NCBI RefSeq assembly: GCF_011769985.2
Contig: NZ_CP039734.2
Span: forward strand, 1,860,001 to 1,924,000
Length of the DNA stretch: 64,000 bases
From: Sulfurospirillum diekertiae
GTDB taxonomy: Bacteria; Campylobacterota; Campylobacteria; Campylobacterales; Sulfurospirillaceae
Reading direction: 5' to 3'
This document shows positions 1-64,000 of this stretch, in pieces. The notes beneath the pieces were generated by a model that worked only from the letters and a program-made list of their open reading frames with translations, was not told the origin of the DNA and did not search any database. The position numbers and the translations under genes are program-made. The stretch's first letter is position 1; every line of letters starts with the position of its first letter.

Positions 1-2312
1 TTTTCATTTTTAAGATCATCAATACGCGCTTTAATATCTCCAGCGCCAAGAACGTCAACGATGAGTTCAACACCGTTTACATGTAAAGATTCTACGGCTT
101 TTCCTGCGTGGGCATTAAGAGATTCAACTTCCGTTTTTAAGGTTTTAATCTCTTCTTTAAGACGGTTAATACCGATGAGTGGCTCTTTGTGTTTGAGACT
201 CTCTTTAATCGCTTCGATTTCAGCTCTAAGGTTTTGGGCATACGCTAACGCCGCACCACCACAAATCGCTTCAATACGCCTCACTCCCGCACTCACACCG
301 CTCTCTTTTAAGATGAAAAAACTTCCAATATTGGCGGTATTGCTGACATGCGTTCCACCGCACAGCTCAATGCTTGCATCGCCAAAACTAACCACACGAA
401 CTTCTGAGCCGTATTTTTCACCAAACAGTGCCATTGCGCCACTGTTTTTAGCTTCCGTTACATTCATTAGTTTAGTTTGCCCCGCAACACCACTGGCAAT
501 GAAGCTGTTCACTAAGGCTTCAATTTTCACAATCTCTTCATTACTCAACGCTTTAGGATGGGAGAAGTCAAAACGTAGACGATCTTTTTCAACCAAACTT
601 CCCGCTTGGCTTACATGATCTCCTAAGACTTTGCGAAGAGCGCTGTGAAGGAGGTGCGTTGCACTGTGATGTTTTTCGATCTCTAAACGTGAGAGATCAA
701 CACTAACACTCACCTCATCATTTACATGTAAAGGCATATCAAGTTCTACCAAAGAGAGATTTAGGTCAAAAAATTTCTTGGTATCAAGGACTTTTCCGTA
801 TCCTTCGATGATACCTTCATCGCCACTTTGTCCACCGCTCATCGCATAAAATGGTGTTTGCTCAAACATGACCCATCCGTTTTCTTCCAAGCTCTGAACC
901 TCTTTGAAGTTTTCATCTAAAAGCGCTAAGACTTTTGTTTTGGCTTCTTTTTGAGTGTAACCCACAAAGGTATTGAGGCCAAATTTTTCAAGAAGCGGTT
1001 TAAACTCACCTTGAGTTGCTTTGTCACCACTGCCTTTCCATGAGGCTTTGGAACGTGCTTTTTGCTCCGCCATCAAAGCTTCAAACTCGGCTTCGTTAAC
1101 GCTTAACCCTTTTTCTCTGAGCATATCAGCTGTCAAATCAAGAGGAAAACCATACGTATCGTAGAGTTTAAACGCCACTTCACCACTAAACATTGTTTTG
1201 GTATTGGGGAGTTCTTTCTCAAAAAGTTCGAGTCCTGAAGCGATGGTCGCAAAGAAGCTCTCTTCTTCGTTTTTGATCTGTTCAGCAATGACCTCTTTTT
1301 TAGTCACAATGTACGGATACTGTTTACCCATCAGATCACACAACGTATCTAAAAGTTTGTACATAAAGGGCTCTCTGAGTCCTAAAAGATAACCATGTCG
1401 AACGGCACGACGAAGGATGCGTCTAAGCACATACCCGCGACCGACACGACCAAAAGTTGTGCCTTGTGCCACAAGAAAGGAAACGGCACGAATATGATCC
1501 GCAATAACACGGTAACTTGCACCCGTTTTGTACGCATAAGGTTTACCACACAGTTCTGCCACTTTGTTGGTGAGAGGAATAAAAAGTGTTGAGTCATAGT
1601 TGCTAAACACACCTTCTTTAACTGCCGTCACACGCTCTAATCCCATACCTGTGTCGATGGAAGGTTTTGGAAGCGGATGAAGGACACCTGCTTTGTCACG
1701 CTCATACTGCATAAACACAAGGTTCCAAATTTCTAAGAAGCGATCACCATCGCCTCCCATGTAGTCTTCAGGCGTGTTAAAGTTCTCTTCCCCTTGATCA
1801 ATAAAAATTTCGCTACATGGACCACACGGACCGGTATCGCCCATTTGCCAGAAGTTGTCTTTATCACCAAAGCGTATAATGCGGCTCGCATCAATATGTT
1901 TTTTCCAAATTGCCTCAGCTTCATCATCGCTCTCATGAACCGTTACCCACAATTTTTCTTTTGGAAGTTTAAGCACTTCGGTCACAAATTCCCACGCATG
2001 CGCAATCGCATCTTCTTTAAAGTAATCGCCAAAAGAGAAGTTTCCAAGCATTTCAAAAAAAGTATGATGGCGCGCTGTATAACCGACATTATCAAGGTCA
2101 TTGTGTTTACCACCCGCACGAATACATGTTTGGCAACTTGTCGCGCGTGGAGGGTTAGGACGAGGAACTTCACCTGTAAAAACACTCTTAAAAGGAACCA
2201 TGCCTGCATTGGTAAACAGAAGCGTCGCATCATCAGGTACAAGTGGAGAACTCTCGACAATCTTGTGACCTTTTTGTTCAAAAAACTTTAAAAACTCTGC
2301 TCTTACGTCCAT
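1..2312 (-). CDS. alaS: alanyl-tRNA synthetase (C-terminus beyond the window)
   Basis: Charges tRNA-Ala with alanine in the cytoplasm and edits mischarged Ser/Gly. Reading the minus strand from the ATG at 2312 gives [16 protein letters not shown], the typical AlaS start. The class II catalytic core follows, then the editing domain with the HSATHLLH zinc motif and the later CGGTH motif. The frame stays open to base 1, so the C-terminal end (roughly the last 80 residues, the C-Ala region) is missing only because the window stops. Two copies of the dispersed palindrome TTTACATGTAAA (76-87, 721-732) lie inside the gene and encode LHVN. Family assignment is firm. Confidence 0.97.
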
Positions 2313-2407
2313 ACTTTCTTTCCTACCGTTATTAAAAATTTATTTATTTTAACGAAAAAACCTAAAGGCTATTATTAAATCCCCTAAAAACAGTCACGAT
2401 ACGATCT

Positions 2408-4360
2408 CTACAATGCACACTGATCGTTTAAGCGATACCCAACAATCCACCAACCTAAAACAACAATGATAGCGCCTAAAAAGCCATTGAACGTTAAAAG
2501 ACAAAAAAGTCCCATGATGATCGCAATCATTCCCAATACATAACTTCCGGAGAGCACACTAAAGATGGCAACCACAATACCCGAAAGCCCTACGTAATTG
2601 AGATAAACCACTTTGCCAAGAAGTGTTCTAAATTGGCATACAGGAAGCATTGGGTCAGCGGCGCACACGTCTATCCATGACTCATTGACAAAGATGCCTT
2701 CTTTCATCGCTACCAAAAGAAGCGCACTTACAATTAAAATCAGAAAAGACTTGGTAATGCCACACAGTTTAGAGGGAGAAAGCCATAAAGTCGAACCAAA
2801 AACCAGCACGCATACAACCCAATTAAGGGCAAAATCATTCCGCGCACTTTCATGCAGTAAGACCGCCAAAGCACAGATAAAAAGTGTCAAACCACTGACC
2901 TTTTCCATCAAGCCATTTAGCTCTTTGCGCTCCGTTGCAAAATAGACCACCGCATAAACCGTAGCGATGATACCTAGCGTTCCAAGCTCAAAGTTGAGAT
3001 ACCTTCCATCAAACGCCAAAGCGAGTGCCATAACAAGCACCACGCTCACACTTAACAGATGCAAGGCATCTTCCCAAAATGTTTCACTTTTAGGTTCACT
3101 CAGTGTTATAACACTCATAAATCGCGCCATAGAACCACGCATCTCTATCTCTTCATCAATGAGAAAACGCACCAGTTTCAACCATAATAAAAAAGCAATA
3201 CTCAGGCACAAAATCGCCCATGCGTACTCTAAATTATTGCGCGAAACGATCCAGTAAGCATTGGCTTGCCATGTGAGCGCCACCGAACCGCCAAAAAGGG
3301 TCGCAAACCAATATGGTGCTTTTTTACATGAACATCGTGGCAATCCCCAAAGCCAAATCAACCCAACCAGACTGAGCGTACAACTGGCGATGAAAAGCCA
3401 AAGAGCATTGGGAAAGTTGGAAACAAAACCATGTAAGATGTGCTTATCCGCCCTATTCGCATCAAATAGCCCCCAAAAACCGCCCACTGCACCTTCACTC
3501 ATACGTTTCCACGGCTGATCGAACGCCTCGATAAAATTGTATTTCCAACCATTCTCTTCCGCCATTTTGACAAAACCGCGCGTGAAGAGCGCTTGGTTCA
3601 CAGCACTGGGGTATGCACTTTCTCTCATACGCCCTTCACTCGGCCAACCTGTCTCCCCAATGACGATCTCTTTGTCAGGGATTTTTTGTTGCATCAACTC
3701 GCGAATATTCTTTACATGTAAAAGCGCTTTGTCCACACTGATGGGCTTGTCTTCCCAGTACGGCAAGATATGAATGGTCACACGATCCACCGCAGGAGCG
3801 ATCTCAGGATGCTTGTTCCAAAACTCCCATACATCTGCATACGTGATGACCATATCAGGCAATGCCTGTTTGACTTCGCCTATGTAACCTACTAGTTGAG
3901 AAGCACTCACATCGTTACGCAAAAGCGCTTCATTTCCGACCACAACTGTTTCGATGATGTCTTTGTTCTCTTTGGCTAAACGAATCGTCGTGTCGATCTC
4001 TTTGCGCGTCAAAGCGGCATCACTGCTCACCCATGCACCCAACCACAGTTTCAGCCCATGTTTACGCGCAATTTCAGGTAACTCTTCAAGCCCAACGCTT
4101 GAGTAAGAACGAATACAACTCGTAATCGTCGCCAAATGCGCCAAATCTTTGTCCATCTGCTCCGTTGAAGGTCGAAACCCTTTAGCGATGTTCATCGGCG
4201 ACTCATCTTTTCCAAAAGGAGCATAAGAGAGACATTGCAGTTTAACATTTGGGTCTAACGTGATAAGGCTAGAAGAAGGCAAAGCCATCCAAAACCAAAA
4301 AAGCCCCAGCGACACAAACATCGCAAGGTAAAAAAGGATCATTTTAAACGTGTGATTCAT
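2408..4360 (-). CDS. membrane-bound GH17-type glycoside hydrolase (beta-1,3-glucan active)
   Basis: The protein has about 650 residues. It starts with a TM helix (about residues 6-27), followed by a GH17-like TIM-barrel domain (about 45-315) and then about ten hydrophobic segments to the C-terminus. The two GH17 catalytic glutamates are visible in VVVGNEAL (E144, acid/base) and IGETGWPS (E236, nucleophile). The start at 4360 is preferred because a GGAG lies ten bases upstream; a longer reading from 4378 is possible. Family knowledge suggests hydrolysis or transglycosylation of beta-1,3-glucans, with the barrel domain outside the cytoplasmic membrane. The true substrate is unknown. A palindrome copy at 3711 encodes LLHVK. 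Confidence 0.8.
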   Translation of the reverse strand: MNHTFKMILFYLAMFVSLGLFWFWMALPSSSLITLDPNVKLQCLSYAPFGKDESPMNIAKGFRPSTEQMDKDLAHLATITSCIRSYSSVGLEELPEIARKHGLKLWLGAWVSSDAALTRKEIDTTIRLAKENKDIIETVVVGNEALLRNDVSASQLVGYIGEVKQALPDMVITYADVWEFWNKHPEIAPAVDRVTIHILPYWEDKPISVDKALLHVKNIRELMQQKIPDKEIVIGETGWPSEGRMRESAYPSAVNQALFTRGFVKMAEENGWKYNFIEAFDQPWKRMSEGAVGGFWGLFDANRADKHILHGFVSNFPNALWLFIASCTLSLVGLIWLWGLPRCSCKKAPYWFATLFGGSVALTWQANAYWIVSRNNLEYAWAILCLSIAFLLWLKLVRFLIDEEIEMRGSMARFMSVITLSEPKSETFWEDALHLLSVSVVLVMALALAFDGRYLNFELGTLGIIATVYAVVYFATERKELNGLMEKVSGLTLFICALAVLLHESARNDFALNWVVCVLVFGSTLWLSPSKLCGITKSFLILIVSALLLVAMKEGIFVNESWIDVCAADPMLPVCQFRTLLGKVVYLNYVGLSGIVVAIFSVLSGSYVLGMIAIIMGLFCLLTFNGFLGAIIVVLGWWIVGYRLNDQCAL

Positions 4361-4520
4361 GCAATTATGCTCCATCATTATTAGTTGCGCGATTATACTA
4401 GAAATGGGTTTAAGGGTTTACATGTAAAGAAATTTAAGATGAAAATTGGCTATTTAGATACAATTATTCAGTTAAATATCGCTTTGAAAATTTTTACATG
4501 TAAAGATAAGGAAAAGATAA
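4361..4520. other. divergent intergenic region with two palindromes
   Basis: This 160-bp AT-rich region between the GH17 gene and a small plus-strand gene holds two exact copies of TTTACATGTAAA at 4417-4428 and 4493-4504, 76 bp apart. No other structure is evident. The second copy sits just upstream of the ribosome-binding site of the gene at 4521. Confidence 0.6.
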
Positions 4521-4772
4521 ATGAATATACTTCAATTAGAAGAAAAACTAAAAGAATTATCGGTACGGAAAGATTCGTATTCTTTATATGGAGGTTTCCC
4601 AAATGAAGCATACTGCATATCACAATTTGAAAATACTTGGGAAGTTTATTATAGTGAAAGAGGGTTGAAAACAAATATGAAGATATTTTCAGATGAAGCG
4701 AGTGCTTGTGAATATTTTTTTCATTTATTAATAAAAAATGTTTTGAAAAAAGAACATCTTAGTTTATGCTAA
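4521..4772 (+). CDS. small conserved-looking protein of unknown function
   Basis: This 83-residue acidic/aromatic protein has a TAAGGAAAAG ribosome-binding region just upstream of its ATG. It begins MNILQLEEKLKELSV and contains a WEVYYSERG segment followed by a segment rich in Glu, Ala and Cys (DEASACEYFFHLL). The pattern (sheet-rich middle, Trp-containing strand, final helix) recalls small immunity-protein or SMI1-like folds, but I do not recognise a family and no toxin gene is adjacent. It stands alone between two palindromes and the next plus-strand gene. Confidence 0.55.
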   Translation: MNILQLEEKLKELSVRKDSYSLYGGFPNEAYCISQFENTWEVYYSERGLKTNMKIFSDEASACEYFFHLLIKNVLKKEHLSLC

Positions 4773-4889
4773 ACTTTTAACTTTTGCAAGACCGTGCTAT
4801 CAACTACTTTAAAACATTCTACTTTTTCCTCTTAAAACCTCACGGAATAGTTCTTGTATAACCCTCTGTATCACACATAAAGGATACAC

Positions 4890-5450
4890 ATGTCGATTTT
4901 GCAGTTTATTAAAGAAAATAATTTAGCGTGGCAGCCTTCTTTCAACGGCGAGATCGGGAATGACCTCGTGGGCTACCGTGGCGCTTTGATCGTTGAAGAG
5001 GGAAAACAACTCTCACCAGATCGTATCTTGCCACCCAAAGTGCAAGCCAAACAAGTTTTATTGGTTTCAAATGACGACACCGTCACTTTTTTTGCCGCTG
5101 AATTAGAGAGTATTTTGCATTTTGAGGCTTTTTTTGAGCGCTACAAAGCCTTTTTTACGCCTGCCACCTTGGTCGTGCTGTATGTCACCGATTTGGATAA
5201 AAACGGCACATTTACCTATGAAGGTGTCACCATTCATGCGTACTCTTTAGCAGAAAGCTCTGTGTGGAATGAACTGCTTGATCTCTCAGGACTCGATAAA
5301 AGTGAACTCAAAAAACTTGACAATAAAAAGAAAATCGACGTACTGTATGAAGGACTTTTAAAGACCGATTGTGCGGCAAAAGCGATGAGTTATGAAGAGA
5401 TACTCAGCCACAAAGGCACAAGTTCTAAAAAAATTATGGGCGCTGTTTAA
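4890..5450 (+). CDS. hypothetical protein, 186 aa
   Basis: This is a soluble protein without signal peptide or TM segment, starting MSILQFIKENNLAWQP after an AAAGGA ribosome-binding site. Codon use is like that of its neighbours, and the frame is clean over 186 codons. The C-terminal third is Lys/Asp-rich (about residues 125-150, LDLSGLDKSELKKLDNKKK). I recognise no family. It converges on the DUF1566-like gene, with a strong shared hairpin between them. Confidence 0.7.
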   Translation: MSILQFIKENNLAWQPSFNGEIGNDLVGYRGALIVEEGKQLSPDRILPPKVQAKQVLLVSNDDTVTFFAAELESILHFEAFFERYKAFFTPATLVVLYVTDLDKNGTFTYEGVTIHAYSLAESSVWNELLDLSGLDKSELKKLDNKKKIDVLYEGLLKTDCAAKAMSYEEILSHKGTSSKKIMGAV

Positions 5451-5467
5451 GAACTATTTTGCATCCT

Positions 5468-5519
5468 CTTTTTGGTTTCATGCACTTTACATGTAAAGAT
5501 GTGGCATGAAATCAAAAGG
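5468..5519. terminator. bidirectional hairpin terminator with palindrome in the loop
   Basis: An imperfect inverted repeat (5468-5485 against 5501-5519; shared core TTTCATGC / GCATGAAA flanked by A/T-rich arms) sits between two convergent genes. Its loop contains an exact copy of TTTACATGTAAA (5486-5497), itself a perfect palindrome. The T-rich left arm and A-rich right arm would allow termination in both directions. Confidence 0.65.
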
Positions 5520-5521
5520 GC

Positions 5522-6004
5522 TTAACGCACCAACAACACCGCTCCCATATAGCCCTTTGTATGGGCATCCGCACTTCCATCGAGAAAATTAATCGTATAA
5601 AAAAGCGTTGGTATCACATCATCACCTTCAAGGTAAATGGAAGAACTGAGATAATTTGCTCCTTCACCAGTATCGTGAAGTTTTCCAAACAGTGTGCTGT
5701 TAATCACAGGTGTTTTACAGCGTTCATCCACCAAAGTTAAAAGCTCATCAATGCTCGGTATGCGCCAAGCTTTTCCTAACGCATTCGCCTTTTCTTCCGC
5801 CTCTTGACGTTTTAGAAGTTCTATTTCGCCCATACATCCTTTGCCTTTTTGCCACTCTTGTCCTAAAGCGCATCGACGCCAGATTAAACCACTTTTTTTA
5901 TCGACTACTTCACCCTCTTTGGCTATTAATGTGTCCGTTTTAAACGAACACTCTGCCAACAAACTCAAAGAAGTTAACACAAAAGCGACGAATAATCGTC
6001 TCAT
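5522..6004 (-). CDS. exported DUF1566-type (Lcl C-terminal) protein
   Basis: The 160-residue protein has an N-terminal signal sequence (residues 1-19, MRRLFVAFVLTSLSLLAEC; the Cys at 19 could be a lipobox-like residue). After it come segments typical of DUF1566 domains: the SGLIWRRCALGQEW block and the WRIPSIDELLTLVD block. The start overlaps the stop of the SDR gene by 4 bp (ATGA), so the two are translationally coupled. The function is unknown; such domains occur in periplasmic or surface proteins. Confidence 0.75.
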   Translation of the reverse strand: MRRLFVAFVLTSLSLLAECSFKTDTLIAKEGEVVDKKSGLIWRRCALGQEWQKGKGCMGEIELLKRQEAEEKANALGKAWRIPSIDELLTLVDERCKTPVINSTLFGKLHDTGEGANYLSSSIYLEGDDVIPTLFYTINFLDGSADAHTKGYMGAVLLVR

Positions 6005-6687
6005 GGATACACCATTTTTTTAGAGACACCGCCATCGACCACAAAATCACTCCCCGTGATAAATCCATCTTCTCGCTCCAATAAAAAGCTCACCACCTCA
6101 GCAATGTCGCTTGGCTTGCCAATGCGTCCACTAGAATGCCATGCCTGTTCTTCTACAGTTGCCACATAGCTTTCATCGGTATTGATCCAACCCGGGCTGA
6201 TGGAATTGACACTGACATAACCTGCAAGGGAGATTGAAAGGGCATGGGTTAAAGCGACAATGCCACCTTTGGATGCAGAATAAGGCTCCGTACCCGCTTC
6301 TGACATAAACGCTCGTGTCGATGCAATGTTAATGATATGCCCCTGTTTCAAAATGGGCGCAAAGGCTTGCGATAAAATGTATGGAGCGGTGAGATTGACC
6401 GCGATGATTCTCTCCCAGTCCTGCAAACTCTGTTCATTTAAGGGTTTATGGATAAAAATACCCGCATTATTCACAAGCCCATACAACGCATCTATCTCTT
6501 TTGTAATCTGCTTTATTGCCGCTTGTAGCTCTTGAGTATTACTAAGATCGCACGTATAAAATTGTTCAAAAAAATGATGGGTTGGAACCTCTTTATCAAG
6601 GGCTATGACACGGTAATGGCGGCAAAGTTTTTCAGCGATTGCTTTGCCAATTCCTCGCGATGCTCCTGTTACTAAAACTGTTTTCAT
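6001..6687 (-). CDS. SDR-family NAD(P)-dependent oxidoreductase
   Basis: This classical short-chain dehydrogenase has 228 residues, usual for the family. Visible motifs are the cofactor glycine motif TGASRGIG (7-14), NNAG (73-76), the catalytic Ser in the IIN-IAS strand (about 123) and YSASK (Y136, K140). The C-terminus has the common VDGG motif. The substrate cannot be told. It is divergent from the aminotransferase gene and coupled to the exported DUF1566-like gene downstream. Confidence 0.9.
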   Translation of the reverse strand: MKTVLVTGASRGIGKAIAEKLCRHYRVIALDKEVPTHHFFEQFYTCDLSNTQELQAAIKQITKEIDALYGLVNNAGIFIHKPLNEQSLQDWERIIAVNLTAPYILSQAFAPILKQGHIINIASTRAFMSEAGTEPYSASKGGIVALTHALSISLAGYVSVNSISPGWINTDESYVATVEEQAWHSSGRIGKPSDIAEVVSFLLEREDGFITGSDFVVDGGVSKKMVYP

Positions 6688-6790
6688 ATATAACCTCCCT
6701 AACGCATACTAAACGATAGCACATCAACACTTTATCCTCGCAAAAGAATGTTTGGAGTAAAATATTAGCTATTTTTAACCTAAAGGTACA

Positions 6791-7885
6791 ATGATGCAAA
6801 TCCCTTTTATCGACCTCAAAACGCAATATGAAACCTATAAAGAAGAGATCAACAAAGAAGTTTTAAATGTTTTAAGTTCTACCCAATTTATTATGGGACC
6901 ACAAGTGACAAAACTTGAGGAGAACCTTGCAAAATACACAGGTGCAAAGTATGCCTTTGCCTGTTCAAGCGGAACGGATTCCCTTTTATTAGCCTTAATG
7001 GCGATAGATGTCCAACCCGGTGATGAAATCATCACGACGCCATTTACTTTCATTGCAACGGCAGAAACTATCGCTCTTTTAAAAGCAAAACCTGTCTTTG
7101 TGGACATTGATGAAACAACGTATAACATCGATCCAAAGCTAATCGAAGCAAAAATTACACCTAAAACAAAAGCCATTATGCCCGTCTCTCTTTACGGACA
7201 AACGGCGGATATGGACGCCATTAATGCTATTGCAAAAAAACACAATCTAGTCGTTATCGAAGATGCGTGCCAAAGTTTTGGAGCAGAGTACAAAGGCAAA
7301 AAATCATGCAATCTTTCAACCATCGGTTGTACCAGCTTTTTCCCATCCAAACCTCTTGGATGTTATGGTGATGGTGGTGCTGTTTTCTGCAACGATGATG
7401 AACTTGGTGCAAAACTTAAATCACTCCTGAACCACGGACAAGGCAAACGTTACGAGCACAAATACATTGGTATCAATGGTAGACTTGATGCACTTCAAGC
7501 CGCCATCCTCAATGTCAAAATGAACCATTTTGAAGCAGAATGCAAAAAACGTATCGAAGTCGGTAGCCGTTACAGTCAATTGCTTGAGGGCGCAAATGTC
7601 GTTACACCAAAAATCATGAGCGATCGAAACTCTATGTACGCACAATATTCCATTCGTGTGAAAAATCGTGAGGCAATGATCCAAAAATTAAATGATGCGG
7701 GCGTTCCAACAGCGGTTCACTACCCTATTCCCCTTCACCTTCAAGAAGCATTGAGCTACTTAGGTTATAAAAAAGGTGACTTCCCAATCAGCGAGCAAGT
7801 CGGAACTGAAATCATGAGTCTTCCAATGAGTCCGTTCTTAACAGAAACGCAACAAGATTTCATTGTCAACGCAATTAAGGCATAA
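6791..7885 (+). CDS. DegT/DnrJ/EryC1/StrS sugar aminotransferase
   Basis: This PLP-dependent aminotransferase (364 aa) acts on nucleotide-linked keto sugars for surface polysaccharide or glycan synthesis. The PLP lysine is K187 in FFPSKPLG, with the cofactor-binding D158 in VIEDACQ. The first ATG of the ATGATG pair follows AAAGGT. Together with the next gene, a Gfo/Idh dehydrogenase, it resembles the WbpE/WbpB pair that makes UDP-2,3-diamino-uronic acids. That specific role is inference from pairing. Confidence 0.9.
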   Translation: MMQIPFIDLKTQYETYKEEINKEVLNVLSSTQFIMGPQVTKLEENLAKYTGAKYAFACSSGTDSLLLALMAIDVQPGDEIITTPFTFIATAETIALLKAKPVFVDIDETTYNIDPKLIEAKITPKTKAIMPVSLYGQTADMDAINAIAKKHNLVVIEDACQSFGAEYKGKKSCNLSTIGCTSFFPSKPLGCYGDGGAVFCNDDELGAKLKSLLNHGQGKRYEHKYIGINGRLDALQAAILNVKMNHFEAECKKRIEVGSRYSQLLEGANVVTPKIMSDRNSMYAQYSIRVKNREAMIQKLNDAGVPTAVHYPIPLHLQEALSYLGYKKGDFPISEQVGTEIMSLPMSPFLTETQQDFIVNAIKA

Positions 7886-8789
7886 ATGATGGTTAAAGTA
7901 GCACTAATCGGTCTTGGCTCTATGGGTCAAAACCACTACAGAGTTTTAAAGAGTTTACCAGAGTTCGAGCTCACAGCATTATGTGATATTCAACAAACCA
8001 GAGAGTACGATGAGCCGTTTTATACAGACATTGACGAGATGTTAGAAAAAGCAGACTTTCAAGCGGTGGTTTATCGTTGTTCCAACCTTTTTACACAAAA
8101 GTGTTGCGCTCAAATGTTTAGCTAAGGGCAAAGATCTTTTTATCGAAAAGCCAGTCGCATCAAACTGTGAAGAGGCTTCTGAAATTCTTAAAGCTGCCCA
8201 AAAAGCGAATGCGAAAGTCTGTGTAGGCTACATCGAACGCTTCAACCCAGTCGTTTCAGCGCTCATCAACGAACTTGAAGGTAAAGAGATTTACAGTATT
8301 GGCATTACCCGCGTTGGACCGTTCCCTCCACGTATTGCCGATGTTGGCATCTTGACCGATCTTTCAGTGCATGACATTGATCTTATTCGTTTCATTACCA
8401 AACATGAAATTGAAAAAGTTTCGATCTACAAATCACAAAAAATTCACAATCACCATGAAGATAATGCTATTTTGTCATTTCAGCTCACAGGTGAAATTGT
8501 CGCAAGCATTACCACCAACTGGTTAACACCTTTTAGAAAGCGTACGATTGAGGTCGCAACCAAAGAGGGCTATTATGAGGCTGATTTGATGGCACAAGAT
8601 TTGACAGAATATTCAGAATATCAAAAAAACAACTCGTATGTCATCCGCAAAGTCATGCTTAAAAAAGAAGAGCCTCTGATTCGTGAACATAAAGCCTTTG
8701 CACAGTACATCGAAACAGGTGATCGTCATGGTTTAAGTACCATTGAAGATAGTATGATTACCCTCGACATCTCTTCACGAAAGGCATAA
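7886..8789 (+). pseudogene. Gfo/Idh/MocA-family sugar dehydrogenase, frameshifted
   Basis: The N-terminal Rossmann motif VALIGLGSMGQNH is read from 7886. The frame then breaks at a TTT run at 8070-8072: removing one T restores VVIVVPTFLHKSVALKCLAKG and the rest of the enzyme (IEKPVA; the HDIDLI catalytic region) to the stop at 8789. About 300 residues result, normal for the family. The flanking frames are otherwise clean and codon use is normal, so this is either a sequencing error or a recent inactivation. It abuts the aminotransferase stop directly (TAA-ATG), as hemH abuts this gene, so the three genes form one unit. Confidence 0.85.
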
Positions 8790-9728
8790 ATGGTTCAAAA
8801 AGCGCTTGTACTTCTCAATATGGGAGGGCCTAACAACCTAGATGAAGTCAAGCTCTTTTTGTCTAATATGTTCAATGACAGCAATATTATCACCGTTAAA
8901 AGCTCGCTTTTACGACGTTTAATTGCTTTCATCATTACCACATCGCGCACAAAACAAGCACAAGCAAACTATGCGAAACTGGGTGGAAAATCGCCCTTAG
9001 TGGGGTACACCCAGCAGCTTGTTGATAAACTCCAAAATGCTCTATCCTCTTTACATGTAAACTTTGCGATGCGCTATACACCGCCCTTTTGCAATGAAGT
9101 CATTGCTGAACTTCAAAAAAAAGGGATTAAAGAGGTCATTTTACTGCCACTATACCCACACTATTCAACGACGACCACCAAGTCTTCCGTTGAGGATTTT
9201 ATGAAAATTGCCAAAACATTAGGCTTCACGGGTAAAATACGCGTTATTGACCATTTTTATGAAGATAAAATGTATAACCTACTTTTAGTCAAAAACATCA
9301 AAGAAGCGCTCGGGGAAAATAATCCTGCCCAAATGGAGCTTATTTTTTCTGCCCACTCGTTGCCTCAAAAAATTATCGCGAATGGGGATCCTTACCAAAA
9401 AGAGATCACATTACATGTAAAGCTTATTGCTGAACTTCTAAGAGAAGAAAATCTTCATTTTAAAGCGATTCATCTCGCCTACCAGTCCAAACTTGGTCCC
9501 GTAAAATGGCTTGAGCCTTCTATGGAAGAGAAGCTAACTTCGCTTGAGAATAAAAATGCGCTCATTGTACCGATTTCATTTACGATTGATAATTCGGAAA
9601 CGGAGTTTGAACTCTGCATGGAGTATGCAGAACTCGCACATAAATTAGGCTTTGATCGTTATATCGTTGCGAAATGTCCCAATGATGATGAGGCTTTTGT
9701 GGAGTGTATTACACACCTTATTGCTTGA
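8790..9728 (+). CDS. hemH: ferrochelatase
   Basis: Inserts ferrous iron into protoporphyrin IX at the end of haem synthesis. The 312 residues begin with the family start KALVLLNMGGP, carry the LPLYPHYS segment and have the metal-binding His in FSAHSLP (H189). The start follows the shared AAAGGCATAA ribosome-binding stretch. The 3' end overlaps the convergent ftsI gene by 11 bp. Two dispersed palindromes (9050, and the 11/12 match at 9410) lie inside and encode LHVN and LHVK. Confidence 0.96.
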   Translation: MVQKALVLLNMGGPNNLDEVKLFLSNMFNDSNIITVKSSLLRRLIAFIITTSRTKQAQANYAKLGGKSPLVGYTQQLVDKLQNALSSLHVNFAMRYTPPFCNEVIAELQKKGIKEVILLPLYPHYSTTTTKSSVEDFMKIAKTLGFTGKIRVIDHFYEDKMYNLLLVKNIKEALGENNPAQMELIFSAHSLPQKIIANGDPYQKEITLHVKLIAELLREENLHFKAIHLAYQSKLGPVKWLEPSMEEKLTSLENKNALIVPISFTIDNSETEFELCMEYAELAHKLGFDRYIVAKCPNDDEAFVECITHLIA

Positions 9729-11514
9729 TTTCTTGCGGGGTATTTTGAATATCGGAAGACGGTGTGAGATATCCATTGTCAACAAGCTTTTCAATGATCT
9801 CTTTAAAAACAGGAACCGCACTTTGTGCTGCAAAATAAGCTTGTCTTTTTTTCGCTTCACGTACAAGTACACCTACGGTATATTTATTTTTCTTATCGTT
9901 AACAAAACCAAAGAATGAACCATTATAGATTCTAACATACTCACCATCTTCTGCAATGTGTGCTGTTCCTGTTTTGCCACCTATTTCTAAACCGCTCATT
10001 TTCGTTCCCGATCCCGTTCCTTGCTGAACAACTTTAATGAGAATTTTTTGGATACGTTTTGCCACCGCAACAGGAATAACCTGTACTTCTGGATTTTTTT
10101 CAGGAAAAAGTTCTTGTCCCGTTGAAGAGACCAATTTTTTAACGATAGAAGGAGTGAGCAATCGTCCGTTATTATTAAAAGCGTTATAGGCTTTAATAAT
10201 TTGCATAAACGTCGCATTCATACCATAGCCATAGCCTACCGTTGCTTTATAAATGGGTGAATTAAAACGGTTCAGCGCAGGAATAATACCTGGGTTTTCA
10301 AAAGGAAGATCCACGCCACTTCTGACAGAAAATCCAAAATCCTTCAACCCTTGATAAAACTCTATTGCATCAAGTTTTTGAGCAGCTTGAGCCGTTCCAA
10401 TATTACTCGAATAAACAATAATATCTTCAACGCTTAATTTATCTCCTCTATGCTCATCCTTAATCACTTTCGTACCAAGTTTATAGCTTCCTCCATAAAT
10501 ATTGTACATATCATAAGGATTGATTTTATTGGCTTTAAATAAGAGCGAAAAGGTAATAGGTTTCATGACCGAACCTGGTTCATAAATATACTCTATCGCC
10601 GAAATATTAAGAGCTCCATAATCTTTTTTGTCAATCGTGTCAGGATTGAAACGATTACTTGAAGCTAGTGTTATAAATTCGCCTGTTTCGCTATTCATCA
10701 CGCCAGCTATAATCTCTTTAGCATCAAGATTTTTTTGATATTTATCCAAAACACTTTCAATCATTTTTTGCATTTTGAGTGACAGAGTTAAATGGACATC
10801 ATAGCCATCAAAACGACGCGATGAGACGCTATTACCATCTAAGATAATGGCATTGGAGATATCACGTGAACCGATAATTAGCGAGTCTTGTACGGATGAA
10901 AGTTTGTCTTCGTAAAAACGCTCAATTCCTTTAACACCTGTTGATTTGGTAATATTTTTTTGCTCAATTTTCTTTACATAGCCAACAATAGGCGTCACAG
11001 AGTCCCCAGAAGGGTAGAGCCTGTATTCGCCACTTTCAATGACACTCAGACCATGGAGAAAAGCAACACCCGTTTTAGGGTCTTCAAAACTTTTAAAAAC
11101 ACCTAATTTATACAGTTTTCGTGAAAGTTCTTGTAAATATTTAGCGCTTTTAGAATCGATTTTATACGATAAGACGGTTGTACCAGAATTTGCATTAAGT
11201 GTTGCAGCAACAGCCTTGGGATCATCCCCGCTGTATAAGGAGTAAAGTTTAACAAAGAGGTCAAATTTTTGAGGATCAACATTACGAGTATCAACGATTG
11301 CTTTGTAGAGTTTTTGACTCGTTGCAATCTTAAAACCATCCGAACTAATGATGTTACCACGAAGAGCATAATTAACTTCACTGTGCTCTAATTTGGGTAA
11401 CCTTCTATCAATAGTTGCCCAGTAAAAAAGTGTTCCAAGGAAGATAATAAATCCAATAAGAACAACAACAAAGAGAAAAAGGATTTTGATTTTTTTGGTG
11501 TCAGCTTGTTCCAT
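9718..11514 (-). CDS. ftsI: division-specific peptidoglycan transpeptidase (PBP3/FtsI)
   Basis: Cross-links septal peptidoglycan in the periplasm. The protein has 598 residues: a short cytoplasmic tail, one TM helix (about 10-32), a pedestal domain, then the penicillin-binding domain with SVMK (S315 nucleophile, K318), SSN (369-371) and KTGT (514-517). It is transcribed with the flagellar rod genes fliE-flgC-flgB upstream on the same strand, an arrangement common in Campylobacterota. FtsI, FtsW and MurG are thus all encoded within 5 kb. Confidence 0.95.
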   Translation of the reverse strand: MEQADTKKIKILFLFVVVLIGFIIFLGTLFYWATIDRRLPKLEHSEVNYALRGNIISSDGFKIATSQKLYKAIVDTRNVDPQKFDLFVKLYSLYSGDDPKAVAATLNANSGTTVLSYKIDSKSAKYLQELSRKLYKLGVFKSFEDPKTGVAFLHGLSVIESGEYRLYPSGDSVTPIVGYVKKIEQKNITKSTGVKGIERFYEDKLSSVQDSLIIGSRDISNAIILDGNSVSSRRFDGYDVHLTLSLKMQKMIESVLDKYQKNLDAKEIIAGVMNSETGEFITLASSNRFNPDTIDKKDYGALNISAIEYIYEPGSVMKPITFSLLFKANKINPYDMYNIYGGSYKLGTKVIKDEHRGDKLSVEDIIVYSSNIGTAQAAQKLDAIEFYQGLKDFGFSVRSGVDLPFENPGIIPALNRFNSPIYKATVGYGYGMNATFMQIIKAYNAFNNNGRLLTPSIVKKLVSSTGQELFPEKNPEVQVIPVAVAKRIQKILIKVVQQGTGSGTKMSGLEIGGKTGTAHIAEDGEYVRIYNGSFFGFVNDKKNKYTVGVLVREAKKRQAYFAAQSAVPVFKEIIEKLVDNGYLTPSSDIQNTPQEIKQ

Positions 11515-11526
11515 GTAGGCAGAAAA

Positions 11527-11823
11527 TTAAATTTGTGTCCTAGCAATCTCTTTGTAAGCACTGAGTGCTTTATTGCGAATTTCTAACATCATTTTCATAC
11601 TCATTTCTGCTTTATTGATGGAAAGAGCCGCTTGATGTAAATCTTTCACTTCCCCCGTGGCAATATCAGCCATTGCTTTATCACCTTTCACTTGGGAATC
11701 ATTGATCTCTTCAATAGAATCTTGTAAAATTTTTGAAAAGTCACCACTTGATGAATCAGCTTTATTAACAGTGATATTGGATTTATTGGTTAATGATGAA
11801 AGTGTGTCAATTGTACTAGCCAT
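11527..11823 (-). CDS. fliE: flagellar hook-basal body protein FliE
   Basis: A 98-residue protein that joins the flagellar MS ring to the proximal rod. The C-terminal half shows the family helix (LHQAALSINKAEMSMKMM ... EIRNKALSAYKEI). It lies 5 bp downstream of flgC, in the order flgB-flgC-fliE, and is followed after 12 bp by ftsI. Confidence 0.95.
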   Translation of the reverse strand: MASTIDTLSSLTNKSNITVNKADSSSGDFSKILQDSIEEINDSQVKGDKAMADIATGEVKDLHQAALSINKAEMSMKMMLEIRNKALSAYKEIARTQI

Positions 11824-11828
11824 TTACC

Positions 11829-12323
11829 TTATCCTTTTAAAATATCTATTGCACTTTGTGCAATGGATTTCGCACTTTGAAATGCTGCTACATTCGCTTG
11901 ATATGCTCTTGTTGCTTCAACAAGATTGGACATTTCAATTACGGGATTGACATTAGGATATGCAACATATCCTTCAGCATTGGCATCAGGATGGGAGGGG
12001 TCGTATTTATATTTAAATTCGCTCTCATCACGTACCACTTTATCCACTTTAACACTCATTATAGCAGGATTGGCATTTTCTTGCAAGAATGGGTCATCAA
12101 GTGGGTTTTCATAATCAAGCATATTATTTTGTTTAGCAATTTTGGCGTTAAGTGTTTTGTTAAAATCAATCGCTTTAAAGACAACATCTTGGCGCTGATA
12201 AGGACCACCTTCACTGGTTCGCGTGGTATTTGCATTTGCGATATTGGAGCTAATGACTTCCATACGATAACGTTGGGCAGAGAGTCCGTAACTACTAATA
12301 TCAAAACTGCTTAAATAGGACAT
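11829..12323 (-). CDS. flgC: flagellar proximal rod protein FlgC
   Basis: A 164-residue rod protein exported by the flagellar type III apparatus. It has the N-terminal rod/hook signature (SSYGLSAQRYRMEVISSNIANANT) and the C-terminal MSNLVEATRAYQAN motif needed for coiled-coil packing in the rod. The start follows AAGGAAAAC. It sits between flgB and fliE. Confidence 0.96.
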   Translation of the reverse strand: MSYLSSFDISSYGLSAQRYRMEVISSNIANANTTRTSEGGPYQRQDVVFKAIDFNKTLNAKIAKQNNMLDYENPLDDPFLQENANPAIMSVKVDKVVRDESEFKYKYDPSHPDANAEGYVAYPNVNPVIEMSNLVEATRAYQANVAAFQSAKSIAQSAIDILKG

Positions 12324-12332
12324 CTGTTTTCC

Positions 12333-12767
12333 TTATATTTTTGACGAATATTCAATAACGCTTTTAAAAATAAGACTATCTTTTTGTAAAGCTGAGCTTA
12401 ACGCATTAAACATCATGGCGTTTTTACCAAGCTCCGAAGACTCAACATCTAAATCAACCGTGTTACCATCATTTCGAGCCATTTGTCCATCTCGAAGATA
12501 TACCGTTGCTTTAGAACTATCAAAATCAGTAATGCCGCTTAAGTGCGCACCATCGGTTTGAGCCATTTCAAGTTTAGTGGAAGCATTATTCGTACCATAA
12601 ATTTCTTTTGTTTTTGCAATCAATGCACTTTCAAAGTCCACATCTCTTGCTTTGTAAAAAGGTGTATCGATGTTCGCTATATTACTAGAGACAAGATCTT
12701 GTCGCATTGATCTAGCATTTAAGCCTTCAACCATTAATTTATTTGATTTGCTAATCTCAAAACTCAT
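12333..12767 (-). CDS. flgB: flagellar proximal rod protein FlgB
   Basis: Rod protein FlgB, about 144 residues. The ATG at 12767 (MSFEISKSNKLMVEGLNAR) is chosen over an upstream alternative because it follows an AAAGGAAAAC ribosome-binding site and matches family length. The rod signature RQDLVSSNIANIDTPFYKA is present. It is the first gene of the flgB-flgC-fliE-ftsI unit and is divergent from ftsW. Confidence 0.95.
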   Translation of the reverse strand: MSFEISKSNKLMVEGLNARSMRQDLVSSNIANIDTPFYKARDVDFESALIAKTKEIYGTNNASTKLEMAQTDGAHLSGITDFDSSKATVYLRDGQMARNDGNTVDLDVESSELGKNAMMFNALSSALQKDSLIFKSVIEYSSKI

Positions 12768-12887
12768 CGTTTTCCTTTCCACATTTCTTGTTGTATACAA
12801 GCAAATTTTATTCCAAATTGCGATACTATAAGGTTTAATCTATTTTAGTGTAGAATAATATAAATCCCAACTATACAATAAGAAACC

Positions 12888-14048
12888 ATGGAAACAGATA
12901 AAATACTTTTTTCACTCAGCACCTTTGCCATCTGTGTTGGCATTGTTTTTTCATTGTCCTTACCAGTGTTTACGACACTTTTCTTTGACTATTCAGAGTA
13001 TCATTTCTTCATTCGACAATTTGCTGTAGGAATGGTGAGTATCACGATAATGTGGGCGCTTTCACAAGTAGATCCTGATAAATTTTTAATCCATATTGGC
13101 TTCACAATATTTCTCAGTTGCCTTCTACTGATGGGCGTGATGCACTACCTTCCAGAATCTTTAGTAACCTCTGCTGGTGGAGCAAAAAGGTGGATTAGAC
13201 TTCCAGGATTTTCACTAGCCCCTGTTGAGTTTTTTAAAATTGGTTTTGTTTATTTTTTGGCATGGAGTTTTGCAAGAAAACTCAATAATGATAAAAAATC
13301 ACTCAAAGAAGAGATGAAACTTATCCTCCCTTATTTGGCAGTTTTTGTCTTGGTTATCTACTTAATAGCCGTAATGCAAAATGACCTTGGACAAGTGATT
13401 GTTTTAGCATTGACCCTTGCCGTGATGGCATTTTTTGCAGGAACAAGTCTTCAACTTTTTATGCTTGCCATTTTAGGCTCCATTTTTGTTTTTCTTGTGG
13501 CAATTTTTAGCTCCAGTCACCGAATCTTGCGTATCAAAACATGGTGGGCAACCATTCAAAACATGGTACTTTCTCTCTTCCCTGAAAAAATAGCCGCTGT
13601 CTTACGAGTCGAAGATGCACCAGAGCCTTACCAAATTTCACACTCGCTCAATGCAATCAAGCACGGTGGTATTTTTGGAGAAGGCATTGGCAATGGAATG
13701 TTTAAACTAGGCTATTTGAGTGAAGTTCATACGGACTTTGCCCTTGCTGGTATTGCTGAAGAGCTGGGAGCACTTGGTGTAACCATTTTGACCTTAGTTA
13801 TTATCACGATTGTTTATCGTATTTTTAAAATTGCTAGCCGAAGTTCCAATAAAGTTTATTACCTCTTCTCGCTTGGCATTGGACTTCTCATCGTTTTTTC
13901 TTTCCTAATGAACGCCTATGGTATTACTTCGATTACCCCTATCAAAGGTATTTCCGTTCCATTTATTAGCTACGGTGGTAGTTCTATTTTAGCCCTTGCA
14001 GTGGGTATTGGAATGGTACTGATGATTAGTAAAAAGGCTAAGCTATGA
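12888..14048 (+). CDS. ftsW: SEDS-family peptidoglycan glycosyltransferase FtsW
   Basis: An integral membrane polymerase of lipid II with about ten TM helices over 386 residues. SEDS landmarks include the periplasmic AGGAKRWIRLPG segment (about residue 95), the loop around KHGGIFGEGIGNG and the C-terminal PFISYGGSS motif. FtsW is preferred over RodA because murG follows directly with a 4-bp overlap and ftsI is nearby. Confidence 0.9.
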   Translation: METDKILFSLSTFAICVGIVFSLSLPVFTTLFFDYSEYHFFIRQFAVGMVSITIMWALSQVDPDKFLIHIGFTIFLSCLLLMGVMHYLPESLVTSAGGAKRWIRLPGFSLAPVEFFKIGFVYFLAWSFARKLNNDKKSLKEEMKLILPYLAVFVLVIYLIAVMQNDLGQVIVLALTLAVMAFFAGTSLQLFMLAILGSIFVFLVAIFSSSHRILRIKTWWATIQNMVLSLFPEKIAAVLRVEDAPEPYQISHSLNAIKHGGIFGEGIGNGMFKLGYLSEVHTDFALAGIAEELGALGVTILTLVIITIVYRIFKIASRSSNKVYYLFSLGIGLLIVFSFLMNAYGITSITPIKGISVPFISYGGSSILALAVGIGMVLMISKKAKL

Positions 14049-15064
14049 TTGCTATTACGGGTGGAGGAACAGGCGGTCATTTGGTTATCGCCCGTGCTAT
14101 TAAAGAAGAGTTAAACAAGCGCGGACTCAAACCTATTTACATTGGCTCTACTGCAGGGCAAGATCAAACGTGGTTTGAAAATGATAAGGGATTTGAAAAA
14201 ACCTATTTTTTAGAAAGCCGCGGAGTGGTCAACAAAAAAGGGATACATAAAGTCCTTGCTCTCTTTACGATCATTCGCTCAGCCTTTACATGTAAAGCTC
14301 TTTTCAAAAAACATCAGGTTAAGTATGTTTTTTCAGTAGGGGGATATTCCGCTGCCCCTGCTTCATTTGGAGCACTCTTGTGTGGCATACCTCTTTATAT
14401 TCATGAACAAAATGCAATCCAAGGTAAACTCAATTCCCTTTTAAGACCTTTTTCTAAAGCATTTTTTAGCTCTTATGACGCAAAAGCAACTATGACGAGT
14501 TATCCCGTGAGTGAAACTTTTTTTAAGAGTCGAAGAGAACGATCGGATCTTAAAACAATCATCTTTTTGGGAGGAAGCCAAGGAGCAACCTTTATTAACC
14601 ACCTAGCGCTTAAAATGGCAAAGCTTTTGCAGCAAGAAGGCATTGCTATTATTCATCAAACAGGAAAGAAAGAGTTTGAGCAAATGAAAAAATTTTACGA
14701 AGATGAAGGTATTTTAGCGGACGTGTTTGATTTTTCTAACGCAATCCCTGAAAAACTTGCACGTGCTGACTTTGCCATTAGTCGTTCAGGTGCAAGCACA
14801 TTATGGGAACTTTGTGCAGCAAATGTGCCCGCATTATTTATCCCTTATCCTCATGCAGCTGCAAACCACCAACACTTTAATGCAAAAGCACTCGCTGATC
14901 AAAAAGCAGCACTTATCCTTCCCCAACAAGATATTGATCCAGTAGCACTTTTAACCCATATTAAAAGTATCAATCTTTCAAATGTTTCCAAAAAATTATC
15001 TCAACTCATTCATGATGGTGGAGCTCAAGAAATCGTCGACTTTATGTTACAACCCAAAAAATAA
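14045..15064 (+). CDS. murG: UDP-GlcNAc:undecaprenyl-PP-MurNAc-pentapeptide GlcNAc transferase
   Basis: Makes lipid II from lipid I at the inner face of the membrane. The 339 residues include the N-terminal glycine loop ITGGGTGGHL, the second FSVGGYSAAPA glycine motif, the IHEQNA loop and the UDP-GlcNAc site (FLGGSQGA; ISRSGASTLWEL). The gene overlaps ftsW by 4 bp. An exact palindrome at 14285-14296 encodes FTCK in a variable position between the two N-domain motifs. Confidence 0.97.
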   Translation: MIAITGGGTGGHLVIARAIKEELNKRGLKPIYIGSTAGQDQTWFENDKGFEKTYFLESRGVVNKKGIHKVLALFTIIRSAFTCKALFKKHQVKYVFSVGGYSAAPASFGALLCGIPLYIHEQNAIQGKLNSLLRPFSKAFFSSYDAKATMTSYPVSETFFKSRRERSDLKTIIFLGGSQGATFINHLALKMAKLLQQEGIAIIHQTGKKEFEQMKKFYEDEGILADVFDFSNAIPEKLARADFAISRSGASTLWELCAANVPALFIPYPHAAANHQHFNAKALADQKAALILPQQDIDPVALLTHIKSINLSNVSKKLSQLIHDGGAQEIVDFMLQPKK

Positions 15065-15073
15065 GGAGAACCC

Positions 15074-15532
15074 ATGTTAGAAAATCTTATTGTTCGTATT
15101 GCAACGCGTGATGATGCTAAAGAAATAGCCGAATTTAATGTACTATTTGCAAAAGAAACTGTAAATAAAAATGTTTCACTTGCCCTTACAACGGAAGGCG
15201 TCCACCAGGTCTTTTCAAAATTTCACAACGGCTTTTACCTTATAGCTACGATTGATCATGTCATCCTTGGATTAGCCATGATCACAAGAGAGTGGAGTGA
15301 TTGGAGCAATGGTGCTTATTATTGTATTCAAAGTATTTTTGTCACCGATCATGAACATGAAAAAGAGATCCACGATGCGCTTTTAGATAAAGCAAAATCA
15401 TTGGCAAAAGAGCACTATGATGTATGTGGCATCAGACTTTATGTTCACAAAGACGATAAAGCTACACAAAAATCGTATGAAGAATTGGGATTACAAAAAA
15501 CAAAATATAGGGTATTTGAAGAGACATTTTAA
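15074..15532 (+). CDS. GNAT-family N-acetyltransferase
   Basis: A 152-residue acetyl-CoA-dependent acetyltransferase starting MLENLIVRIATRDDAKEIAEF, the usual GNAT opening. It has a VLGLAMITREWSDW strand and a final CGIRLYVHKDDKATQKSYEELG helix typical of the fold. AAGGAG precedes the ATG. The stop codon lies inside the 59-bp attachment repeat of the integrated element, so the gene marks the original left neighbour of tRNA-Arg. The substrate is unknown. Confidence 0.88.
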   Translation: MLENLIVRIATRDDAKEIAEFNVLFAKETVNKNVSLALTTEGVHQVFSKFHNGFYLIATIDHVILGLAMITREWSDWSNGAYYCIQSIFVTDHEHEKEIHDALLDKAKSLAKEHYDVCGIRLYVHKDDKATQKSYEELGLQKTKYRVFEETF

Positions 15533-15583
15533 ACGAAGTGGTGCGCCCGAAGGAATTCGAATCCCTGACCTCCGGTACCGCAA
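15525..15583. repeat. attL: left 59-bp attachment repeat
   Basis: Identical to 26582-26640. It spans the last 8 bases of the acetyltransferase gene and the 3' half of tRNA-Arg (from the anticodon loop to the CCA end), typical of tyrosine integrases that cross over in the anticodon region. It is not a functional tRNA because the 5' half is missing. Confidence 0.93.
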
Positions 15584-15670
15584 GGTTCGCTTAAGGTTAC
15601 GCAAAGCTCTAAATATAGGCGTTTAAAGCATATAGACTACACCTAAGAGATACACAAAAGTGAGTCTAAG

Positions 15671-16879
15671 GTGCAATATCTTTCTAAGAATAAACATGAC
15701 ATTTATCAAGTTAGAATAAGGGTAGCCAATAGACTGTTACCCTACTTTAATAGACATGAAATCATCAAATCATTAGGTACTAAAAAATATCAAGAAGCTA
15801 AACAAGTAGCTTTCTCTTTTATATCTCCTTATCAAAGTATTGACCTCATAACTCGCACAACATTATTGACCGACTATCAAATACAAGAGTTAGTCGAAAC
15901 ATATATGCGAGATGTCCTCAAGATAAGTACTTCAACTAAAGACCTCATGTCACAACCTAATTCATCCGCAAAGATGAGTAATGAAAAAGCTATAGACCTC
16001 TTTTTGAAGAACTATAAACCTACAACAAGTAAAGTGCAGTACAACGAAGTATCCTCTTTTATGCTCAATATATTTTCTCATATTGTCCCTAAGCGTATGC
16101 CAGTGGAGAATATGAACTTAGAAGGTATCCTCAATCTTAGAGAGGTGCTTACCAAACTACCTAAAAGGAATATCCAAAAGTATAGAGATATGAGTGTTAA
16201 AGAGCTTATGAAGATTACACCACTTGCAGAAGAAGCCATTAGCACAACGACACTTAACAAATACATCAAATGGACTCGTAAGTTTTATACCTTTTGTACT
16301 GAGAATGATTTCATGAGAAAGAACCCTACTACAACTCTAGGAACAGTTACAAGTAACGATGCTATCACGGAAAGATTACCTTTGACCGCTCAAGAGATTA
16401 AACAACTGTTTGAACTTAGCAAAGATGAATTAGTTTTTCACAATGGTATCAAAGCTCTAGCCTACAGTGGTATGAGACTATCTGAACTAGCAAAGGCAAA
16501 GATTAACAAGATAGAAGGACTTGATTGTTTTGATTTGAGTAGTAAAACATTAAGACTCAAGACAAAAGCCTCTTATCGTATTATCCCCATCCACCACAGT
16601 ATCAATATAGACCTCTTGAGCCAACTACCTGACCTCGAGAACTTTAGTAAACGAGTGAACACCCTCATCAGAGAACACATCACCACAGATACTAAAAAAG
16701 TCTTATACTCACTTAGGCACACTTTAGCCACTGAGTTAAAATTCAAGAGAGTGGATTCTTTAGTCATTTCAGAGATATTAGGACACGCTCACAGCGGTAT
16801 GACTATGGGGAGATATGCAAGTAGATATCCATTGAAAATACTTAAGAAGGCTATAGACAAACTCAACTTTGAGAAATAA
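15671..16879 (+). CDS. int: tyrosine-type site-specific integrase
   Basis: Integrates and excises the element at tRNA-Arg. The 402 residues comprise an N-terminal arm-binding region, a SAM-like core-binding domain (about 100-215) and a catalytic domain with R269 (YSGMRLSEL), R349 (SLRHTLATEL), H372/H374 (LGHAHSGMTM) and the nucleophile Y382 (GRYAS). The usual His of the HxxR box appears to be Tyr. The best start is a GTG at 15671. It sits 88 bp inside attL and points inward. Confidence 0.93.
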   Translation: MQYLSKNKHDIYQVRIRVANRLLPYFNRHEIIKSLGTKKYQEAKQVAFSFISPYQSIDLITRTTLLTDYQIQELVETYMRDVLKISTSTKDLMSQPNSSAKMSNEKAIDLFLKNYKPTTSKVQYNEVSSFMLNIFSHIVPKRMPVENMNLEGILNLREVLTKLPKRNIQKYRDMSVKELMKITPLAEEAISTTTLNKYIKWTRKFYTFCTENDFMRKNPTTTLGTVTSNDAITERLPLTAQEIKQLFELSKDELVFHNGIKALAYSGMRLSELAKAKINKIEGLDCFDLSSKTLRLKTKASYRIIPIHHSINIDLLSQLPDLENFSKRVNTLIREHITTDTKKVLYSLRHTLATELKFKRVDSLVISEILGHAHSGMTMGRYASRYPLKILKKAIDKLNFEK

Positions 16880-16906
16880 TATATAAGGTCTCATAGAGGA
16901 TATCTT

Positions 16907-17112
16907 TTACCTACTCCACTCGTCACTCAACACTTCTGCTTGTTTCATCACCGCATCTAGTGTTTCAACTTGCTTATCTGGTGGATATTTATACTTTTCA
17001 AGAGTCATGCGCGTAATATTAAGAATTTATGGACATCAAATTCTCTTTGTTCACAATTAAAACTGATATTACCTCTTTGTTGTTTTGTAAATTTATTAAA
17101 TGTAAATATTTA
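16907..17112 (-). pseudogene. type I restriction HsdR C-terminal remnant, frameshifted
   Basis: Two adjacent minus-strand frames join across one frameshift near 17008. The upstream frame gives REFDVHKFLILR and the downstream frame MTLEKYKYPPDKQVETL, ending AEVLSDEW. The KYKYPPDKQ ... QAE.L..EW pattern matches the extreme C-terminus of type I restriction translocase subunits (DUF3387-like). Nothing of the translocase or nuclease domains remains, so this is a scar of a former restriction locus in the element or at an earlier integration site. Confidence 0.6.
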
Positions 17113-17177
17113 AGATGAGATTTGATAACCTTACTTTTTATGAAAAGCATCTAAAATTTTAATGCAAAGTCAATATA

Positions 17178-17783
17178 ATGAAAGAAGATATGGAATTGAT
17201 ATGTAAAATATTAAATCATTCAATAAATGAAATTTACTATAAAGCTATCGACAATATTATTCGAAAACATCCTACAATATCATATAAAACTGTAAAAGAA
17301 GCTATAGGAGAATTCGATATAGGAGAAGAAATACAGCTACTTTTATATGAAGCTTACACGCTTTTAGATTTAATTAAAGAAGCAGGTATTTCCGAAAATA
17401 ATTATAGTAACATGGCTAAACAATATAAACATGCATCTAAAAAGATTTTAAAACTATCGCTAGAAAAAAACATCATTTACATGCTTCCAAAACCATCGAG
17501 GGTAGTATACTACCTAGCATATATACTTCATCAACATTTTCATATAAATCAAGATGAAATAAAATATATCCTAGATATTCTTTTGCCTACTAGAGAACCA
17601 AATAAATCGAGAATGCCTAAAAATAAAGAAGATTTAAATAAAAAAATTCAAAATTCATGTGAATTACAGAAGCACCTTGCAAATACCAATGAAGGGCTAC
17701 AGAAAAAATTAGCGTACTTCACATTATCAATTTTCATCTTTGATGAGATGAATCACTACTCTCACCTTGTTTATGACATATAA
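17178..17783 (+). CDS. unknown helical protein, 201 aa
   Basis: A 201-residue AT-rich gene predicted to be mostly alpha-helical and soluble, starting MKEDMELICKILNHSINEIYYKAI. The C-terminal part is Lys/Asn-rich. I recognise no family. It lies between the hsdR scar and the AlpA-like regulator and is probably its own transcription unit. Confidence 0.6.
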   Translation: MKEDMELICKILNHSINEIYYKAIDNIIRKHPTISYKTVKEAIGEFDIGEEIQLLLYEAYTLLDLIKEAGISENNYSNMAKQYKHASKKILKLSLEKNIIYMLPKPSRVVYYLAYILHQHFHINQDEIKYILDILLPTREPNKSRMPKNKEDLNKKIQNSCELQKHLANTNEGLQKKLAYFTLSIFIFDEMNHYSHLVYDI

Positions 17784-17907
17784 TCGCTCCTAAAATATAC
17801 TAAACAAGCCAATCAAAATATCCATTACACATCAATATACTGATGTATAACTCTATAAAAAAAAGCATAAATTAAACTAAAATTTTAGAACCAATTGGGA
17901 ATAAAAA

Positions 17908-17931
17908 ATTCTTTCTGTGCATAGAAAGAAT
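17908..17931. promoter_or_regulatory. inverted repeat, candidate operator before the AlpA-like gene
   Basis: A perfect 9-bp inverted repeat, ATTCTTTCT-6-AGAAAGAAT, ends 14 bases before the ATG at 17946 and just upstream of its AAAGG ribosome-binding site. It could be an operator for the adjacent HTH protein or an mRNA hairpin in the 5' leader. Confidence 0.5.
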
Positions 17932-17945
17932 CAAAAGGTTTTATT

Positions 17946-18161
17946 ATGAATATAGTGGTTGAACAAAAAAGATGGCTTTCGCCAATAGAGTTGGAAACAG
18001 TTTATGGTTTCTCAAAATCTGCACAAGCAAAAATGAGGATGGCTAGCAACAACTCGACATTACCATATACAAAAATAGGAAAAAAATATATACGATATGA
18101 CCGTTTACTAATTGACAAATGGCTTGAGTTAAATCAAGTACAAGGCGTTTCTAATGACTAG
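17946..18161 (+). CDS. AlpA/excisionase-like helix-turn-helix protein
   Basis: A 71-residue single-domain DNA-binding protein. The winged-HTH pattern of MerR/AlpA/Xis proteins is visible: WLSPIELETVYGFSKSAQAKM, then YTKIGKKYIRYDRLLIDKWL. In integrative elements and phage satellites such proteins control excision or replication genes. It overlaps the helicase-like gene by 8 bp, so the two are coupled. Confidence 0.75.
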   Translation: MNIVVEQKRWLSPIELETVYGFSKSAQAKMRMASNNSTLPYTKIGKKYIRYDRLLIDKWLELNQVQGVSND

Positions 18162-20112
18162 TGTTATGGAAATCGTAAAAAAATCAATTGATTCAGTAAT
18201 AGAACCAGTTACAGTAAAGAAATTTATAGAATTATTTAGTAAAAAATGGTTGAGCTTTGGAAATATCATTACACCACAATTATTAAAAACATGGGAATTA
18301 AATTGCGTAACTATGAATCAGGTAGCAATAAGCAATAAGCACAAAGTAAAAATTGTCAAATATATTGTTTCAGCAGTAACTGGCTCAGGAAAAACTGAGT
18401 GTCAAATTACTTATTGTTCTTTATTGCCAAAACATATCAAAGTTCTAGTTAGTACAAACCTTACTGATGAAGCCGACAGGATAGCACAAGCCATAAACAA
18501 TGAATCTGGAGATAAAAGAGCATCAGCATTTCATACTAAAAATAGCACAACTATAGAAGAAGCCAGTCAGTATCAAATTGTAGTTGTTTCGCATGAATTT
18601 TACAGAAGAAATTTTGATGGTGGAGAAAAATGGGATGAATTAGTTGCTGACAGAGACCTTGTTATTATTGATGAAGCGCTCGATACTCTCAAAGAAATAT
18701 CTATTAGTAAAAAAGATATAGATATTGCTATTAATATCTTTACAGAGTTATCAAAATGGAAAAAGTTTCAAAAGGATAGACAATTCCAAAATGATTTTGA
18801 AATGCTCAAGTACGAAAAAGAAATTTTAATGTTACTTGTTCAAGAGTGTGGTGGTGGTACTAAATTGATTAACTCTGAAAAATCATACGACATTCCTTTG
18901 GAGCAAATGCATCCGAGTATGTTTCCTTCATATCATGGACAACGAATCCACAATATTTTAGGTTTAAAATACAATTATTTAAAAGAAATTCTTACTCGCA
19001 ATAGCACTATCAAATACAATGCAATTTTGACAAAGCGAGATGATTCAAGCAAAGACCGACTTATACGCAATGATATTATTAAAACTCTCAATAATCTTGA
19101 AAAATTAGTAGGAAACCAAGTATATATTACTGCAAATAAAGGAGATTATTCTTACAACCATGTTATTGATAGTACCCCAAAAAAGAGTCTAGTTTGTTTT
19201 GATGCAACTGCAGATGTTAATCAAATATATAATATTAGAGCAAAGTATCATAATGATCTCGCAAAAATAGAAAAATTTGATAAAGTAAGAAACTATGATG
19301 CGGTTACACTACATTTAGTTCCAACCAACACTGGTAAAGGAAGCATCCAAGAAAAAAATATTAACAGTATTTTAAAATCTATCATTTTTGGAAAGCAAAC
19401 TTTAATTATTTGCCATAAAGAAAATGAGGCTATTGTCAGTCAAATTATTCGTAATACTTACAGCGATAAGGATATCAAAATTTCGCATTGGGGTGCCATA
19501 ACGGGTCTAAATACTTGGAAAGAGTTTGATACATGCGTTATCATAGGCTTAAATCATAAACCAAAATCTTTTTCACAAAACAGAGTAAATATTGCAAGTA
19601 ATGAAGAAATAGCATTTGGAGAAAACCAAAAAGTGCTTAATCATGCAATTAGTACCTCCGATATTTCATCAGAAATTATACAAGCTATCAATCGCATTAG
19701 AGTGAGAAAAATCATATCAAGCGATGGTGGTTGTGAAAGTGCAAATATTTATCTTACTTTGCCTGTTTTTGATTTTGATGAGCATGTAACTCTTATACGC
19801 CAGCAAATGTTGAATATTTCTATTAAAGATTGGGATGTCGAAGGTTTGCTTACAGTTGCAGAACTAAAAAAAGGTCACTTGCAATCCATATTGCTGTATC
19901 TTGAATCTCATTTAATGCATGGGGATGAAATATCAATATATGAGCCAAGAAATACTTTAAATATCAATGGAAGAAGTTATGGCGATATTATTAATGCAAA
20001 AGATTTCGAAGAAAAATTAAAAATAACTGGTTATGAAATTTTAACCAAAAAAGAACTTGGTTCAAAAGGAAGAGCTAAAAAGAGAGCAAGCAAGTATATT
20101 CGAAAAATTTAG
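18154..20112 (+). CDS. DEAD/DEAH-like helicase or P-loop ATPase, 652 aa
   Basis: A P-loop NTPase with Walker A in VTGSGKTECQ (about 77-81) and Walker B/DEAx in LVIIDEALDTL (about 170). A motif III-like VVSHEF lies between them, and the C-terminal half has features of a second RecA-like lobe (the TLIICHKENEA strand; an AINRIRVRK motif VI-like segment near residue 515). This suggests a superfamily 2 DNA or RNA helicase, probably for replication or transfer of the element. The last 30 residues are very basic (ELGSKGRAKKRASKYIRKI). The specific family is not recognised. Confidence 0.75.
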   Translation: MTSVMEIVKKSIDSVIEPVTVKKFIELFSKKWLSFGNIITPQLLKTWELNCVTMNQVAISNKHKVKIVKYIVSAVTGSGKTECQITYCSLLPKHIKVLVSTNLTDEADRIAQAINNESGDKRASAFHTKNSTTIEEASQYQIVVVSHEFYRRNFDGGEKWDELVADRDLVIIDEALDTLKEISISKKDIDIAINIFTELSKWKKFQKDRQFQNDFEMLKYEKEILMLLVQECGGGTKLINSEKSYDIPLEQMHPSMFPSYHGQRIHNILGLKYNYLKEILTRNSTIKYNAILTKRDDSSKDRLIRNDIIKTLNNLEKLVGNQVYITANKGDYSYNHVIDSTPKKSLVCFDATADVNQIYNIRAKYHNDLAKIEKFDKVRNYDAVTLHLVPTNTGKGSIQEKNINSILKSIIFGKQTLIICHKENEAIVSQIIRNTYSDKDIKISHWGAITGLNTWKEFDTCVIIGLNHKPKSFSQNRVNIASNEEIAFGENQKVLNHAISTSDISSEIIQAINRIRVRKIISSDGGCESANIYLTLPVFDFDEHVTLIRQQMLNISIKDWDVEGLLTVAELKKGHLQSILLYLESHLMHGDEISIYEPRNTLNINGRSYGDIINAKDFEEKLKITGYEILTKKELGSKGRAKKRASKYIRKI

Positions 20113-20311
20113 GTAATCCAAATTTGGTGGTACTCTATAAGAAGATTTTTTATTTATATAGGGCTCCGCCAAAAATGGAAATAATTATTTTTTAACATTT
20201 TAATACCCTTCGGCTTTGGCATCCCCGCACTACGCTTAAGCTTCGCTTGGGCGCCACGCCTACGGTACAACTACTTTATAATGACGCTGTGGTTAAAGGC
20301 GATTTATTTCA
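20113..20311. other. intergenic, GC-rich patch
   Basis: No gene is seen. A short patch at about 20205-20265 is much richer in G+C than the rest of the element and has short inverted stretches (TTCGGCTTTGGC; AAGCTTCGCTTGGGCGCC). It resembles the debris often found at element or gene-cassette junctions and separates plus-strand replication genes from the minus-strand cassette. Confidence 0.4.
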
Positions 20312-20593
20312 CTATAAAGAGGTCGCTCCGAAAATTGCATACCTTTTTTCATCAAATGGTTGTTTGTTTAATGTAACATTTATTTTTTTGTTATTTAGCG
20401 TCATAACAAACTCAATATAATAGTCGCTTCGATTAGTTATGGTACCGTACTTTTCTGCATATTTTAAAGCATCTTTATAGTCTAAACCCCTAAAACATGT
20501 GTTTAATCCACCATCATCCAATATAGACAAAAGACCATTATCAATATTATTCTTCGTTGCTTCCGATAAACCAAATAGATTGCCAAACATCAC
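20312..20593 (-). CDS. small hypothetical protein, 93 aa
   Basis: A soluble 93-residue protein beginning MMFGNLFGLSEATKNNID; GGGGAGATAAGTG precedes the start. It contains LDYKDALKYAEKYG and a final pair of strands. No family is recognised. It is the last gene of the minus-strand cassette of small proteins in the element. Confidence 0.55.
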   Translation of the reverse strand: MMFGNLFGLSEATKNNIDNGLLSILDDGGLNTCFRGLDYKDALKYAEKYGTITNRSDYYIEFVMTLNNKKINVTLNKQPFDEKRYAIFGATSL

Positions 20594-20666
20594 TTATCTC
20601 CCCTTATTAATTTTTATTTTATAAGACAATTTTGTAAAAGAATCTAGCTGACACTGAATGCAACTT

Positions 20667-21035
20667 TTACTTACTAGCAATTTCAGTTATTTTTGTTATC
20701 AGCTCATTTATACCTTGTTCCATTGTTATAGTCATATAACTAGCTGTAATTACAAAAGTACCATTTGAAGGAACTTTGACAAAATTTACAAATACCTCTT
20801 TCCCAAAAATCTGTAAGGTTGCCCAACATATGTTATTATTTTTTGCATTGCCACCATTGTCTATTGAAAACCGCTCAGCAGCACTGTAATGCTTATCACT
20901 TATTTCAATTGGTTTTTCTGTGTTAAGAGATTGCACAATAAGTGGATATATTAGTTCTTTACTATTTTTACTAGAAACTTTACTAAATACAATAAATAGT
21001 AAAATCAAGACAATAACGATTAAAACTATTTCCAT
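20667..21035 (-). CDS. membrane-anchored small protein, 122 aa
   Basis: An N-terminal hydrophobic anchor (residues 1-18, MEIVLIVIVLILLFIVFS) is followed by a soluble domain of about 100 residues (SAAERFSIDNGG; NNICWATLQIFGKEVFV). Its ATG directly follows the TAA of the upstream zinc-ribbon gene, so the two are cotranslated. Function unknown. Confidence 0.65.
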   Translation of the reverse strand: MEIVLIVIVLILLFIVFSKVSSKNSKELIYPLIVQSLNTEKPIEISDKHYSAAERFSIDNGGNAKNNNICWATLQIFGKEVFVNFVKVPSNGTFVITASYMTITMEQGINELITKITEIASK

Positions 21036-21308
21036 TTACAATTCCTCTAGTTTTTTTTCAAAGTCTTTTAATGCTTTTTGAGTTAATAACTCCTGATAAT
21101 TTTTTAGAATTTCACCACATTTTGTACAAAAATTGGCATCATGCTTATTTTCAGCATTGCATTTTGAACAATACTGATTATAGGTTCTATGATTAACTGC
21201 CCTATAAGCATCTGCAGCTATATCTGTTACTTTGTCTGCACCCTTCAAAGCAAGCTTAATGATAAAAAAAACTACTGAAAATAAAAAAAATACGAATCCA
21301 TAAACCAT
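21036..21308 (-). CDS. membrane protein with cytoplasmic zinc ribbon, 90 aa
   Basis: One N-terminal TM helix (MVYGFVFFLFSVVFFIIKLAL) and a compact zinc ribbon with two CxxC pairs (YCSKCNAE ... FCTKCGEIL) about 45 residues later. The C-terminus is helical and charged. It resembles double-zinc-ribbon adaptor proteins in layout only. It is paired with the downstream 122-aa membrane-anchored protein. Confidence 0.7.
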   Translation of the reverse strand: MVYGFVFFLFSVVFFIIKLALKGADKVTDIAADAYRAVNHRTYNQYCSKCNAENKHDANFCTKCGEILKNYQELLTQKALKDFEKKLEEL

Positions 21309-21344
21309 AAATCATTCTCCTTTAAATTTAAATATTTCACAAAT

Positions 21345-21524
21345 TTATTTAAAAATAATGCTTAAAACTCCAGTTAACAAAAGAACTTCTACTGCAATCA
21401 AAAGCACAATGGAAGTCATATAAAGTTTTTTATTTTTGATTAGATTATCTTTTAAATTTTCAGGCATTACTTTTTTTATATCAGATAATGTTTCTTGCCA
21501 TGTTTCGCTAAACACATTTGCCAT
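21345..21524 (-). CDS. small single-TM protein, 59 aa
   Basis: A short reading frame found by eye: MANVFSETWQETLSDIKK, an amphipathic N-terminal half, then one TM helix (MTSIVLLIAVEVLLLTGVLS) and a short tail. It fits the tight spacing and direction of the cassette, but no family is recognised. Confidence 0.5.
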   Translation of the reverse strand: MANVFSETWQETLSDIKKVMPENLKDNLIKNKKLYMTSIVLLIAVEVLLLTGVLSIIFK

Positions 21525-21595
21525 TTTGTACCTACTATGTTATTTTTAAGAAACCCCAAAGAAACAAGTACCAAGATAACGAAACAAAAACTACA

Positions 21596-22081
21596 TCAAA
21601 AATAGTGCTTATATCTTTGCTTTAGTGTATTGGCTATTCTTTCCATAATGCTGTCTTTTTCGATATCTATTGTTTTACGATTATCGTTAGATTCAATTAC
21701 TTTTCCAGAGCAGTCATATAACGTAGAAGATAAATTAATTGCATTATTTTTTCCAAAACTAACCAATCTAAGTCGTTTCGAGTATCCATAAATCACATTT
21801 TTTTTCACAGAAGCAGGAGCATTTTTAAAAGCTGTGTTAGTGTAAATTTCTATCATTAAGAATTGAATTAATTGATGTTCTTTATCAACAACAACACTGG
21901 TAGTATCTCCAAAGAAGAATCCCCATTCGTCATCTTCTGTCAAAAGAAAATATCTACTTTTATTATTTATTTTCTCTTTTAGCCACGACAATTCACTTTC
22001 GCTACATGCAAGAGGCAGGTCTTTAGCAATCAAACAAGAATTAAACATAATACATATCATCAGCAACACTTTTTTTATCAT
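21596..22081 (-). CDS. secreted protein of unknown function, 161 aa
   Basis: A cleavable signal peptide (MIKKVLLMICIMFNSCLIA, residues 1-19) is followed by a 140-residue periplasmic domain with two cysteines (CSES near the start; YDCSG later) that could form a disulfide. A GFFFGDTTSVVVDKEHQL segment and a basic C-terminal helix are visible. No family is recognised. Confidence 0.65.
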   Translation of the reverse strand: MIKKVLLMICIMFNSCLIAKDLPLACSESELSWLKEKINNKSRYFLLTEDDEWGFFFGDTTSVVVDKEHQLIQFLMIEIYTNTAFKNAPASVKKNVIYGYSKRLRLVSFGKNNAINLSSTLYDCSGKVIESNDNRKTIDIEKDSIMERIANTLKQRYKHYF

Positions 22082-22135
22082 GCAATTATCCTTTGTTTCT
22101 AAAGTTTAAACTGGCATTTTTTACTTCATGATTCT

Positions 22136-22369
22136 TTATTTAGATGCAAGCCCCAGCAATGTTGCACCGATAAATAACAATGCACCATAATTTAAAAGCC
22201 AATTCTTTTTAAAATATAGCCAATTAAACAGGAGTGGCACCGCAACTATGTACATTCCTACAAAACTTAATTTTCCGACAAAGTAAAAAGATAAAGCACC
22301 ACCAACAATATATCCTGCTAAAAATCCAATTGATGTTAGAACTATTGAAATAAAGATATTTTTAACCAT
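22136..22369 (-). CDS. small membrane protein, 77 aa
   Basis: Nearly the whole 77-residue protein is hydrophobic: about three TM helices, with GFLAGYIVGGALSFYFVG first and a Trp/Tyr-Lys-rich turn (NWLYFKKNWLLNYG) in the middle. It lies 10 bp downstream of the 143-aa secreted protein gene. Function unknown. Confidence 0.6.
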   Translation of the reverse strand: MVKNIFISIVLTSIGFLAGYIVGGALSFYFVGKLSFVGMYIVAVPLLFNWLYFKKNWLLNYGALLFIGATLLGLASK

Positions 22370-22379
22370 AGATTCCTAC

Positions 22380-22811
22380 CTAAAACAACGATTTCAACTT
22401 TAACTTCATTTCACTTCCGGTATCAAATAATGTTTTGTCACGAGAAGTGCATTTGTATAAAGACTGACTTGTAGCTTTACCTTCTGTATTAGTCTCAATA
22501 AAAAAGAAGATATTAGAAGAGGAATTAAAGATAAGTTTTTCACACCCCCTAAATAAGTTACATTTAGAATATCTATCACCACCATTTGTTGTTGTACTAT
22601 ATGGAAATGTCTCATTTTTGAATATTGCTTCACTTTGCTTAAATACAACATCAATGTTAAATTCATTCCTTCCTTTGGCTTCTCTTTCCGAAATTGTCTT
22701 ACCATTATCATCAACAAGAGTACATGACAGATACTTATCTTGAAAATCAGCTGCTGAAACAAATGGTGTCATTAAAATAGACAAAAAACAAAATGATTTG
22801 AATAAATTCAT
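22380..22811 (-). CDS. secreted protein of unknown function, 143 aa
   Basis: A signal peptide (MNLFKSFCFLSILMTPFVSA) precedes a small domain with four cysteines (SCTLVDD, SKCNLFRGCEKL, YKCTS). The lipocalin-like strand order and disulfide pattern suggest a periplasmic or surface domain. It is six bases downstream of the 55-aa membrane protein gene. No family is recognised. Confidence 0.65.
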   Translation of the reverse strand: MNLFKSFCFLSILMTPFVSAADFQDKYLSCTLVDDNGKTISEREAKGRNEFNIDVVFKQSEAIFKNETFPYSTTTNGGDRYSKCNLFRGCEKLIFNSSSNIFFFIETNTEGKATSQSLYKCTSRDKTLFDTGSEMKLKLKSLF

Positions 22812-22817
22812 TGTTAC

Positions 22818-22985
22818 TTAGCTCCTATCTTGTTTGGATATTTTGCTACCTAATTCTAAATAAATCCATGGTGCAACATATAATAAACCTAAGCCAAAAA
22901 AAAATATAAATGGGAAAGCACATACACCTAAAAAACGCAAAAAGTAAACTTGCTTCATTGTTAAGCTATCGAACCATTTTTGCAT
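22818..22985 (-). CDS. small membrane protein, 55 aa
   Basis: Found by eye: MQKWFDSLTMKQVYFLRFLG, then a long hydrophobic stretch with many Phe (residues 20-44). An AAGGGGATATATT ribosome-binding region sits at the right distance. It is the first gene of the eight-gene minus-strand cassette, followed after six bases by the 143-aa secreted protein. Confidence 0.6.
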   Translation of the reverse strand: MQKWFDSLTMKQVYFLRFLGVCAFPFIFFFGLGLLYVAPWIYLELGSKISKQDRS

Positions 22986-23093
22986 AATATATCCCCTTGT
23001 ATAGTAATTTAATTATTACATAGTGATTACTAGTTGAAAGAATAATGGTATCTCAATAGAATTGAAGCTATCCTTAACAATTGAGAAAGCCTA

Positions 23094-23354
23094 TTGAAAA
23101 ATATTGAAGATGTGACAACTGAAGTTATTGATGCGTTCCATCTGCAAATTGTAAGAAACGTTAAAAAGTTGCGTGAACCAAAAGGATACAGTCAATTGGC
23201 TTTGGCACAAGCGTTAGGTCATAAATCTGTTGGTCTTATTTCTCAAGGCGAACTTTATCTCAAAAAACAACACTTCAACTTGGAGCATCTTTATAAAATC
23301 GCTTATATCCTTGAATGTGATATTAAAGATTTAATTAACACAGATACCCTCTAA
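23094..23354 (+). CDS. XRE-family HTH regulator
   Basis: An 86-residue repressor-type protein with a Cro/CI helix-turn-helix (about 30-75: YSQLALAQALGHKSVGLISQGE, then FNLEHLYKIAYILECDIKDLI). No ATG fits; a TTG at 23094 or GTG at 23112 is the likely start. It is divergent from the small-protein cassette, which it may control. Confidence 0.75.
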   Translation: MKNIEDVTTEVIDAFHLQIVRNVKKLREPKGYSQLALAQALGHKSVGLISQGELYLKKQHFNLEHLYKIAYILECDIKDLINTDTL

Positions 23355-23519
23355 ACTCACTCACTTTTCAAAAATACATCGCGCAGTTTTTGTAGGCATA
23401 TACTCCTATTTCTCAAAACATAAGTTTCCCATAGCCCTCTAGGTCTAATCCATAAAAAGAATTACTTACCATCAATAATATCTATCTAGTGTGATGAAAT
23501 TAAATCACAAGGAGTTCCA

Positions 23520-23675
23520 ATGTTTACTATTATCACGCTCTTAGTAGCAACACCTGTTCTATTGGTTTTATACATGTTTGGTTCAAAGCCAACACAAGGA
23601 AGAATCGAGAAGATATACGACAACAGTGCCAATCGAATCTTAGACGATTTGGAAGCAAGAGTAAAGGGAGAGTAA
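23520..23675 (+). CDS. small membrane-anchored protein, 51 aa
   Basis: Found by eye: an N-terminal TM helix (MFTIITLLVATPVLLVLYMF), then a charged tail ending LDDLEARVKGE. An ideal AAGGAG sits before the ATG. The 16 bases AAGGAGTTCCAATGTT across this initiation site also occur in spacer 10 of CRISPR array 1, at the start of a similar-looking gene. Confidence 0.6.
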   Translation: MFTIITLLVATPVLLVLYMFGSKPTQGRIEKIYDNSANRILDDLEARVKGE

Positions 23676-23933
23676 TATCTCCTTCTACACTTAAACGCTC
23701 AAGGATAGTACATCTCTTTAGTTACATTATTGATAATTGATATCATATTACTTTAAGCAAATAAGCGTATAATTGCTTTGCAATTAATTTGAAATATCCT
23801 CCCTCAACATAAAACCTTACCCTCTACAATCAACCTCTTATTGAAAAACCATTTATATTTATCATGAGTAATGTTCAAACCAGTGTGATGAAGAGAAATC
23901 TATTTTCTCTATCTCATCATAGGAGCGTGTGCT

Positions 23934-24236
23934 ATGCATGCACAAGATTTAGCGTTGATACCAAAACAGTATCAGAATATGACCTTACAGAAGTATTTGG
24001 ATGAGCTGTTTGGGTGGTATGAGAAGTTTGAACCAAAAGTTGTAGCAGGTGTTAGAGCACCTACTACGGATATACATTCAAGTACATTTGAACACAGTTT
24101 AGCCAAGTATGGCTTAGGACTTAATGATTTAACTTTCAATGAAATCATTCAAGATGATGTTGTTACCATCTTGCAAAGAAGAGGCATTGAGCCAATCAAC
24201 AACAGTACCTATTGTGGCTTAGGGGGTGTCGTATGA
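23934..24236 (+). CDS. hypothetical protein, 100 aa
   Basis: A soluble protein, MHAQDLALIPKQYQNMTLQK, with a WYEKFEPKVVAGVRAP segment. It starts the plus-strand recombination/antirestriction block and overlaps the DUF2958 gene (ATGA). No family is recognised. Confidence 0.65.
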   Translation: MHAQDLALIPKQYQNMTLQKYLDELFGWYEKFEPKVVAGVRAPTTDIHSSTFEHSLAKYGLGLNDLTFNEIIQDDVVTILQRRGIEPINNSTYCGLGGVV

Positions 24237-24541
24237 AACTCCTAACCAAAGAGCTTGAAGCCAAACTGCCACCACTGTATTCTAATGATGCTTTAGGTTA
24301 TGAAGCACACGCCATAGTGAAGTTCTTTACGCCTGATGCTTCATGGACATGGTATGCCACAGAGTATGACGCACAAGAGCGTATATTCTTTGGTTTGGTA
24401 GATGGCTTTGAAATGGAACTAGGCTATTTTAGTTTAGATGAACTGCAAAGTATCAAAGGCTCACTTGGTTTAAGCGTTGAGCGAGATATCTATTTCTCTC
24501 CCACCAAACTATCAACATTAATGCAAAGGAATACCCTATGA
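24233..24541 (+). CDS. DUF2958 family protein
   Basis: The start at 24233 is chosen because it overlaps the preceding stop as ATGA and follows AGGGGG; a longer reading to 24212 is less likely. The 102 residues match the DUF2958 pattern closely: KLLTKELEAKLPPLYS, then AIVKFFTPDASWTWY, FFGLVDGFEMELGYFSLDEL and ERDIYFSPTKLS. The family is common on conjugative plasmids and integrative elements; its function is unknown. Confidence 0.88.
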   Translation: MKLLTKELEAKLPPLYSNDALGYEAHAIVKFFTPDASWTWYATEYDAQERIFFGLVDGFEMELGYFSLDELQSIKGSLGLSVERDIYFSPTKLSTLMQRNTL

Positions 24542-25107
24542 AAACCATTCGCTATCAGTTAGAAAAAGACGTCGAGAGTGCCAATGCAAACAATGTTGAT
24601 TGGCTTAAAATGAGATTTAAAGAAGTGTTGGAGTCCGATAAGGACTTCACCCGTAAATGTGATTATCTAGGGCTTAGCATCGCTTCTATTGATGATAGGC
24701 TACAGAGTATTGACGATGAGATAAAAGAGCTTAGAGCCCTCAAGGATGTGCTTAAAAGTGCCAAAGAAATATCGCTTACACTTGGTGCTCAGATATTTTC
24801 TGACTATGGTATTTCAAGACTAGAGGGAACAAGAATTAGCTCTATTACCATCACTAATCCAATACCTTCATCTAAACTCAAACTCACTGTCATTAACGAT
24901 AAACCACTCATTGAAGCAGGATTTTATAAAAAGGTTATCGATACAGATGCCTTACTAGAATCTTACAAGGCGGGCGATTATGTGGAATTGATAAGTCAGT
25001 ATTGCACCATCGAGATGATAAAAGAATCTCAAGCCAAGAAACTGAAAATCAATAAGCGTAGAACCACTATAACAGACCTAGATGATACGTTACTGGAGGT
25101 AGCCTAA
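24538..25107 (+). CDS. Gp157-like phage protein (tentative)
   Basis: A 189-residue protein with a central coiled coil (about 45-80, IDDRLQSIDDEIKELRALKDVL) and a C-terminal strand-rich part ending with basic KKLKINKRR. Order and features resemble siphophage Gp157 proteins, which lie beside single-strand annealing proteins. It overlaps both neighbours by 1-4 bp, so it is part of one operon. Confidence 0.55.
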   Translation: MKTIRYQLEKDVESANANNVDWLKMRFKEVLESDKDFTRKCDYLGLSIASIDDRLQSIDDEIKELRALKDVLKSAKEISLTLGAQIFSDYGISRLEGTRISSITITNPIPSSKLKLTVINDKPLIEAGFYKKVIDTDALLESYKAGDYVELISQYCTIEMIKESQAKKLKINKRRTTITDLDDTLLEVA

Positions 25108-25607
25108 TGGGAAAAGTAAGTGAACACTATCGCCAACAACAAGAAACGGCTCAAGCAGAGATTTTAGAAATCGATTACAAAACAGGAGAGATTATTCTCT
25201 CCGCCGATGCAAAAGATACAGAGCTTATCAAGACCACTAAAGTTAAAGCGTTTAACTTATTGGCTCGAACAGACTTTGTTCAAATCAATGGTGTATGGGA
25301 AGCCAAAAGAGATGCTTTAATTAAAATACTCTCAAGTTTACCACTAAGCTACAGTTGGCATATTAAAGAAGCAGAAATGACAACAGCTTATTCAAAAATA
25401 CTAGGTGTGCTTACTATCACAACTGGTTCACTCTCAAGGCAAGCAGAATCGTTTGGTATTTGTGAGCTTAGTGAGCTCAAGGGAAATGGTGGCATGCATT
25501 TTATGAATGCAAGAGCAGAAACAAGAGCACTTAAGCGAGCGATTGAGACTTTGTTTGGTTCAGTGATAAACTACTTTGTAGTGACTTACATGGATAAGGC
25601 AGCGTAA
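25107..25607 (+). CDS. candidate single-strand annealing protein (Rad52-like)
   Basis: A 166-residue protein. The C-terminal half has MHFMNARAETRALKRAIETLFG, a pattern (AETRA..RA) seen in Rad52/Sak-type and related annealing proteins. Phage or plasmid context and adjacency to the Gp157-like gene support a recombination role. The family identification is not certain. Confidence 0.5.
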   Translation: MGKVSEHYRQQQETAQAEILEIDYKTGEIILSADAKDTELIKTTKVKAFNLLARTDFVQINGVWEAKRDALIKILSSLPLSYSWHIKEAEMTTAYSKILGVLTITTGSLSRQAESFGICELSELKGNGGMHFMNARAETRALKRAIETLFGSVINYFVVTYMDKAA

Positions 25608-25676
25608 CGACTTCATAAGCCATTGGAAACTCTCCAGTGGCTCTACAATCAATAACAAAATCAAAAAGGATATCTA

Positions 25677-26216
25677 ATGCTAGAAATATTTATAACAGAC
25701 CTATGTGCCTACAATAATGGTTTTTTAATAGGCAAATGGATCACTTTGCCCCTAAGTGGTAAAGAGCTTTATATGGCAATCAGTGAAGTTCTAAGTGAAG
25801 GCGAATACGCTTGTAAGTCAGACTCAACCCATGAAGAAATCTTTATTACCGATTATTCGTGGAAAGGTAAAAGTATCTTTGATGTCGAAGAATACGATAG
25901 TCCTTGGGACTTAAATGACGATGTTGGCAAACTCTTTGAACTAAGTGTTGCTCAACAAAAAGCAGTAGCTTTTCTCTTGAGTGAACAATTTACTTATGAC
26001 ATGGACGATGCTATCCAAAGAAGTGATGATGTCATTATCCATGAAAACCAAACACTTGAAGATGTAGCGTATTGTCTGCTTCAAGAATGTTATGAACTTG
26101 ATAAATTGCCACCGATTATTGCCAATCATATTGACTATGAAGGAGTGGCGAGGGAGCTTGATTATGATGGGAATTATTTTGAAGTGGATGGTGATGTGTT
26201 TGAGTATTGTGGGTAA
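25677..26216 (+). CDS. ardA: ArdA antirestriction protein
   Basis: A DNA mimic that blocks type I restriction enzymes when a mobile element enters a cell. The 179 residues are strongly acidic. Family landmarks are YNNGFLIGKWITLPL, EEIFITDYSWKG and the C-terminal IDYEGVARELDYDGNYFEVDG. AAAGGA precedes the ATG. Its presence next to an hsdR scar fits a history of type I restriction pressure. Confidence 0.92.
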   Translation: MLEIFITDLCAYNNGFLIGKWITLPLSGKELYMAISEVLSEGEYACKSDSTHEEIFITDYSWKGKSIFDVEEYDSPWDLNDDVGKLFELSVAQQKAVAFLLSEQFTYDMDDAIQRSDDVIIHENQTLEDVAYCLLQECYELDKLPPIIANHIDYEGVARELDYDGNYFEVDGDVFEYCG

Positions 26217-26220
26217 AGGT

Positions 26221-26250
26221 AAGGTGTCATCTAGCGATTGATGGCACCTT
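26221..26250 (+). terminator. hairpin after ardA
   Basis: An 11-bp stem (AAGGTGTCATC with GATGGCACCTT, one G-U pair, 8-base loop) starts five bases after the ardA stop. No long T run follows, so it may be a processing or stabilising hairpin rather than a strict intrinsic terminator. Confidence 0.55.
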
Positions 26251-26581
26251 AACATCTTAAAATTCAACTTAGGTATACCACACAAAGCAACCATGTCGAC
26301 CAAACGAGGTGTAACACGACTTGGGTTCTTCATCAAGACACCTATGGCTAAAGAGTTTATTGTTAATTCTTATGTGGTATATAGCATGAAGACACCTTTA
26401 GTCTTTACCTATACAAAAGGTAACTAAATACCTCCGGTGTATTTGGCAAATCTCTACACGAATCCATACACAAACTTGATAAAAACTTGACTTTTTAGGG
26501 TGATATAGCTATAGTTCGGGCATTAATTGAATATTGTCTCTAAGATGTAGTATGTGTGTTAAGTGCCTATTTAAGGGGTTT
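26251..26581. other. gene-poor right end of the element
   Basis: About 330 bp between the ardA hairpin and attR. One 44-codon frame (26293-26427, MSTKRGVTRLGFFIKTPMAK) runs forward without a clear ribosome-binding site. Nothing else is recognisable. Integrase arm-type sites may lie here. Confidence 0.35.
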
Positions 26582-26640
26582 CATTTTAAACGAAGTGGTG
26601 CGCCCGAAGGAATTCGAATCCCTGACCTCCGGTACCGCAA
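26582..26640. repeat. attR: right 59-bp attachment repeat within tRNA-Arg
   Basis: Exact copy of 15525-15583. It includes the 3' half of the intact tRNA-Arg gene and 8 bases matching the end of the acetyltransferase gene, showing that the two were neighbours before integration. Confidence 0.93.
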
Positions 26641-26674
26641 ACCGATGCTCTATCCAGCTGAGCTACGAGCGCAC
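26596..26674 (-). tRNA. tRNA-Arg (anticodon GCG)
   Basis: The minus strand reads GTGCGCT (acceptor), a D-arm TAGCTCAGCTGGATAGAGC, an anticodon loop TTGCGGT with GCG, a T-arm around TTCGAAT, and GGCGCACCA with encoded CCA. The acceptor pairs over 7 bp with one G-T. The 3' half is the element's integration target. Confidence 0.92.
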
Positions 26675-26739
26675 ATATTTGTTTGAGGTCGGTATTATAT
26701 CTTAGCTAAGATAAATTAAGTATTAAAAAAAGGGCCAAA

Positions 26740-27618
26740 ATGTCATTTAGTCTACAAAGATCACTTCAAACATCATTAAAAAGTTCTTGGACGATTTTGA
26801 AGCTCATTGTACCTATTTACATTTTGGCAGATATCCTCTTCTATTACAATCTTCTTTCGTATATTACCTTTATTTTTAAACCACTGGTCGCACTTTTAGG
26901 ACTCCCTCAGGAAACCGCTCTTTCCATTGTGAGTGGACTTTTTCTCAATCTTTATGCAGCTATTGCCTTTGCAGCACCTCTAGGACTTAGCCCAAAAGAA
27001 TGGACTGTCCTAGCCGTCTTTTTAGGTATAGCACATGCCCTTATTGTCGAAACAGAAATTATGAAACGATTAGGTATTTCAAGAGTATATTCCATTCTTT
27101 TAAGGCTTTGTGCTGGATTACTGGTAGGAGGATTAACCTCAAAACTTCCTCAGAGTTGGTTTTCTAATGAACTAAGCCAAGAAGCGATGGTACCATCACA
27201 CCCTTTGTATCATTCGCTCAGTGATCTGTTACAAAATTCTTTGTATGAATCACTTTCGCTATCACTAAAAGTTATTCTACTGGTTACGACACTTATTTTC
27301 GTTCTTGACTTCATTAAATCACTTCACATGATTGAAAAACACTCGCAAAAAGTGAATAGTGGTTTTTCAATTTTGGTCGGTGTAATTTTAGGAATCACTT
27401 ATGGTGCTGGTATATTAATTGCAGAATATGAAAAAGGGATTTTACAAAAACGAGAAATTTTATTTATTGGTACCTATTTAATGATCTGTCATGCAATTAT
27501 TGAAGATACGCTCCTTTTTGTTATCTTTGGAGCCAATCTATGGATTATGGTAGGCTTACGCCTCACGTTTGCAACCCTTATCGCTTATCTTGTTTTAAAA
27601 TATACAAAAATTACTTAA
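26740..27618 (+). CDS. nucleoside-recognition (Gate) domain membrane protein
   Basis: A 292-residue integral membrane protein with about eight TM segments in two similar halves, as in the SpmA/YjiH-type Gate family (FLNLYAAIAFAAPLGLSPKEW; VETEIMKRLG; ITYGAGILIAEYEKG; CHAIIEDTLLFVIFG). The transported ligand is unknown. It overlaps the convergent thioredoxin gene by 8 bp. Confidence 0.82.
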   Translation: MSFSLQRSLQTSLKSSWTILKLIVPIYILADILFYYNLLSYITFIFKPLVALLGLPQETALSIVSGLFLNLYAAIAFAAPLGLSPKEWTVLAVFLGIAHALIVETEIMKRLGISRVYSILLRLCAGLLVGGLTSKLPQSWFSNELSQEAMVPSHPLYHSLSDLLQNSLYESLSLSLKVILLVTTLIFVLDFIKSLHMIEKHSQKVNSGFSILVGVILGITYGAGILIAEYEKGILQKREILFIGTYLMICHAIIEDTLLFVIFGANLWIMVGLRLTFATLIAYLVLKYTKIT

Positions 27619-28003
27619 ATTCTTGCTCATAGACTTCATCTAGAAGCTCAATAAAACTCACAGGTTCAATGTATCCAGCAAAATCATCTATAATTTTAAG
27701 ATCTTTTGGCGATAAGATCAAATTGGTAGGAAAATACTTTACATGTAAGGCTTGAGGTAACTCGGGATTTTCTCGATTGATAGTTACATGTAAATATTTT
27801 TTTTCAATCTGATTACGATATAGTGCATTTTCAAAGACATCTTTTTCCATTTTAATACAATAAGGGCAAAACTCTTTTGTCACACTTAGTAAAATTAATT
27901 TTTTTTCGTTAAGTGCCTTTTTACGTTCAGCTTCCAAAAAATCAGCGTGCAATGAGAGTGTGCCTAATAGAAATATGATTAAAACACAAATCCATTTTTT
28001 CAT
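27611..28003 (-). CDS. exported thioredoxin-like protein (SoxW/DsbD-C type)
   Basis: A signal peptide (residues 1-20) is followed by a thioredoxin fold with active site CPYC (C46, C49) and a cis-Pro-like KYFPTNLIL loop. 130 residues. Probably a periplasmic thiol reductase. Its ATG overlaps the stop of the DMT transporter gene. Two TTACATGTAA copies (27739, 27784) 45 bp apart encode LHVK and LHVT. Confidence 0.88.
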   Translation of the reverse strand: MKKWICVLIIFLLGTLSLHADFLEAERKKALNEKKLILLSVTKEFCPYCIKMEKDVFENALYRNQIEKKYLHVTINRENPELPQALHVKYFPTNLILSPKDLKIIDDFAGYIEPVSFIELLDEVYEQEFK

Positions 28004-28890
28004 CTGTCAACCTTCTTAACTCTTTGTTGTAATAATAAGCCTATTATAATAAAAATCAAACCTATATATGTTGAAAAAAGAATCACTTCTCCAACAAAAA
28101 TAGAAATAAACACTAAAGACAAAAAAGGAGAAATAAAAATAAGATTTGCAATTTTTGCTGTATTGGTACTCAGCTTCATCGCTTGTAGCCATAAAATAAA
28201 CGTAATACCCATCTCAAAAATACCGACATATGCCGAGCCTAAAAAACCATGGATATTAAACACCAAAGGATGAGACGTGATAAGAGCGTAAAATAAAATT
28301 GCAGGGACACCAAAAAGAAAATTGATAAAAAGACCTACCAGCGGATCTACATGTAACTTGGTATTATAAATCCAATACAATGACCATAAGACTGTTGAAA
28401 AAAGAGCTAGAAAAACACCTGTAAGACTATAAAAAGAGAAACCCCAGAGATCACCATGTGTCGAAATAATGAGAACACCAAAATAGCAAATAAGCCCTGC
28501 TAGAAAGTCATAAACACTTATTTTTTGTTTTAAAATAAAAACAGAGAGATAGGTTAACGTTAATGCCCATGTATAATTGATAGGCTGAGCCTCTTGTGCA
28601 GGCAATAGCTCATACGCATGAAACAAGACTAAATAGTAGATAAACGGGTTTATAAGCCCCAACAAAGCAAGTTTAAAATAGGTTTTTTTTGAATATAAAA
28701 ATAAAATATAAAATTTGCGTTGATATCCCATCGCACAGGAAAATACACATAAGGAAAAAAAAGAGGCATAAAGAAGAAGGTTTAAGGCATCAAAATAGGC
28801 TAAGGATAATTTAAAAGCACTTGCAACCGTAGACCACAGTAAAACAGCAGAAATGGCAAAGAAATAAGCTTTTGATTGATTTTTTTTCAA
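28000..28890 (-). CDS. EamA/DMT-family transporter
   Basis: 296 residues with ten TM helices in two EamA repeats, opening with AVLLWSTVASAFKLSL and ending with FVGEVILFSTYIGLIFIIIGLLLQ. It exports or imports small metabolites; the substrate is unknown. It is coupled by ATGA to the thioredoxin-like gene. The start lies close to the 3' end of the first rRNA operon. Confidence 0.88.
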   Translation of the reverse strand: MKKNQSKAYFFAISAVLLWSTVASAFKLSLAYFDALNLLLYASFFSLCVFSCAMGYQRKFYILFLYSKKTYFKLALLGLINPFIYYLVLFHAYELLPAQEAQPINYTWALTLTYLSVFILKQKISVYDFLAGLICYFGVLIISTHGDLWGFSFYSLTGVFLALFSTVLWSLYWIYNTKLHVDPLVGLFINFLFGVPAILFYALITSHPLVFNIHGFLGSAYVGIFEMGITFILWLQAMKLSTNTAKIANLIFISPFLSLVFISIFVGEVILFSTYIGLIFIIIGLLLQQRVKKVDR

Positions 28891-28940
28891 GGGATAGCGC
28901 CTTTGAATAAGACGAGATGATGAGTTGTAAAAGGAAGAAT

Positions 28941-29067
28941 CACGGAACTGGCAGCGACCTACGTTTCCATCCCAGTAAGGGAAAGTATTATCGGCGATGA
29001 AGAGCTTAGCTTCCTGGTTCGAAATGGGACAGGGCGTTTCCTCTTCTCTATAGCCACCAGAATCGTG
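28941..29067 (-). rRNA. rrf: 5S rRNA, operon 1
   Basis: The minus strand shows the 5S pattern (ends pair: CACGATTCTGGTGGCT with TGGCAGCGACCTACG near the 3' side; CCTGTCCCATTTCGAACC in the middle). Nearly identical to 34764-34890. End coordinates are approximate. Confidence 0.9.
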
Positions 29068-29199
29068 AATTAAATCTATGTCGCATTATAGCGAAATAGG
29101 CTTAATTCACCATTCTTCAGGTGATTTTAGTATTGTCTAGTCAACAAAGCGCTTTACACTTAATAAGGAAGTGAAATAGCATTATCATACGTTATAATA

Positions 29200-32103
<2,904 letters not shown>

Positions 32104-32327
32104 TATTCGTATTCTAATGCACATTTCACTCCCTTATTAAATGTAAACCATCTAACAAGTTGTAAATTGTTTTTTTGCGTTTTGTTGACTTTGACAATAA
32201 TAAATTAAATAACATTTAGACTAAAAAGTCTAATATAAAAACAACCACAATTGTTCTTATATTAGACGTTGTGTCCTCATTTTCACTAACAATGTCTTGA
32301 TACAATCTTTCACCATTTTTGATAAAA

Positions 32328-32403
32328 TGGTGGAGAATAGCGGGATCGAACCGCTGACCTCCTGCGTGCAAAGCAGGCGCTCTCCCAGCTGAGCTAATTC
32401 CCC
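32328..32403 (-). tRNA. tRNA-Ala (TGC), operon 1
   Basis: 76 nt with encoded CCA; the anticodon loop TTTGCAC contains TGC and the acceptor GGGGAAT pairs with ATTCTCC with one mismatch. It lies in the 16S-23S spacer, one base from tRNA-Ile. Confidence 0.95.
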
Positions 32404-32404
32404 A

Positions 32405-32481
32405 TGGTGGGCTTAAGAGGACTCGAACCTCTGACCTTACCCTTATCAGGGGTACGCTCTAACCACCTGAGCTATAAGCCC
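32405..32481 (-). tRNA. tRNA-Ile (GAT), operon 1
   Basis: 77 nt with encoded CCA; the anticodon loop CTGATAA contains GAT and the acceptor GGGCTTA pairs with TAAGCCC. Only one base separates it from tRNA-Ala in this operon. Confidence 0.95.
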
Positions 32482-32663
32482 CTCTATCTCTTACAACGCT
32501 CAAGAAGCTAAACTCCTTTACCTACGCTAACCGCTAAGGTACTAAAGCCAGCTGACGTTGTCAGCAGAATCTTTTCTTGTCTTCATTCAATCTCTCAAAA
32601 CTAAATAAGCTTCCCTAGCTGTGCTCGCCGGAGCACCATTGTGAGATAGTGCCCCAATACTCT

Positions 32664-34175
<1,512 letters not shown>

Positions 34176-34377
34176 TTTTTATGAAGTGTTCTTCATTTGA
34201 CTTAAAGTATCTCTTTTTTTAATAAAGAGTTGATAATCTCTTTTTTCGCGTCACTGACTAAGGTCGCTTATTTAGATTTCAAAGATTGAATTTGACATTG
34301 TTAAAATGGTAATGAACGTGAAGCTTATCCCCTACTTTGGGTACTTCTCTTTAACCCCGCTTTCTCAAACGAGGACG

Positions 34378-34420
34378 AAATTATATATCCTTACACCTTA
34401 CAAAGACATTAAATATATCT
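34378..34420 (-). promoter_or_regulatory. promoter of rRNA operon 1
   Basis: On the minus strand a TATAAT -10 box (34380-34385, in GGATATATAATTTCG) lies about 205 bp upstream of 16S. The sequence from here to 16S is the same in both operons, while the upstream DNA differs, as expected for a promoter plus leader. The -35 box is only weakly defined. Confidence 0.55.
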
Positions 34421-34763
34421 CACCATTAAAAGAAATTAGTTCTGTGCTGATATATATGTATATCCTGTCTCTTGCTTCATTGTTATTACAATTAGAAGAC
34501 TGACAATGTATAGAAGAATTTGATAAGAAAAAAGAAAAATTTGAATTTAAAGTAGAAAAGCTACGCTTATTAAACATGATAAAAATACACTTTATTTTTT
34601 TAGGCAAGTAAAAAGCTACGAGAGATAAAGAAGTGTAAAAAGATAAGGAGAGATCATATAATTATTTATTATCAGACAATGATAAAGCTTTATATTGAGA
34701 ATAATCAGAGGGATACCGCTTTTGAATAAGACGAGATAAAAGATGAGTTGTAAAAGGAAGAAT
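34421..34763. other. spacer between tandem rRNA operons
   Basis: AT-rich sequence separating the operon 1 promoter from the operon 2 5S gene. No gene with good support; short frames on either strand have no ribosome-binding site or family resemblance. Near 34710 it resumes similarity to the DNA beside the operon 1 5S (TTTGAATAAGACGAGAT). Confidence 0.5.
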
Positions 34764-34890
34764 CACGGAACTGGCAGCGACCTACGTTTCCATCCCAGTA
34801 AGGGAAAGTATTATCGGCGATGAAGAGCTTAGCTTCCTGGTTCGAAATGGGACAGGGCGTTTCCTCTTCTCTATAGCCACCAGAATCGTG
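34764..34890 (-). rRNA. rrf: 5S rRNA, operon 2
   Basis: Same sequence as the operon 1 5S gene, with the same flanks. End coordinates are approximate. Confidence 0.9.
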
Positions 34891-35021
34891 AATTAAATCT
34901 ATGTCGTATTATAGCGAAATAGGCTTAATTCACCATTCTTCAGGTGATTTTAGTATTGTCTAGTCAACAAAGCGCTTTACACTTAATAAGGAAGTGAATA
35001 GCATTATCATACGTTATAATA

Positions 35022-37925
<2,904 letters not shown>

Positions 37926-38148
37926 TATTGTATTCTAATGCACATTTCACTCCCTTATTAAATGTAAACCATCTAACAAGTTGTAAATTGTTTTTTTGCG
38001 TTTTGTTGACTTTGACAATAATAAATTAAATAACATTTAGACTAAAAAGTCTAATATAAAAACAACCACAATTGTTCTTATATTAGACGTTGTGTCCTCA
38101 TTTTCACTAACAATGTCTTGATACAATCTTTCACCATTTTTGATAAAA

Positions 38149-38224
38149 TGGTGGAGAATAGCGGGATCGAACCGCTGACCTCCTGCGTGCAAAGCAGGCG
38201 CTCTCCCAGCTGAGCTAATTCCCC
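38149..38224 (-). tRNA. tRNA-Ala (TGC), operon 2
   Basis: Identical to the operon 1 copy, anticodon TGC. In this operon 132 bp separate it from tRNA-Ile instead of 1 bp. Confidence 0.95.
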
Positions 38225-38228
38225 ATGG

Positions 38229-38354
38229 CTGGCCTGATGACGCAGTTATTTTCTGCAGAGACAAGGCAGTTTTTTAAATGGTGCAGGAGCGTACATTAAG
38301 TACGTGACTAAACCATTTAAAAAACTAACACAGGCTATGCGAAAAAGAACAAGT
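38229..38354. mobile_element. MITE-like palindromic insertion between rRNA-operon tRNAs
   Basis: An insertion of about 126 bp, absent from operon 1, flanked by a 5-bp duplication CATGG (38224-38228 and 38355-38359). It is built as a long imperfect palindrome: 13-bp arms GTTTTTTAAATGG (38269-38281) and CCATTTAAAAAAC (38313-38325) around a central CGTAC-5-GTACG hairpin (38290-38304), with outer arms of weaker similarity. No coding capacity. It would fold as a long hairpin in the pre-rRNA. Confidence 0.75.
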
Positions 38355-38356
38355 CA

Positions 38357-38433
38357 TGGTGGGCTTAAGAGGACTCGAACCTCTGACCTTACCCTTATCA
38401 GGGGTACGCTCTAACCACCTGAGCTATAAGCCC
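38357..38433 (-). tRNA. tRNA-Ile (GAT), operon 2
   Basis: Identical to the operon 1 copy, anticodon GAT. The spacer on its 16S side is about 90 bp shorter than in operon 1. Confidence 0.95.
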
Positions 38434-38525
38434 GTTTCGTTGTCTTCATTCAATCTCTCAAAACTAAATAAGCTTCCCTAGCTGTGCTCGCCGGAGCACC
38501 ATTGTGAGATAGTGCCCCAATACTC

Positions 38526-40029
<1,504 letters not shown>

Positions 40030-40231
40030 TTTTTATGAAGTGTTCTTCATTTGACTTAAAGTATCTCTTTTTTTAATAAAGAGTTGATAATCTCTTTTTT
40101 CGCGTCACTGACTAAGGTCGCTTATTTAGATTTCAAAGATTGAATTTGACATTGTTAAAATGGTAATGAACGTGAAGCTTATCCCCTACTTTGGGTACTT
40201 CTCTTTAACCCCGCTTTCTCAAACGAGGACG

Positions 40232-40272
40232 AAATTATATATCCTTACACCTTAAAACTATGTTAAAGAAAT
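40232..40272 (-). promoter_or_regulatory. promoter of rRNA operon 2
   Basis: The TATAAT -10 box (40234-40239) and leader are identical to operon 1. Upstream, TTAACA about 19 bases away is a plausible -35. The operon similarity ends here, before the pseudopilin gene. Confidence 0.55.
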
Positions 40273-40280
40273 TAAGAGGT

Positions 40281-40952
40281 TTATAGAATGTGTGTGTAGC
40301 CTGTTTCAGCTTCTATTGCAATACTGACTTTTTGAGCAGAGCCATCAGTACAATCTTTATCACACAAAGTGATTTTACATTGTGTCGTTAAAAGTTTATG
40401 CCACCCTGTTGCAGGTAGTTCATATGGGTTTGTGGACAAAGAATTCATAGGTCTTCCTAAATAATCAAAGTGTATATATTTAACGTTAGATCTACAACCA
40501 CCACTAAAAGTTATATCTTTAATTCCATATTTATGACCAATATTTAATTCTTTAGTAGCACTTTGATCACTATAATGAATTATATTAGTTCCACTTGTCC
40601 CCCCTGTTAAATATTGGCTTGAATTAAGTGGATTGACTGCTACTTCACCCATATCTGGATTTCCTGTATGCCCTGCTTTCCAATCAGAGAAAATTGTATA
40701 TGCCCATTGATCATCGCTTCCGGTATTATTCGAAAAATATAATTGCCATCTCCCTAATGCCCAACTTGCATCCGTCAAACTAAACTTGTCATCCATCATC
40801 GCCAAATGTTGTGTATAGCGAATATGACTCACCAATTGATCGGCAGCTTCGCGTAGAGGATTGCGTTGAAAACCTGTCGAAACAAAATAAGATAAAATGC
40901 CTACGACAACTATCACAAACACCAATTCAAGCATCGTAAACGCTTTTTTCAT
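40281..40952 (-). CDS. type IV pilin-like / pseudopilin protein
   Basis: A prepilin N-terminal signal KKAFTMLELVFVIVVVGILS: short basic leader, cleavage before the Phe/Thr-Met-Leu-Glu block and a hydrophobic helix. The globular domain (about 30-223) has a cysteine pair (CKITLCDKDC) near the C-terminus. Probably part of a type II secretion or type IV pilus-like system whose core genes are elsewhere. Last gene of the pabA-GT39-pseudopilin unit. Confidence 0.85.
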   Translation of the reverse strand: MKKAFTMLELVFVIVVVGILSYFVSTGFQRNPLREAADQLVSHIRYTQHLAMMDDKFSLTDASWALGRWQLYFSNNTGSDDQWAYTIFSDWKAGHTGNPDMGEVAVNPLNSSQYLTGGTSGTNIIHYSDQSATKELNIGHKYGIKDITFSGGCRSNVKYIHFDYLGRPMNSLSTNPYELPATGWHKLLTTQCKITLCDKDCTDGSAQKVSIAIEAETGYTHIL

Positions 40953-40964
40953 TTTATCCTCTTT

Positions 40965-42155
40965 TTAATTTATACGATAAAGATAAAACGTTCTCACTGT
41001 TTTACCATAATAAGCAATATCGATCTGCTCAAACCCTTCTTCTATCTCTTTTTGATTCATAAGTTTATACGCTCCACCTCGTTCTATGTTGTAAAATTTA
41101 AGTCTGAGTGCCATTTTATCATCTTTTGTGATAACTTTATGGATGTCTCTTGCTTTCAACTCATTGGCTAGTTCTCTTGCAATATTATAGTTAATTGCAA
41201 AATGTTTAGAGGGCTCATTCATAAAAGCATACAATGGTTTATTGAAAAAACTAAGCATTGTGTTGATAAACAGTGTTATGAGCACTAAGATAAAGAAAAA
41301 TGTATGCAATTTACGAAAAGCAGGAAGTCTTACGCGATAGCTATTGAAAAAGACTTTCACCATCAAAGGGACAGAGAGTACAACAAAAGGAGCAAAATCT
41401 TCAAGCAAAAGCTTCTGGCGCAACGAAAGAAGCAGTGAAACGACTAATGAGAAGAAAGAGATATACCATAGAAGATTTTTTTCTTCTTTAATTAAAATGC
41501 GGTACATTGCATAGACAAAATATAAGAAAAGTAATGGAGAAAATACAATTGCATACACACCTAATGTGTCTATAAAATAGCCCCTAGGTTTTCCACCTGT
41601 ATCAAATCCATACAGATACATAGAAGCACTAAATAAAATCAGTGTCACAATAAGCAGATCTGTTTTGCGTTTCATCAGAGCATACACAAACAATGCAATG
41701 TAAAAAATAGCAAAGGAATTATCAACAAAAAGACATATGATCAGCACAATATGAGAAGCTACTTTCCATTCTTTAAGATAGAGATACGTAAATAAAAGGC
41801 TGAAGAAGATGACGACAATACCACTGTTAACTAAAAGCGCTACGCCATTAACCCCTGGCAAAAAAGCATAAATGGCAACCGAAACGATACGATCAATTCG
41901 TTTTTTTAAAAAAAGTTTGCCAATCTTATACAGTAAAATAATGGAAGTTAAATGTAAAAGGATAAAAGGCAAACGAAGCGCAAAATCATTTTGTCCTAAA
42001 AGCTGTGTCGAATATACTGCAAGATAATGAACGAGGTCATTGCCATTAAAAAAAGTATACGCCTCATCGTAGCTAATGGAAATGCTCTGCGCACCATAGG
42101 TGAGTAATGCACTACTGATAACAAGGATAAGAAGTAAAAAAAGTCTTTCTCTCAT
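40965..42155 (-). CDS. GT39/ArnT-like polytopic membrane glycosyltransferase
   Basis: 396 residues with about ten TM helices. The first periplasmic loop has SISYDEAYTFFNGND, where the acidic residues match the catalytic D/E of GT-C family enzymes (PMT/ArnT type), followed by GQNDFALRLPFILLH. It would use a polyprenyl-phosphate sugar donor. It overlaps the upstream amidotransferase by 4 bp; the functional link is unclear. Confidence 0.75.
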   Translation of the reverse strand: MRERLFLLLILVISSALLTYGAQSISISYDEAYTFFNGNDLVHYLAVYSTQLLGQNDFALRLPFILLHLTSIILLYKIGKLFLKKRIDRIVSVAIYAFLPGVNGVALLVNSGIVVIFFSLLFTYLYLKEWKVASHIVLIICLFVDNSFAIFYIALFVYALMKRKTDLLIVTLILFSASMYLYGFDTGGKPRGYFIDTLGVYAIVFSPLLFLYFVYAMYRILIKEEKNLLWYISFFSLVVSLLLSLRQKLLLEDFAPFVVLSVPLMVKVFFNSYRVRLPAFRKLHTFFFILVLITLFINTMLSFFNKPLYAFMNEPSKHFAINYNIARELANELKARDIHKVITKDDKMALRLKFYNIERGGAYKLMNQKEIEEGFEQIDIAYYGKTVRTFYLYRIN

Positions 42156-42721
42156 AGTTTTAAGAAGTTGTTTAAAATGGCATGTCCGTGTTCACTTAAA
42201 ATGGATTCTGGGTGAAACTGTACGCCATAGATTTGTTTGTCTTTTATTTGCAGTGCCATAATTTCATGGTCGTCCGTACTGTACGCCGTGGGAACAACTA
42301 CATCGGGAAGCCCTTCTTGTTCAACCGTTAGAGAATGATAACGCGTTGTTGTAAAGGTTTCAGGCAGACCATCAAACAGACAGCTGTTGTGAAGTTGTTT
42401 TGTAATAGACGTTTTCCCGTGCATCATGCGCTTCGCACGCACCACTTTTCCACCAAAAGCTTGTCCAATCGCTTGATGTCCTAAGCAAATACCTAAAATG
42501 GGGATTTTCCCACCAAAATATTTAATCACCTCAAGGCTAACACCCGCTTCATTAGGTGTTGCAGGACCTGGAGAAATAATAATTTTTTCGGGATGCAATG
42601 CTTCAATCTCTTCAACACTCAGCTCATCATTGCGAATCACTTTAAGATCAGCGCCTAGTTCTAAGCAATACTGAACGATGTTGTACGTAAAACTATCGTA
42701 ATTGTCTATCATCAATACCAT
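42152..42721 (-). CDS. anthranilate / aminodeoxychorismate synthase glutaminase subunit
   Basis: A class I glutamine amidotransferase, 189 residues from the ATG at 42721 (MVLMIDNYDSFTYNIV), preferred over an upstream TTG because GAGGG lies just before it. Catalytic Cys79 in GICLGHQ and the His-Glu of FHPES are present. Supplies ammonia to chorismate-using PabB or TrpE. No partner gene is in the window, so pabA and trpG cannot be distinguished; dual use is common. Confidence 0.92.
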   Translation of the reverse strand: MVLMIDNYDSFTYNIVQYCLELGADLKVIRNDELSVEEIEALHPEKIIISPGPATPNEAGVSLEVIKYFGGKIPILGICLGHQAIGQAFGGKVVRAKRMMHGKTSITKQLHNSCLFDGLPETFTTTRYHSLTVEQEGLPDVVVPTAYSTDDHEIMALQIKDKQIYGVQFHPESILSEHGHAILNNFLKL

Positions 42722-42885
42722 GTTTCTTTTTTCCCTCAAAAGCCCCTATTTTAGAGGTTTTTTTCTCACTCACATTTTTGGATTTCTCAGATTTCTACCC
42801 TATTTCTACCCTAAATGCTATATGCGATAAATATTGTATCAATTTTTGTGTTGTTTTTTAATTAATAGTTAGATTTTACAAAGAT

Positions 42886-42919
42886 CAAAAAAAAGCGATA
42901 GGAAGATTTTCTTCCTATC
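42886..42919 (-). terminator. intrinsic terminator of the HTH gene
   Basis: On the minus strand a perfect 10-bp stem (GATAGGAAGA / TCTTCCTATC, 3-base loop, 42897-42919) is followed by a run of eight T. It lies 11 bp after the HTH gene's stop. Confidence 0.85.
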
Positions 42920-42929
42920 TTCATAAAGG

Positions 42930-43154
42930 TTACTGTATTTGCACCAAATACTGAGCTACACCATGTACTGGGAACTTCACAGGTGCACGATTTCCAGTAC
43001 CTATTTTTTTGAAAGGTGGAAACAGCTTTGGATACTGTTTACGCTTTCTATCAACCGTTGATATGCTGATATTTAACACTTCAGCCACCTCTTCTCTTGT
43101 AAGCATATAGCCATACTTTTCTAACAATTTTTGAACCAAAAGTTCAACGTCCAT
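42930..43154 (-). CDS. AlpA-like helix-turn-helix protein
   Basis: 74 residues from the ATG at 43154, which follows AAAGGATTGTCG; an upstream start at 43193 is less likely. HTH: MLTREEVAEVLNISISTVDRKR, then FPPFKKIGTGNRAPVKFPVH. Such proteins are common in mobile elements; here it stands alone with its own terminator and may be a leftover regulator. Confidence 0.8.
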   Translation of the reverse strand: MDVELLVQKLLEKYGYMLTREEVAEVLNISISTVDRKRKQYPKLFPPFKKIGTGNRAPVKFPVHGVAQYLVQIQ

Positions 43155-43193
43155 CGACAATCCTTTTGTTGATGAACGCATTATGTTAAACAT

Positions 43194-43863
43194 TGTTTTG
43201 CTTCATGGCATAAAATAGGCATGAAGACTTTTTTAACATGGTATATAGTTAAAACCTATACCAACTATGCTTCTGACAATTAAATTCTAAAGATCTAAAA
43301 GGAGCTTAGATCCTTCTTTCATTTTCCTCCATTGTGTTTGTTTAACACAACACGTTACCTGCTAGTAAAAATTTAACAGATGGCATAATTAAAGCATAGT
43401 AATTATAAAAAAATTATTAATCAAAATGCTTCAAAATGCCCTTTAAATAGACTTTTTGTTAGTTTGTCAACAACGGTGTTGACAAAATTCATTTGTAAAA
43501 TATTGCTATTGTTCAAAAAAGAGTCAGTCTTTAAACTAACTCTTTTTTTGTAAACATAATTGACTTCTCAGTTTTAGTCACTCTCCAATTCAATTAAAGG
43601 CTAGGAGGCGATCTTCAACTTAAAAATCTCTGTAGAATTTTGTACTTCGGCTAATAATCCTTGAAGTTAATATTGAATTTTATCAATATTCTTAGTATAA
43701 AAGATACTAAATTTCATATTGTATTATTAACGGATACTGGGCGCACTTTATTTAAGATTGTTTTAGCAACATCAAGAGTTATTTCTTGGTGTAGGAATGA
43801 AGCATAAGTAATAATACTAGTAATCACGCAGAGATCTTCATCTATATTTTTAGAAAAATGGAG
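43194..43863. other. gene-free region with a hairpin
   Basis: About 670 bp without a supported gene. It contains a stem-loop with A and T flanks at 43515-43549 (AAAGAGTCAGT / ACTAACTCTTT) that could terminate transcription either way. A CTAGGAGGCG at 43602 resembles a ribosome-binding site but no frame follows. Confidence 0.5.
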
Positions 43864-43878
43864 GGAGCATTACGCTCC
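43864..43878 (-). terminator. short hairpin after the outer-membrane protein gene
   Basis: GGAGC-5-GCTCC stem, followed on the minus strand within a few bases by CCATTTTT. It lies 6 bp beyond the stop of the barrel protein gene. Confidence 0.6.
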
Positions 43879-43883
43879 TTGTT

Positions 43884-44378
43884 TTAAAATCTATACTTAA
43901 GATTCAAACCAATCGTATCAAAGTCATAATCCTTATAATCACTCCTACTCATATGATAGGTCTTATACTCAATCGCTGTTATAATATGCTGAGTTATAGG
44001 ATATTCCATACCCGCGCCATAGCCAAGCCCATAACCACTTGTGCCGTCTAAATCTTGGAGTTTGTACCCACCAATAGCATAAACATTTAACTTATCCCAA
44101 ATGTTGTAGCCCAATTTTAGGTCGCCATTGAGTCCATAAATGTGTGTATCGCTTATAGTAGCAGTCTCCAAATCAAAAGAAACACCGAAAAAAACTTTAT
44201 TATCGAAAATTCGATTGACCCCATACCCTATTGTATAGTTAGCTCCATCACCTCCATCATTTATCGATAAATGAGACAACCCCACATGGAGGTCATAGTA
44301 AAAATCTTCTGCAAAGATAGGTGATGAAAAAGTAGCGATTGCCACACCACCCACTAAAAAGCGTTGTATAAATGTCAT
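43884..44378 (-). CDS. outer-membrane beta-barrel protein (porin-like)
   Basis: A signal peptide (residues 1-23, ending SSPIFA) is followed by alternating amphipathic strands with Gly/Tyr/Asp turns and a C-terminal aromatic residue (LKYRF), the signal for BAM insertion. 164 residues predict an 8-strand barrel of the OmpW/OmpA-barrel size class. Function unknown. Confidence 0.8.
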   Translation of the reverse strand: MTFIQRFLVGGVAIATFSSPIFAEDFYYDLHVGLSHLSINDGGDGANYTIGYGVNRIFDNKVFFGVSFDLETATISDTHIYGLNGDLKLGYNIWDKLNVYAIGGYKLQDLDGTSGYGLGYGAGMEYPITQHIITAIEYKTYHMSRSDYKDYDFDTIGLNLKYRF

Positions 44379-44602
44379 TTCAATTCCTTAGACTATTGTT
44401 GATGATGCATGTATGATTTCTCATAGTTACATGCACTCTATTGATGTTGAATCGTGTCATCGCCCACAAAAACCACTCTTTCAAAAGACTCTTTCCCTTT
44501 TGTCGAGTGCTATCGTAGAGTAAGTGTGAGACAAAAACTGTCAAAAAGCGAGGTAAAAATAGAGAGAAATTGGATAGTTGAGATGTTTACATGTAAAAAG
44601 AT

Positions 44603-44806
44603 TTATGGATTGAGGAGTAAGTGTTGCAACGTAATCAGATCTATAATCTTTTGATCAGCAGAATCAGGATAGTTTTTAAAGAGTATAAAACCTAGAGTTT
44701 GCAGTTTTTCAAGAAGATGTGGAAGTAATGGGCACCTTGAGATAGCATAGAGCTTTTCAGGCGTACATTTCACTATATTTTTAAAATGTTCTAGGTTCGA
44801 AAGCAA
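44603..44806 (-). CDS. possible gene remnant at the distal end of CRISPR array 1
   Basis: A 67-codon frame (LSNLEHFKNIVKCTPEKLYA ... LITLQHLLLNP) whose first codons lie in the degenerate terminal repeat of array 1. Composition looks protein-like and helical, but there is no ribosome-binding site and no recognisable family. It may be the 3' end of a gene cut by the array. Confidence 0.3.
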   Translation of the reverse strand: MLSNLEHFKNIVKCTPEKLYAISRCPLLPHLLEKLQTLGFILFKNYPDSADQKIIDLITLQHLLLNP

Positions 44807-45596
44807 ATCCCCTTATAATCGGGTCAGTATGTAATCAAATCAAAAAGTAGAAAAAGCTATGGTTTATCCGTTTCAATCCCCTTATAATCGGGTCAGTATG
44901 TAATAATCTGCTGATGTTCTTTTTGAAGAACAAGAAATGTTTCAATCCCCTTATAATCGGGTCAGTATGTAATCAGAATTTATGGGTTACAGTAACCACA
45001 ATACTATGTTTCAATCCCCTTATAATCGGGTCAGTATGTAATTGGTGATGCTTGGGATTGCACGCTTGATGAGATGTTTCAATCCCCTTATAATCGGGTC
45101 AGTATGTAATTCATTCAGAAAACTTAAAAGATTCTGATGGTTGGGTTTCAATCCCCTTATAATCGGGTCAGTATGTAATTAAAATTTATTAAAAGGAAAT
45201 AAAATGATTAAAGTTTCAATCCCCTTATAATCGGGTCAGTATGTAATTCATGAACCTTTTCCTAAGCTAAAAATTCTTCTAGTTTCAATCCCCTTATAAT
45301 CGGGTCAGTATGTAATAAAGTAAATGTAAAAGAAGATGGTAGAAAATCTCAGTTTCAATCCCCTTATAATCGGGTCAGTATGTAATCGAAAATGCGTCTA
45401 GTTATTTTAGCTGTTTTGACGTTTCAATCCCCTTATAATCGGGTCAGTATGTAATATCATTAAATTATTAAAAGGAGTTCCAATGTTATCTTGTTTCAAT
45501 CCCCTTATAATCGGGTCAGTATGTAATAGAAACATTACAATGGTTTATTACAAATCAATCAGTTTCAATCCCCTTATAATCGGGTCAGTATGTAAT
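44801..45596 (-). CRISPR. CRISPR array 1: 12 repeats, 11 spacers
   Basis: 35-bp repeats, on the plus strand starting GTTTCAATCCCC and ending TCAGTATGTAAT; spacers are 33-37 bp. The first repeat (44801-44835) has five changed bases, marking the old, distal end. The shared leader is on the right, so transcription runs leftward and the crRNA 5' handle is ATTGAAAC, typical for Cas6 processing. The repeat is identical to array 2. Several spacers (+ strand) carry a ribosome-binding site plus ATG. Confidence 0.98.
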
Positions 45597-45734
45597 AGCA
45601 GAGAATGCCGATACTATCGCACTTTCATTTCTTAGGTAAACCTTACATGATGAAAAATGGCACTTTTTTAAGGTTAAACGCCTTGCAAACGCCCTTTTTT
45701 GCATCAATAATTTCTTAAACGAAACTTTCACGTT
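45597..45734 (-). promoter_or_regulatory. CRISPR leader 1
   Basis: 138 bp directly next to the last intact repeat, matching 62408-62545 with only two differences. It should contain the array promoter (minus strand) and integration signals for Cas1-Cas2. cas2 ends 50 bp further on. Confidence 0.88.
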
Positions 45735-45783
45735 AACCATTTCTTGCTTTACAGAGTGCATTGTATAGTTTTCTCTCTTAGAG

Positions 45784-46050
45784 TTATATCAAAAGAAACG
45801 GTTCATCAAGATTGGTTGCAGAACCAAAATGAAAACCATTTGATTTAATGGTATAGAGTCTGACATCATCGTGTGCCTTGTCGATGCATTGTTCTATCTT
45901 TTGTACCAAAATGTCCACTTCATGAGAAGTTGGTTCTAAAAGTAAAAAGATGCTGTTTTGGATACGAAACGCCTCTTTTTCTAAAAGTTTTGCAAGCTTG
46001 GCTAAGCGTTTTTTATCGCTGATGTCATAGCATAAAAGATAGTTTTTCAT
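45784..46050 (-). CDS. cas2: Cas2 (copy b)
   Basis: 88 residues with the ferredoxin-like Cas2 start KNYLLCYDISDKKRLAKLAK; the Asp of YDIS is the family metal ligand. It carries the middle strand IQNSIFLLL and C-terminal strands. Its ATG overlaps the stop of the Cas1 N-domain-like gene by 4 bp. Last gene of the cas operon, next to leader 1. Confidence 0.9.
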   Translation of the reverse strand: MKNYLLCYDISDKKRLAKLAKLLEKEAFRIQNSIFLLLEPTSHEVDILVQKIEQCIDKAHDDVRLYTIKSNGFHFGSATNLDEPFLLI

Positions 46051-46373
46051 ACTGTCTGTATCCTCTCATAACGTGCTAAAATCATTCCTCTTGCATTAAT
46101 AAAAAAGATGTCAAGGTACTTAGACAACTCATAGGCGGTGGCAATATTCAAATCAATCTCTTTGTGCAGATACAGTGAGCGCAATTGTGCGATGCCATAG
46201 ATTTGTGATAATACACCATCACTCACTTCTATGTAGCTACCTTTGAGATTGACCTGTAGCATTTTGTTTTTTATAACAAGGCATCGTTTTTCTCTAAATT
46301 CTTCTTCAGCATAACTATTTGCCTGTTGATTTGTGGGTTGAGCGAATTCATAAAAGGTTTGAGGTGTGTCCAT
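46047..46373 (-). CDS. stand-alone Cas1 N-terminal-domain-like protein
   Basis: 108 residues. After a 28-residue polar leader, the strand pattern (CLVIKNKMLQV, SYIEVSDGVLSQIYGIAQL, then LNIATAYELSKYLDIFFIN) follows the beta-sandwich N-domain of Cas1. It lacks the helical catalytic domain with Glu/His/Asp. The start overlaps the 3' end of cas1 by 103 bp but has a strong AAGGAG site. It lies between cas1 and cas2b, so it may be a structural partner in an unusual integration complex. The homology is inferred from pattern only. Confidence 0.6.
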   Translation of the reverse strand: MDTPQTFYEFAQPTNQQANSYAEEEFREKRCLVIKNKMLQVNLKGSYIEVSDGVLSQIYGIAQLRSLYLHKEIDLNIATAYELSKYLDIFFINARGMILARYERIQTV

Positions 46374-47014
46374 AGTTGTCTCCTTGTGTCATATTTCAGA
46401 TAAACACCATTTTTACATGTAAAGTCTTCCGCATGAAGTATTTGTTTTAAAAAAAGTTCTGCTACAAAACAGTTTATACTAGCTCTTAACGGTTCTAAAA
46501 GATCGCTACTCAGAGCAAAATGACTTCGCAACGGTGTATGCAAATAGCTCAAACTCGGATCAAACCCTCGCATATACAGTTTTGCCGTAATAGCATAATA
46601 CGAAAGAGTATAGATATAACTGAGCATCGCATTTATAGGATCAAGCGGAGGATTTTTGCTACGAAATCCTTTAGTAAGCGATTTTTCAAATAGTGAAAAA
46701 TAGTGAGCAAAGTAACGCTTTGCAAATGCTCCTTCAATACCCATGACCTCTTCTATACTTTGAGCTAATGCTAAATGGGTTAATGTTTCATCAATGCTTA
46801 TTGTTATATCAAAATGCTCCAATGAGGCTTTATGTGTTGTAAATTTATCAAAAAGCAATTTTTTTGCAATCGAAAGATTATTCGATAAATTGGCATACTG
46901 AAGTGCTTTTAACTCTCCATTCTTTGCCATAGCAGGTAATGTCAATGCAAACTGTTTGCTGTCTTTCGTAAGGTATAAAATAGGCACATTGGCGTTGGCT
47001 GTCAAACGAACTGC
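46271..47014 (-). pseudogene. cas1: cas1, 3' part (interrupted by IS21-family element)
   Basis: Contains the C-terminal helical domain of Cas1 with all three catalytic elements: Glu in MGIEGAFAKRYF, His in GFDPSLSYLHTP and Asp in SSDLLEPLR. The N-terminal part is at 49088-49262. Joining the parts after removing the IS and one 4-bp target copy gives 915 bases, 305 codons in frame, a normal Cas1 of 304 residues. A TTG near 47000 could start a truncated protein without the N-domain, which is unlikely to integrate spacers. A palindrome at 46412 encodes FTCK. Confidence 0.9.
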
Positions 47015-47124
47015 TAAACTGGTCAGTAGAAAATGTAATTTGAGAGTTGCATTTTGATTTAAAACCTTAAAGAACCAAGTTAAATTGGTTAAACTCCATT
47101 TTCAATTTTTTGGAAAGGAGTTGA

Positions 47125-48237
47125 ATGTTAAAAAAAGGTGAAATTAAAATGATAAAGAAGTTTTTAGCTGAAGGGTTTAGTAAAAGTGCCATTGCTAGAA
47201 AGTTAGGTATTTCAAGAGAAACTGTAAGGCGCTATGCCAATCTTCCAGATGATTATATTCCCCATATCAATAGACCTCCTGTGATTAACAGTGTTGATCC
47301 TTATTTGCCACATATCGCCAAGATGTTAGAGACGGCAGAGCAGCAGAAAAGTGAAATACCCTTAACCGTCATTTATGAAGAGATTAAGAAGCTTGGATAT
47401 GATGGAAGTCTAAGGTGGCTTCAACAAGTCATACTAAGATATGAGCTTAGAGCTCGAGCCAAATTAGATGAGCCTATTATACGCTTTGAAACCAAACCAG
47501 CCCAGCAGATGCAAGTTGACTGGGTAGAGTTTCCCAAGGATAATTTATCCGCCTTTGTAGCGACGATGGGTTACTCTAGAGCATCTTATGTGGAATACGT
47601 TAATAATGAGAAGATTGAGACCTTGATAGGGTGCCATATGAACGCTTTTGCCTACTTTGGTGGTGTTCCAAAAGAGTGTTTATATGACAATATGAAAACT
47701 GTCATATTGTCACGAAATGACTATGGTAAAGGTGATCATAGATTCAATCCCTTGTTTGCTGACTTTGCCAAACACTGTGGATTTAGTATCAAAGTATGCA
47801 AACCCTATCGCGCTAAAACCAAAGGAAAAGTTGAGAGATTTAACCATTATCTGCGGTATAACTTTCATAATGGATTACGAGTGAGACTCTCTATGAAACA
47901 TTACACATTAACGCTTGATAATGCAAATGCGGAAGTTCTAAAATGGTTGGACAATACCGCCAATAAACGCATCCACCAAACGACATTACAGATGCCATTT
48001 GAGTTGTTAGCACAGGAGCAGTTACAGCTACTTCCTGTGCCTAAAGCCTATCAAGGAATCCACCCTAAAGCTTTGATTGAAAGTGTAGCTAAAAAATATT
48101 CCCCAATCAATTCTCACAAAGACTTGGAAAAATTATATATCCCCAATAGAGACATTCAATGTTACGATGAGTTTATACCCATGGTTGCAAACATCATCCT
48201 TCCTGTTGGATTTTATGGTGGTGCATTATGGAGTTAG
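47125..48237 (+). CDS. istA: IS21-family transposase IstA
   Basis: 370 residues: N-terminal HTH (FSKSAIARKLGISRETVRRY, about 18-37) and an integrase-core DDE domain (first Asp in MQVDWVEF, second in YDNMKTV, Glu in GKVERF). GGAAAGGAG precedes the ATG. The frame looks intact, so the element may be active. It overlaps istB by 10 bp. Confidence 0.95.
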   Translation: MLKKGEIKMIKKFLAEGFSKSAIARKLGISRETVRRYANLPDDYIPHINRPPVINSVDPYLPHIAKMLETAEQQKSEIPLTVIYEEIKKLGYDGSLRWLQQVILRYELRARAKLDEPIIRFETKPAQQMQVDWVEFPKDNLSAFVATMGYSRASYVEYVNNEKIETLIGCHMNAFAYFGGVPKECLYDNMKTVILSRNDYGKGDHRFNPLFADFAKHCGFSIKVCKPYRAKTKGKVERFNHYLRYNFHNGLRVRLSMKHYTLTLDNANAEVLKWLDNTANKRIHQTTLQMPFELLAQEQLQLLPVPKAYQGIHPKALIESVAKKYSPINSHKDLEKLYIPNRDIQCYDEFIPMVANIILPVGFYGGALWS

Positions 48238-49046
48238 ATACCTCTATCGATGAGTTATGTAAAGAACTCAAGCTCTCTATCATAGGCGAAAAATATCATG
48301 ATATTGCCAGTATGGCAGCTAAAGAGAATTGGCAATATACACAGTTCTTGGAGGAGGTATTACGAGTGGAAGTAGATAATAGACTAGGAAGGTCTAAAAA
48401 TATGTTGACCAAACTCGCAGGATTCCCAGTTATTAAGACATTAGAGCAGTTTGATTACACTTTCTCCGTTGGCGTGAACCGTAAACAGATTGAAGAACTC
48501 TCAAGCCTAATATTTGTTAAAAAGTATGAGAACATCATCCTCTTAGGTGAAAGTGGTGTGGGTAAAACACATCTTGCTATTGCGCTAGCACTCAAAGCGG
48601 TGCAACATCGCTATAAAGTAAGATTTACCACCATAAGTGAGCTTTTAAGTAATGCAAATAGAGCCAAAAAAGAGAAAAAATATGATAGCTTCTTGAAATC
48701 TATCGCCTCTCCATCGGTACTTGTCATTGATGAGATTGGATATTTCAATATGAGCAAAGAAGAAGCCAATCACTTTTTTCAAATTATTTCTAAACGCTAT
48801 GAAAAAAGCTCTACCATTTTTACTTCAAATCTTGTATTTAGTAAATGGGTTCAAGTCTTTGCAGGAGATAAAATCGTTACAACCGCTATATTAGATCGAG
48901 TGTTACATCACTCACATATCATCAATATTCAAGGAGATAGCTACCGACTTAAAGAGAAGAAACAAACAGGAGTTTTACACTCAGAAATCTATAAGTTTGA
49001 AGCTAAATCTTCAAACATAGAAGGTCAAAATCAAGAGGTGGTTTAA
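48228..49046 (+). CDS. istB: IS21-family helper ATPase IstB
   Basis: A 272-residue AAA+ protein related to DnaA/DnaC that helps IstA choose and bind target DNA. Walker A GESGVGKT (107-114), Walker B VLVIDEIGY. Translation is coupled to istA. The C-terminal tail is polar. Confidence 0.95.
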   Translation: MELDTSIDELCKELKLSIIGEKYHDIASMAAKENWQYTQFLEEVLRVEVDNRLGRSKNMLTKLAGFPVIKTLEQFDYTFSVGVNRKQIEELSSLIFVKKYENIILLGESGVGKTHLAIALALKAVQHRYKVRFTTISELLSNANRAKKEKKYDSFLKSIASPSVLVIDEIGYFNMSKEEANHFFQIISKRYEKSSTIFTSNLVFSKWVQVFAGDKIVTTAILDRVLHHSHIINIQGDSYRLKEKKQTGVLHSEIYKFEAKSSNIEGQNQEVV

Positions 49047-49087
49047 GTTTCAATTCGCAACTTTTTTACACTATAAACTGACCAGTT

Positions 49088-49262
49088 CTGCGCTTCGCTT
49101 GACATTGGCAATCTGAATAATGCTTTTTGTATCAATGCAGACTGAATCTGTTATGACTAACATATCAACCAATTTTATAGGTATACTCTGCCCTGCTGTA
49201 TAAAGCTTGGAAGCTTTGTAAGTCACCTCTGTTTTATCTTTATCGATGATGATAGTATTCAT
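49088..49262 (-). pseudogene. cas1: cas1, 5' part (interrupted by IS21-family element)
   Basis: Encodes the N-terminal beta domain of Cas1 (MNTIIIDKDKTEVTYKASK ... SVCIDTKSIIQIANVKRSA); translation then runs a few codons into the IS end and stops at about 49071. Its ATG overlaps the stop of the upstream Cas2-like gene. It is the other half of 46271-47014. Confidence 0.9.
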
Positions 49263-49528
49263 AAAATAATCATTCCTTCTTCAAATATTACGTCTATGGA
49301 TTTGCCGATGTACAAAGGATGCTCCTCGATTTCAATGAGATTGATTTTATCTTCGGGCGCGCTATGGGGTGATAACGTAGTCAATAATACTTTGGCTTCT
49401 TTTCGGGAAAGTGGCATTTCAAGAGCAGATTTCTGACCGCCAAGAGCAAATGGATAACTAATCTTGCGAATCTTATACAAACGTTTTCCATTAAAAATAT
49501 CGTAACAAAGTAGATAGTTATGCATCAT
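49259..49528 (-). CDS. second Cas2-like protein (copy a)
   Basis: About 89 residues from the ATGATG at 49528. The N-terminus, MMHNYLLCYDIFNGKRLYKI, is close to that of copy b (YLLCYDI), with the same first-strand Asp. The middle differs (KEAKVLLTTLSPHSAPEDKI). The start overlaps the end of a small TM gene. Having two divergent Cas2 proteins around one Cas1 suggests a Cas2 heterodimer or a replaced function. Confidence 0.75.
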   Translation of the reverse strand: MMHNYLLCYDIFNGKRLYKIRKISYPFALGGQKSALEMPLSRKEAKVLLTTLSPHSAPEDKINLIEIEEHPLYIGKSIDVIFEEGMIIL

Positions 49529-49769
49529 TATTTTGAGCTCTTGCCTCATAATATTGCGCTAGATAACGTTTATAATAATGCTCACATAGCATACTCAAAA
49601 TCAATGTTACACAAATAGCTATTCCATTTTTCAATGTCAAGATACTCTCTTGCACCAAAAGCTGATAAATCATTAAAACCAAAAGTGTGTAGAAAACTTT
49701 ATGTAATGCGTAATACAGTTTTATTTTGTAGGTCAAATGCACTAAACTAAAATTTATCCATTGTCTCAT
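49518..49769 (-). CDS. small two-TM protein at the head of the adaptation genes
   Basis: 83 residues with two hydrophobic segments (about 18-38 and 46-64) and a polar C-terminal tail (HYYKRYLAQYYEARAQNNDA). AAAAGGA precedes the ATG. It overlaps the Cas2-like gene, so it is in the same transcript as cas2a-cas1. I recognise no family. Confidence 0.65.
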   Translation of the reverse strand: MRQWINFSLVHLTYKIKLYYALHKVFYTLLVLMIYQLLVQESILTLKNGIAICVTLILSMLCEHYYKRYLAQYYEARAQNNDA

Positions 49770-50101
49770 TAAAAATCCTTTTACTTTTTTTATAAATACC
49801 TAATTCAACCGCCCTGTAATGGATCGATAAGTAGCATAATAAACAATAGATGCGACAAAAACTGTCAAAAATAGAAAATTATGCACAAAAAGCGAAGAAA
49901 ATAAAAAAGTGAAAAGATAGCAGTCATTTTACATGTAAGATTTTGAGAGTCTACTACGGTAAAGGCACGCTGACAATACATCATTTGAACAAAAAAGGTT
50001 TTGCACGTACCATCAAGTTTGTTTCAATCCCCTTATAATCGGGTCAGTATGTCATTTCTTACATGTAAGGTTTTGACATATTAAAACTTGGAACTCTTTC
50101 G
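49770..50101. other. intergenic gap between effector and adaptation genes
   Basis: 330 bp holding two TTACATGTAA copies (49929 and 50059), the orphan CRISPR repeat and, on the plus strand, a 40-codon open stretch (about 49907-50035; ILRVYYGKGTLTIHHLNKKG) that could be a gene remnant. This is the only sizeable gap in the cas operon. Confidence 0.5.
50021..50055 (-). repeat. orphan CRISPR repeat inside the cas operon
   Basis: 34 of 35 bases match the array repeat (one change, A to C, three bases from the right end). It has the same orientation as the arrays, so a minus-strand cas transcript would contain it in the form that Cas6 recognises. No second repeat or leader is beside it. Confidence 0.93.
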
Positions 50102-51106
50102 TTAGCCTTGTTGAGCCAAGGCTTTTTGGAGCTCTGTTTTGTAGAGTATTCTCAGCTCTTTGGGTTCTAAAATTTCTAGCTCAGGAAGCCACTGTTTAAC
50201 AAACGGTAAAATTTCGATTGGTTGGGTATAGTCTACACTAAAGATCACACTACCATCACTTGGTGCTTCAATAAATTTCTGCGATGCAAAAAATGGTTTC
50301 ATCTCTTTTAAAAAGTAACGGCGGATGGAAGGTGATGCTTTTAAAACCGCTGTTTTGAGTGCCACACCTTGCAAACTCATCGCATTTTGCATACTCTCAA
50401 AATAGTAGCGGTACTTCGCAAGAACATGCTTTTGATAGGTCGTTTTGGCGGAATAACGTACCTCTTTGATAAATGCAATCCGCAAAAGCCTTAACTCTTC
50501 ATTTGCTGTTTCAATGGCAAGATACCAGTTGTTATTGGTAAAAATGAGCTTGAGGCATTTGACACTTTCAACTGTTTCTTCATTGTCATAACGATAGATA
50601 ATCGTTCGATACTCGTGATGTTTAACGGCAATTTTTAGTTGAGAGAAGAGACGTTCATGCTCATCTTGCAAATTTTCAAAAGGGTTCGACTTAAAAAGAA
50701 ACACCTCTTTATCTTGAGCGATGGCTTGCTCTATCGCCTCTTTTTCACTCAATGAGAGTTGTTTTAAAAATCTAGGATTATTCTCATTAATAAGCGTTAA
50801 AATCCAACTAAGCTCATTGCTCTCTTCAAGGAAAAAACGCAATGTTTTCGAAATGTCTTGTTCTTTATTGGGGACACGATAAACCGATACTTTTTTGCCG
50901 TGAAGATACTTTTGTTTTTTTTCAGAAACGAGAATGTCCCCATACAAACGGTGAATATCTTCTAAATAACGCCTAAGTGTGCGTTCATTCACCCCAAGCT
51001 CATCTAAAATGCGTTCATTTTGAGGGTAGAGCTCTTCTCCCTCGTAAAGCTTTTGCATCAGCGTAAAAATGTGAATAATCTTCTTCTCAGTTGTTGTACT
51101 TTTCAT
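50102..51106 (-). CDS. WYL-domain transcriptional regulator
   Basis: 334 residues: N-terminal winged HTH (ERILDELGVNERTLRRYLED), a WYL-type ligand domain (about 145-210, with NNWYLAIETANEELRLLRI) and a WCX-like C-terminus. WYL proteins often regulate CRISPR and other defence loci and may sense nucleotides or nucleic acid ends. Its start overlaps the csx20 stop by one base. It probably controls the cas operon. Confidence 0.88.
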   Translation of the reverse strand: MKSTTTEKKIIHIFTLMQKLYEGEELYPQNERILDELGVNERTLRRYLEDIHRLYGDILVSEKKQKYLHGKKVSVYRVPNKEQDISKTLRFFLEESNELSWILTLINENNPRFLKQLSLSEKEAIEQAIAQDKEVFLFKSNPFENLQDEHERLFSQLKIAVKHHEYRTIIYRYDNEETVESVKCLKLIFTNNNWYLAIETANEELRLLRIAFIKEVRYSAKTTYQKHVLAKYRYYFESMQNAMSLQGVALKTAVLKASPSIRRYFLKEMKPFFASQKFIEAPSDGSVIFSVDYTQPIEILPFVKQWLPELEILEPKELRILYKTELQKALAQQG

Positions 51107-51489
51107 CAGGCGTCCTCATACTCTCTAAATCTTACATGTAAAAACTCTCGCTGTGTCACCACAGAGCCATCAACCATCTTTTGTGTCGCAACGCGCTTCG
51201 TGGTTGCATAAAGCGGAGTAAGTCCTAATTTTTTCGCAAAACAGACCATATGGTAGGTCGCTCCAAAGTCTCCTTGCACCAGAAGATAATCGCCTCTACT
51301 GGCGTCTTTTAAAAGCCTACTTTTATACGACGCTAAGGCAGTTATAATGCTTGAGACGTCAGGATCAAATGATGACCAGTTGGTATCATTGAGTGAAATA
51401 ATCTTCTCAATACCTAGTACTTCATGCGCTTGACTTATTTGAGAAGGTAACATCTCATGGTTCATAAGCACAAATAATTTTTTTATCAT
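51106..51489 (-). CDS. csx20: Csx20, putative cyclic oligoadenylate ring nuclease
   Basis: 127 residues with the Csx20 pattern: an N-terminal FVLMNHEMLPSQ, the SRGDYLLVQGDFGATYHMV block (about 64-82), then LYATTKR and the final REFLHVRFREYE. Csx20 is thought to be a CARF-related ring nuclease that ends type III signalling. A palindrome (51132) encodes the LHVR of the last conserved block. It belongs with the two CARF effectors upstream. Confidence 0.82.
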   Translation of the reverse strand: MIKKLFVLMNHEMLPSQISQAHEVLGIEKIISLNDTNWSSFDPDVSSIITALASYKSRLLKDASRGDYLLVQGDFGATYHMVCFAKKLGLTPLYATTKRVATQKMVDGSVVTQREFLHVRFREYEDA

Positions 51490-51558
51490 TAACTCTCTTT
51501 TTCATTAGTTTATAGCGACGTACTAACAAACAGTGTCTTTTACTTCATTATTTTTGGA

Positions 51559-53088
51559 TTATTTAAAATCTTGATAAAACGCGTCCATATAATGCCTTGC
51601 TTCTTTTGGATCATTTTTATGCTCAAAGTAGTGATACAATATATCAATTAACCTATGCTGTTTTTCACTCATATTTTTAGGTATATTCCATTGAGGTGGA
51701 ATCTCTTTTTGATAGAGTTTTAAAATGCGTTTCTCTTCAAAAACATTTTTAAATAACACAAAAGGAAATAACTTTAAAAACATTGTATTTGCTTTGAGTT
51801 CAAACAGTGTATAGTCGTATTGACAAGGGGGAGATGTTCTGTCACTAGGTTTGATTGTGGCAAATAAATTTTGTTCAAAAACAAGAGTGTGAAATGTTGC
51901 AAAAAGCATCTCTAGTGTTGAAGTAATCGTTTCATGAGCATTTTCACCATACGCATGAGCAAAATCATTGCGAAGTTGACGCATTTTTTGTTGCAACGAG
52001 GAAAACGCATCAAAAACAACTTTGTTAGAACACACAAAATACGCATCAATTTCTTCTGACATCAATGTCGAATCACGTTTGCCTTTTTCAATAAAATCCA
52101 TCATCGATTTTGTCACATGATACGCATCTGTCCCTGATGGAATACACAGGAGTTTTTTGGAATGCAATATATTTTGAATATAAAGTGGTAGCGCTTCATT
52201 AATAATCGTAATGGCATTTAGTAAATACCCCTTTTCAAGGAGTAATTTTCCAATTTTATAATAACGTTCATAATCTGCTTTTTTAGAAATAGCTTCCAAA
52301 TTGATAAGATGTAACCGTATGCCACTTAAAAGCTCTTTGAGCGCTGCTACATGAGGATCAGAATCTAATTCCTCAATCTTTTCTCGTATTTGCCTTGGCA
52401 ACTCTCTTTCGAAGAGCGTTTGAATGGCATTCGATAAGATATGTTGACTAAAATCTCTTAAAATTTCAAGTAATGGCTTATAGCGATCCGTTCGAAGGAC
52501 GATAGAGCGAGCAATCGTATAGTTATCTTTAAAAGAGACAAGTGCGTATGCAATGGTTGCAATATCAAGATATTCATTGAGATCAATAATTTTATAATGC
52601 TTAGATGGTATCACTTCTTGAGCAAAGAGAATATGTTTTATTTTTTCAGGAGATTTGAGATGATTGACCAAAAGGCTTACTAATGTTAAAAGAGGTAAAT
52701 GGCGAAAGCCATGGGAAAGATCAATAATGACTTCATCATGCTCCCTGAGTAATTGATTGACGGTGGAAAAATATGCTTCAAACGCTGTATCATCGATGAA
52801 TTCAAACGAGCACTTTGTAACATCAAGCCCTTCAAAGGACAATACTTCTTTTTGAATTTTTTCAGCAGAAGCCGTTGCGAGTGCAATGATTTGATGCTCT
52901 TTGGCAAACGTATCAACCAGCAAAGGCAGCATGTTAATATATGTTTCTTTTGGAGGAGCTATGAGGTATTGCAAAGAGAGATCAACATCATAAACCGCTT
53001 TATCAGCGTCTGTTTTTTGAATAAAACTCTTTTCATTAGGATTTGGTTTGGTGGTACCTATCATGCCACATATAGAGATAATTGTCAT
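51559..53088 (-). CDS. CARF-HEPN ribonuclease (Csx1-like, DxTHG family)
   Basis: 509 residues. The N-terminal CARF domain has the Rossmann start IISICGMIG and the ligand-binding motif DLSHGFRH (123-130), the DxTHG signature with Ser for Thr. The C-terminal HEPN domain has the R-x4-H active site RNDFAH (R373, H378). By family, cyclic tetra-adenylate binding activates non-specific RNA cleavage, causing dormancy or death. It lies 15 bp downstream of the membrane CARF gene. Confidence 0.88.
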   Translation of the reverse strand: MTIISICGMIGTTKPNPNEKSFIQKTDADKAVYDVDLSLQYLIAPPKETYINMLPLLVDTFAKEHQIIALATASAEKIQKEVLSFEGLDVTKCSFEFIDDTAFEAYFSTVNQLLREHDEVIIDLSHGFRHLPLLTLVSLLVNHLKSPEKIKHILFAQEVIPSKHYKIIDLNEYLDIATIAYALVSFKDNYTIARSIVLRTDRYKPLLEILRDFSQHILSNAIQTLFERELPRQIREKIEELDSDPHVAALKELLSGIRLHLINLEAISKKADYERYYKIGKLLLEKGYLLNAITIINEALPLYIQNILHSKKLLCIPSGTDAYHVTKSMMDFIEKGKRDSTLMSEEIDAYFVCSNKVVFDAFSSLQQKMRQLRNDFAHAYGENAHETITSTLEMLFATFHTLVFEQNLFATIKPSDRTSPPCQYDYTLFELKANTMFLKLFPFVLFKNVFEEKRILKLYQKEIPPQWNIPKNMSEKQHRLIDILYHYFEHKNDPKEARHYMDAFYQDFK

Positions 53089-53103
53089 TATTTTTCTTTT
53101 AAC

Positions 53104-53886
53104 TTAATTTGCTTCACTATAGCGTATGTCATACGTTTTTATCTGATAATCTGATGTTGAGACATACTCCAACTCTTTATCATTTGGTATGGCAAAAATG
53201 GCAGATGCTAAAGTAACCACTTTGGTGCCTCCTGTAATATCTATCATGATCTCTTTATGTTTGTATTTAGCCTTTGCTAAGTCTTGATAAAGTGTTTCTA
53301 AGAGCTCATACACAGCATTACCATCTTCAAAATCAATCACAGAAGGTGTTTGTTCTATCATCGAAATATCACATGTTGGAAGAAGCTTTTGCACAAGGTT
53401 TTTAAAAGGTTCATAAATATTTTGTGAATCTTCTGAGCAAATAACAATGACCTTTTTAAGCCTCGTTTTATGATGATTAATCGCAAGTAATGGCATACGA
53501 AAATTATTACGCTCTAATTCATCAATACTATTAACGTGCAATACCTCATGTACTTTTGGATTTGCGCTCAAGAAAAGGATAAGTACTTTAGAGGCTTGAG
53601 GAGAAGGTTCGATTTCAATATCAACAGTAGGGACATAGCTTTTGGATAGATTTTTAATAAAAAACATAAGCCAAACTAAAAGCCCACTGGATATAAGTAG
53701 TTGACAAAAGACTTTCACTTTATCTTCCTCTTTAACGCCCGCAACGACCTCAATTAAGCCATCAGGAAGCCATGAAGCAATAATCATTAAAATGATTGCA
53801 ATAAGGGCACCCCTTATGGAGAGTGTATTAGAACCAATAAAAGAGGCAACAATCTTTTGTGCCTCACGTTTATGAAATCGTGTCAT
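53104..53886 (-). CDS. two-TM membrane protein with CARF domain
   Basis: 260 residues. Two TM helices (about 26-44 and 58-79) are followed by a cytoplasmic CARF-like domain (about 98-260) with KVLILFLSANP, KKVIVICSED and the nucleotide-binding motif DITGGTK (216-222). The arrangement is like Cam1-type CARF membrane effectors, which alter membrane potential on cyclic oligoadenylate binding, but with two predicted helices. It overlaps the large RAMP gene by 4 bp. The channel or stress role is inference. Confidence 0.78.
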   Translation of the reverse strand: MTRFHKREAQKIVASFIGSNTLSIRGALIAIILMIIASWLPDGLIEVVAGVKEEDKVKVFCQLLISSGLLVWLMFFIKNLSKSYVPTVDIEIEPSPQASKVLILFLSANPKVHEVLHVNSIDELERNNFRMPLLAINHHKTRLKKVIVICSEDSQNIYEPFKNLVQKLLPTCDISMIEQTPSVIDFEDGNAVYELLETLYQDLAKAKYKHKEIMIDITGGTKVVTLASAIFAIPNDKELEYVSTSDYQIKTYDIRYSEAN

Positions 53887-55946
53887 TTATAACTCCTCAT
53901 GTTTAACACTTCTAAATAAAGTTTACCTACTTCTTGATCATTCAAATGACCATTATTGTATTGATGAATCATGCGAATTAACTCTATAAAAGAGTGATTA
54001 TCTTTCAATTTCAAATAAATTTGCTGTTGATCTGTTGGGGTAGTTTGAAATGCACCTTTTAAAAATTCTTCTATTTGATGAGGATGATAAAAAATGCCAA
54101 ATACTCTTTGCCATGCTTCTGTAATGGTTTTTCGCATCTTTGTTTTTGAAATAATATCAGATGTAGCCACTTGGATAGCCTGTTGTTTTTGAGGAGATGG
54201 ACTCGTGAAAGTGACAGATACTATATTGTCTAACTTGGAATAGTTTTTTAAATAGCCATTAATCTTGTCATTTTTAGTTTGTGCAAAATCTGCTAATTCC
54301 ATATAACTTAATTGCGAATTTCTTTGATTGTCTTGAGGAGTCGCCATTGTAAGAAGCTCTTTAAGAATATTGCTACTCATCCAGTTATTAATATTTTCCT
54401 TCATCAGTGTTTCAAACTCTTGTAAATATTGTTCTTTATTAGGGTAATGAATTGCGACATTGATTTTCCCATACCCTAATGATTTACCAAGCCCAACATT
54501 ATGAAATGTATTTGGGGTACTGTGAAATATAAGAGCAGAGAGCAAAGCGCCTATTTCACATTTTTTTAAATTGTGGTATCTCATTTTACCTTTAAAAATA
54601 ACACCTTCTTTCAAAGGTTTAAAAGATGTCCCAATGGAACTAGTTGGATTATAGGATATTTTACTTTCATCAGGATTGTTTTTGTGGATTGGATACCGTT
54701 TTCGTCCGGCTAGCACAAAATTATCATTCATAAAGGTTGAGTAGAGCTTCTCATCTTCTTGGAAGATATAAAAAGGATAAAATGATGCTCGTGGTGTTCC
54801 TAAATTTTCAGTTCTTGGGGCTAATTTAACTATTTTTGTTTTATCAATCGCTTTAAAATGACTAAATTGGACTCGACCTTTTAGAGCAGTATCATTATTT
54901 ACATAGCCAAAGAGTGTTTGTGCTAAATCTAGTTTTTTTTCAAAGTGTGACTTGAAGATTCCATCGTGAATACTTCCGTTATAGGGCAATTTGTAGAGGT
55001 AAGAAAGACCAAAATGCTTAATGATTGTTTGGTTTTGACCATTGCTATCTTTTCTCATCTCTTTTTGAAAAAATACGGGTACTTTTTGTCCATTAGCGAG
55101 TTTTTCTTTCCAATATTTCCAATCTGGCGATTCTTTTGGCTCCGTTTTTCGTCCATCAAAATAAGCAAATTTGAAATTTTCCATTGTTTCTTTTGATAGT
55201 GTTATCTCACCTATTGCATTAAAAAAAACAAATTCATATATTTTTCCATCACCCATTCGCCCATTATCTTTACGTGCACTTGCTTGTCCCGTTAGCACCA
55301 ATGTACCTTCTAATTTTGTACCTTTGGTGTAGATTTTTTTGCCTTGAGCTTCTTTGGAAAAATCAAATTTTTGTGTTAATTCAATATTGAGTTTTTTTAA
55401 AAGATCATATTTGTATTTAGCAGTTTTAAAGTCTGGTTTGTTAATAAAACCACCTTGTTGTGCTTTAAATTTAGATCCAAAATCTTTATGGATATTATCT
55501 TGTGAAATTCTTCCCACAACACCACAGTCTTCAATTTTATAATCGTTCCCAACTTTTTTTAACCATCCACAAAAAATTTCTTGTGGTTTCATTCGATTCA
55601 TATACAAATCTCGATTACGCAAATCTCGAATAGAGTATGTTTTATCATCGACCATATCTGGATTCATTTTACTAAAACTTATAATTTCAAGTACACTTCG
55701 CACCATCCCTTTGACTGTGGTTGATGGGATATAATATTCTCCATTATACTGGCAAAATTCTTCTGAAGGTTTATCTCTCTCATCACTATGATTTCGAATG
55801 AAGATGGGGCTTTTAGCCGTAATCGTAATGTCTATTTCCCCGCTTTCACTGTCTTCAAACGGTATATCGTGACTCACATCTTCACTCCATGATGGATAAA
55901 AAACTTCTTTATTGAGTGGTACAAAATTGTAAGGTGCTGTTATCAT
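53883..55946 (-). CDS. large multi-RAMP protein (TIGR03986-like)
   Basis: 687 residues, the largest subunit of the locus. A RAMP-type opening (DITITAKSPIFIRN), the conserved YIPSTTVKGMVRSVLEI helix after the Gly-rich start and a second RAMP-like part (LGKSLGYGKINVAIHYP, about 505) are visible. It matches the layout of TIGR03986-type RAMP proteins of III-D systems, likely the backbone or target-binding Cas7-like subunits fused together. Coupled by 4-bp overlaps on both sides. Confidence 0.75.
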   Translation of the reverse strand: MITAPYNFVPLNKEVFYPSWSEDVSHDIPFEDSESGEIDITITAKSPIFIRNHSDERDKPSEEFCQYNGEYYIPSTTVKGMVRSVLEIISFSKMNPDMVDDKTYSIRDLRNRDLYMNRMKPQEIFCGWLKKVGNDYKIEDCGVVGRISQDNIHKDFGSKFKAQQGGFINKPDFKTAKYKYDLLKKLNIELTQKFDFSKEAQGKKIYTKGTKLEGTLVLTGQASARKDNGRMGDGKIYEFVFFNAIGEITLSKETMENFKFAYFDGRKTEPKESPDWKYWKEKLANGQKVPVFFQKEMRKDSNGQNQTIIKHFGLSYLYKLPYNGSIHDGIFKSHFEKKLDLAQTLFGYVNNDTALKGRVQFSHFKAIDKTKIVKLAPRTENLGTPRASFYPFYIFQEDEKLYSTFMNDNFVLAGRKRYPIHKNNPDESKISYNPTSSIGTSFKPLKEGVIFKGKMRYHNLKKCEIGALLSALIFHSTPNTFHNVGLGKSLGYGKINVAIHYPNKEQYLQEFETLMKENINNWMSSNILKELLTMATPQDNQRNSQLSYMELADFAQTKNDKINGYLKNYSKLDNIVSVTFTSPSPQKQQAIQVATSDIISKTKMRKTITEAWQRVFGIFYHPHQIEEFLKGAFQTTPTDQQQIYLKLKDNHSFIELIRMIHQYNNGHLNDQEVGKLYLEVLNMRSYK

Positions 55947-56329
55947 TTTCTATCTCCTGCAAAACCTGCAAAAACAACTTTTTTGAGTTTAAGTACGGGT
56001 ATATTTTCACAAAGTAGGTCGTTCTCTTCTTCCCAAACCTGAGCCATTTTTATCTTAAGGCTTTGCTTCGCATCATATATTTGGGTGTCGATAAGCGAAA
56101 CATCTTTCGTCTCATCCACAAACCACACATCGTTCATCTGACGAATGGCAATGGAATCTTTTCCATTAAAAAAATGTGCCTCATAAATAAATCCATTTTG
56201 AGGGGAAAAAGTAATCGTGCTAGGCGTTGTCCAAATATCTTTGATGGGAGCATCGCTCATCTGGATATACCCTTCATAGCCTTTGAGTGTATTGATATAC
56301 TCTATGATTTCAATTTGATTTTTTTTCAT
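55943..56329 (-). CDS. small type III-associated protein (TIGR04423-like, tentative)
   Basis: 128 residues: GYEGYIQMSDAPIKDIW, TITFSPQNGFIYEAHFFNGK, then SIAIRQMNDVWFVDET. The pattern resembles the small III-D associated family TIGR04423. It could substitute for the small subunit, since no Csm2/Cmr5-like gene is present. It overlaps both neighbours by 4 bp. Confidence 0.6.
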   Translation of the reverse strand: MKKNQIEIIEYINTLKGYEGYIQMSDAPIKDIWTTPSTITFSPQNGFIYEAHFFNGKDSIAIRQMNDVWFVDETKDVSLIDTQIYDAKQSLKIKMAQVWEEENDLLCENIPVLKLKKVVFAGFAGDRK

Positions 56330-57582
56330 AAGGCTACTCCATTTTTAGTGATAGTTCCTAAAAAGATGCCATGACCTTTTGTTGTTGCTCCACCAAGTGG
56401 AAGCATCCCTGTTGTCACGTCTTTTAATGCTAGCTCAAACGCCTCTAATTCTTTACCTTGAATATCGCTGTGCACTAAAAGTTCAATTTCATACCATTTC
56501 TCATCGTTTGCAACTGTTTTTTCTTGAAAAAGAGCACCTTCCATAGCTCCACCCGTAAAGCGATCAATACTTACATGATCAAATGTTTTGGTTTTGCCAT
56601 GATCGTTTTTAAAACAGTCTGTAATAAGAATTTTTCCTTTTGCGCCATCTATGTTTTGCTTGCTATTTTTTGCCGCACCAAAGAGTGTGCTAACAGAGTC
56701 AACACCGTTGCCAGCTTCAATTGTATTGCCATGTAGCTTATTGTAATGATACGTTGTACGATGGGCTAAAGCTCCTTTTATAGAAGAGGCAGGTATTAGT
56801 ACTTTTTTCTCGCTCAATGCGCGTTTCTCATAATCAATGACCTGTTCATATACGGGTGTCATATCGGCATCATTGTCACTAAAACCACTTCCAAACATAA
56901 AAAAGTCATCAGGTTTTAATTGAAGTATATAAGGGGTGTAATCTTTACATGTAATGGTTTCAAGATTGCATTCTTTATCTCCACCAAGAGGTTTATTGAG
57001 TGAGCTTGAATATTTTTCAATGTCAAAAAGTCCATACTCAATCTCTATCATTTTAAATTTTCCGAACCCTTTGGTACTTCCACCACCCAAGCGAAAATTA
57101 GAACTTCTTAAAAGTCCTATTAACTCCATAAAGAGCTCTTTATTATTATCGATAAATTCAATGCTAAATTTGAAGCGTGTTCCTTTAAAAACGACTTCTT
57201 CATCAAATTTTGCACCTTTTTGCGTTGTTCCTTTGGATGTTATCTTGGTGTGTTCGCGGAGGGGAAGGTTCTCAAAAAGCTTTAAAAAATCTGATTTTTG
57301 AACACATAAATCTTCATAGACCATCCCTTGTGTATCTGCGATTAAAAGTGCATTTGAGATAATGATTTTGGAGCCATTATTTAGCCCGAAAACATCTGCT
57401 GCTTTATCACCATGAAACTCTTTTCGTAAAACGCCCGCTATGGACGTTCCTAAAATCATCGGTAATCCATTCCAATCTTTTTGTACAGGAGAATCTTGGA
57501 GAAAGTCCATTGCATTACTACCCATTTTAAGTGGCGTTTGCGCTTCAATGACAATATGAGCTCTGTATCGTTTATTCATCAT
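56326..57582 (-). CDS. fused double Csm3/Cas7-like RAMP protein
   Basis: 418 residues with two RAMP units. Unit 1 (about 1-190) has APLKMGS-type strand (VIEAQTPLKMGSN), the ILGTSIAGVLRKEF helix and the glycine loop RLGGGSTKGFGKF. Unit 2 (about 215-418) repeats these as FMFGSGFSDND, PASSIKGALAHRT and LPLGGATTKGHGIF. Probably two consecutive Cas7 backbone subunits with target-RNA cleavage sites. A palindrome (56945) encodes ITCK between the units. The second of two Met codons (57579) may be the start. Confidence 0.8.
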   Translation of the reverse strand: MMNKRYRAHIVIEAQTPLKMGSNAMDFLQDSPVQKDWNGLPMILGTSIAGVLRKEFHGDKAADVFGLNNGSKIIISNALLIADTQGMVYEDLCVQKSDFLKLFENLPLREHTKITSKGTTQKGAKFDEEVVFKGTRFKFSIEFIDNNKELFMELIGLLRSSNFRLGGGSTKGFGKFKMIEIEYGLFDIEKYSSSLNKPLGGDKECNLETITCKDYTPYILQLKPDDFFMFGSGFSDNDADMTPVYEQVIDYEKRALSEKKVLIPASSIKGALAHRTTYHYNKLHGNTIEAGNGVDSVSTLFGAAKNSKQNIDGAKGKILITDCFKNDHGKTKTFDHVSIDRFTGGAMEGALFQEKTVANDEKWYEIELLVHSDIQGKELEAFELALKDVTTGMLPLGGATTKGHGIFLGTITKNGVAL

Positions 57583-58957
57583 TTTTGCCTCCCATTTTCA
57601 TTGCAAGAAGTTTGATAAATGTTTGCTTGTTAATCGCATCATGATCCATTGCTTTCACGAGTGTTTCAACTTGATGTGTCTCCCATTTTTTACTACCACT
57701 CCCAATGTACCCTTTGATTTTTTCTATAAAATCATTTTGATTACTGGATGCGATTGAGCGAATATTGCCCCACTGAGAAGAGTTGATATTTTTAAATTCA
57801 GCTTTGTGGTTTTTGATAAAATCTGCGACGTTCTTGGCAATTCTGAGCGTATCAATGGTTGTATTATGACGATTGACTAAGAACTGTATTGTGGAGTCTG
57901 TAAACGTTTGAGTGATTTTTTGTCGTTCATCCTTTTTCACCTCTTCTGGTTCATTAGATGCAAATGTAAAGCCTTTCTCCATCAAAAAGCTAGGATTAAT
58001 TATAATTTCACCAAACCCCTCACTTAAATATGCTCCAACACCTTGTTGGATTTGCTTTAATTGTGCATCGGATATATCTTTTAGGACAATCACACTGCCT
58101 TTTTTAATGCACACTCTCTCATAATCTTTGGTTTGCCTTTTCGTATTATACGGTGTAAATGTAGACGTTCGTATTTGCGTTTTTTCATAAGCGATCTGTT
58201 CTTCTTTTAGTCCCTCACAAAGGTGTTTTAGTTCATACGTTGGGTTACCGCTCTCATCCAGTAAAGCTACTCGGCTATTGCAGTACAAAATAACTTCATT
58301 GAGGGGTAAATCTTTCTCGCTAATATTTTCTCTTGCTTGATCTGCCAAATGGGTGATTTTCACTTGCCCATATTCAGCTGATTTGGATTTACCAAGTCTT
58401 GAACTTGTTTGCAAAGTCTCTACCATAAGCTTTTCATCTTCAGGCACTATACTGCCATCAACTTTTACCACAAGCTGCCACATGGAACCTTTTTTGATCG
58501 CTTTATAGCCATACATAGTGCTATCTAAGCTTTTTCTATTTTCTTTATCATAGGCTGATTTTTGAGAGTAACTGTAGTCTATAAAAACTAGCTCTTTCTC
58601 TTTGGTAATGTAACCGCTTCGCAATTGCTTAAGTTGCCCTAATGTCTTAAAATCATCGGGCGTTAATGTATGATGGTTATAAATACGCTCATTTTCAAGT
58701 TTTTCATGGACATAAGAATAAGGAACTTTGTAAGTAGGCAGTTTTTCATTTTTTAAGATATGCGCATCACCAAATCGCACTTTGCCACTATGAAAAACCG
58801 TAAAACTATCTTTAAAATCATCATACTTTTGTGCGACCATGCCTAAGAAATTACTTCCTGCGATAAAATCTAAGTGGTCTATTTTCCCTTCTGTATTCGA
58901 TGTGGCAGGCAAGACAATATCACTTAAAAATTCTACATGAAATACTAACTCTTTCAT
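57572..58957 (-). CDS. csx10: Csx10 (Cas5-like RAMP of type III-D)
   Basis: 461 residues. The Csx10 pattern is visible: ELVFHVEFLSDIVLPATSNTEG, then DFIAGSNFLGMVA, VRFGDAHI with the YKVPYSYVHEK block, ETLQTSSRLGKSKSAEYGQV (about 185), and YLSEGFGEIIINPSFL. It would hold the 5' handle of crRNA beside Cas10. The C-terminal 120 residues are helical (small-subunit-like). Its presence is the main reason for the III-D assignment. Confidence 0.85.
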   Translation of the reverse strand: MKELVFHVEFLSDIVLPATSNTEGKIDHLDFIAGSNFLGMVAQKYDDFKDSFTVFHSGKVRFGDAHILKNEKLPTYKVPYSYVHEKLENERIYNHHTLTPDDFKTLGQLKQLRSGYITKEKELVFIDYSYSQKSAYDKENRKSLDSTMYGYKAIKKGSMWQLVVKVDGSIVPEDEKLMVETLQTSSRLGKSKSAEYGQVKITHLADQARENISEKDLPLNEVILYCNSRVALLDESGNPTYELKHLCEGLKEEQIAYEKTQIRTSTFTPYNTKRQTKDYERVCIKKGSVIVLKDISDAQLKQIQQGVGAYLSEGFGEIIINPSFLMEKGFTFASNEPEEVKKDERQKITQTFTDSTIQFLVNRHNTTIDTLRIAKNVADFIKNHKAEFKNINSSQWGNIRSIASSNQNDFIEKIKGYIGSGSKKWETHQVETLVKAMDHDAINKQTFIKLLAMKMGGKNDE

Positions 58958-59481
58958 TGGTTCTCCTCCACAAAAAATTCACATCTCCCAAGACCGCGAT
59001 TACGGTTGAGCCCCATGCGTTTGATCATCTTAAGAGATCGTGTCATTGCTTCTTTATAGTTTTCTGGAAGATCTCTGATTTCCCCACACAGCTCAAGAGG
59101 TACAACTACTTCAATTTCCCGTAAACTATTGTCTTCAGCAACACCATTAGTCTCATCTATTTTCGTAGAAGCGATAATATCGTAAAGGTTAGATTGGAGA
59201 TTCAAAGAACAGATATGCTTTGCTGTTGTTTCCAGAAGTTGTGCATTTGAAAAATAACATTTTCCCATCTCAATACCATTGTTTCCAAAGCAGGTATTGA
59301 CAAAGTCAGCGTCGTCCAAAGTTTCTGCCATTTCACGACTTAAACCTTTAATAATTTTTCCTGCAACATAAGGCAAATCATTTTGATCTTTAATAACAGT
59401 GCTATCCAGTCTTGCCCCAGCACTAAGCCCACTACCAATATGCCAATAATCATAAAATTTCAGTTGATAGCGTAATGTCAT
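58954..59481 (-). CDS. Csm3/Cas7-like RAMP subunit
   Basis: 175 residues, a single RAMP: YQLKFYDYWHIGSGLSAGAR, DLPYVAGKIIKGLSRE and the glycine-rich MGLNRNRGLGRCEFFVE. A conserved acidic DSTV (about 25-28) might be the cleavage residue found in Cas7 thumbs. It overlaps cas10 and csx10 by 4 bp each. Confidence 0.82.
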   Translation of the reverse strand: MTLRYQLKFYDYWHIGSGLSAGARLDSTVIKDQNDLPYVAGKIIKGLSREMAETLDDADFVNTCFGNNGIEMGKCYFSNAQLLETTAKHICSLNLQSNLYDIIASTKIDETNGVAEDNSLREIEVVVPLELCGEIRDLPENYKEAMTRSLKMIKRMGLNRNRGLGRCEFFVEENQ

Positions 59482-60869
59482 GCTTTTGCCTCCGTAACCG
59501 ATAAAATTTGAAGCACATCGTAAATAAGAGTTTTGTCAAAACCATCTTTCGGAATGATCATAGTCTGTGTGCCTAACGCTGGATGCACTTTTTTGAGTTT
59601 CAAATTTAGAGTATCAAGTGCCTTTTTATCATTTTGGGCACTATTTTCATTAATTCTGTCCAATAGATCCTTGGCATAGTGATGACTTTTACTAAGTTCA
59701 CCTAGCCATTCTCTAAGCCTGCTAATGGGGCTTCCTTCTTGCTGATACACCTTGACAACGTCTATCAAATCTTCAATGCTAGGCTGCCCAACATGTGCTA
59801 CATAATATGGCCCAAAATCGCAGCGTATCACATCATGATCATTGCGAATGGTTAACTCATCTTCAATAAATTTTTCCCAACTTTGGAAGTTTGAGCTTTG
59901 AATATTGTGAAACATAAGGCTCGATGGGGCGAGCTTTTTATCGATATTTTTAGCGTGCTTTTTCGTCGCACCACATAACGCTTCTGCTAGACTAACCGCA
60001 TAATGGAAAGGGTATTTTTCATTACAAAAAGCAATGCCTGCACATGCTGTGAGTTTATGCCCAGTGTGCATGTACGTAAGAGTTTCAAATTTTTCTAGGA
60101 AAGTTCGTGTAAATGCTAAAGCATCATTTGCATCGCAAATAACGCTCATATCATCGCCACCCAAAATGATTTTTCTAATTTTGCCACTTTGTATGACTTT
60201 TTTTGCTTCTTCGTATGCTTCATGGGTTGCTTTATCTAATCCTTTTGAAAACACTGGAATATTTGACAGCGTAGGAATTAGCGCACCTAGTCCATTACCA
60301 TCGGCGTGAATAATGGCTATTTTACCTTTGCTATTTTTTAAGTCAGACAATTGCCCTTTGTTCGTAGGGTTTGCCTGATATTTTTGCGCAGTGGAGACAT
60401 CCATGCGAATTTCATCATTACCTTTTTTTTCTATTTTGGCGACAGGTCTTGCTGTTTTAGGTGCTAATTCCATGAGATTAATGCTTATATCAAGGGGAAT
60501 AGATGGCTTGTTTCTTTGTGTTTTGAGCTTTTTTTCAAGTGCGTTAATCGCCTTTTCATACGTATCATATTCAGCCTTTGTCATATCAACAACGGCTTGT
60601 GAGAGTGTAATTCCATATGCTTTTTGCATGATTTTTTTAGGAAAATTTTTAACGACATTACGAAGGTTTTCTTCATCATCAAACAGTGCTTTGATATTTC
60701 CCGCTGCATTGAGTAAGATGTTTTCATCGGCAACATTGGCAAAGGCTGTAAACTCACCTTCTAAGCTTCTGACAATTTCGCTTGCCCCTATAATTTCTTG
60801 AAGTTGATTTGTCTTAAAAATAAACTCTTGTATTCCTTGTATGCTAGCGCCGTATAAATATTTTGCCAT
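59478..60869 (-). CDS. cas10: Cas10 (HD-less, cyclase-active type)
   Basis: 463 residues, short for Cas10. It starts directly in the first Palm domain (ASIQGIQEFIFKTNQLQEIIGAS), so there is no N-terminal HD nuclease. The second Palm has HADGNGLG (188-195) and the cyclase motif GGDD (237-240). The C-terminal helical domain D4 follows. By family it makes cyclic oligoadenylate from ATP on target RNA binding, while DNA cleavage is not expected. It lies 57 bp downstream of cas6. Confidence 0.93.
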   Translation of the reverse strand: MAKYLYGASIQGIQEFIFKTNQLQEIIGASEIVRSLEGEFTAFANVADENILLNAAGNIKALFDDEENLRNVVKNFPKKIMQKAYGITLSQAVVDMTKAEYDTYEKAINALEKKLKTQRNKPSIPLDISINLMELAPKTARPVAKIEKKGNDEIRMDVSTAQKYQANPTNKGQLSDLKNSKGKIAIIHADGNGLGALIPTLSNIPVFSKGLDKATHEAYEEAKKVIQSGKIRKIILGGDDMSVICDANDALAFTRTFLEKFETLTYMHTGHKLTACAGIAFCNEKYPFHYAVSLAEALCGATKKHAKNIDKKLAPSSLMFHNIQSSNFQSWEKFIEDELTIRNDHDVIRCDFGPYYVAHVGQPSIEDLIDVVKVYQQEGSPISRLREWLGELSKSHHYAKDLLDRINENSAQNDKKALDTLNLKLKKVHPALGTQTMIIPKDGFDKTLIYDVLQILSVTEAKA

Positions 60870-60925
60870 TCCCTATCCTCGCTCTTTAATTTTATTATTG
60901 TATGCTTATTGCAAGACAAATTCTG

Positions 60926-61753
60926 TCACTGATGCCCTACTTTGATCTCACCCAACCCAAAAACAGTCTGTTTTCCAACCCCTAGTAACTCCCCGAGTTT
61001 TAAAAGTGCGTAACTGTGTTCATCAACATCTTCATAGTCAATCGTTCCCATCATGCCCCCTAAGTGCATCGTGCTCTCTTGCCTATTGGAATAACGACTC
61101 AATTCTTGAAATCGAAGATGCGTTCGTAGCTCTTTGTAGCGAGGGGTAAAAGGTAGTTTGGCAAGAGGTATGCCTTTAAGCTCATTGTGACGATTAAAAA
61201 TGGAGCTTAAAATCTGTTCCAATGTGGGTGTGGTATGGAGTAATGCATTGTTTGATTTGATGCGAAGTGGTGTTAAAAAATGCAACGTAATGTCAGGGAA
61301 ATACTCTTTTGTTTCAAACACATCTACCACAATCTGGCTCAAGTCAAAATTTTTTCCCGAAGAGACAACAACCCCATTGCATACGATGCGCTCTATCGGT
61401 ATAAGGTGCCGATTCCACCCTACTCCAATGCGCCCAAACATTGTGTGTAATGCGCTTAGGACATAAGGAAGTTTTTCACATGCCGCCTCAAAAAGATACA
61501 AAGAAAAATTGTAATTGTTTTCATGCAATGGTTTCGAAAAGCGATACGCATGCGCTCTATTTTTGATTTCAAAAAAATCATAATAAAGGCAGTTTTGAGT
61601 AGCAAAACACCCTTGGCACTCCTGAGTTTTATTGAGGCAAGAGACCGCTTTTAGTGCAACACCAAAAGCACCCCTTAAAGTTGAGCCAAGAAAGTCTAAT
61701 GAAGTAGTGAAAGAAGAGGAGAAAGTGATGTCGATTTTGATAAAACGTAACAC
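60926..61753 (-). CDS. cas6: Cas6 CRISPR RNA endonuclease
   Basis: 275 residues with a cysteine cluster in the first third (SCLNKTQECQGCFATQNC), a feature of the Cas6 family with a zinc-like knuckle, then the C-terminal strand HLGGMMGTIDYED and the glycine-rich loop LLGVGKQTVFGLGEIKV. It cuts the repeat to leave the ATTGAAAC handle. First gene of the cas operon, 141 bp from array 2. Confidence 0.88.
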   Translation of the reverse strand: MLRFIKIDITFSSSFTTSLDFLGSTLRGAFGVALKAVSCLNKTQECQGCFATQNCLYYDFFEIKNRAHAYRFSKPLHENNYNFSLYLFEAACEKLPYVLSALHTMFGRIGVGWNRHLIPIERIVCNGVVVSSGKNFDLSQIVVDVFETKEYFPDITLHFLTPLRIKSNNALLHTTPTLEQILSSIFNRHNELKGIPLAKLPFTPRYKELRTHLRFQELSRYSNRQESTMHLGGMMGTIDYEDVDEHSYALLKLGELLGVGKQTVFGLGEIKVGHQ

Positions 61754-61894
61754 TTAACTCTCCCCATAAAGATAATAAGTATTAAGCCAAAAAGAGTATT
61801 ACAGCTTGCTTAGTTAGGTATGCTATTTGTAAAAAAGGAGAAAAGATACGGCAAATTTTTTAAGATAGTTGCCTCCCATGGTTTCTTACATGTA

Positions 61895-62407
61895 AGCAAT
61901 GATGATGTTAAATCGGGTCAATATGTAATGTAACAGAAGTTGAGCATACAACTGCATATTAGTTTCAATCCCCTTATAATCGGGTCAGTATGTAATTGGT
62001 TTTTTCTATGCCAATCTCTCTTCTTCTGGTAGTTTCAATCCCCTTATAATCGGGTCAGTATGTAATTTATCAAGGAGAATAAATGATTGTTTCATTTATG
62101 GTTTCAATCCCCTTATAATCGGGTCAGTATGTAATTGGATCAGCAGCAGAATAAAACAATCTTTTTAAGGTTTCAATCCCCTTATAATCGGGTCAGTATG
62201 TAATCTGAAGCGGTAATGGAGAATTTGGAAGGTCTCTCGTTTCAATCCCCTTATAATCGGGTCAGTATGTAATCAAAAGACGCAAGATCTGCAGAAATTT
62301 TAAAAAGTTTCAATCCCCTTATAATCGGGTCAGTATGTAATCAAAATGCTATCGTACAACGATCCAATTGAAGTTTCAATCCCCTTATAATCGGGTCAGT
62401 ATGTAAT
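61895..62407 (-). CRISPR. CRISPR array 2: 8 repeats, 7 spacers
   Basis: Same 35-bp repeat as array 1; spacers are 31-35 bp. The leftmost repeat (61895-61929) is badly decayed (only the last 19 bases match, with one change), marking the distal end. The leader is on the right, so transcription is leftward. A TTACATGTAA palindrome overlaps the decayed repeat edge (61886-61895). Confidence 0.97.
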
Positions 62408-62545
62408 AGCAGAGAATGCCGATACTATCGCACTTTCATTTCTTAGGTAAACCTTACATGATGAAAAATGGCACTTTTTTAAGGTTAAACGCCTTACAAA
62501 CGCCCTTTTTTGCATCAATGATTTCTTAAACGAAACTTTCACGTT
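62408..62545 (-). promoter_or_regulatory. CRISPR leader 2
   Basis: 138 bp next to the newest repeat of array 2, differing from leader 1 at two positions only (about 62490 and 62520). Beyond 62545 the two sequences diverge completely, which defines the leader boundary. Confidence 0.88.
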
Positions 62546-62832
62546 TTATCGATTTATGCTTGTACATACTCCATTTTATATTTTTCTATCTTAGAGTTCT
62601 CTCAAATGGGAGATAACTGAAATATAGAGTTAGCGTTAAACTGTCAACTTTTAAGTCATGTAAAATACTATTTGTTGAAAATAAACACCTTTGCATGTAA
62701 AGAAGGAATCAAAGAAAAACCATTGCCGCATAACCACAAAAAAAGATATAAAAGCCAAAAAGTTCTATTTTGGTAAAGAAAAAATGTTCTTTCAATTATA
62801 GATAATAGCAAATAAGAGTGTCATAAGATTTA

Positions 62833-63215
62833 TTTGTGGGAATAAAATGCCAATATTATATATAGTTCAGTAGAGGTGTTTTACTATTTGGGAATAAAAT
62901 GCCCATATCCTCTAAAGAGGTAGCATCTAAAATCATTTTTGGGAATAAAACCCCTATATTATGAACGACAGTGAATAGTGCTGTATAAAGGCTTCAAAAT
63001 CCTCTCTTAAAAAATTAACTGCAATGCTTGAAATCTTCTATCCATTATTTTTGTCACGAAAAGGGCATATATATACTCTGTCACGATAAAAAAAGTTTTG
63101 TCACGAAAATAGCCTATACCTCTTATAGAGGTTAAAAAGACAACATGAAAAATTCTATTTTTTTGTCACGAAAATGGCTTATATATGAACGATAGTGAAT
63201 AGTGATGTACGAAAA
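62833..63215. repeat. cluster of iterated degenerate units of unknown nature
   Basis: Seven related units in about 380 bp. Three have the head TTTGGGAATAAAA (near 62836, 62888, 62939) and four the head GTCACGAAAA or GTCACGATAA (63052, 63080, 63099, 63164). Heads of both kinds are followed by similar tails (TGCCCATAT / AGCCTATA). Two tails share CCTCTaaagAGG / CCTCTtatAGAGG, and two share ATGAACGAcAGTGAATAGTG at 62961 and 63186. No gene is present. The rest of 62546-63276 is AT-rich without a supported gene. Confidence 0.7.
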
Positions 63216-63276
63216 TCTTTCACAGAGGCTTTTAGAAGAGGTTAAATGTATCTCTTCTGGAGTGTTTATTTTGAGA

Positions 63277-63399
63277 TTATCGATGCTCTTTGTATTGAGG
63301 GCTGTATTTAGAATAACCCAGTTCATAACGAAGTTTAGCAATCGCTAGAGCAGCTACAATAAAAGATAATGCGCCAAATATGATATTAAACCATGTCAT
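63277..63399 (-). CDS. small membrane protein, 40 aa
   Basis: Found by eye: MTWFNIIFGALSFIVAALA (one TM helix), then a charged tail KLRYELGYSKYSPQYKEHR. A strong GGAAGGA ribosome-binding site lies seven bases before the ATG. No family is recognised; it follows the iterated repeat cluster on the other side. Confidence 0.6.
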   Translation of the reverse strand: MTWFNIIFGALSFIVAALAIAKLRYELGYSKYSPQYKEHR

Positions 63400-63477
63400 C
63401 GTTAATCCTTCCATGTTTTTGTTTTATGCTTTATAAATTATAGAACAAATTGTTCTAAAACACCAATGGGAAATGTC

Positions 63478-64000
63478 TTATTCCCCTTTTTTATACTCCA
63501 GTTGTTTATCGGTATGTATCAACGTAAAGCTCTGTGCAGGGTTAGCACTGTTTTTACATGTAAAGGTCTCTTGATTCATAAAAACATTGATCGTTGGTGG
63601 ATTCATAGTCTCTAAACGCATAAAAAGATATTCATCCATCGTAATAGGTTTAAATTGTGTTAAGGCATTCGAAACAAAGAGTTCACCGCCATGATAGGTG
63701 CAGTACTTCTGAGCTCCAGTAATACGTTCGTATCTCCAAGGAAAAACAGAGCTATTTTTCTCCAAGTCGAGTAAATCCTCGAACGAAGTGTACTTCGATG
63801 AAATTTGGGCATATTTTGTGCCTTTTAGCCATGTTTTTAAGCCAAGGCTTTGTGCTTTATCGTGTTGAATCAGATAAAAACGTGAATAGGTCTCTTTTAG
63901 ATCTCGTTTATTGCCAAGAATGGCACTTTGATGTAACTCAACGTTATCTTTCATGGAAACGATGGAAAAACCATCATTGGGTGAGAGGCATTGGTAAAAT
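63478..64000 (-). CDS. hypothetical protein, 5' end beyond the window
   Basis: An open frame continues from the first internal ATG (63954) upstream to base 64000 without a stop, so the start is probably outside the window. At least 174 residues, soluble, with GTKYAQISSKYTSFEDLLDLE and YERITGAQKYCTYHGGEL. A palindrome (63553) encodes FTCK near the C-terminus. No family is recognised. Confidence 0.65.
   Translation of the reverse strand, partial: FYQCLSPNDGFSIVSMKDNVELHQSAILGNKRDLKETYSRFYLIQHDKAQSLGLKTWLKGTKYAQISSKYTSFEDLLDLEKNSSVFPWRYERITGAQKYCTYHGGELFVSNALTQFKPITMDEYLFMRLETMNPPTINVFMNQETFTCKNSANPAQSFTLIHTDKQLEYKKGE

What the first reader, a model, noticed from the sequence alone, without database searches (positions are those of the whole stretch)
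76..63564. Highly iterated palindrome TTTACATGTAAA across the core genome
The 10-bp core occurs 19 times in 64 kb against about 0.2 expected. Copies sit in genes and between genes, so they are not simple operators. Within genes they occur only in the two stop-free frames (LHV or FTCK), placing an uncommon Cys in MurG, Cas1 and others. None occurs from 14.3 to 27.7 kb, which includes the whole integrated element, or in the rRNA operons. This behaves like the cyanobacterial HIP1 palindrome: a lineage-specific genome signature of unknown purpose, perhaps a methylation or repair site or a chromosome-organising protein site. I know of no description of it for this group.
Basis: partly seen in the sequence, partly recalled or inferred. 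Interest (0 to 1): 0.78.

Follow-up and report, generated by a model that had tools for sequence, protein, structure and literature searches.

The report
Genome-wide palindrome tied to a methyltransferase
A ten-letter mirror-symmetric DNA word is repeated about 1,200 times across the genome of a Sulfurospirillum bacterium, is strongly preserved in its relatives, and decays in several that have lost one DNA-marking enzyme, so it probably labels the cell's own DNA.

Summary
Confirmed and extended. TTACATGTAA occurs 19 times in the window (expected 0.13) and 1,220 times in the genome (reversed control 8). The host is Sulfurospirillum, near S. diekertiae. The motif is family-wide, with dialects: CTACATGTAG in a sister genus, TGACATGT half-sites in S. 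cavolei. It is exact (inner one-mismatch forms at background), evenly spread, scarce in two plasmids and absent from the window's element, enriched behind genes, and sometimes paired as hairpins. Related genomes keep it at DNA level: where the amino acid is unchanged, 97% of site codons are unchanged, against 56% beside them.

Four of five near-complete Sulfurospirillum genomes lacking a solitary D12-class adenine methyltransferase (by tree about three losses) have lost or depleted sites; in one the sites decay neutrally and the encoded residues change faster than their surroundings. Exceptions exist: UBA2217; and in other genera the enzyme does not track the motif. D12 relatives occur in five of six other genomes with CATG-centred palindromes, and a distant one in Campylobacter concisus, probably CtsM, the transformation methyltransferase.

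Best reading: a methylation-licensed self-DNA signal, most likely for natural transformation. Neither uptake nor methylation was measured. MutL was not found, against the published mismatch-repair model for HIP sequences.

The parts
77..86 (.). TTACATGTAA site, in ORF 61-618 (FTCK frame)
722..731 (.). TTACATGTAA site, intergenic
3712..3721 (.). TTACATGTAA site, in ORF 2408-4378 (LHV frame); exact in 8 of 11 aligned loci of relatives
4418..4427 (.). TTACATGTAA site, intergenic, 76 bp before the next
4494..4503 (.). TTACATGTAA site, intergenic
5487..5496 (.). TTACATGTAA site, between convergent ORFs
9051..9060 (.). TTACATGTAA site in ferrochelatase hemH (LHV frame)
9411..9420 (.). TTACATGTAA site in ferrochelatase hemH (LHV frame)
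14286..14295 (.). TTACATGTAA site in murG (FTCK frame)
27739..27748 (.). TTACATGTAA site in thioredoxin-like ORF 27611-28003 (LHV frame)
27784..27793 (.). TTACATGTAA site in the same ORF, 45 bp on
44587..44596 (.). TTACATGTAA site, in a doubtful 66-aa ORF
46413..46422 (.). TTACATGTAA site in cas1 (FTCK frame)
49929..49938 (.). TTACATGTAA site, intergenic
50059..50068 (.). TTACATGTAA site, intergenic, behind the WYL-domain ORF
51132..51141 (.). TTACATGTAA site in csx20 (LHV frame)
56945..56954 (.). TTACATGTAA site in a type III RAMP-like ORF (ITCK)
61886..61895 (.). TTACATGTAA site, intergenic
63554..63563 (.). TTACATGTAA site in ORF 63478-63954 (FTCK frame)

Best explanation
TTACATGTAA is a genome-wide self-DNA signal. 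A solitary D12-class adenine methyltransferase, probably specific for CATG, marks its core, and a second, unidentified reader recognises the marked ten bases. Sites persist through selection or uptake-driven replacement acting on the DNA itself, not on the encoded protein. When the methyltransferase is lost the signal becomes useless and the sites decay neutrally. Shown here: the iteration, exactness, dialects, DNA-level constraint, and the loss or depletion of sites in four methyltransferase-less Sulfurospirillum genomes. Inferred: CATG specificity, that methylation causes the upkeep, and the link to uptake.
For: Counts: 1,220 against 8. Exactness: 204 exact sites in 492 kb against 1.0 expected; inner one-mismatch forms 16 against 26 expected, the outermost base tolerated (27 against 3.9). 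DNA-level constraint: at 60-70% flank identity 54% of 448 site comparisons stay exact against 3% of control 10-mers; same-codon rate 97% (n=265) against 56% (n=2,936). Signal-like layout: 0.31 per kb in coding, 1.73 intergenic, 5.84 between convergent genes, 0.87 between divergent ones; nine pairs within 31 bp against 2.5 expected, six of these nine folded and all six make hairpins; no ori-ter bias; plasmid pSDIE1 4 sites against 16.9 expected, window element 0 against 5.6. Dialects change symmetrically. Enzyme link: the D12 gene sits in a conserved gene row, with no restriction enzyme among the two genes on either side by Pfam, and is missing from that row in G009, G020, G010 and G011, whose sites are gone, depleted or decaying. 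D12 homologues occur in five of the six further genomes whose sampled loci showed CATG-centred palindromes (G067-G071 yes, G072 no) and, more distantly, in C. concisus and C. gastrosuis. Precedent: C. jejuni takes up only RAATTY-methylated DNA (PMC8468864 and PMC10046745, passages). ComEC is found in 41 of 44 family genomes, the type II secretion-like F protein in 12 of 12.
Against: G017 (UBA2217 MAG) keeps 934 well-maintained sites with no D12 found; its neighbour gene a11 is also missing, so an assembly gap is possible, but 29 stretches including the ends of its 13 contigs showed no part of the row. Incomplete G001 and G018 also have sites without a D12 found. In other genera D12 does not track the motif: G026, G028, G036 and G060 have sites without it, while G025, G033, G034 and G062 have the enzyme and few sites. 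By density alone decaying G010 (153 per Mb) equals S. cavolei G021 (152), which has the enzyme. No control genomes without CATG words were searched for D12 outside the family, except the two Campylobacter, which have a distant one. ComEC and the secretion-like locus are present in motif-less G009 and G025. Unlike the uptake sequences of Haemophilus and Neisseria (PMC1939737, passages), inner one-mismatch forms are not enriched. CATG specificity is unproven, and no uptake or methylation was measured.
Confidence: 0.42

Rival explanations
1. Receptor-only uptake sequence: a pilin-like or periplasmic protein reads the bare palindrome, and the D12 losses are coincidental or secondary.
For: The layout resembles uptake sequences; sites persist without D12 in G017, G026, G028 and G036; half-sites vary independently, as for a symmetric reader.
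Against: In Sulfurospirillum 4 of 5 near-complete D12-less genomes are decayed or depleted and 0 of 16 with D12 (Fisher p 0.0008; 0.003-0.004 with other choices; not corrected for kinship).
Confidence: 0.17
2. Binding site of a chromosome-organising or nucleoid protein with a 10-bp dyad.
For: Dyad symmetry with independent half-sites, even spread over 20-kb stretches (mean 8.6, variance 6.9), strong constraint.
Against: No ori-ter bias; neutral loss in G009, a close relative, which suggests the sites are dispensable.
Confidence: 0.18
3. Recombination hotspot (Chi-like) site for AddAB or RecBCD-type processing.
For: High density in the chromosome and scarcity in the two plasmids examined.
Against: Known Chi sites are not palindromic and are only modestly over-represented (recalled); dyad symmetry and the methyltransferase link are unexplained.
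Confidence: 0.08
4. HIP-type by-product: methylation-directed mismatch repair biases mutation toward the motif (Elhai 2015), with no function.
For: A methyltransferase link and mismatches confined to the outermost base, as in HIP1.
Against: MutL is below cut-off in 10 of 10 genomes (five have weak fragment matches) while 11 of 14 control genomes pass it; sites resist change although the residues they impose are abandoned once sites are lost in G009.
Confidence: 0.06
5. Chance, composition or protein constraint.
For: None found.
Against: 1,220 against 8; codon test 97% against 56%; intergenic sites exact in 59% of 17 comparisons against 5% of 22 controls.
Confidence: 0.01

Closest known systems
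HIP1 (GCGATCGC) and other highly iterated palindromes of cyanobacteria
   Same: Exact, hugely over-represented palindrome, present across a clade with losses and replacements, outermost bases most variable, link to solitary methyltransferases of the core (GATC there, probably CATG here) (PMC4390886, parts 1, 3, 4 and 5 of 8 read).
   Different: AT-rich and longer; no MutL found; strong enrichment behind genes; an enzyme-loss series with neutral decay. Elhai's main text does not mention CATG, Arcobacter or Campylobacter.
CtsM and methylated RAATTY of Campylobacter jejuni (methylation-dependent DNA uptake)
   Same: Palindromic core marked by an adenine methyltransferase; a Campylobacter D12-class homologue (368 aa in C. 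concisus) is about 30% identical to the D12 here, and C. concisus iterates AAATTT, a form of RAATTY.
   Different: RAATTY is short and very common (about 28,000 per genome); here the selected word is 10 bp and rare by chance. That the C. concisus protein is CtsM is inferred from family and length.
DNA uptake sequences (USS/DUS) of Pasteurellaceae and Neisseriaceae
   Same: About one per 2 kb, core-genome bias, enrichment behind genes, paired copies in hairpins, dialects between related taxa (the DUS and USS side of this is recalled).
   Different: Palindromic; inner one-mismatch forms not over-represented, unlike DUS and USS (PMC1939737, passages); no uptake test exists.
M.HpyI (CATG methyltransferase of Helicobacter pylori)
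   Same: Universal, facultatively solitary CATG adenine methyltransferase in H. pylori (PMC10423294, PMC4450513, passages). A phage homologue of the D12 (39% identity) is annotated 'ulcer associated adenine specific DNA' methyltransferase, a name I recall as the hpyIM annotation.
   Different: Direct sequence comparison with M.HpyI was not made; no iterated 10-bp word is described for H. pylori in the passages read.

Membership tests
Highly iterated palindromes (HIP class) | A palindromic word far over-represented genome-wide against Markov expectation | tested here: met
   1,220 against control 8; 178 against 0.6 in 444 kb
Highly iterated palindromes (HIP class) | A methyltransferase specific for part of the word present in every genome that has it | tested here: inconclusive
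   D12 found in 17 of 24 Sulfurospirillum genomes; site-rich G017 lacks it, as do G026, G028, G036 of other genera; specificity unknown; type I and IIG enzymes not searched
Highly iterated palindromes (HIP class) | Deviations concentrated at the outermost positions | tested here: met
   27 against 3.9 outer; 16 against 26 inner
Uptake sequences (USS/DUS) | DNA bearing the word is preferentially taken up | not testable with these tools
   Needs experiment
Uptake sequences (USS/DUS) | Competence machinery present | tested here: met
   ComEC in 41 of 44, T2SSF in 12 of 12
Uptake sequences (USS/DUS) | Graded over-representation of one-mismatch forms | tested here: not met
   Inner one-mismatch forms at background in G000, G017, G026; compare PMC1939737 (passages)
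CtsM-type methylation-dependent uptake | Methyltransferase of the CtsM family present | tested here: inconclusive
   D12 family homologue, about 30% identity to the C. concisus protein; CtsM itself not compared
CtsM-type methylation-dependent uptake | Site is methylated in vivo and required for uptake | not testable with these tools
   No methylation calls or assays available
Chromosome macrodomain or segregation sites | Bias along the ori-ter axis | tested here: not met
   23 stretches, Spearman -0.09, p 0.68; origin taken at position 1 from the GC-skew flip near 1.28 Mb
Methyl-directed mismatch repair HIP model (Elhai) | MutS/MutL repair | tested here: not met
   MutL above cut-off in 0 of 10 genomes; MutS not searched

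The most novel reading that the evidence does not exclude
Campylobacterota share a self-DNA licensing system in which D12/CtsM-family solitary methyltransferases and highly iterated palindromes evolve together: CATG-centred words (TTACATGTAA, CTACATGTAG, TKACATGTMA, TTCATGAA) in Sulfurospirillum and relatives, AAATTT-centred words in Campylobacter. The word is a palindromic, methylation-dependent uptake signal that splits into dialects and erodes neutrally when the enzyme is lost, and it would explain HIP-type sequences as methyl-licensed exchange signals.
Probability: 0.3. Interest if true: 0.92.

Novelty: new variant of a known kind. Interest (0 to 1): 0.8.

Why it matters
The purpose of highly iterated palindromes has been open since HIP1 was described. 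Here is a second, independent case with something I did not see in the HIP1 text read: a close series of genomes with the word maintained, decaying and gone, in which loss goes with loss of one solitary methyltransferase and, in the best-sampled case, the released proteins change at the former site. That makes the methylation link directly testable in environmental laboratory strains such as S. multivorans. If it is an uptake licence, it ties HIP sequences to natural transformation, points to a species barrier in a group used for organohalide respiration, and suggests a practical way to transform it.

Tried and rejected
Orphan methyltransferases of other classes as the common factor: PF01555 is absent from the own genome and PF00145 from G000, G015, G010, G020, G028 and G035 among others. 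Type I and IIG enzymes were not searched. ComEC or the secretion-like locus as the lost factor: both present in G009 and G025. RNA hairpin at single sites: flanking bases do not covary, so a DNA site is favoured. That two close copies fold into a hairpin is partly automatic for a palindrome; the excess of close pairs is the firmer point. Another palindrome replacing the word in G009: none above about 5-fold among the best listed. G025 has TATCATGA at 77 against 15.6, mostly in coding, which may be codon use. GTCTAGAC in L082 sits in a longer direct repeat. A prior description: searches listed none; two searches showed only 25 of 12,905 and 15 of 714 papers, and the library holds open-licence papers only. 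G017's missing D12 as a contig-end gap: not shown. One script timed out; one failed at the tree step and was repeated with other columns; one family search was stopped for a wrong coordinate and repeated without that protein.

Counting choices. Absence of D12 was counted only in genomes at least 90% complete; presence in any. The Fisher count takes 21 of 24 Sulfurospirillum genomes: 16 with D12 (two of them 86-88% complete), none decayed; 5 without, 4 decayed or depleted (p 0.0008). Left out: G001 (86%) and G018 (77%), site-rich with no D12 found, and G006 (78%), D12 interrupted by unknown bases. With all 24 the table is 17, 0, 3, 4 (p 0.003); with S. cavolei G021 counted as decayed it is 15, 1, 1, 4 (p 0.004). 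G021 was counted as maintained because its forms shift to TGACATGT. Of the 16, G015, G022, G005 and G003 were judged by count alone. G011 was judged by its low count; its sample is too small for the relic test. The rank test (p 0.002) leaves out same-species G065 and puts in G006. p values for residues and codons use counts rebuilt from rounded percentages. None is corrected for kinship or for repeated use of a site in several relatives.
Full report
What was checked. The window holds 19 copies of TTACATGTAA, 0.13 expected. The own genome (2,777,717 bases, two contigs) holds 1,220, against 8 for the reversed word. In a 444-kb chromosome sample it is the commonest 10-mer, 178 copies against an order-3 Markov expectation of 0.6. 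Flanks prefer T and then C outwards, giving CTTTACATGTAAAG, and the two sides vary independently.

Where it comes from. FtsW of the window is 100% identical to Sulfurospirillum diekertiae JPD-1; I take the genus labelled g1 as Sulfurospirillum. All 22 other g1 genomes have the word, 49 to 1,496 copies; 23 genomes from other families of the order have 0 to 6. Over the 44 genomes of the family the 12-mer TTTACATGTAAA ranges from 0 to 792.

Dialects. In the genus labelled g4 the word is CTACATGTAG: 17 to 220 copies in nine of its ten genomes, 1 in G025. G036 of genus g5 has 225. Sulfurospirillum has 0 to 7. In S. cavolei half-sites TTACATGT and TGACATGT both occur. The g4 change is the same on both arms, as expected if a symmetric protein reads the site.

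Exactness. In 492 kb of own sequence there are 204 exact sites against 1.0 expected. The inner one-base variants total 16 against 26 expected; the outermost base is tolerated (27 against 3.9). That is tighter than the uptake sequences of Haemophilus and Neisseria, where one-mismatch forms are over-represented (PMC1939737, passages).

Layout. In 464 kb, sites lie at 0.31 per kb in predicted coding sequence (128 sites) and 1.73 per kb outside (63 sites). Between convergent genes the density is 5.84 per kb, between divergent genes 0.87, and many sites lie 2 to 40 bases behind a stop codon. ORFs are simple longest-first predictions. Nine neighbouring pairs lie within 31 bp, 2.5 expected; I folded six of the nine and all six make stable hairpins, which is partly automatic for a palindrome. 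In the one stretch scanned, one of two such pairs met the terminator consensus. Density is even along the chromosome: 20-kb stretches have mean 8.6 and variance 6.9, and 23 stretches show no trend with distance from the origin (Spearman -0.09, p 0.68). Plasmid pSDIE1 has 4 sites (16.9 expected at chromosome density), half of the own plasmid 1 (8.9 expected), the window's element and rRNA operons 0 (5.6 and 5.0 expected).

Constraint on the DNA. Across aligned pairs with 60-70% flank identity, 54% of 448 site comparisons keep the exact word against 3% of control 10-mers; at 80-90%, 88% of 154 against 19%. These include reciprocal and repeated comparisons, so they are not independent. Own sites against site-rich relatives: 72% of 114 coding and 59% of 17 intergenic comparisons exact, controls 8% and 5%. 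Where the amino acid is unchanged the codon is unchanged in 97% of 265 cases inside the site and 56% of 2,936 beside it. So the DNA word itself is preserved.

A natural loss series. G009 is a close relative: most of its proteins at and beside the secretion-like locus are 78-96% identical to the own genome's, two fast ones 63 and 68%. Yet 0 of 28 site comparisons are exact (0 of 25). Synonymous identity at former sites equals that of the flanks (59% of 27, 55% of 573), and amino-acid identity is lower than in the flanks, 56% of 48 against 81% of 729 (p about 0.0002 from rounded counts). After release the proteins moved away from the residues the word had imposed. This was seen in G009; in G020 residue identity at sites equals the flanks (77% of 39, 76%), and in G010 it is 71% of 42 against 65%. 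G010 and G020 show relics: inner one-mismatch forms 13 against 7.9 and 14 against 5.4 expected. G011 has 168 copies left; its sample holds only 5 sites, none exact.

The methyltransferase. The own genome has no PF01555 or PF00145 match and two PF02086 (D12) genes, one of them on the plasmid. The chromosomal D12 of 325 residues (L133:9818-10795, G000:C1:2481817-2482794) sits in a conserved gene row. The two genes on either side give a transglutaminase-like protein, an 84-aa protein without match, a response regulator and an allophanate-hydrolase C-terminal domain, no restriction enzyme. In G009, G020, G010 and G011 the row is present and D12 is missing; a profile search found none in G010, G020 and G011 and only weak partial matches inside a different 686-aa frame in G009. 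Trees of the row place G010 with G011 (support 100) and do not join G009 with G020, so about three losses; these are single-locus trees with several weak nodes. Sixteen of the 21 genomes counted have D12, and none of those is decayed, if S. cavolei (152 per Mb, shifted forms) is read as a dialect. G017 is the exception: 934 maintained sites and no D12; its neighbour gene a11 is also missing, but 29 stretches including its contig ends gave no proof of a gap. Fisher p is 0.0008, or 0.003 to 0.004 with other choices.

Limits of the link. Outside Sulfurospirillum D12 does not track the word. G026, G028, G036 and G060 have sites and no D12 of this family; G025, G033, G034 and G062 have a D12 and few sites. 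Other methyltransferases could mark CATG there, or the link may be indirect. On the other side, D12 homologues were found in five of the six further genomes reached through loci with CATG-centred words (G067 to G071; G072 without), including G068 whose sampled locus has TTCATGAA 8 times against 0.37 expected, and a distant one in C. concisus and C. gastrosuis. I chose those loci after seeing their words, and genomes without such words were not searched as a control. In 25 kb of C. concisus AAATTT occurs 194 times against 33.7; RAATTY is the CtsM site of C. jejuni and C. coli (one paper prints it RATTY). The bases common to the CATG-type words are CATG. A phage homologue with 39% identity is annotated as 'ulcer associated adenine specific DNA' methyltransferase, which I recall as the name of hpyIM; M.HpyI targets CATG. 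CATG specificity is therefore an inference.

Mechanism. Competence genes are widespread: ComEC in 41 of 44, T2SSF in 12 of 12. C. jejuni takes up only DNA methylated at RAATTY (PMC8468864 and PMC10046745, passages). By analogy I propose that methylated TTACATGTAA licenses DNA uptake in Sulfurospirillaceae. Even density, scarcity in mobile DNA, placement behind genes, dialects, and neutral loss in a close relative fit such an exchange signal better than an essential chromosome function. The ComEC and secretion-like genes in motif-less G009 and G025 neither support nor exclude this. Elhai's repair ratchet (PMC4390886, parts 1, 3, 4 and 5 of 8) needs mismatch repair; MutL was not found above cut-off in 10 of 10 genomes (MutS not searched).

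Novelty. Eight literature searches listed no paper on this word or on such a palindrome in Sulfurospirillum, some of them with capped lists; a comparative-genomics paper on the genus (PMC8865925, passages) mentions none in the passages found. The library holds open-licence papers only.

Noticed in passing
L078 and L257 (Campylobacter concisus): AAATTT occurs 194 times in 25 kb against 33.7 expected, with a sharp core and freer outer bases; a 368-aa D12-class methyltransferase, probably CtsM, is encoded in L257.
   Followed up: partly
L102 (Campylobacterales MAG M2_metabat1_scaf2bin.234): TTCATGAA 8 times in 15.9 kb against 0.37 expected, another CATG-centred palindrome; its genome has a D12 homologue split over two contigs.
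   Followed up: partly
L084 (Campylobacteraceae MAG Gsp477_bin146): TACATGTA 8 times in 13 kb with free outer bases; its genome has a close D12 homologue.
   Followed up: partly
L026-L030, L145, L183, L195 (G025): TATCATGA 77 against 15.6 expected and ACATGT depleted in a genome that lacks the family word; may be a weak dialect or codon use.
   Followed up: partly
L082: GTCTAGAC 16 times in 21 kb, 14 of them followed by the same six bases; looks like a CRISPR-type direct repeat.
   Followed up: no
window 46271-57582: Type III CRISPR genes with Cas1, Csx20 and RAMP proteins; unlike the integrated element they carry the word.
   Followed up: no
L205 and L227 (pSDIE1): The plasmid D12 methyltransferase of S. 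diekertiae ACSTCE is annotated as short pieces, while the own genome's plasmid copy is an open 346-aa frame.
   Followed up: no
L010 18955-19836: A 293-aa protein of the secretion-like locus evolves faster (28-63% identity) than most of its neighbours; a candidate for the unknown reader, untested.
   Followed up: no
window 28946-40028: Two rRNA operons in tandem on the same strand, free of the word.
   Followed up: no
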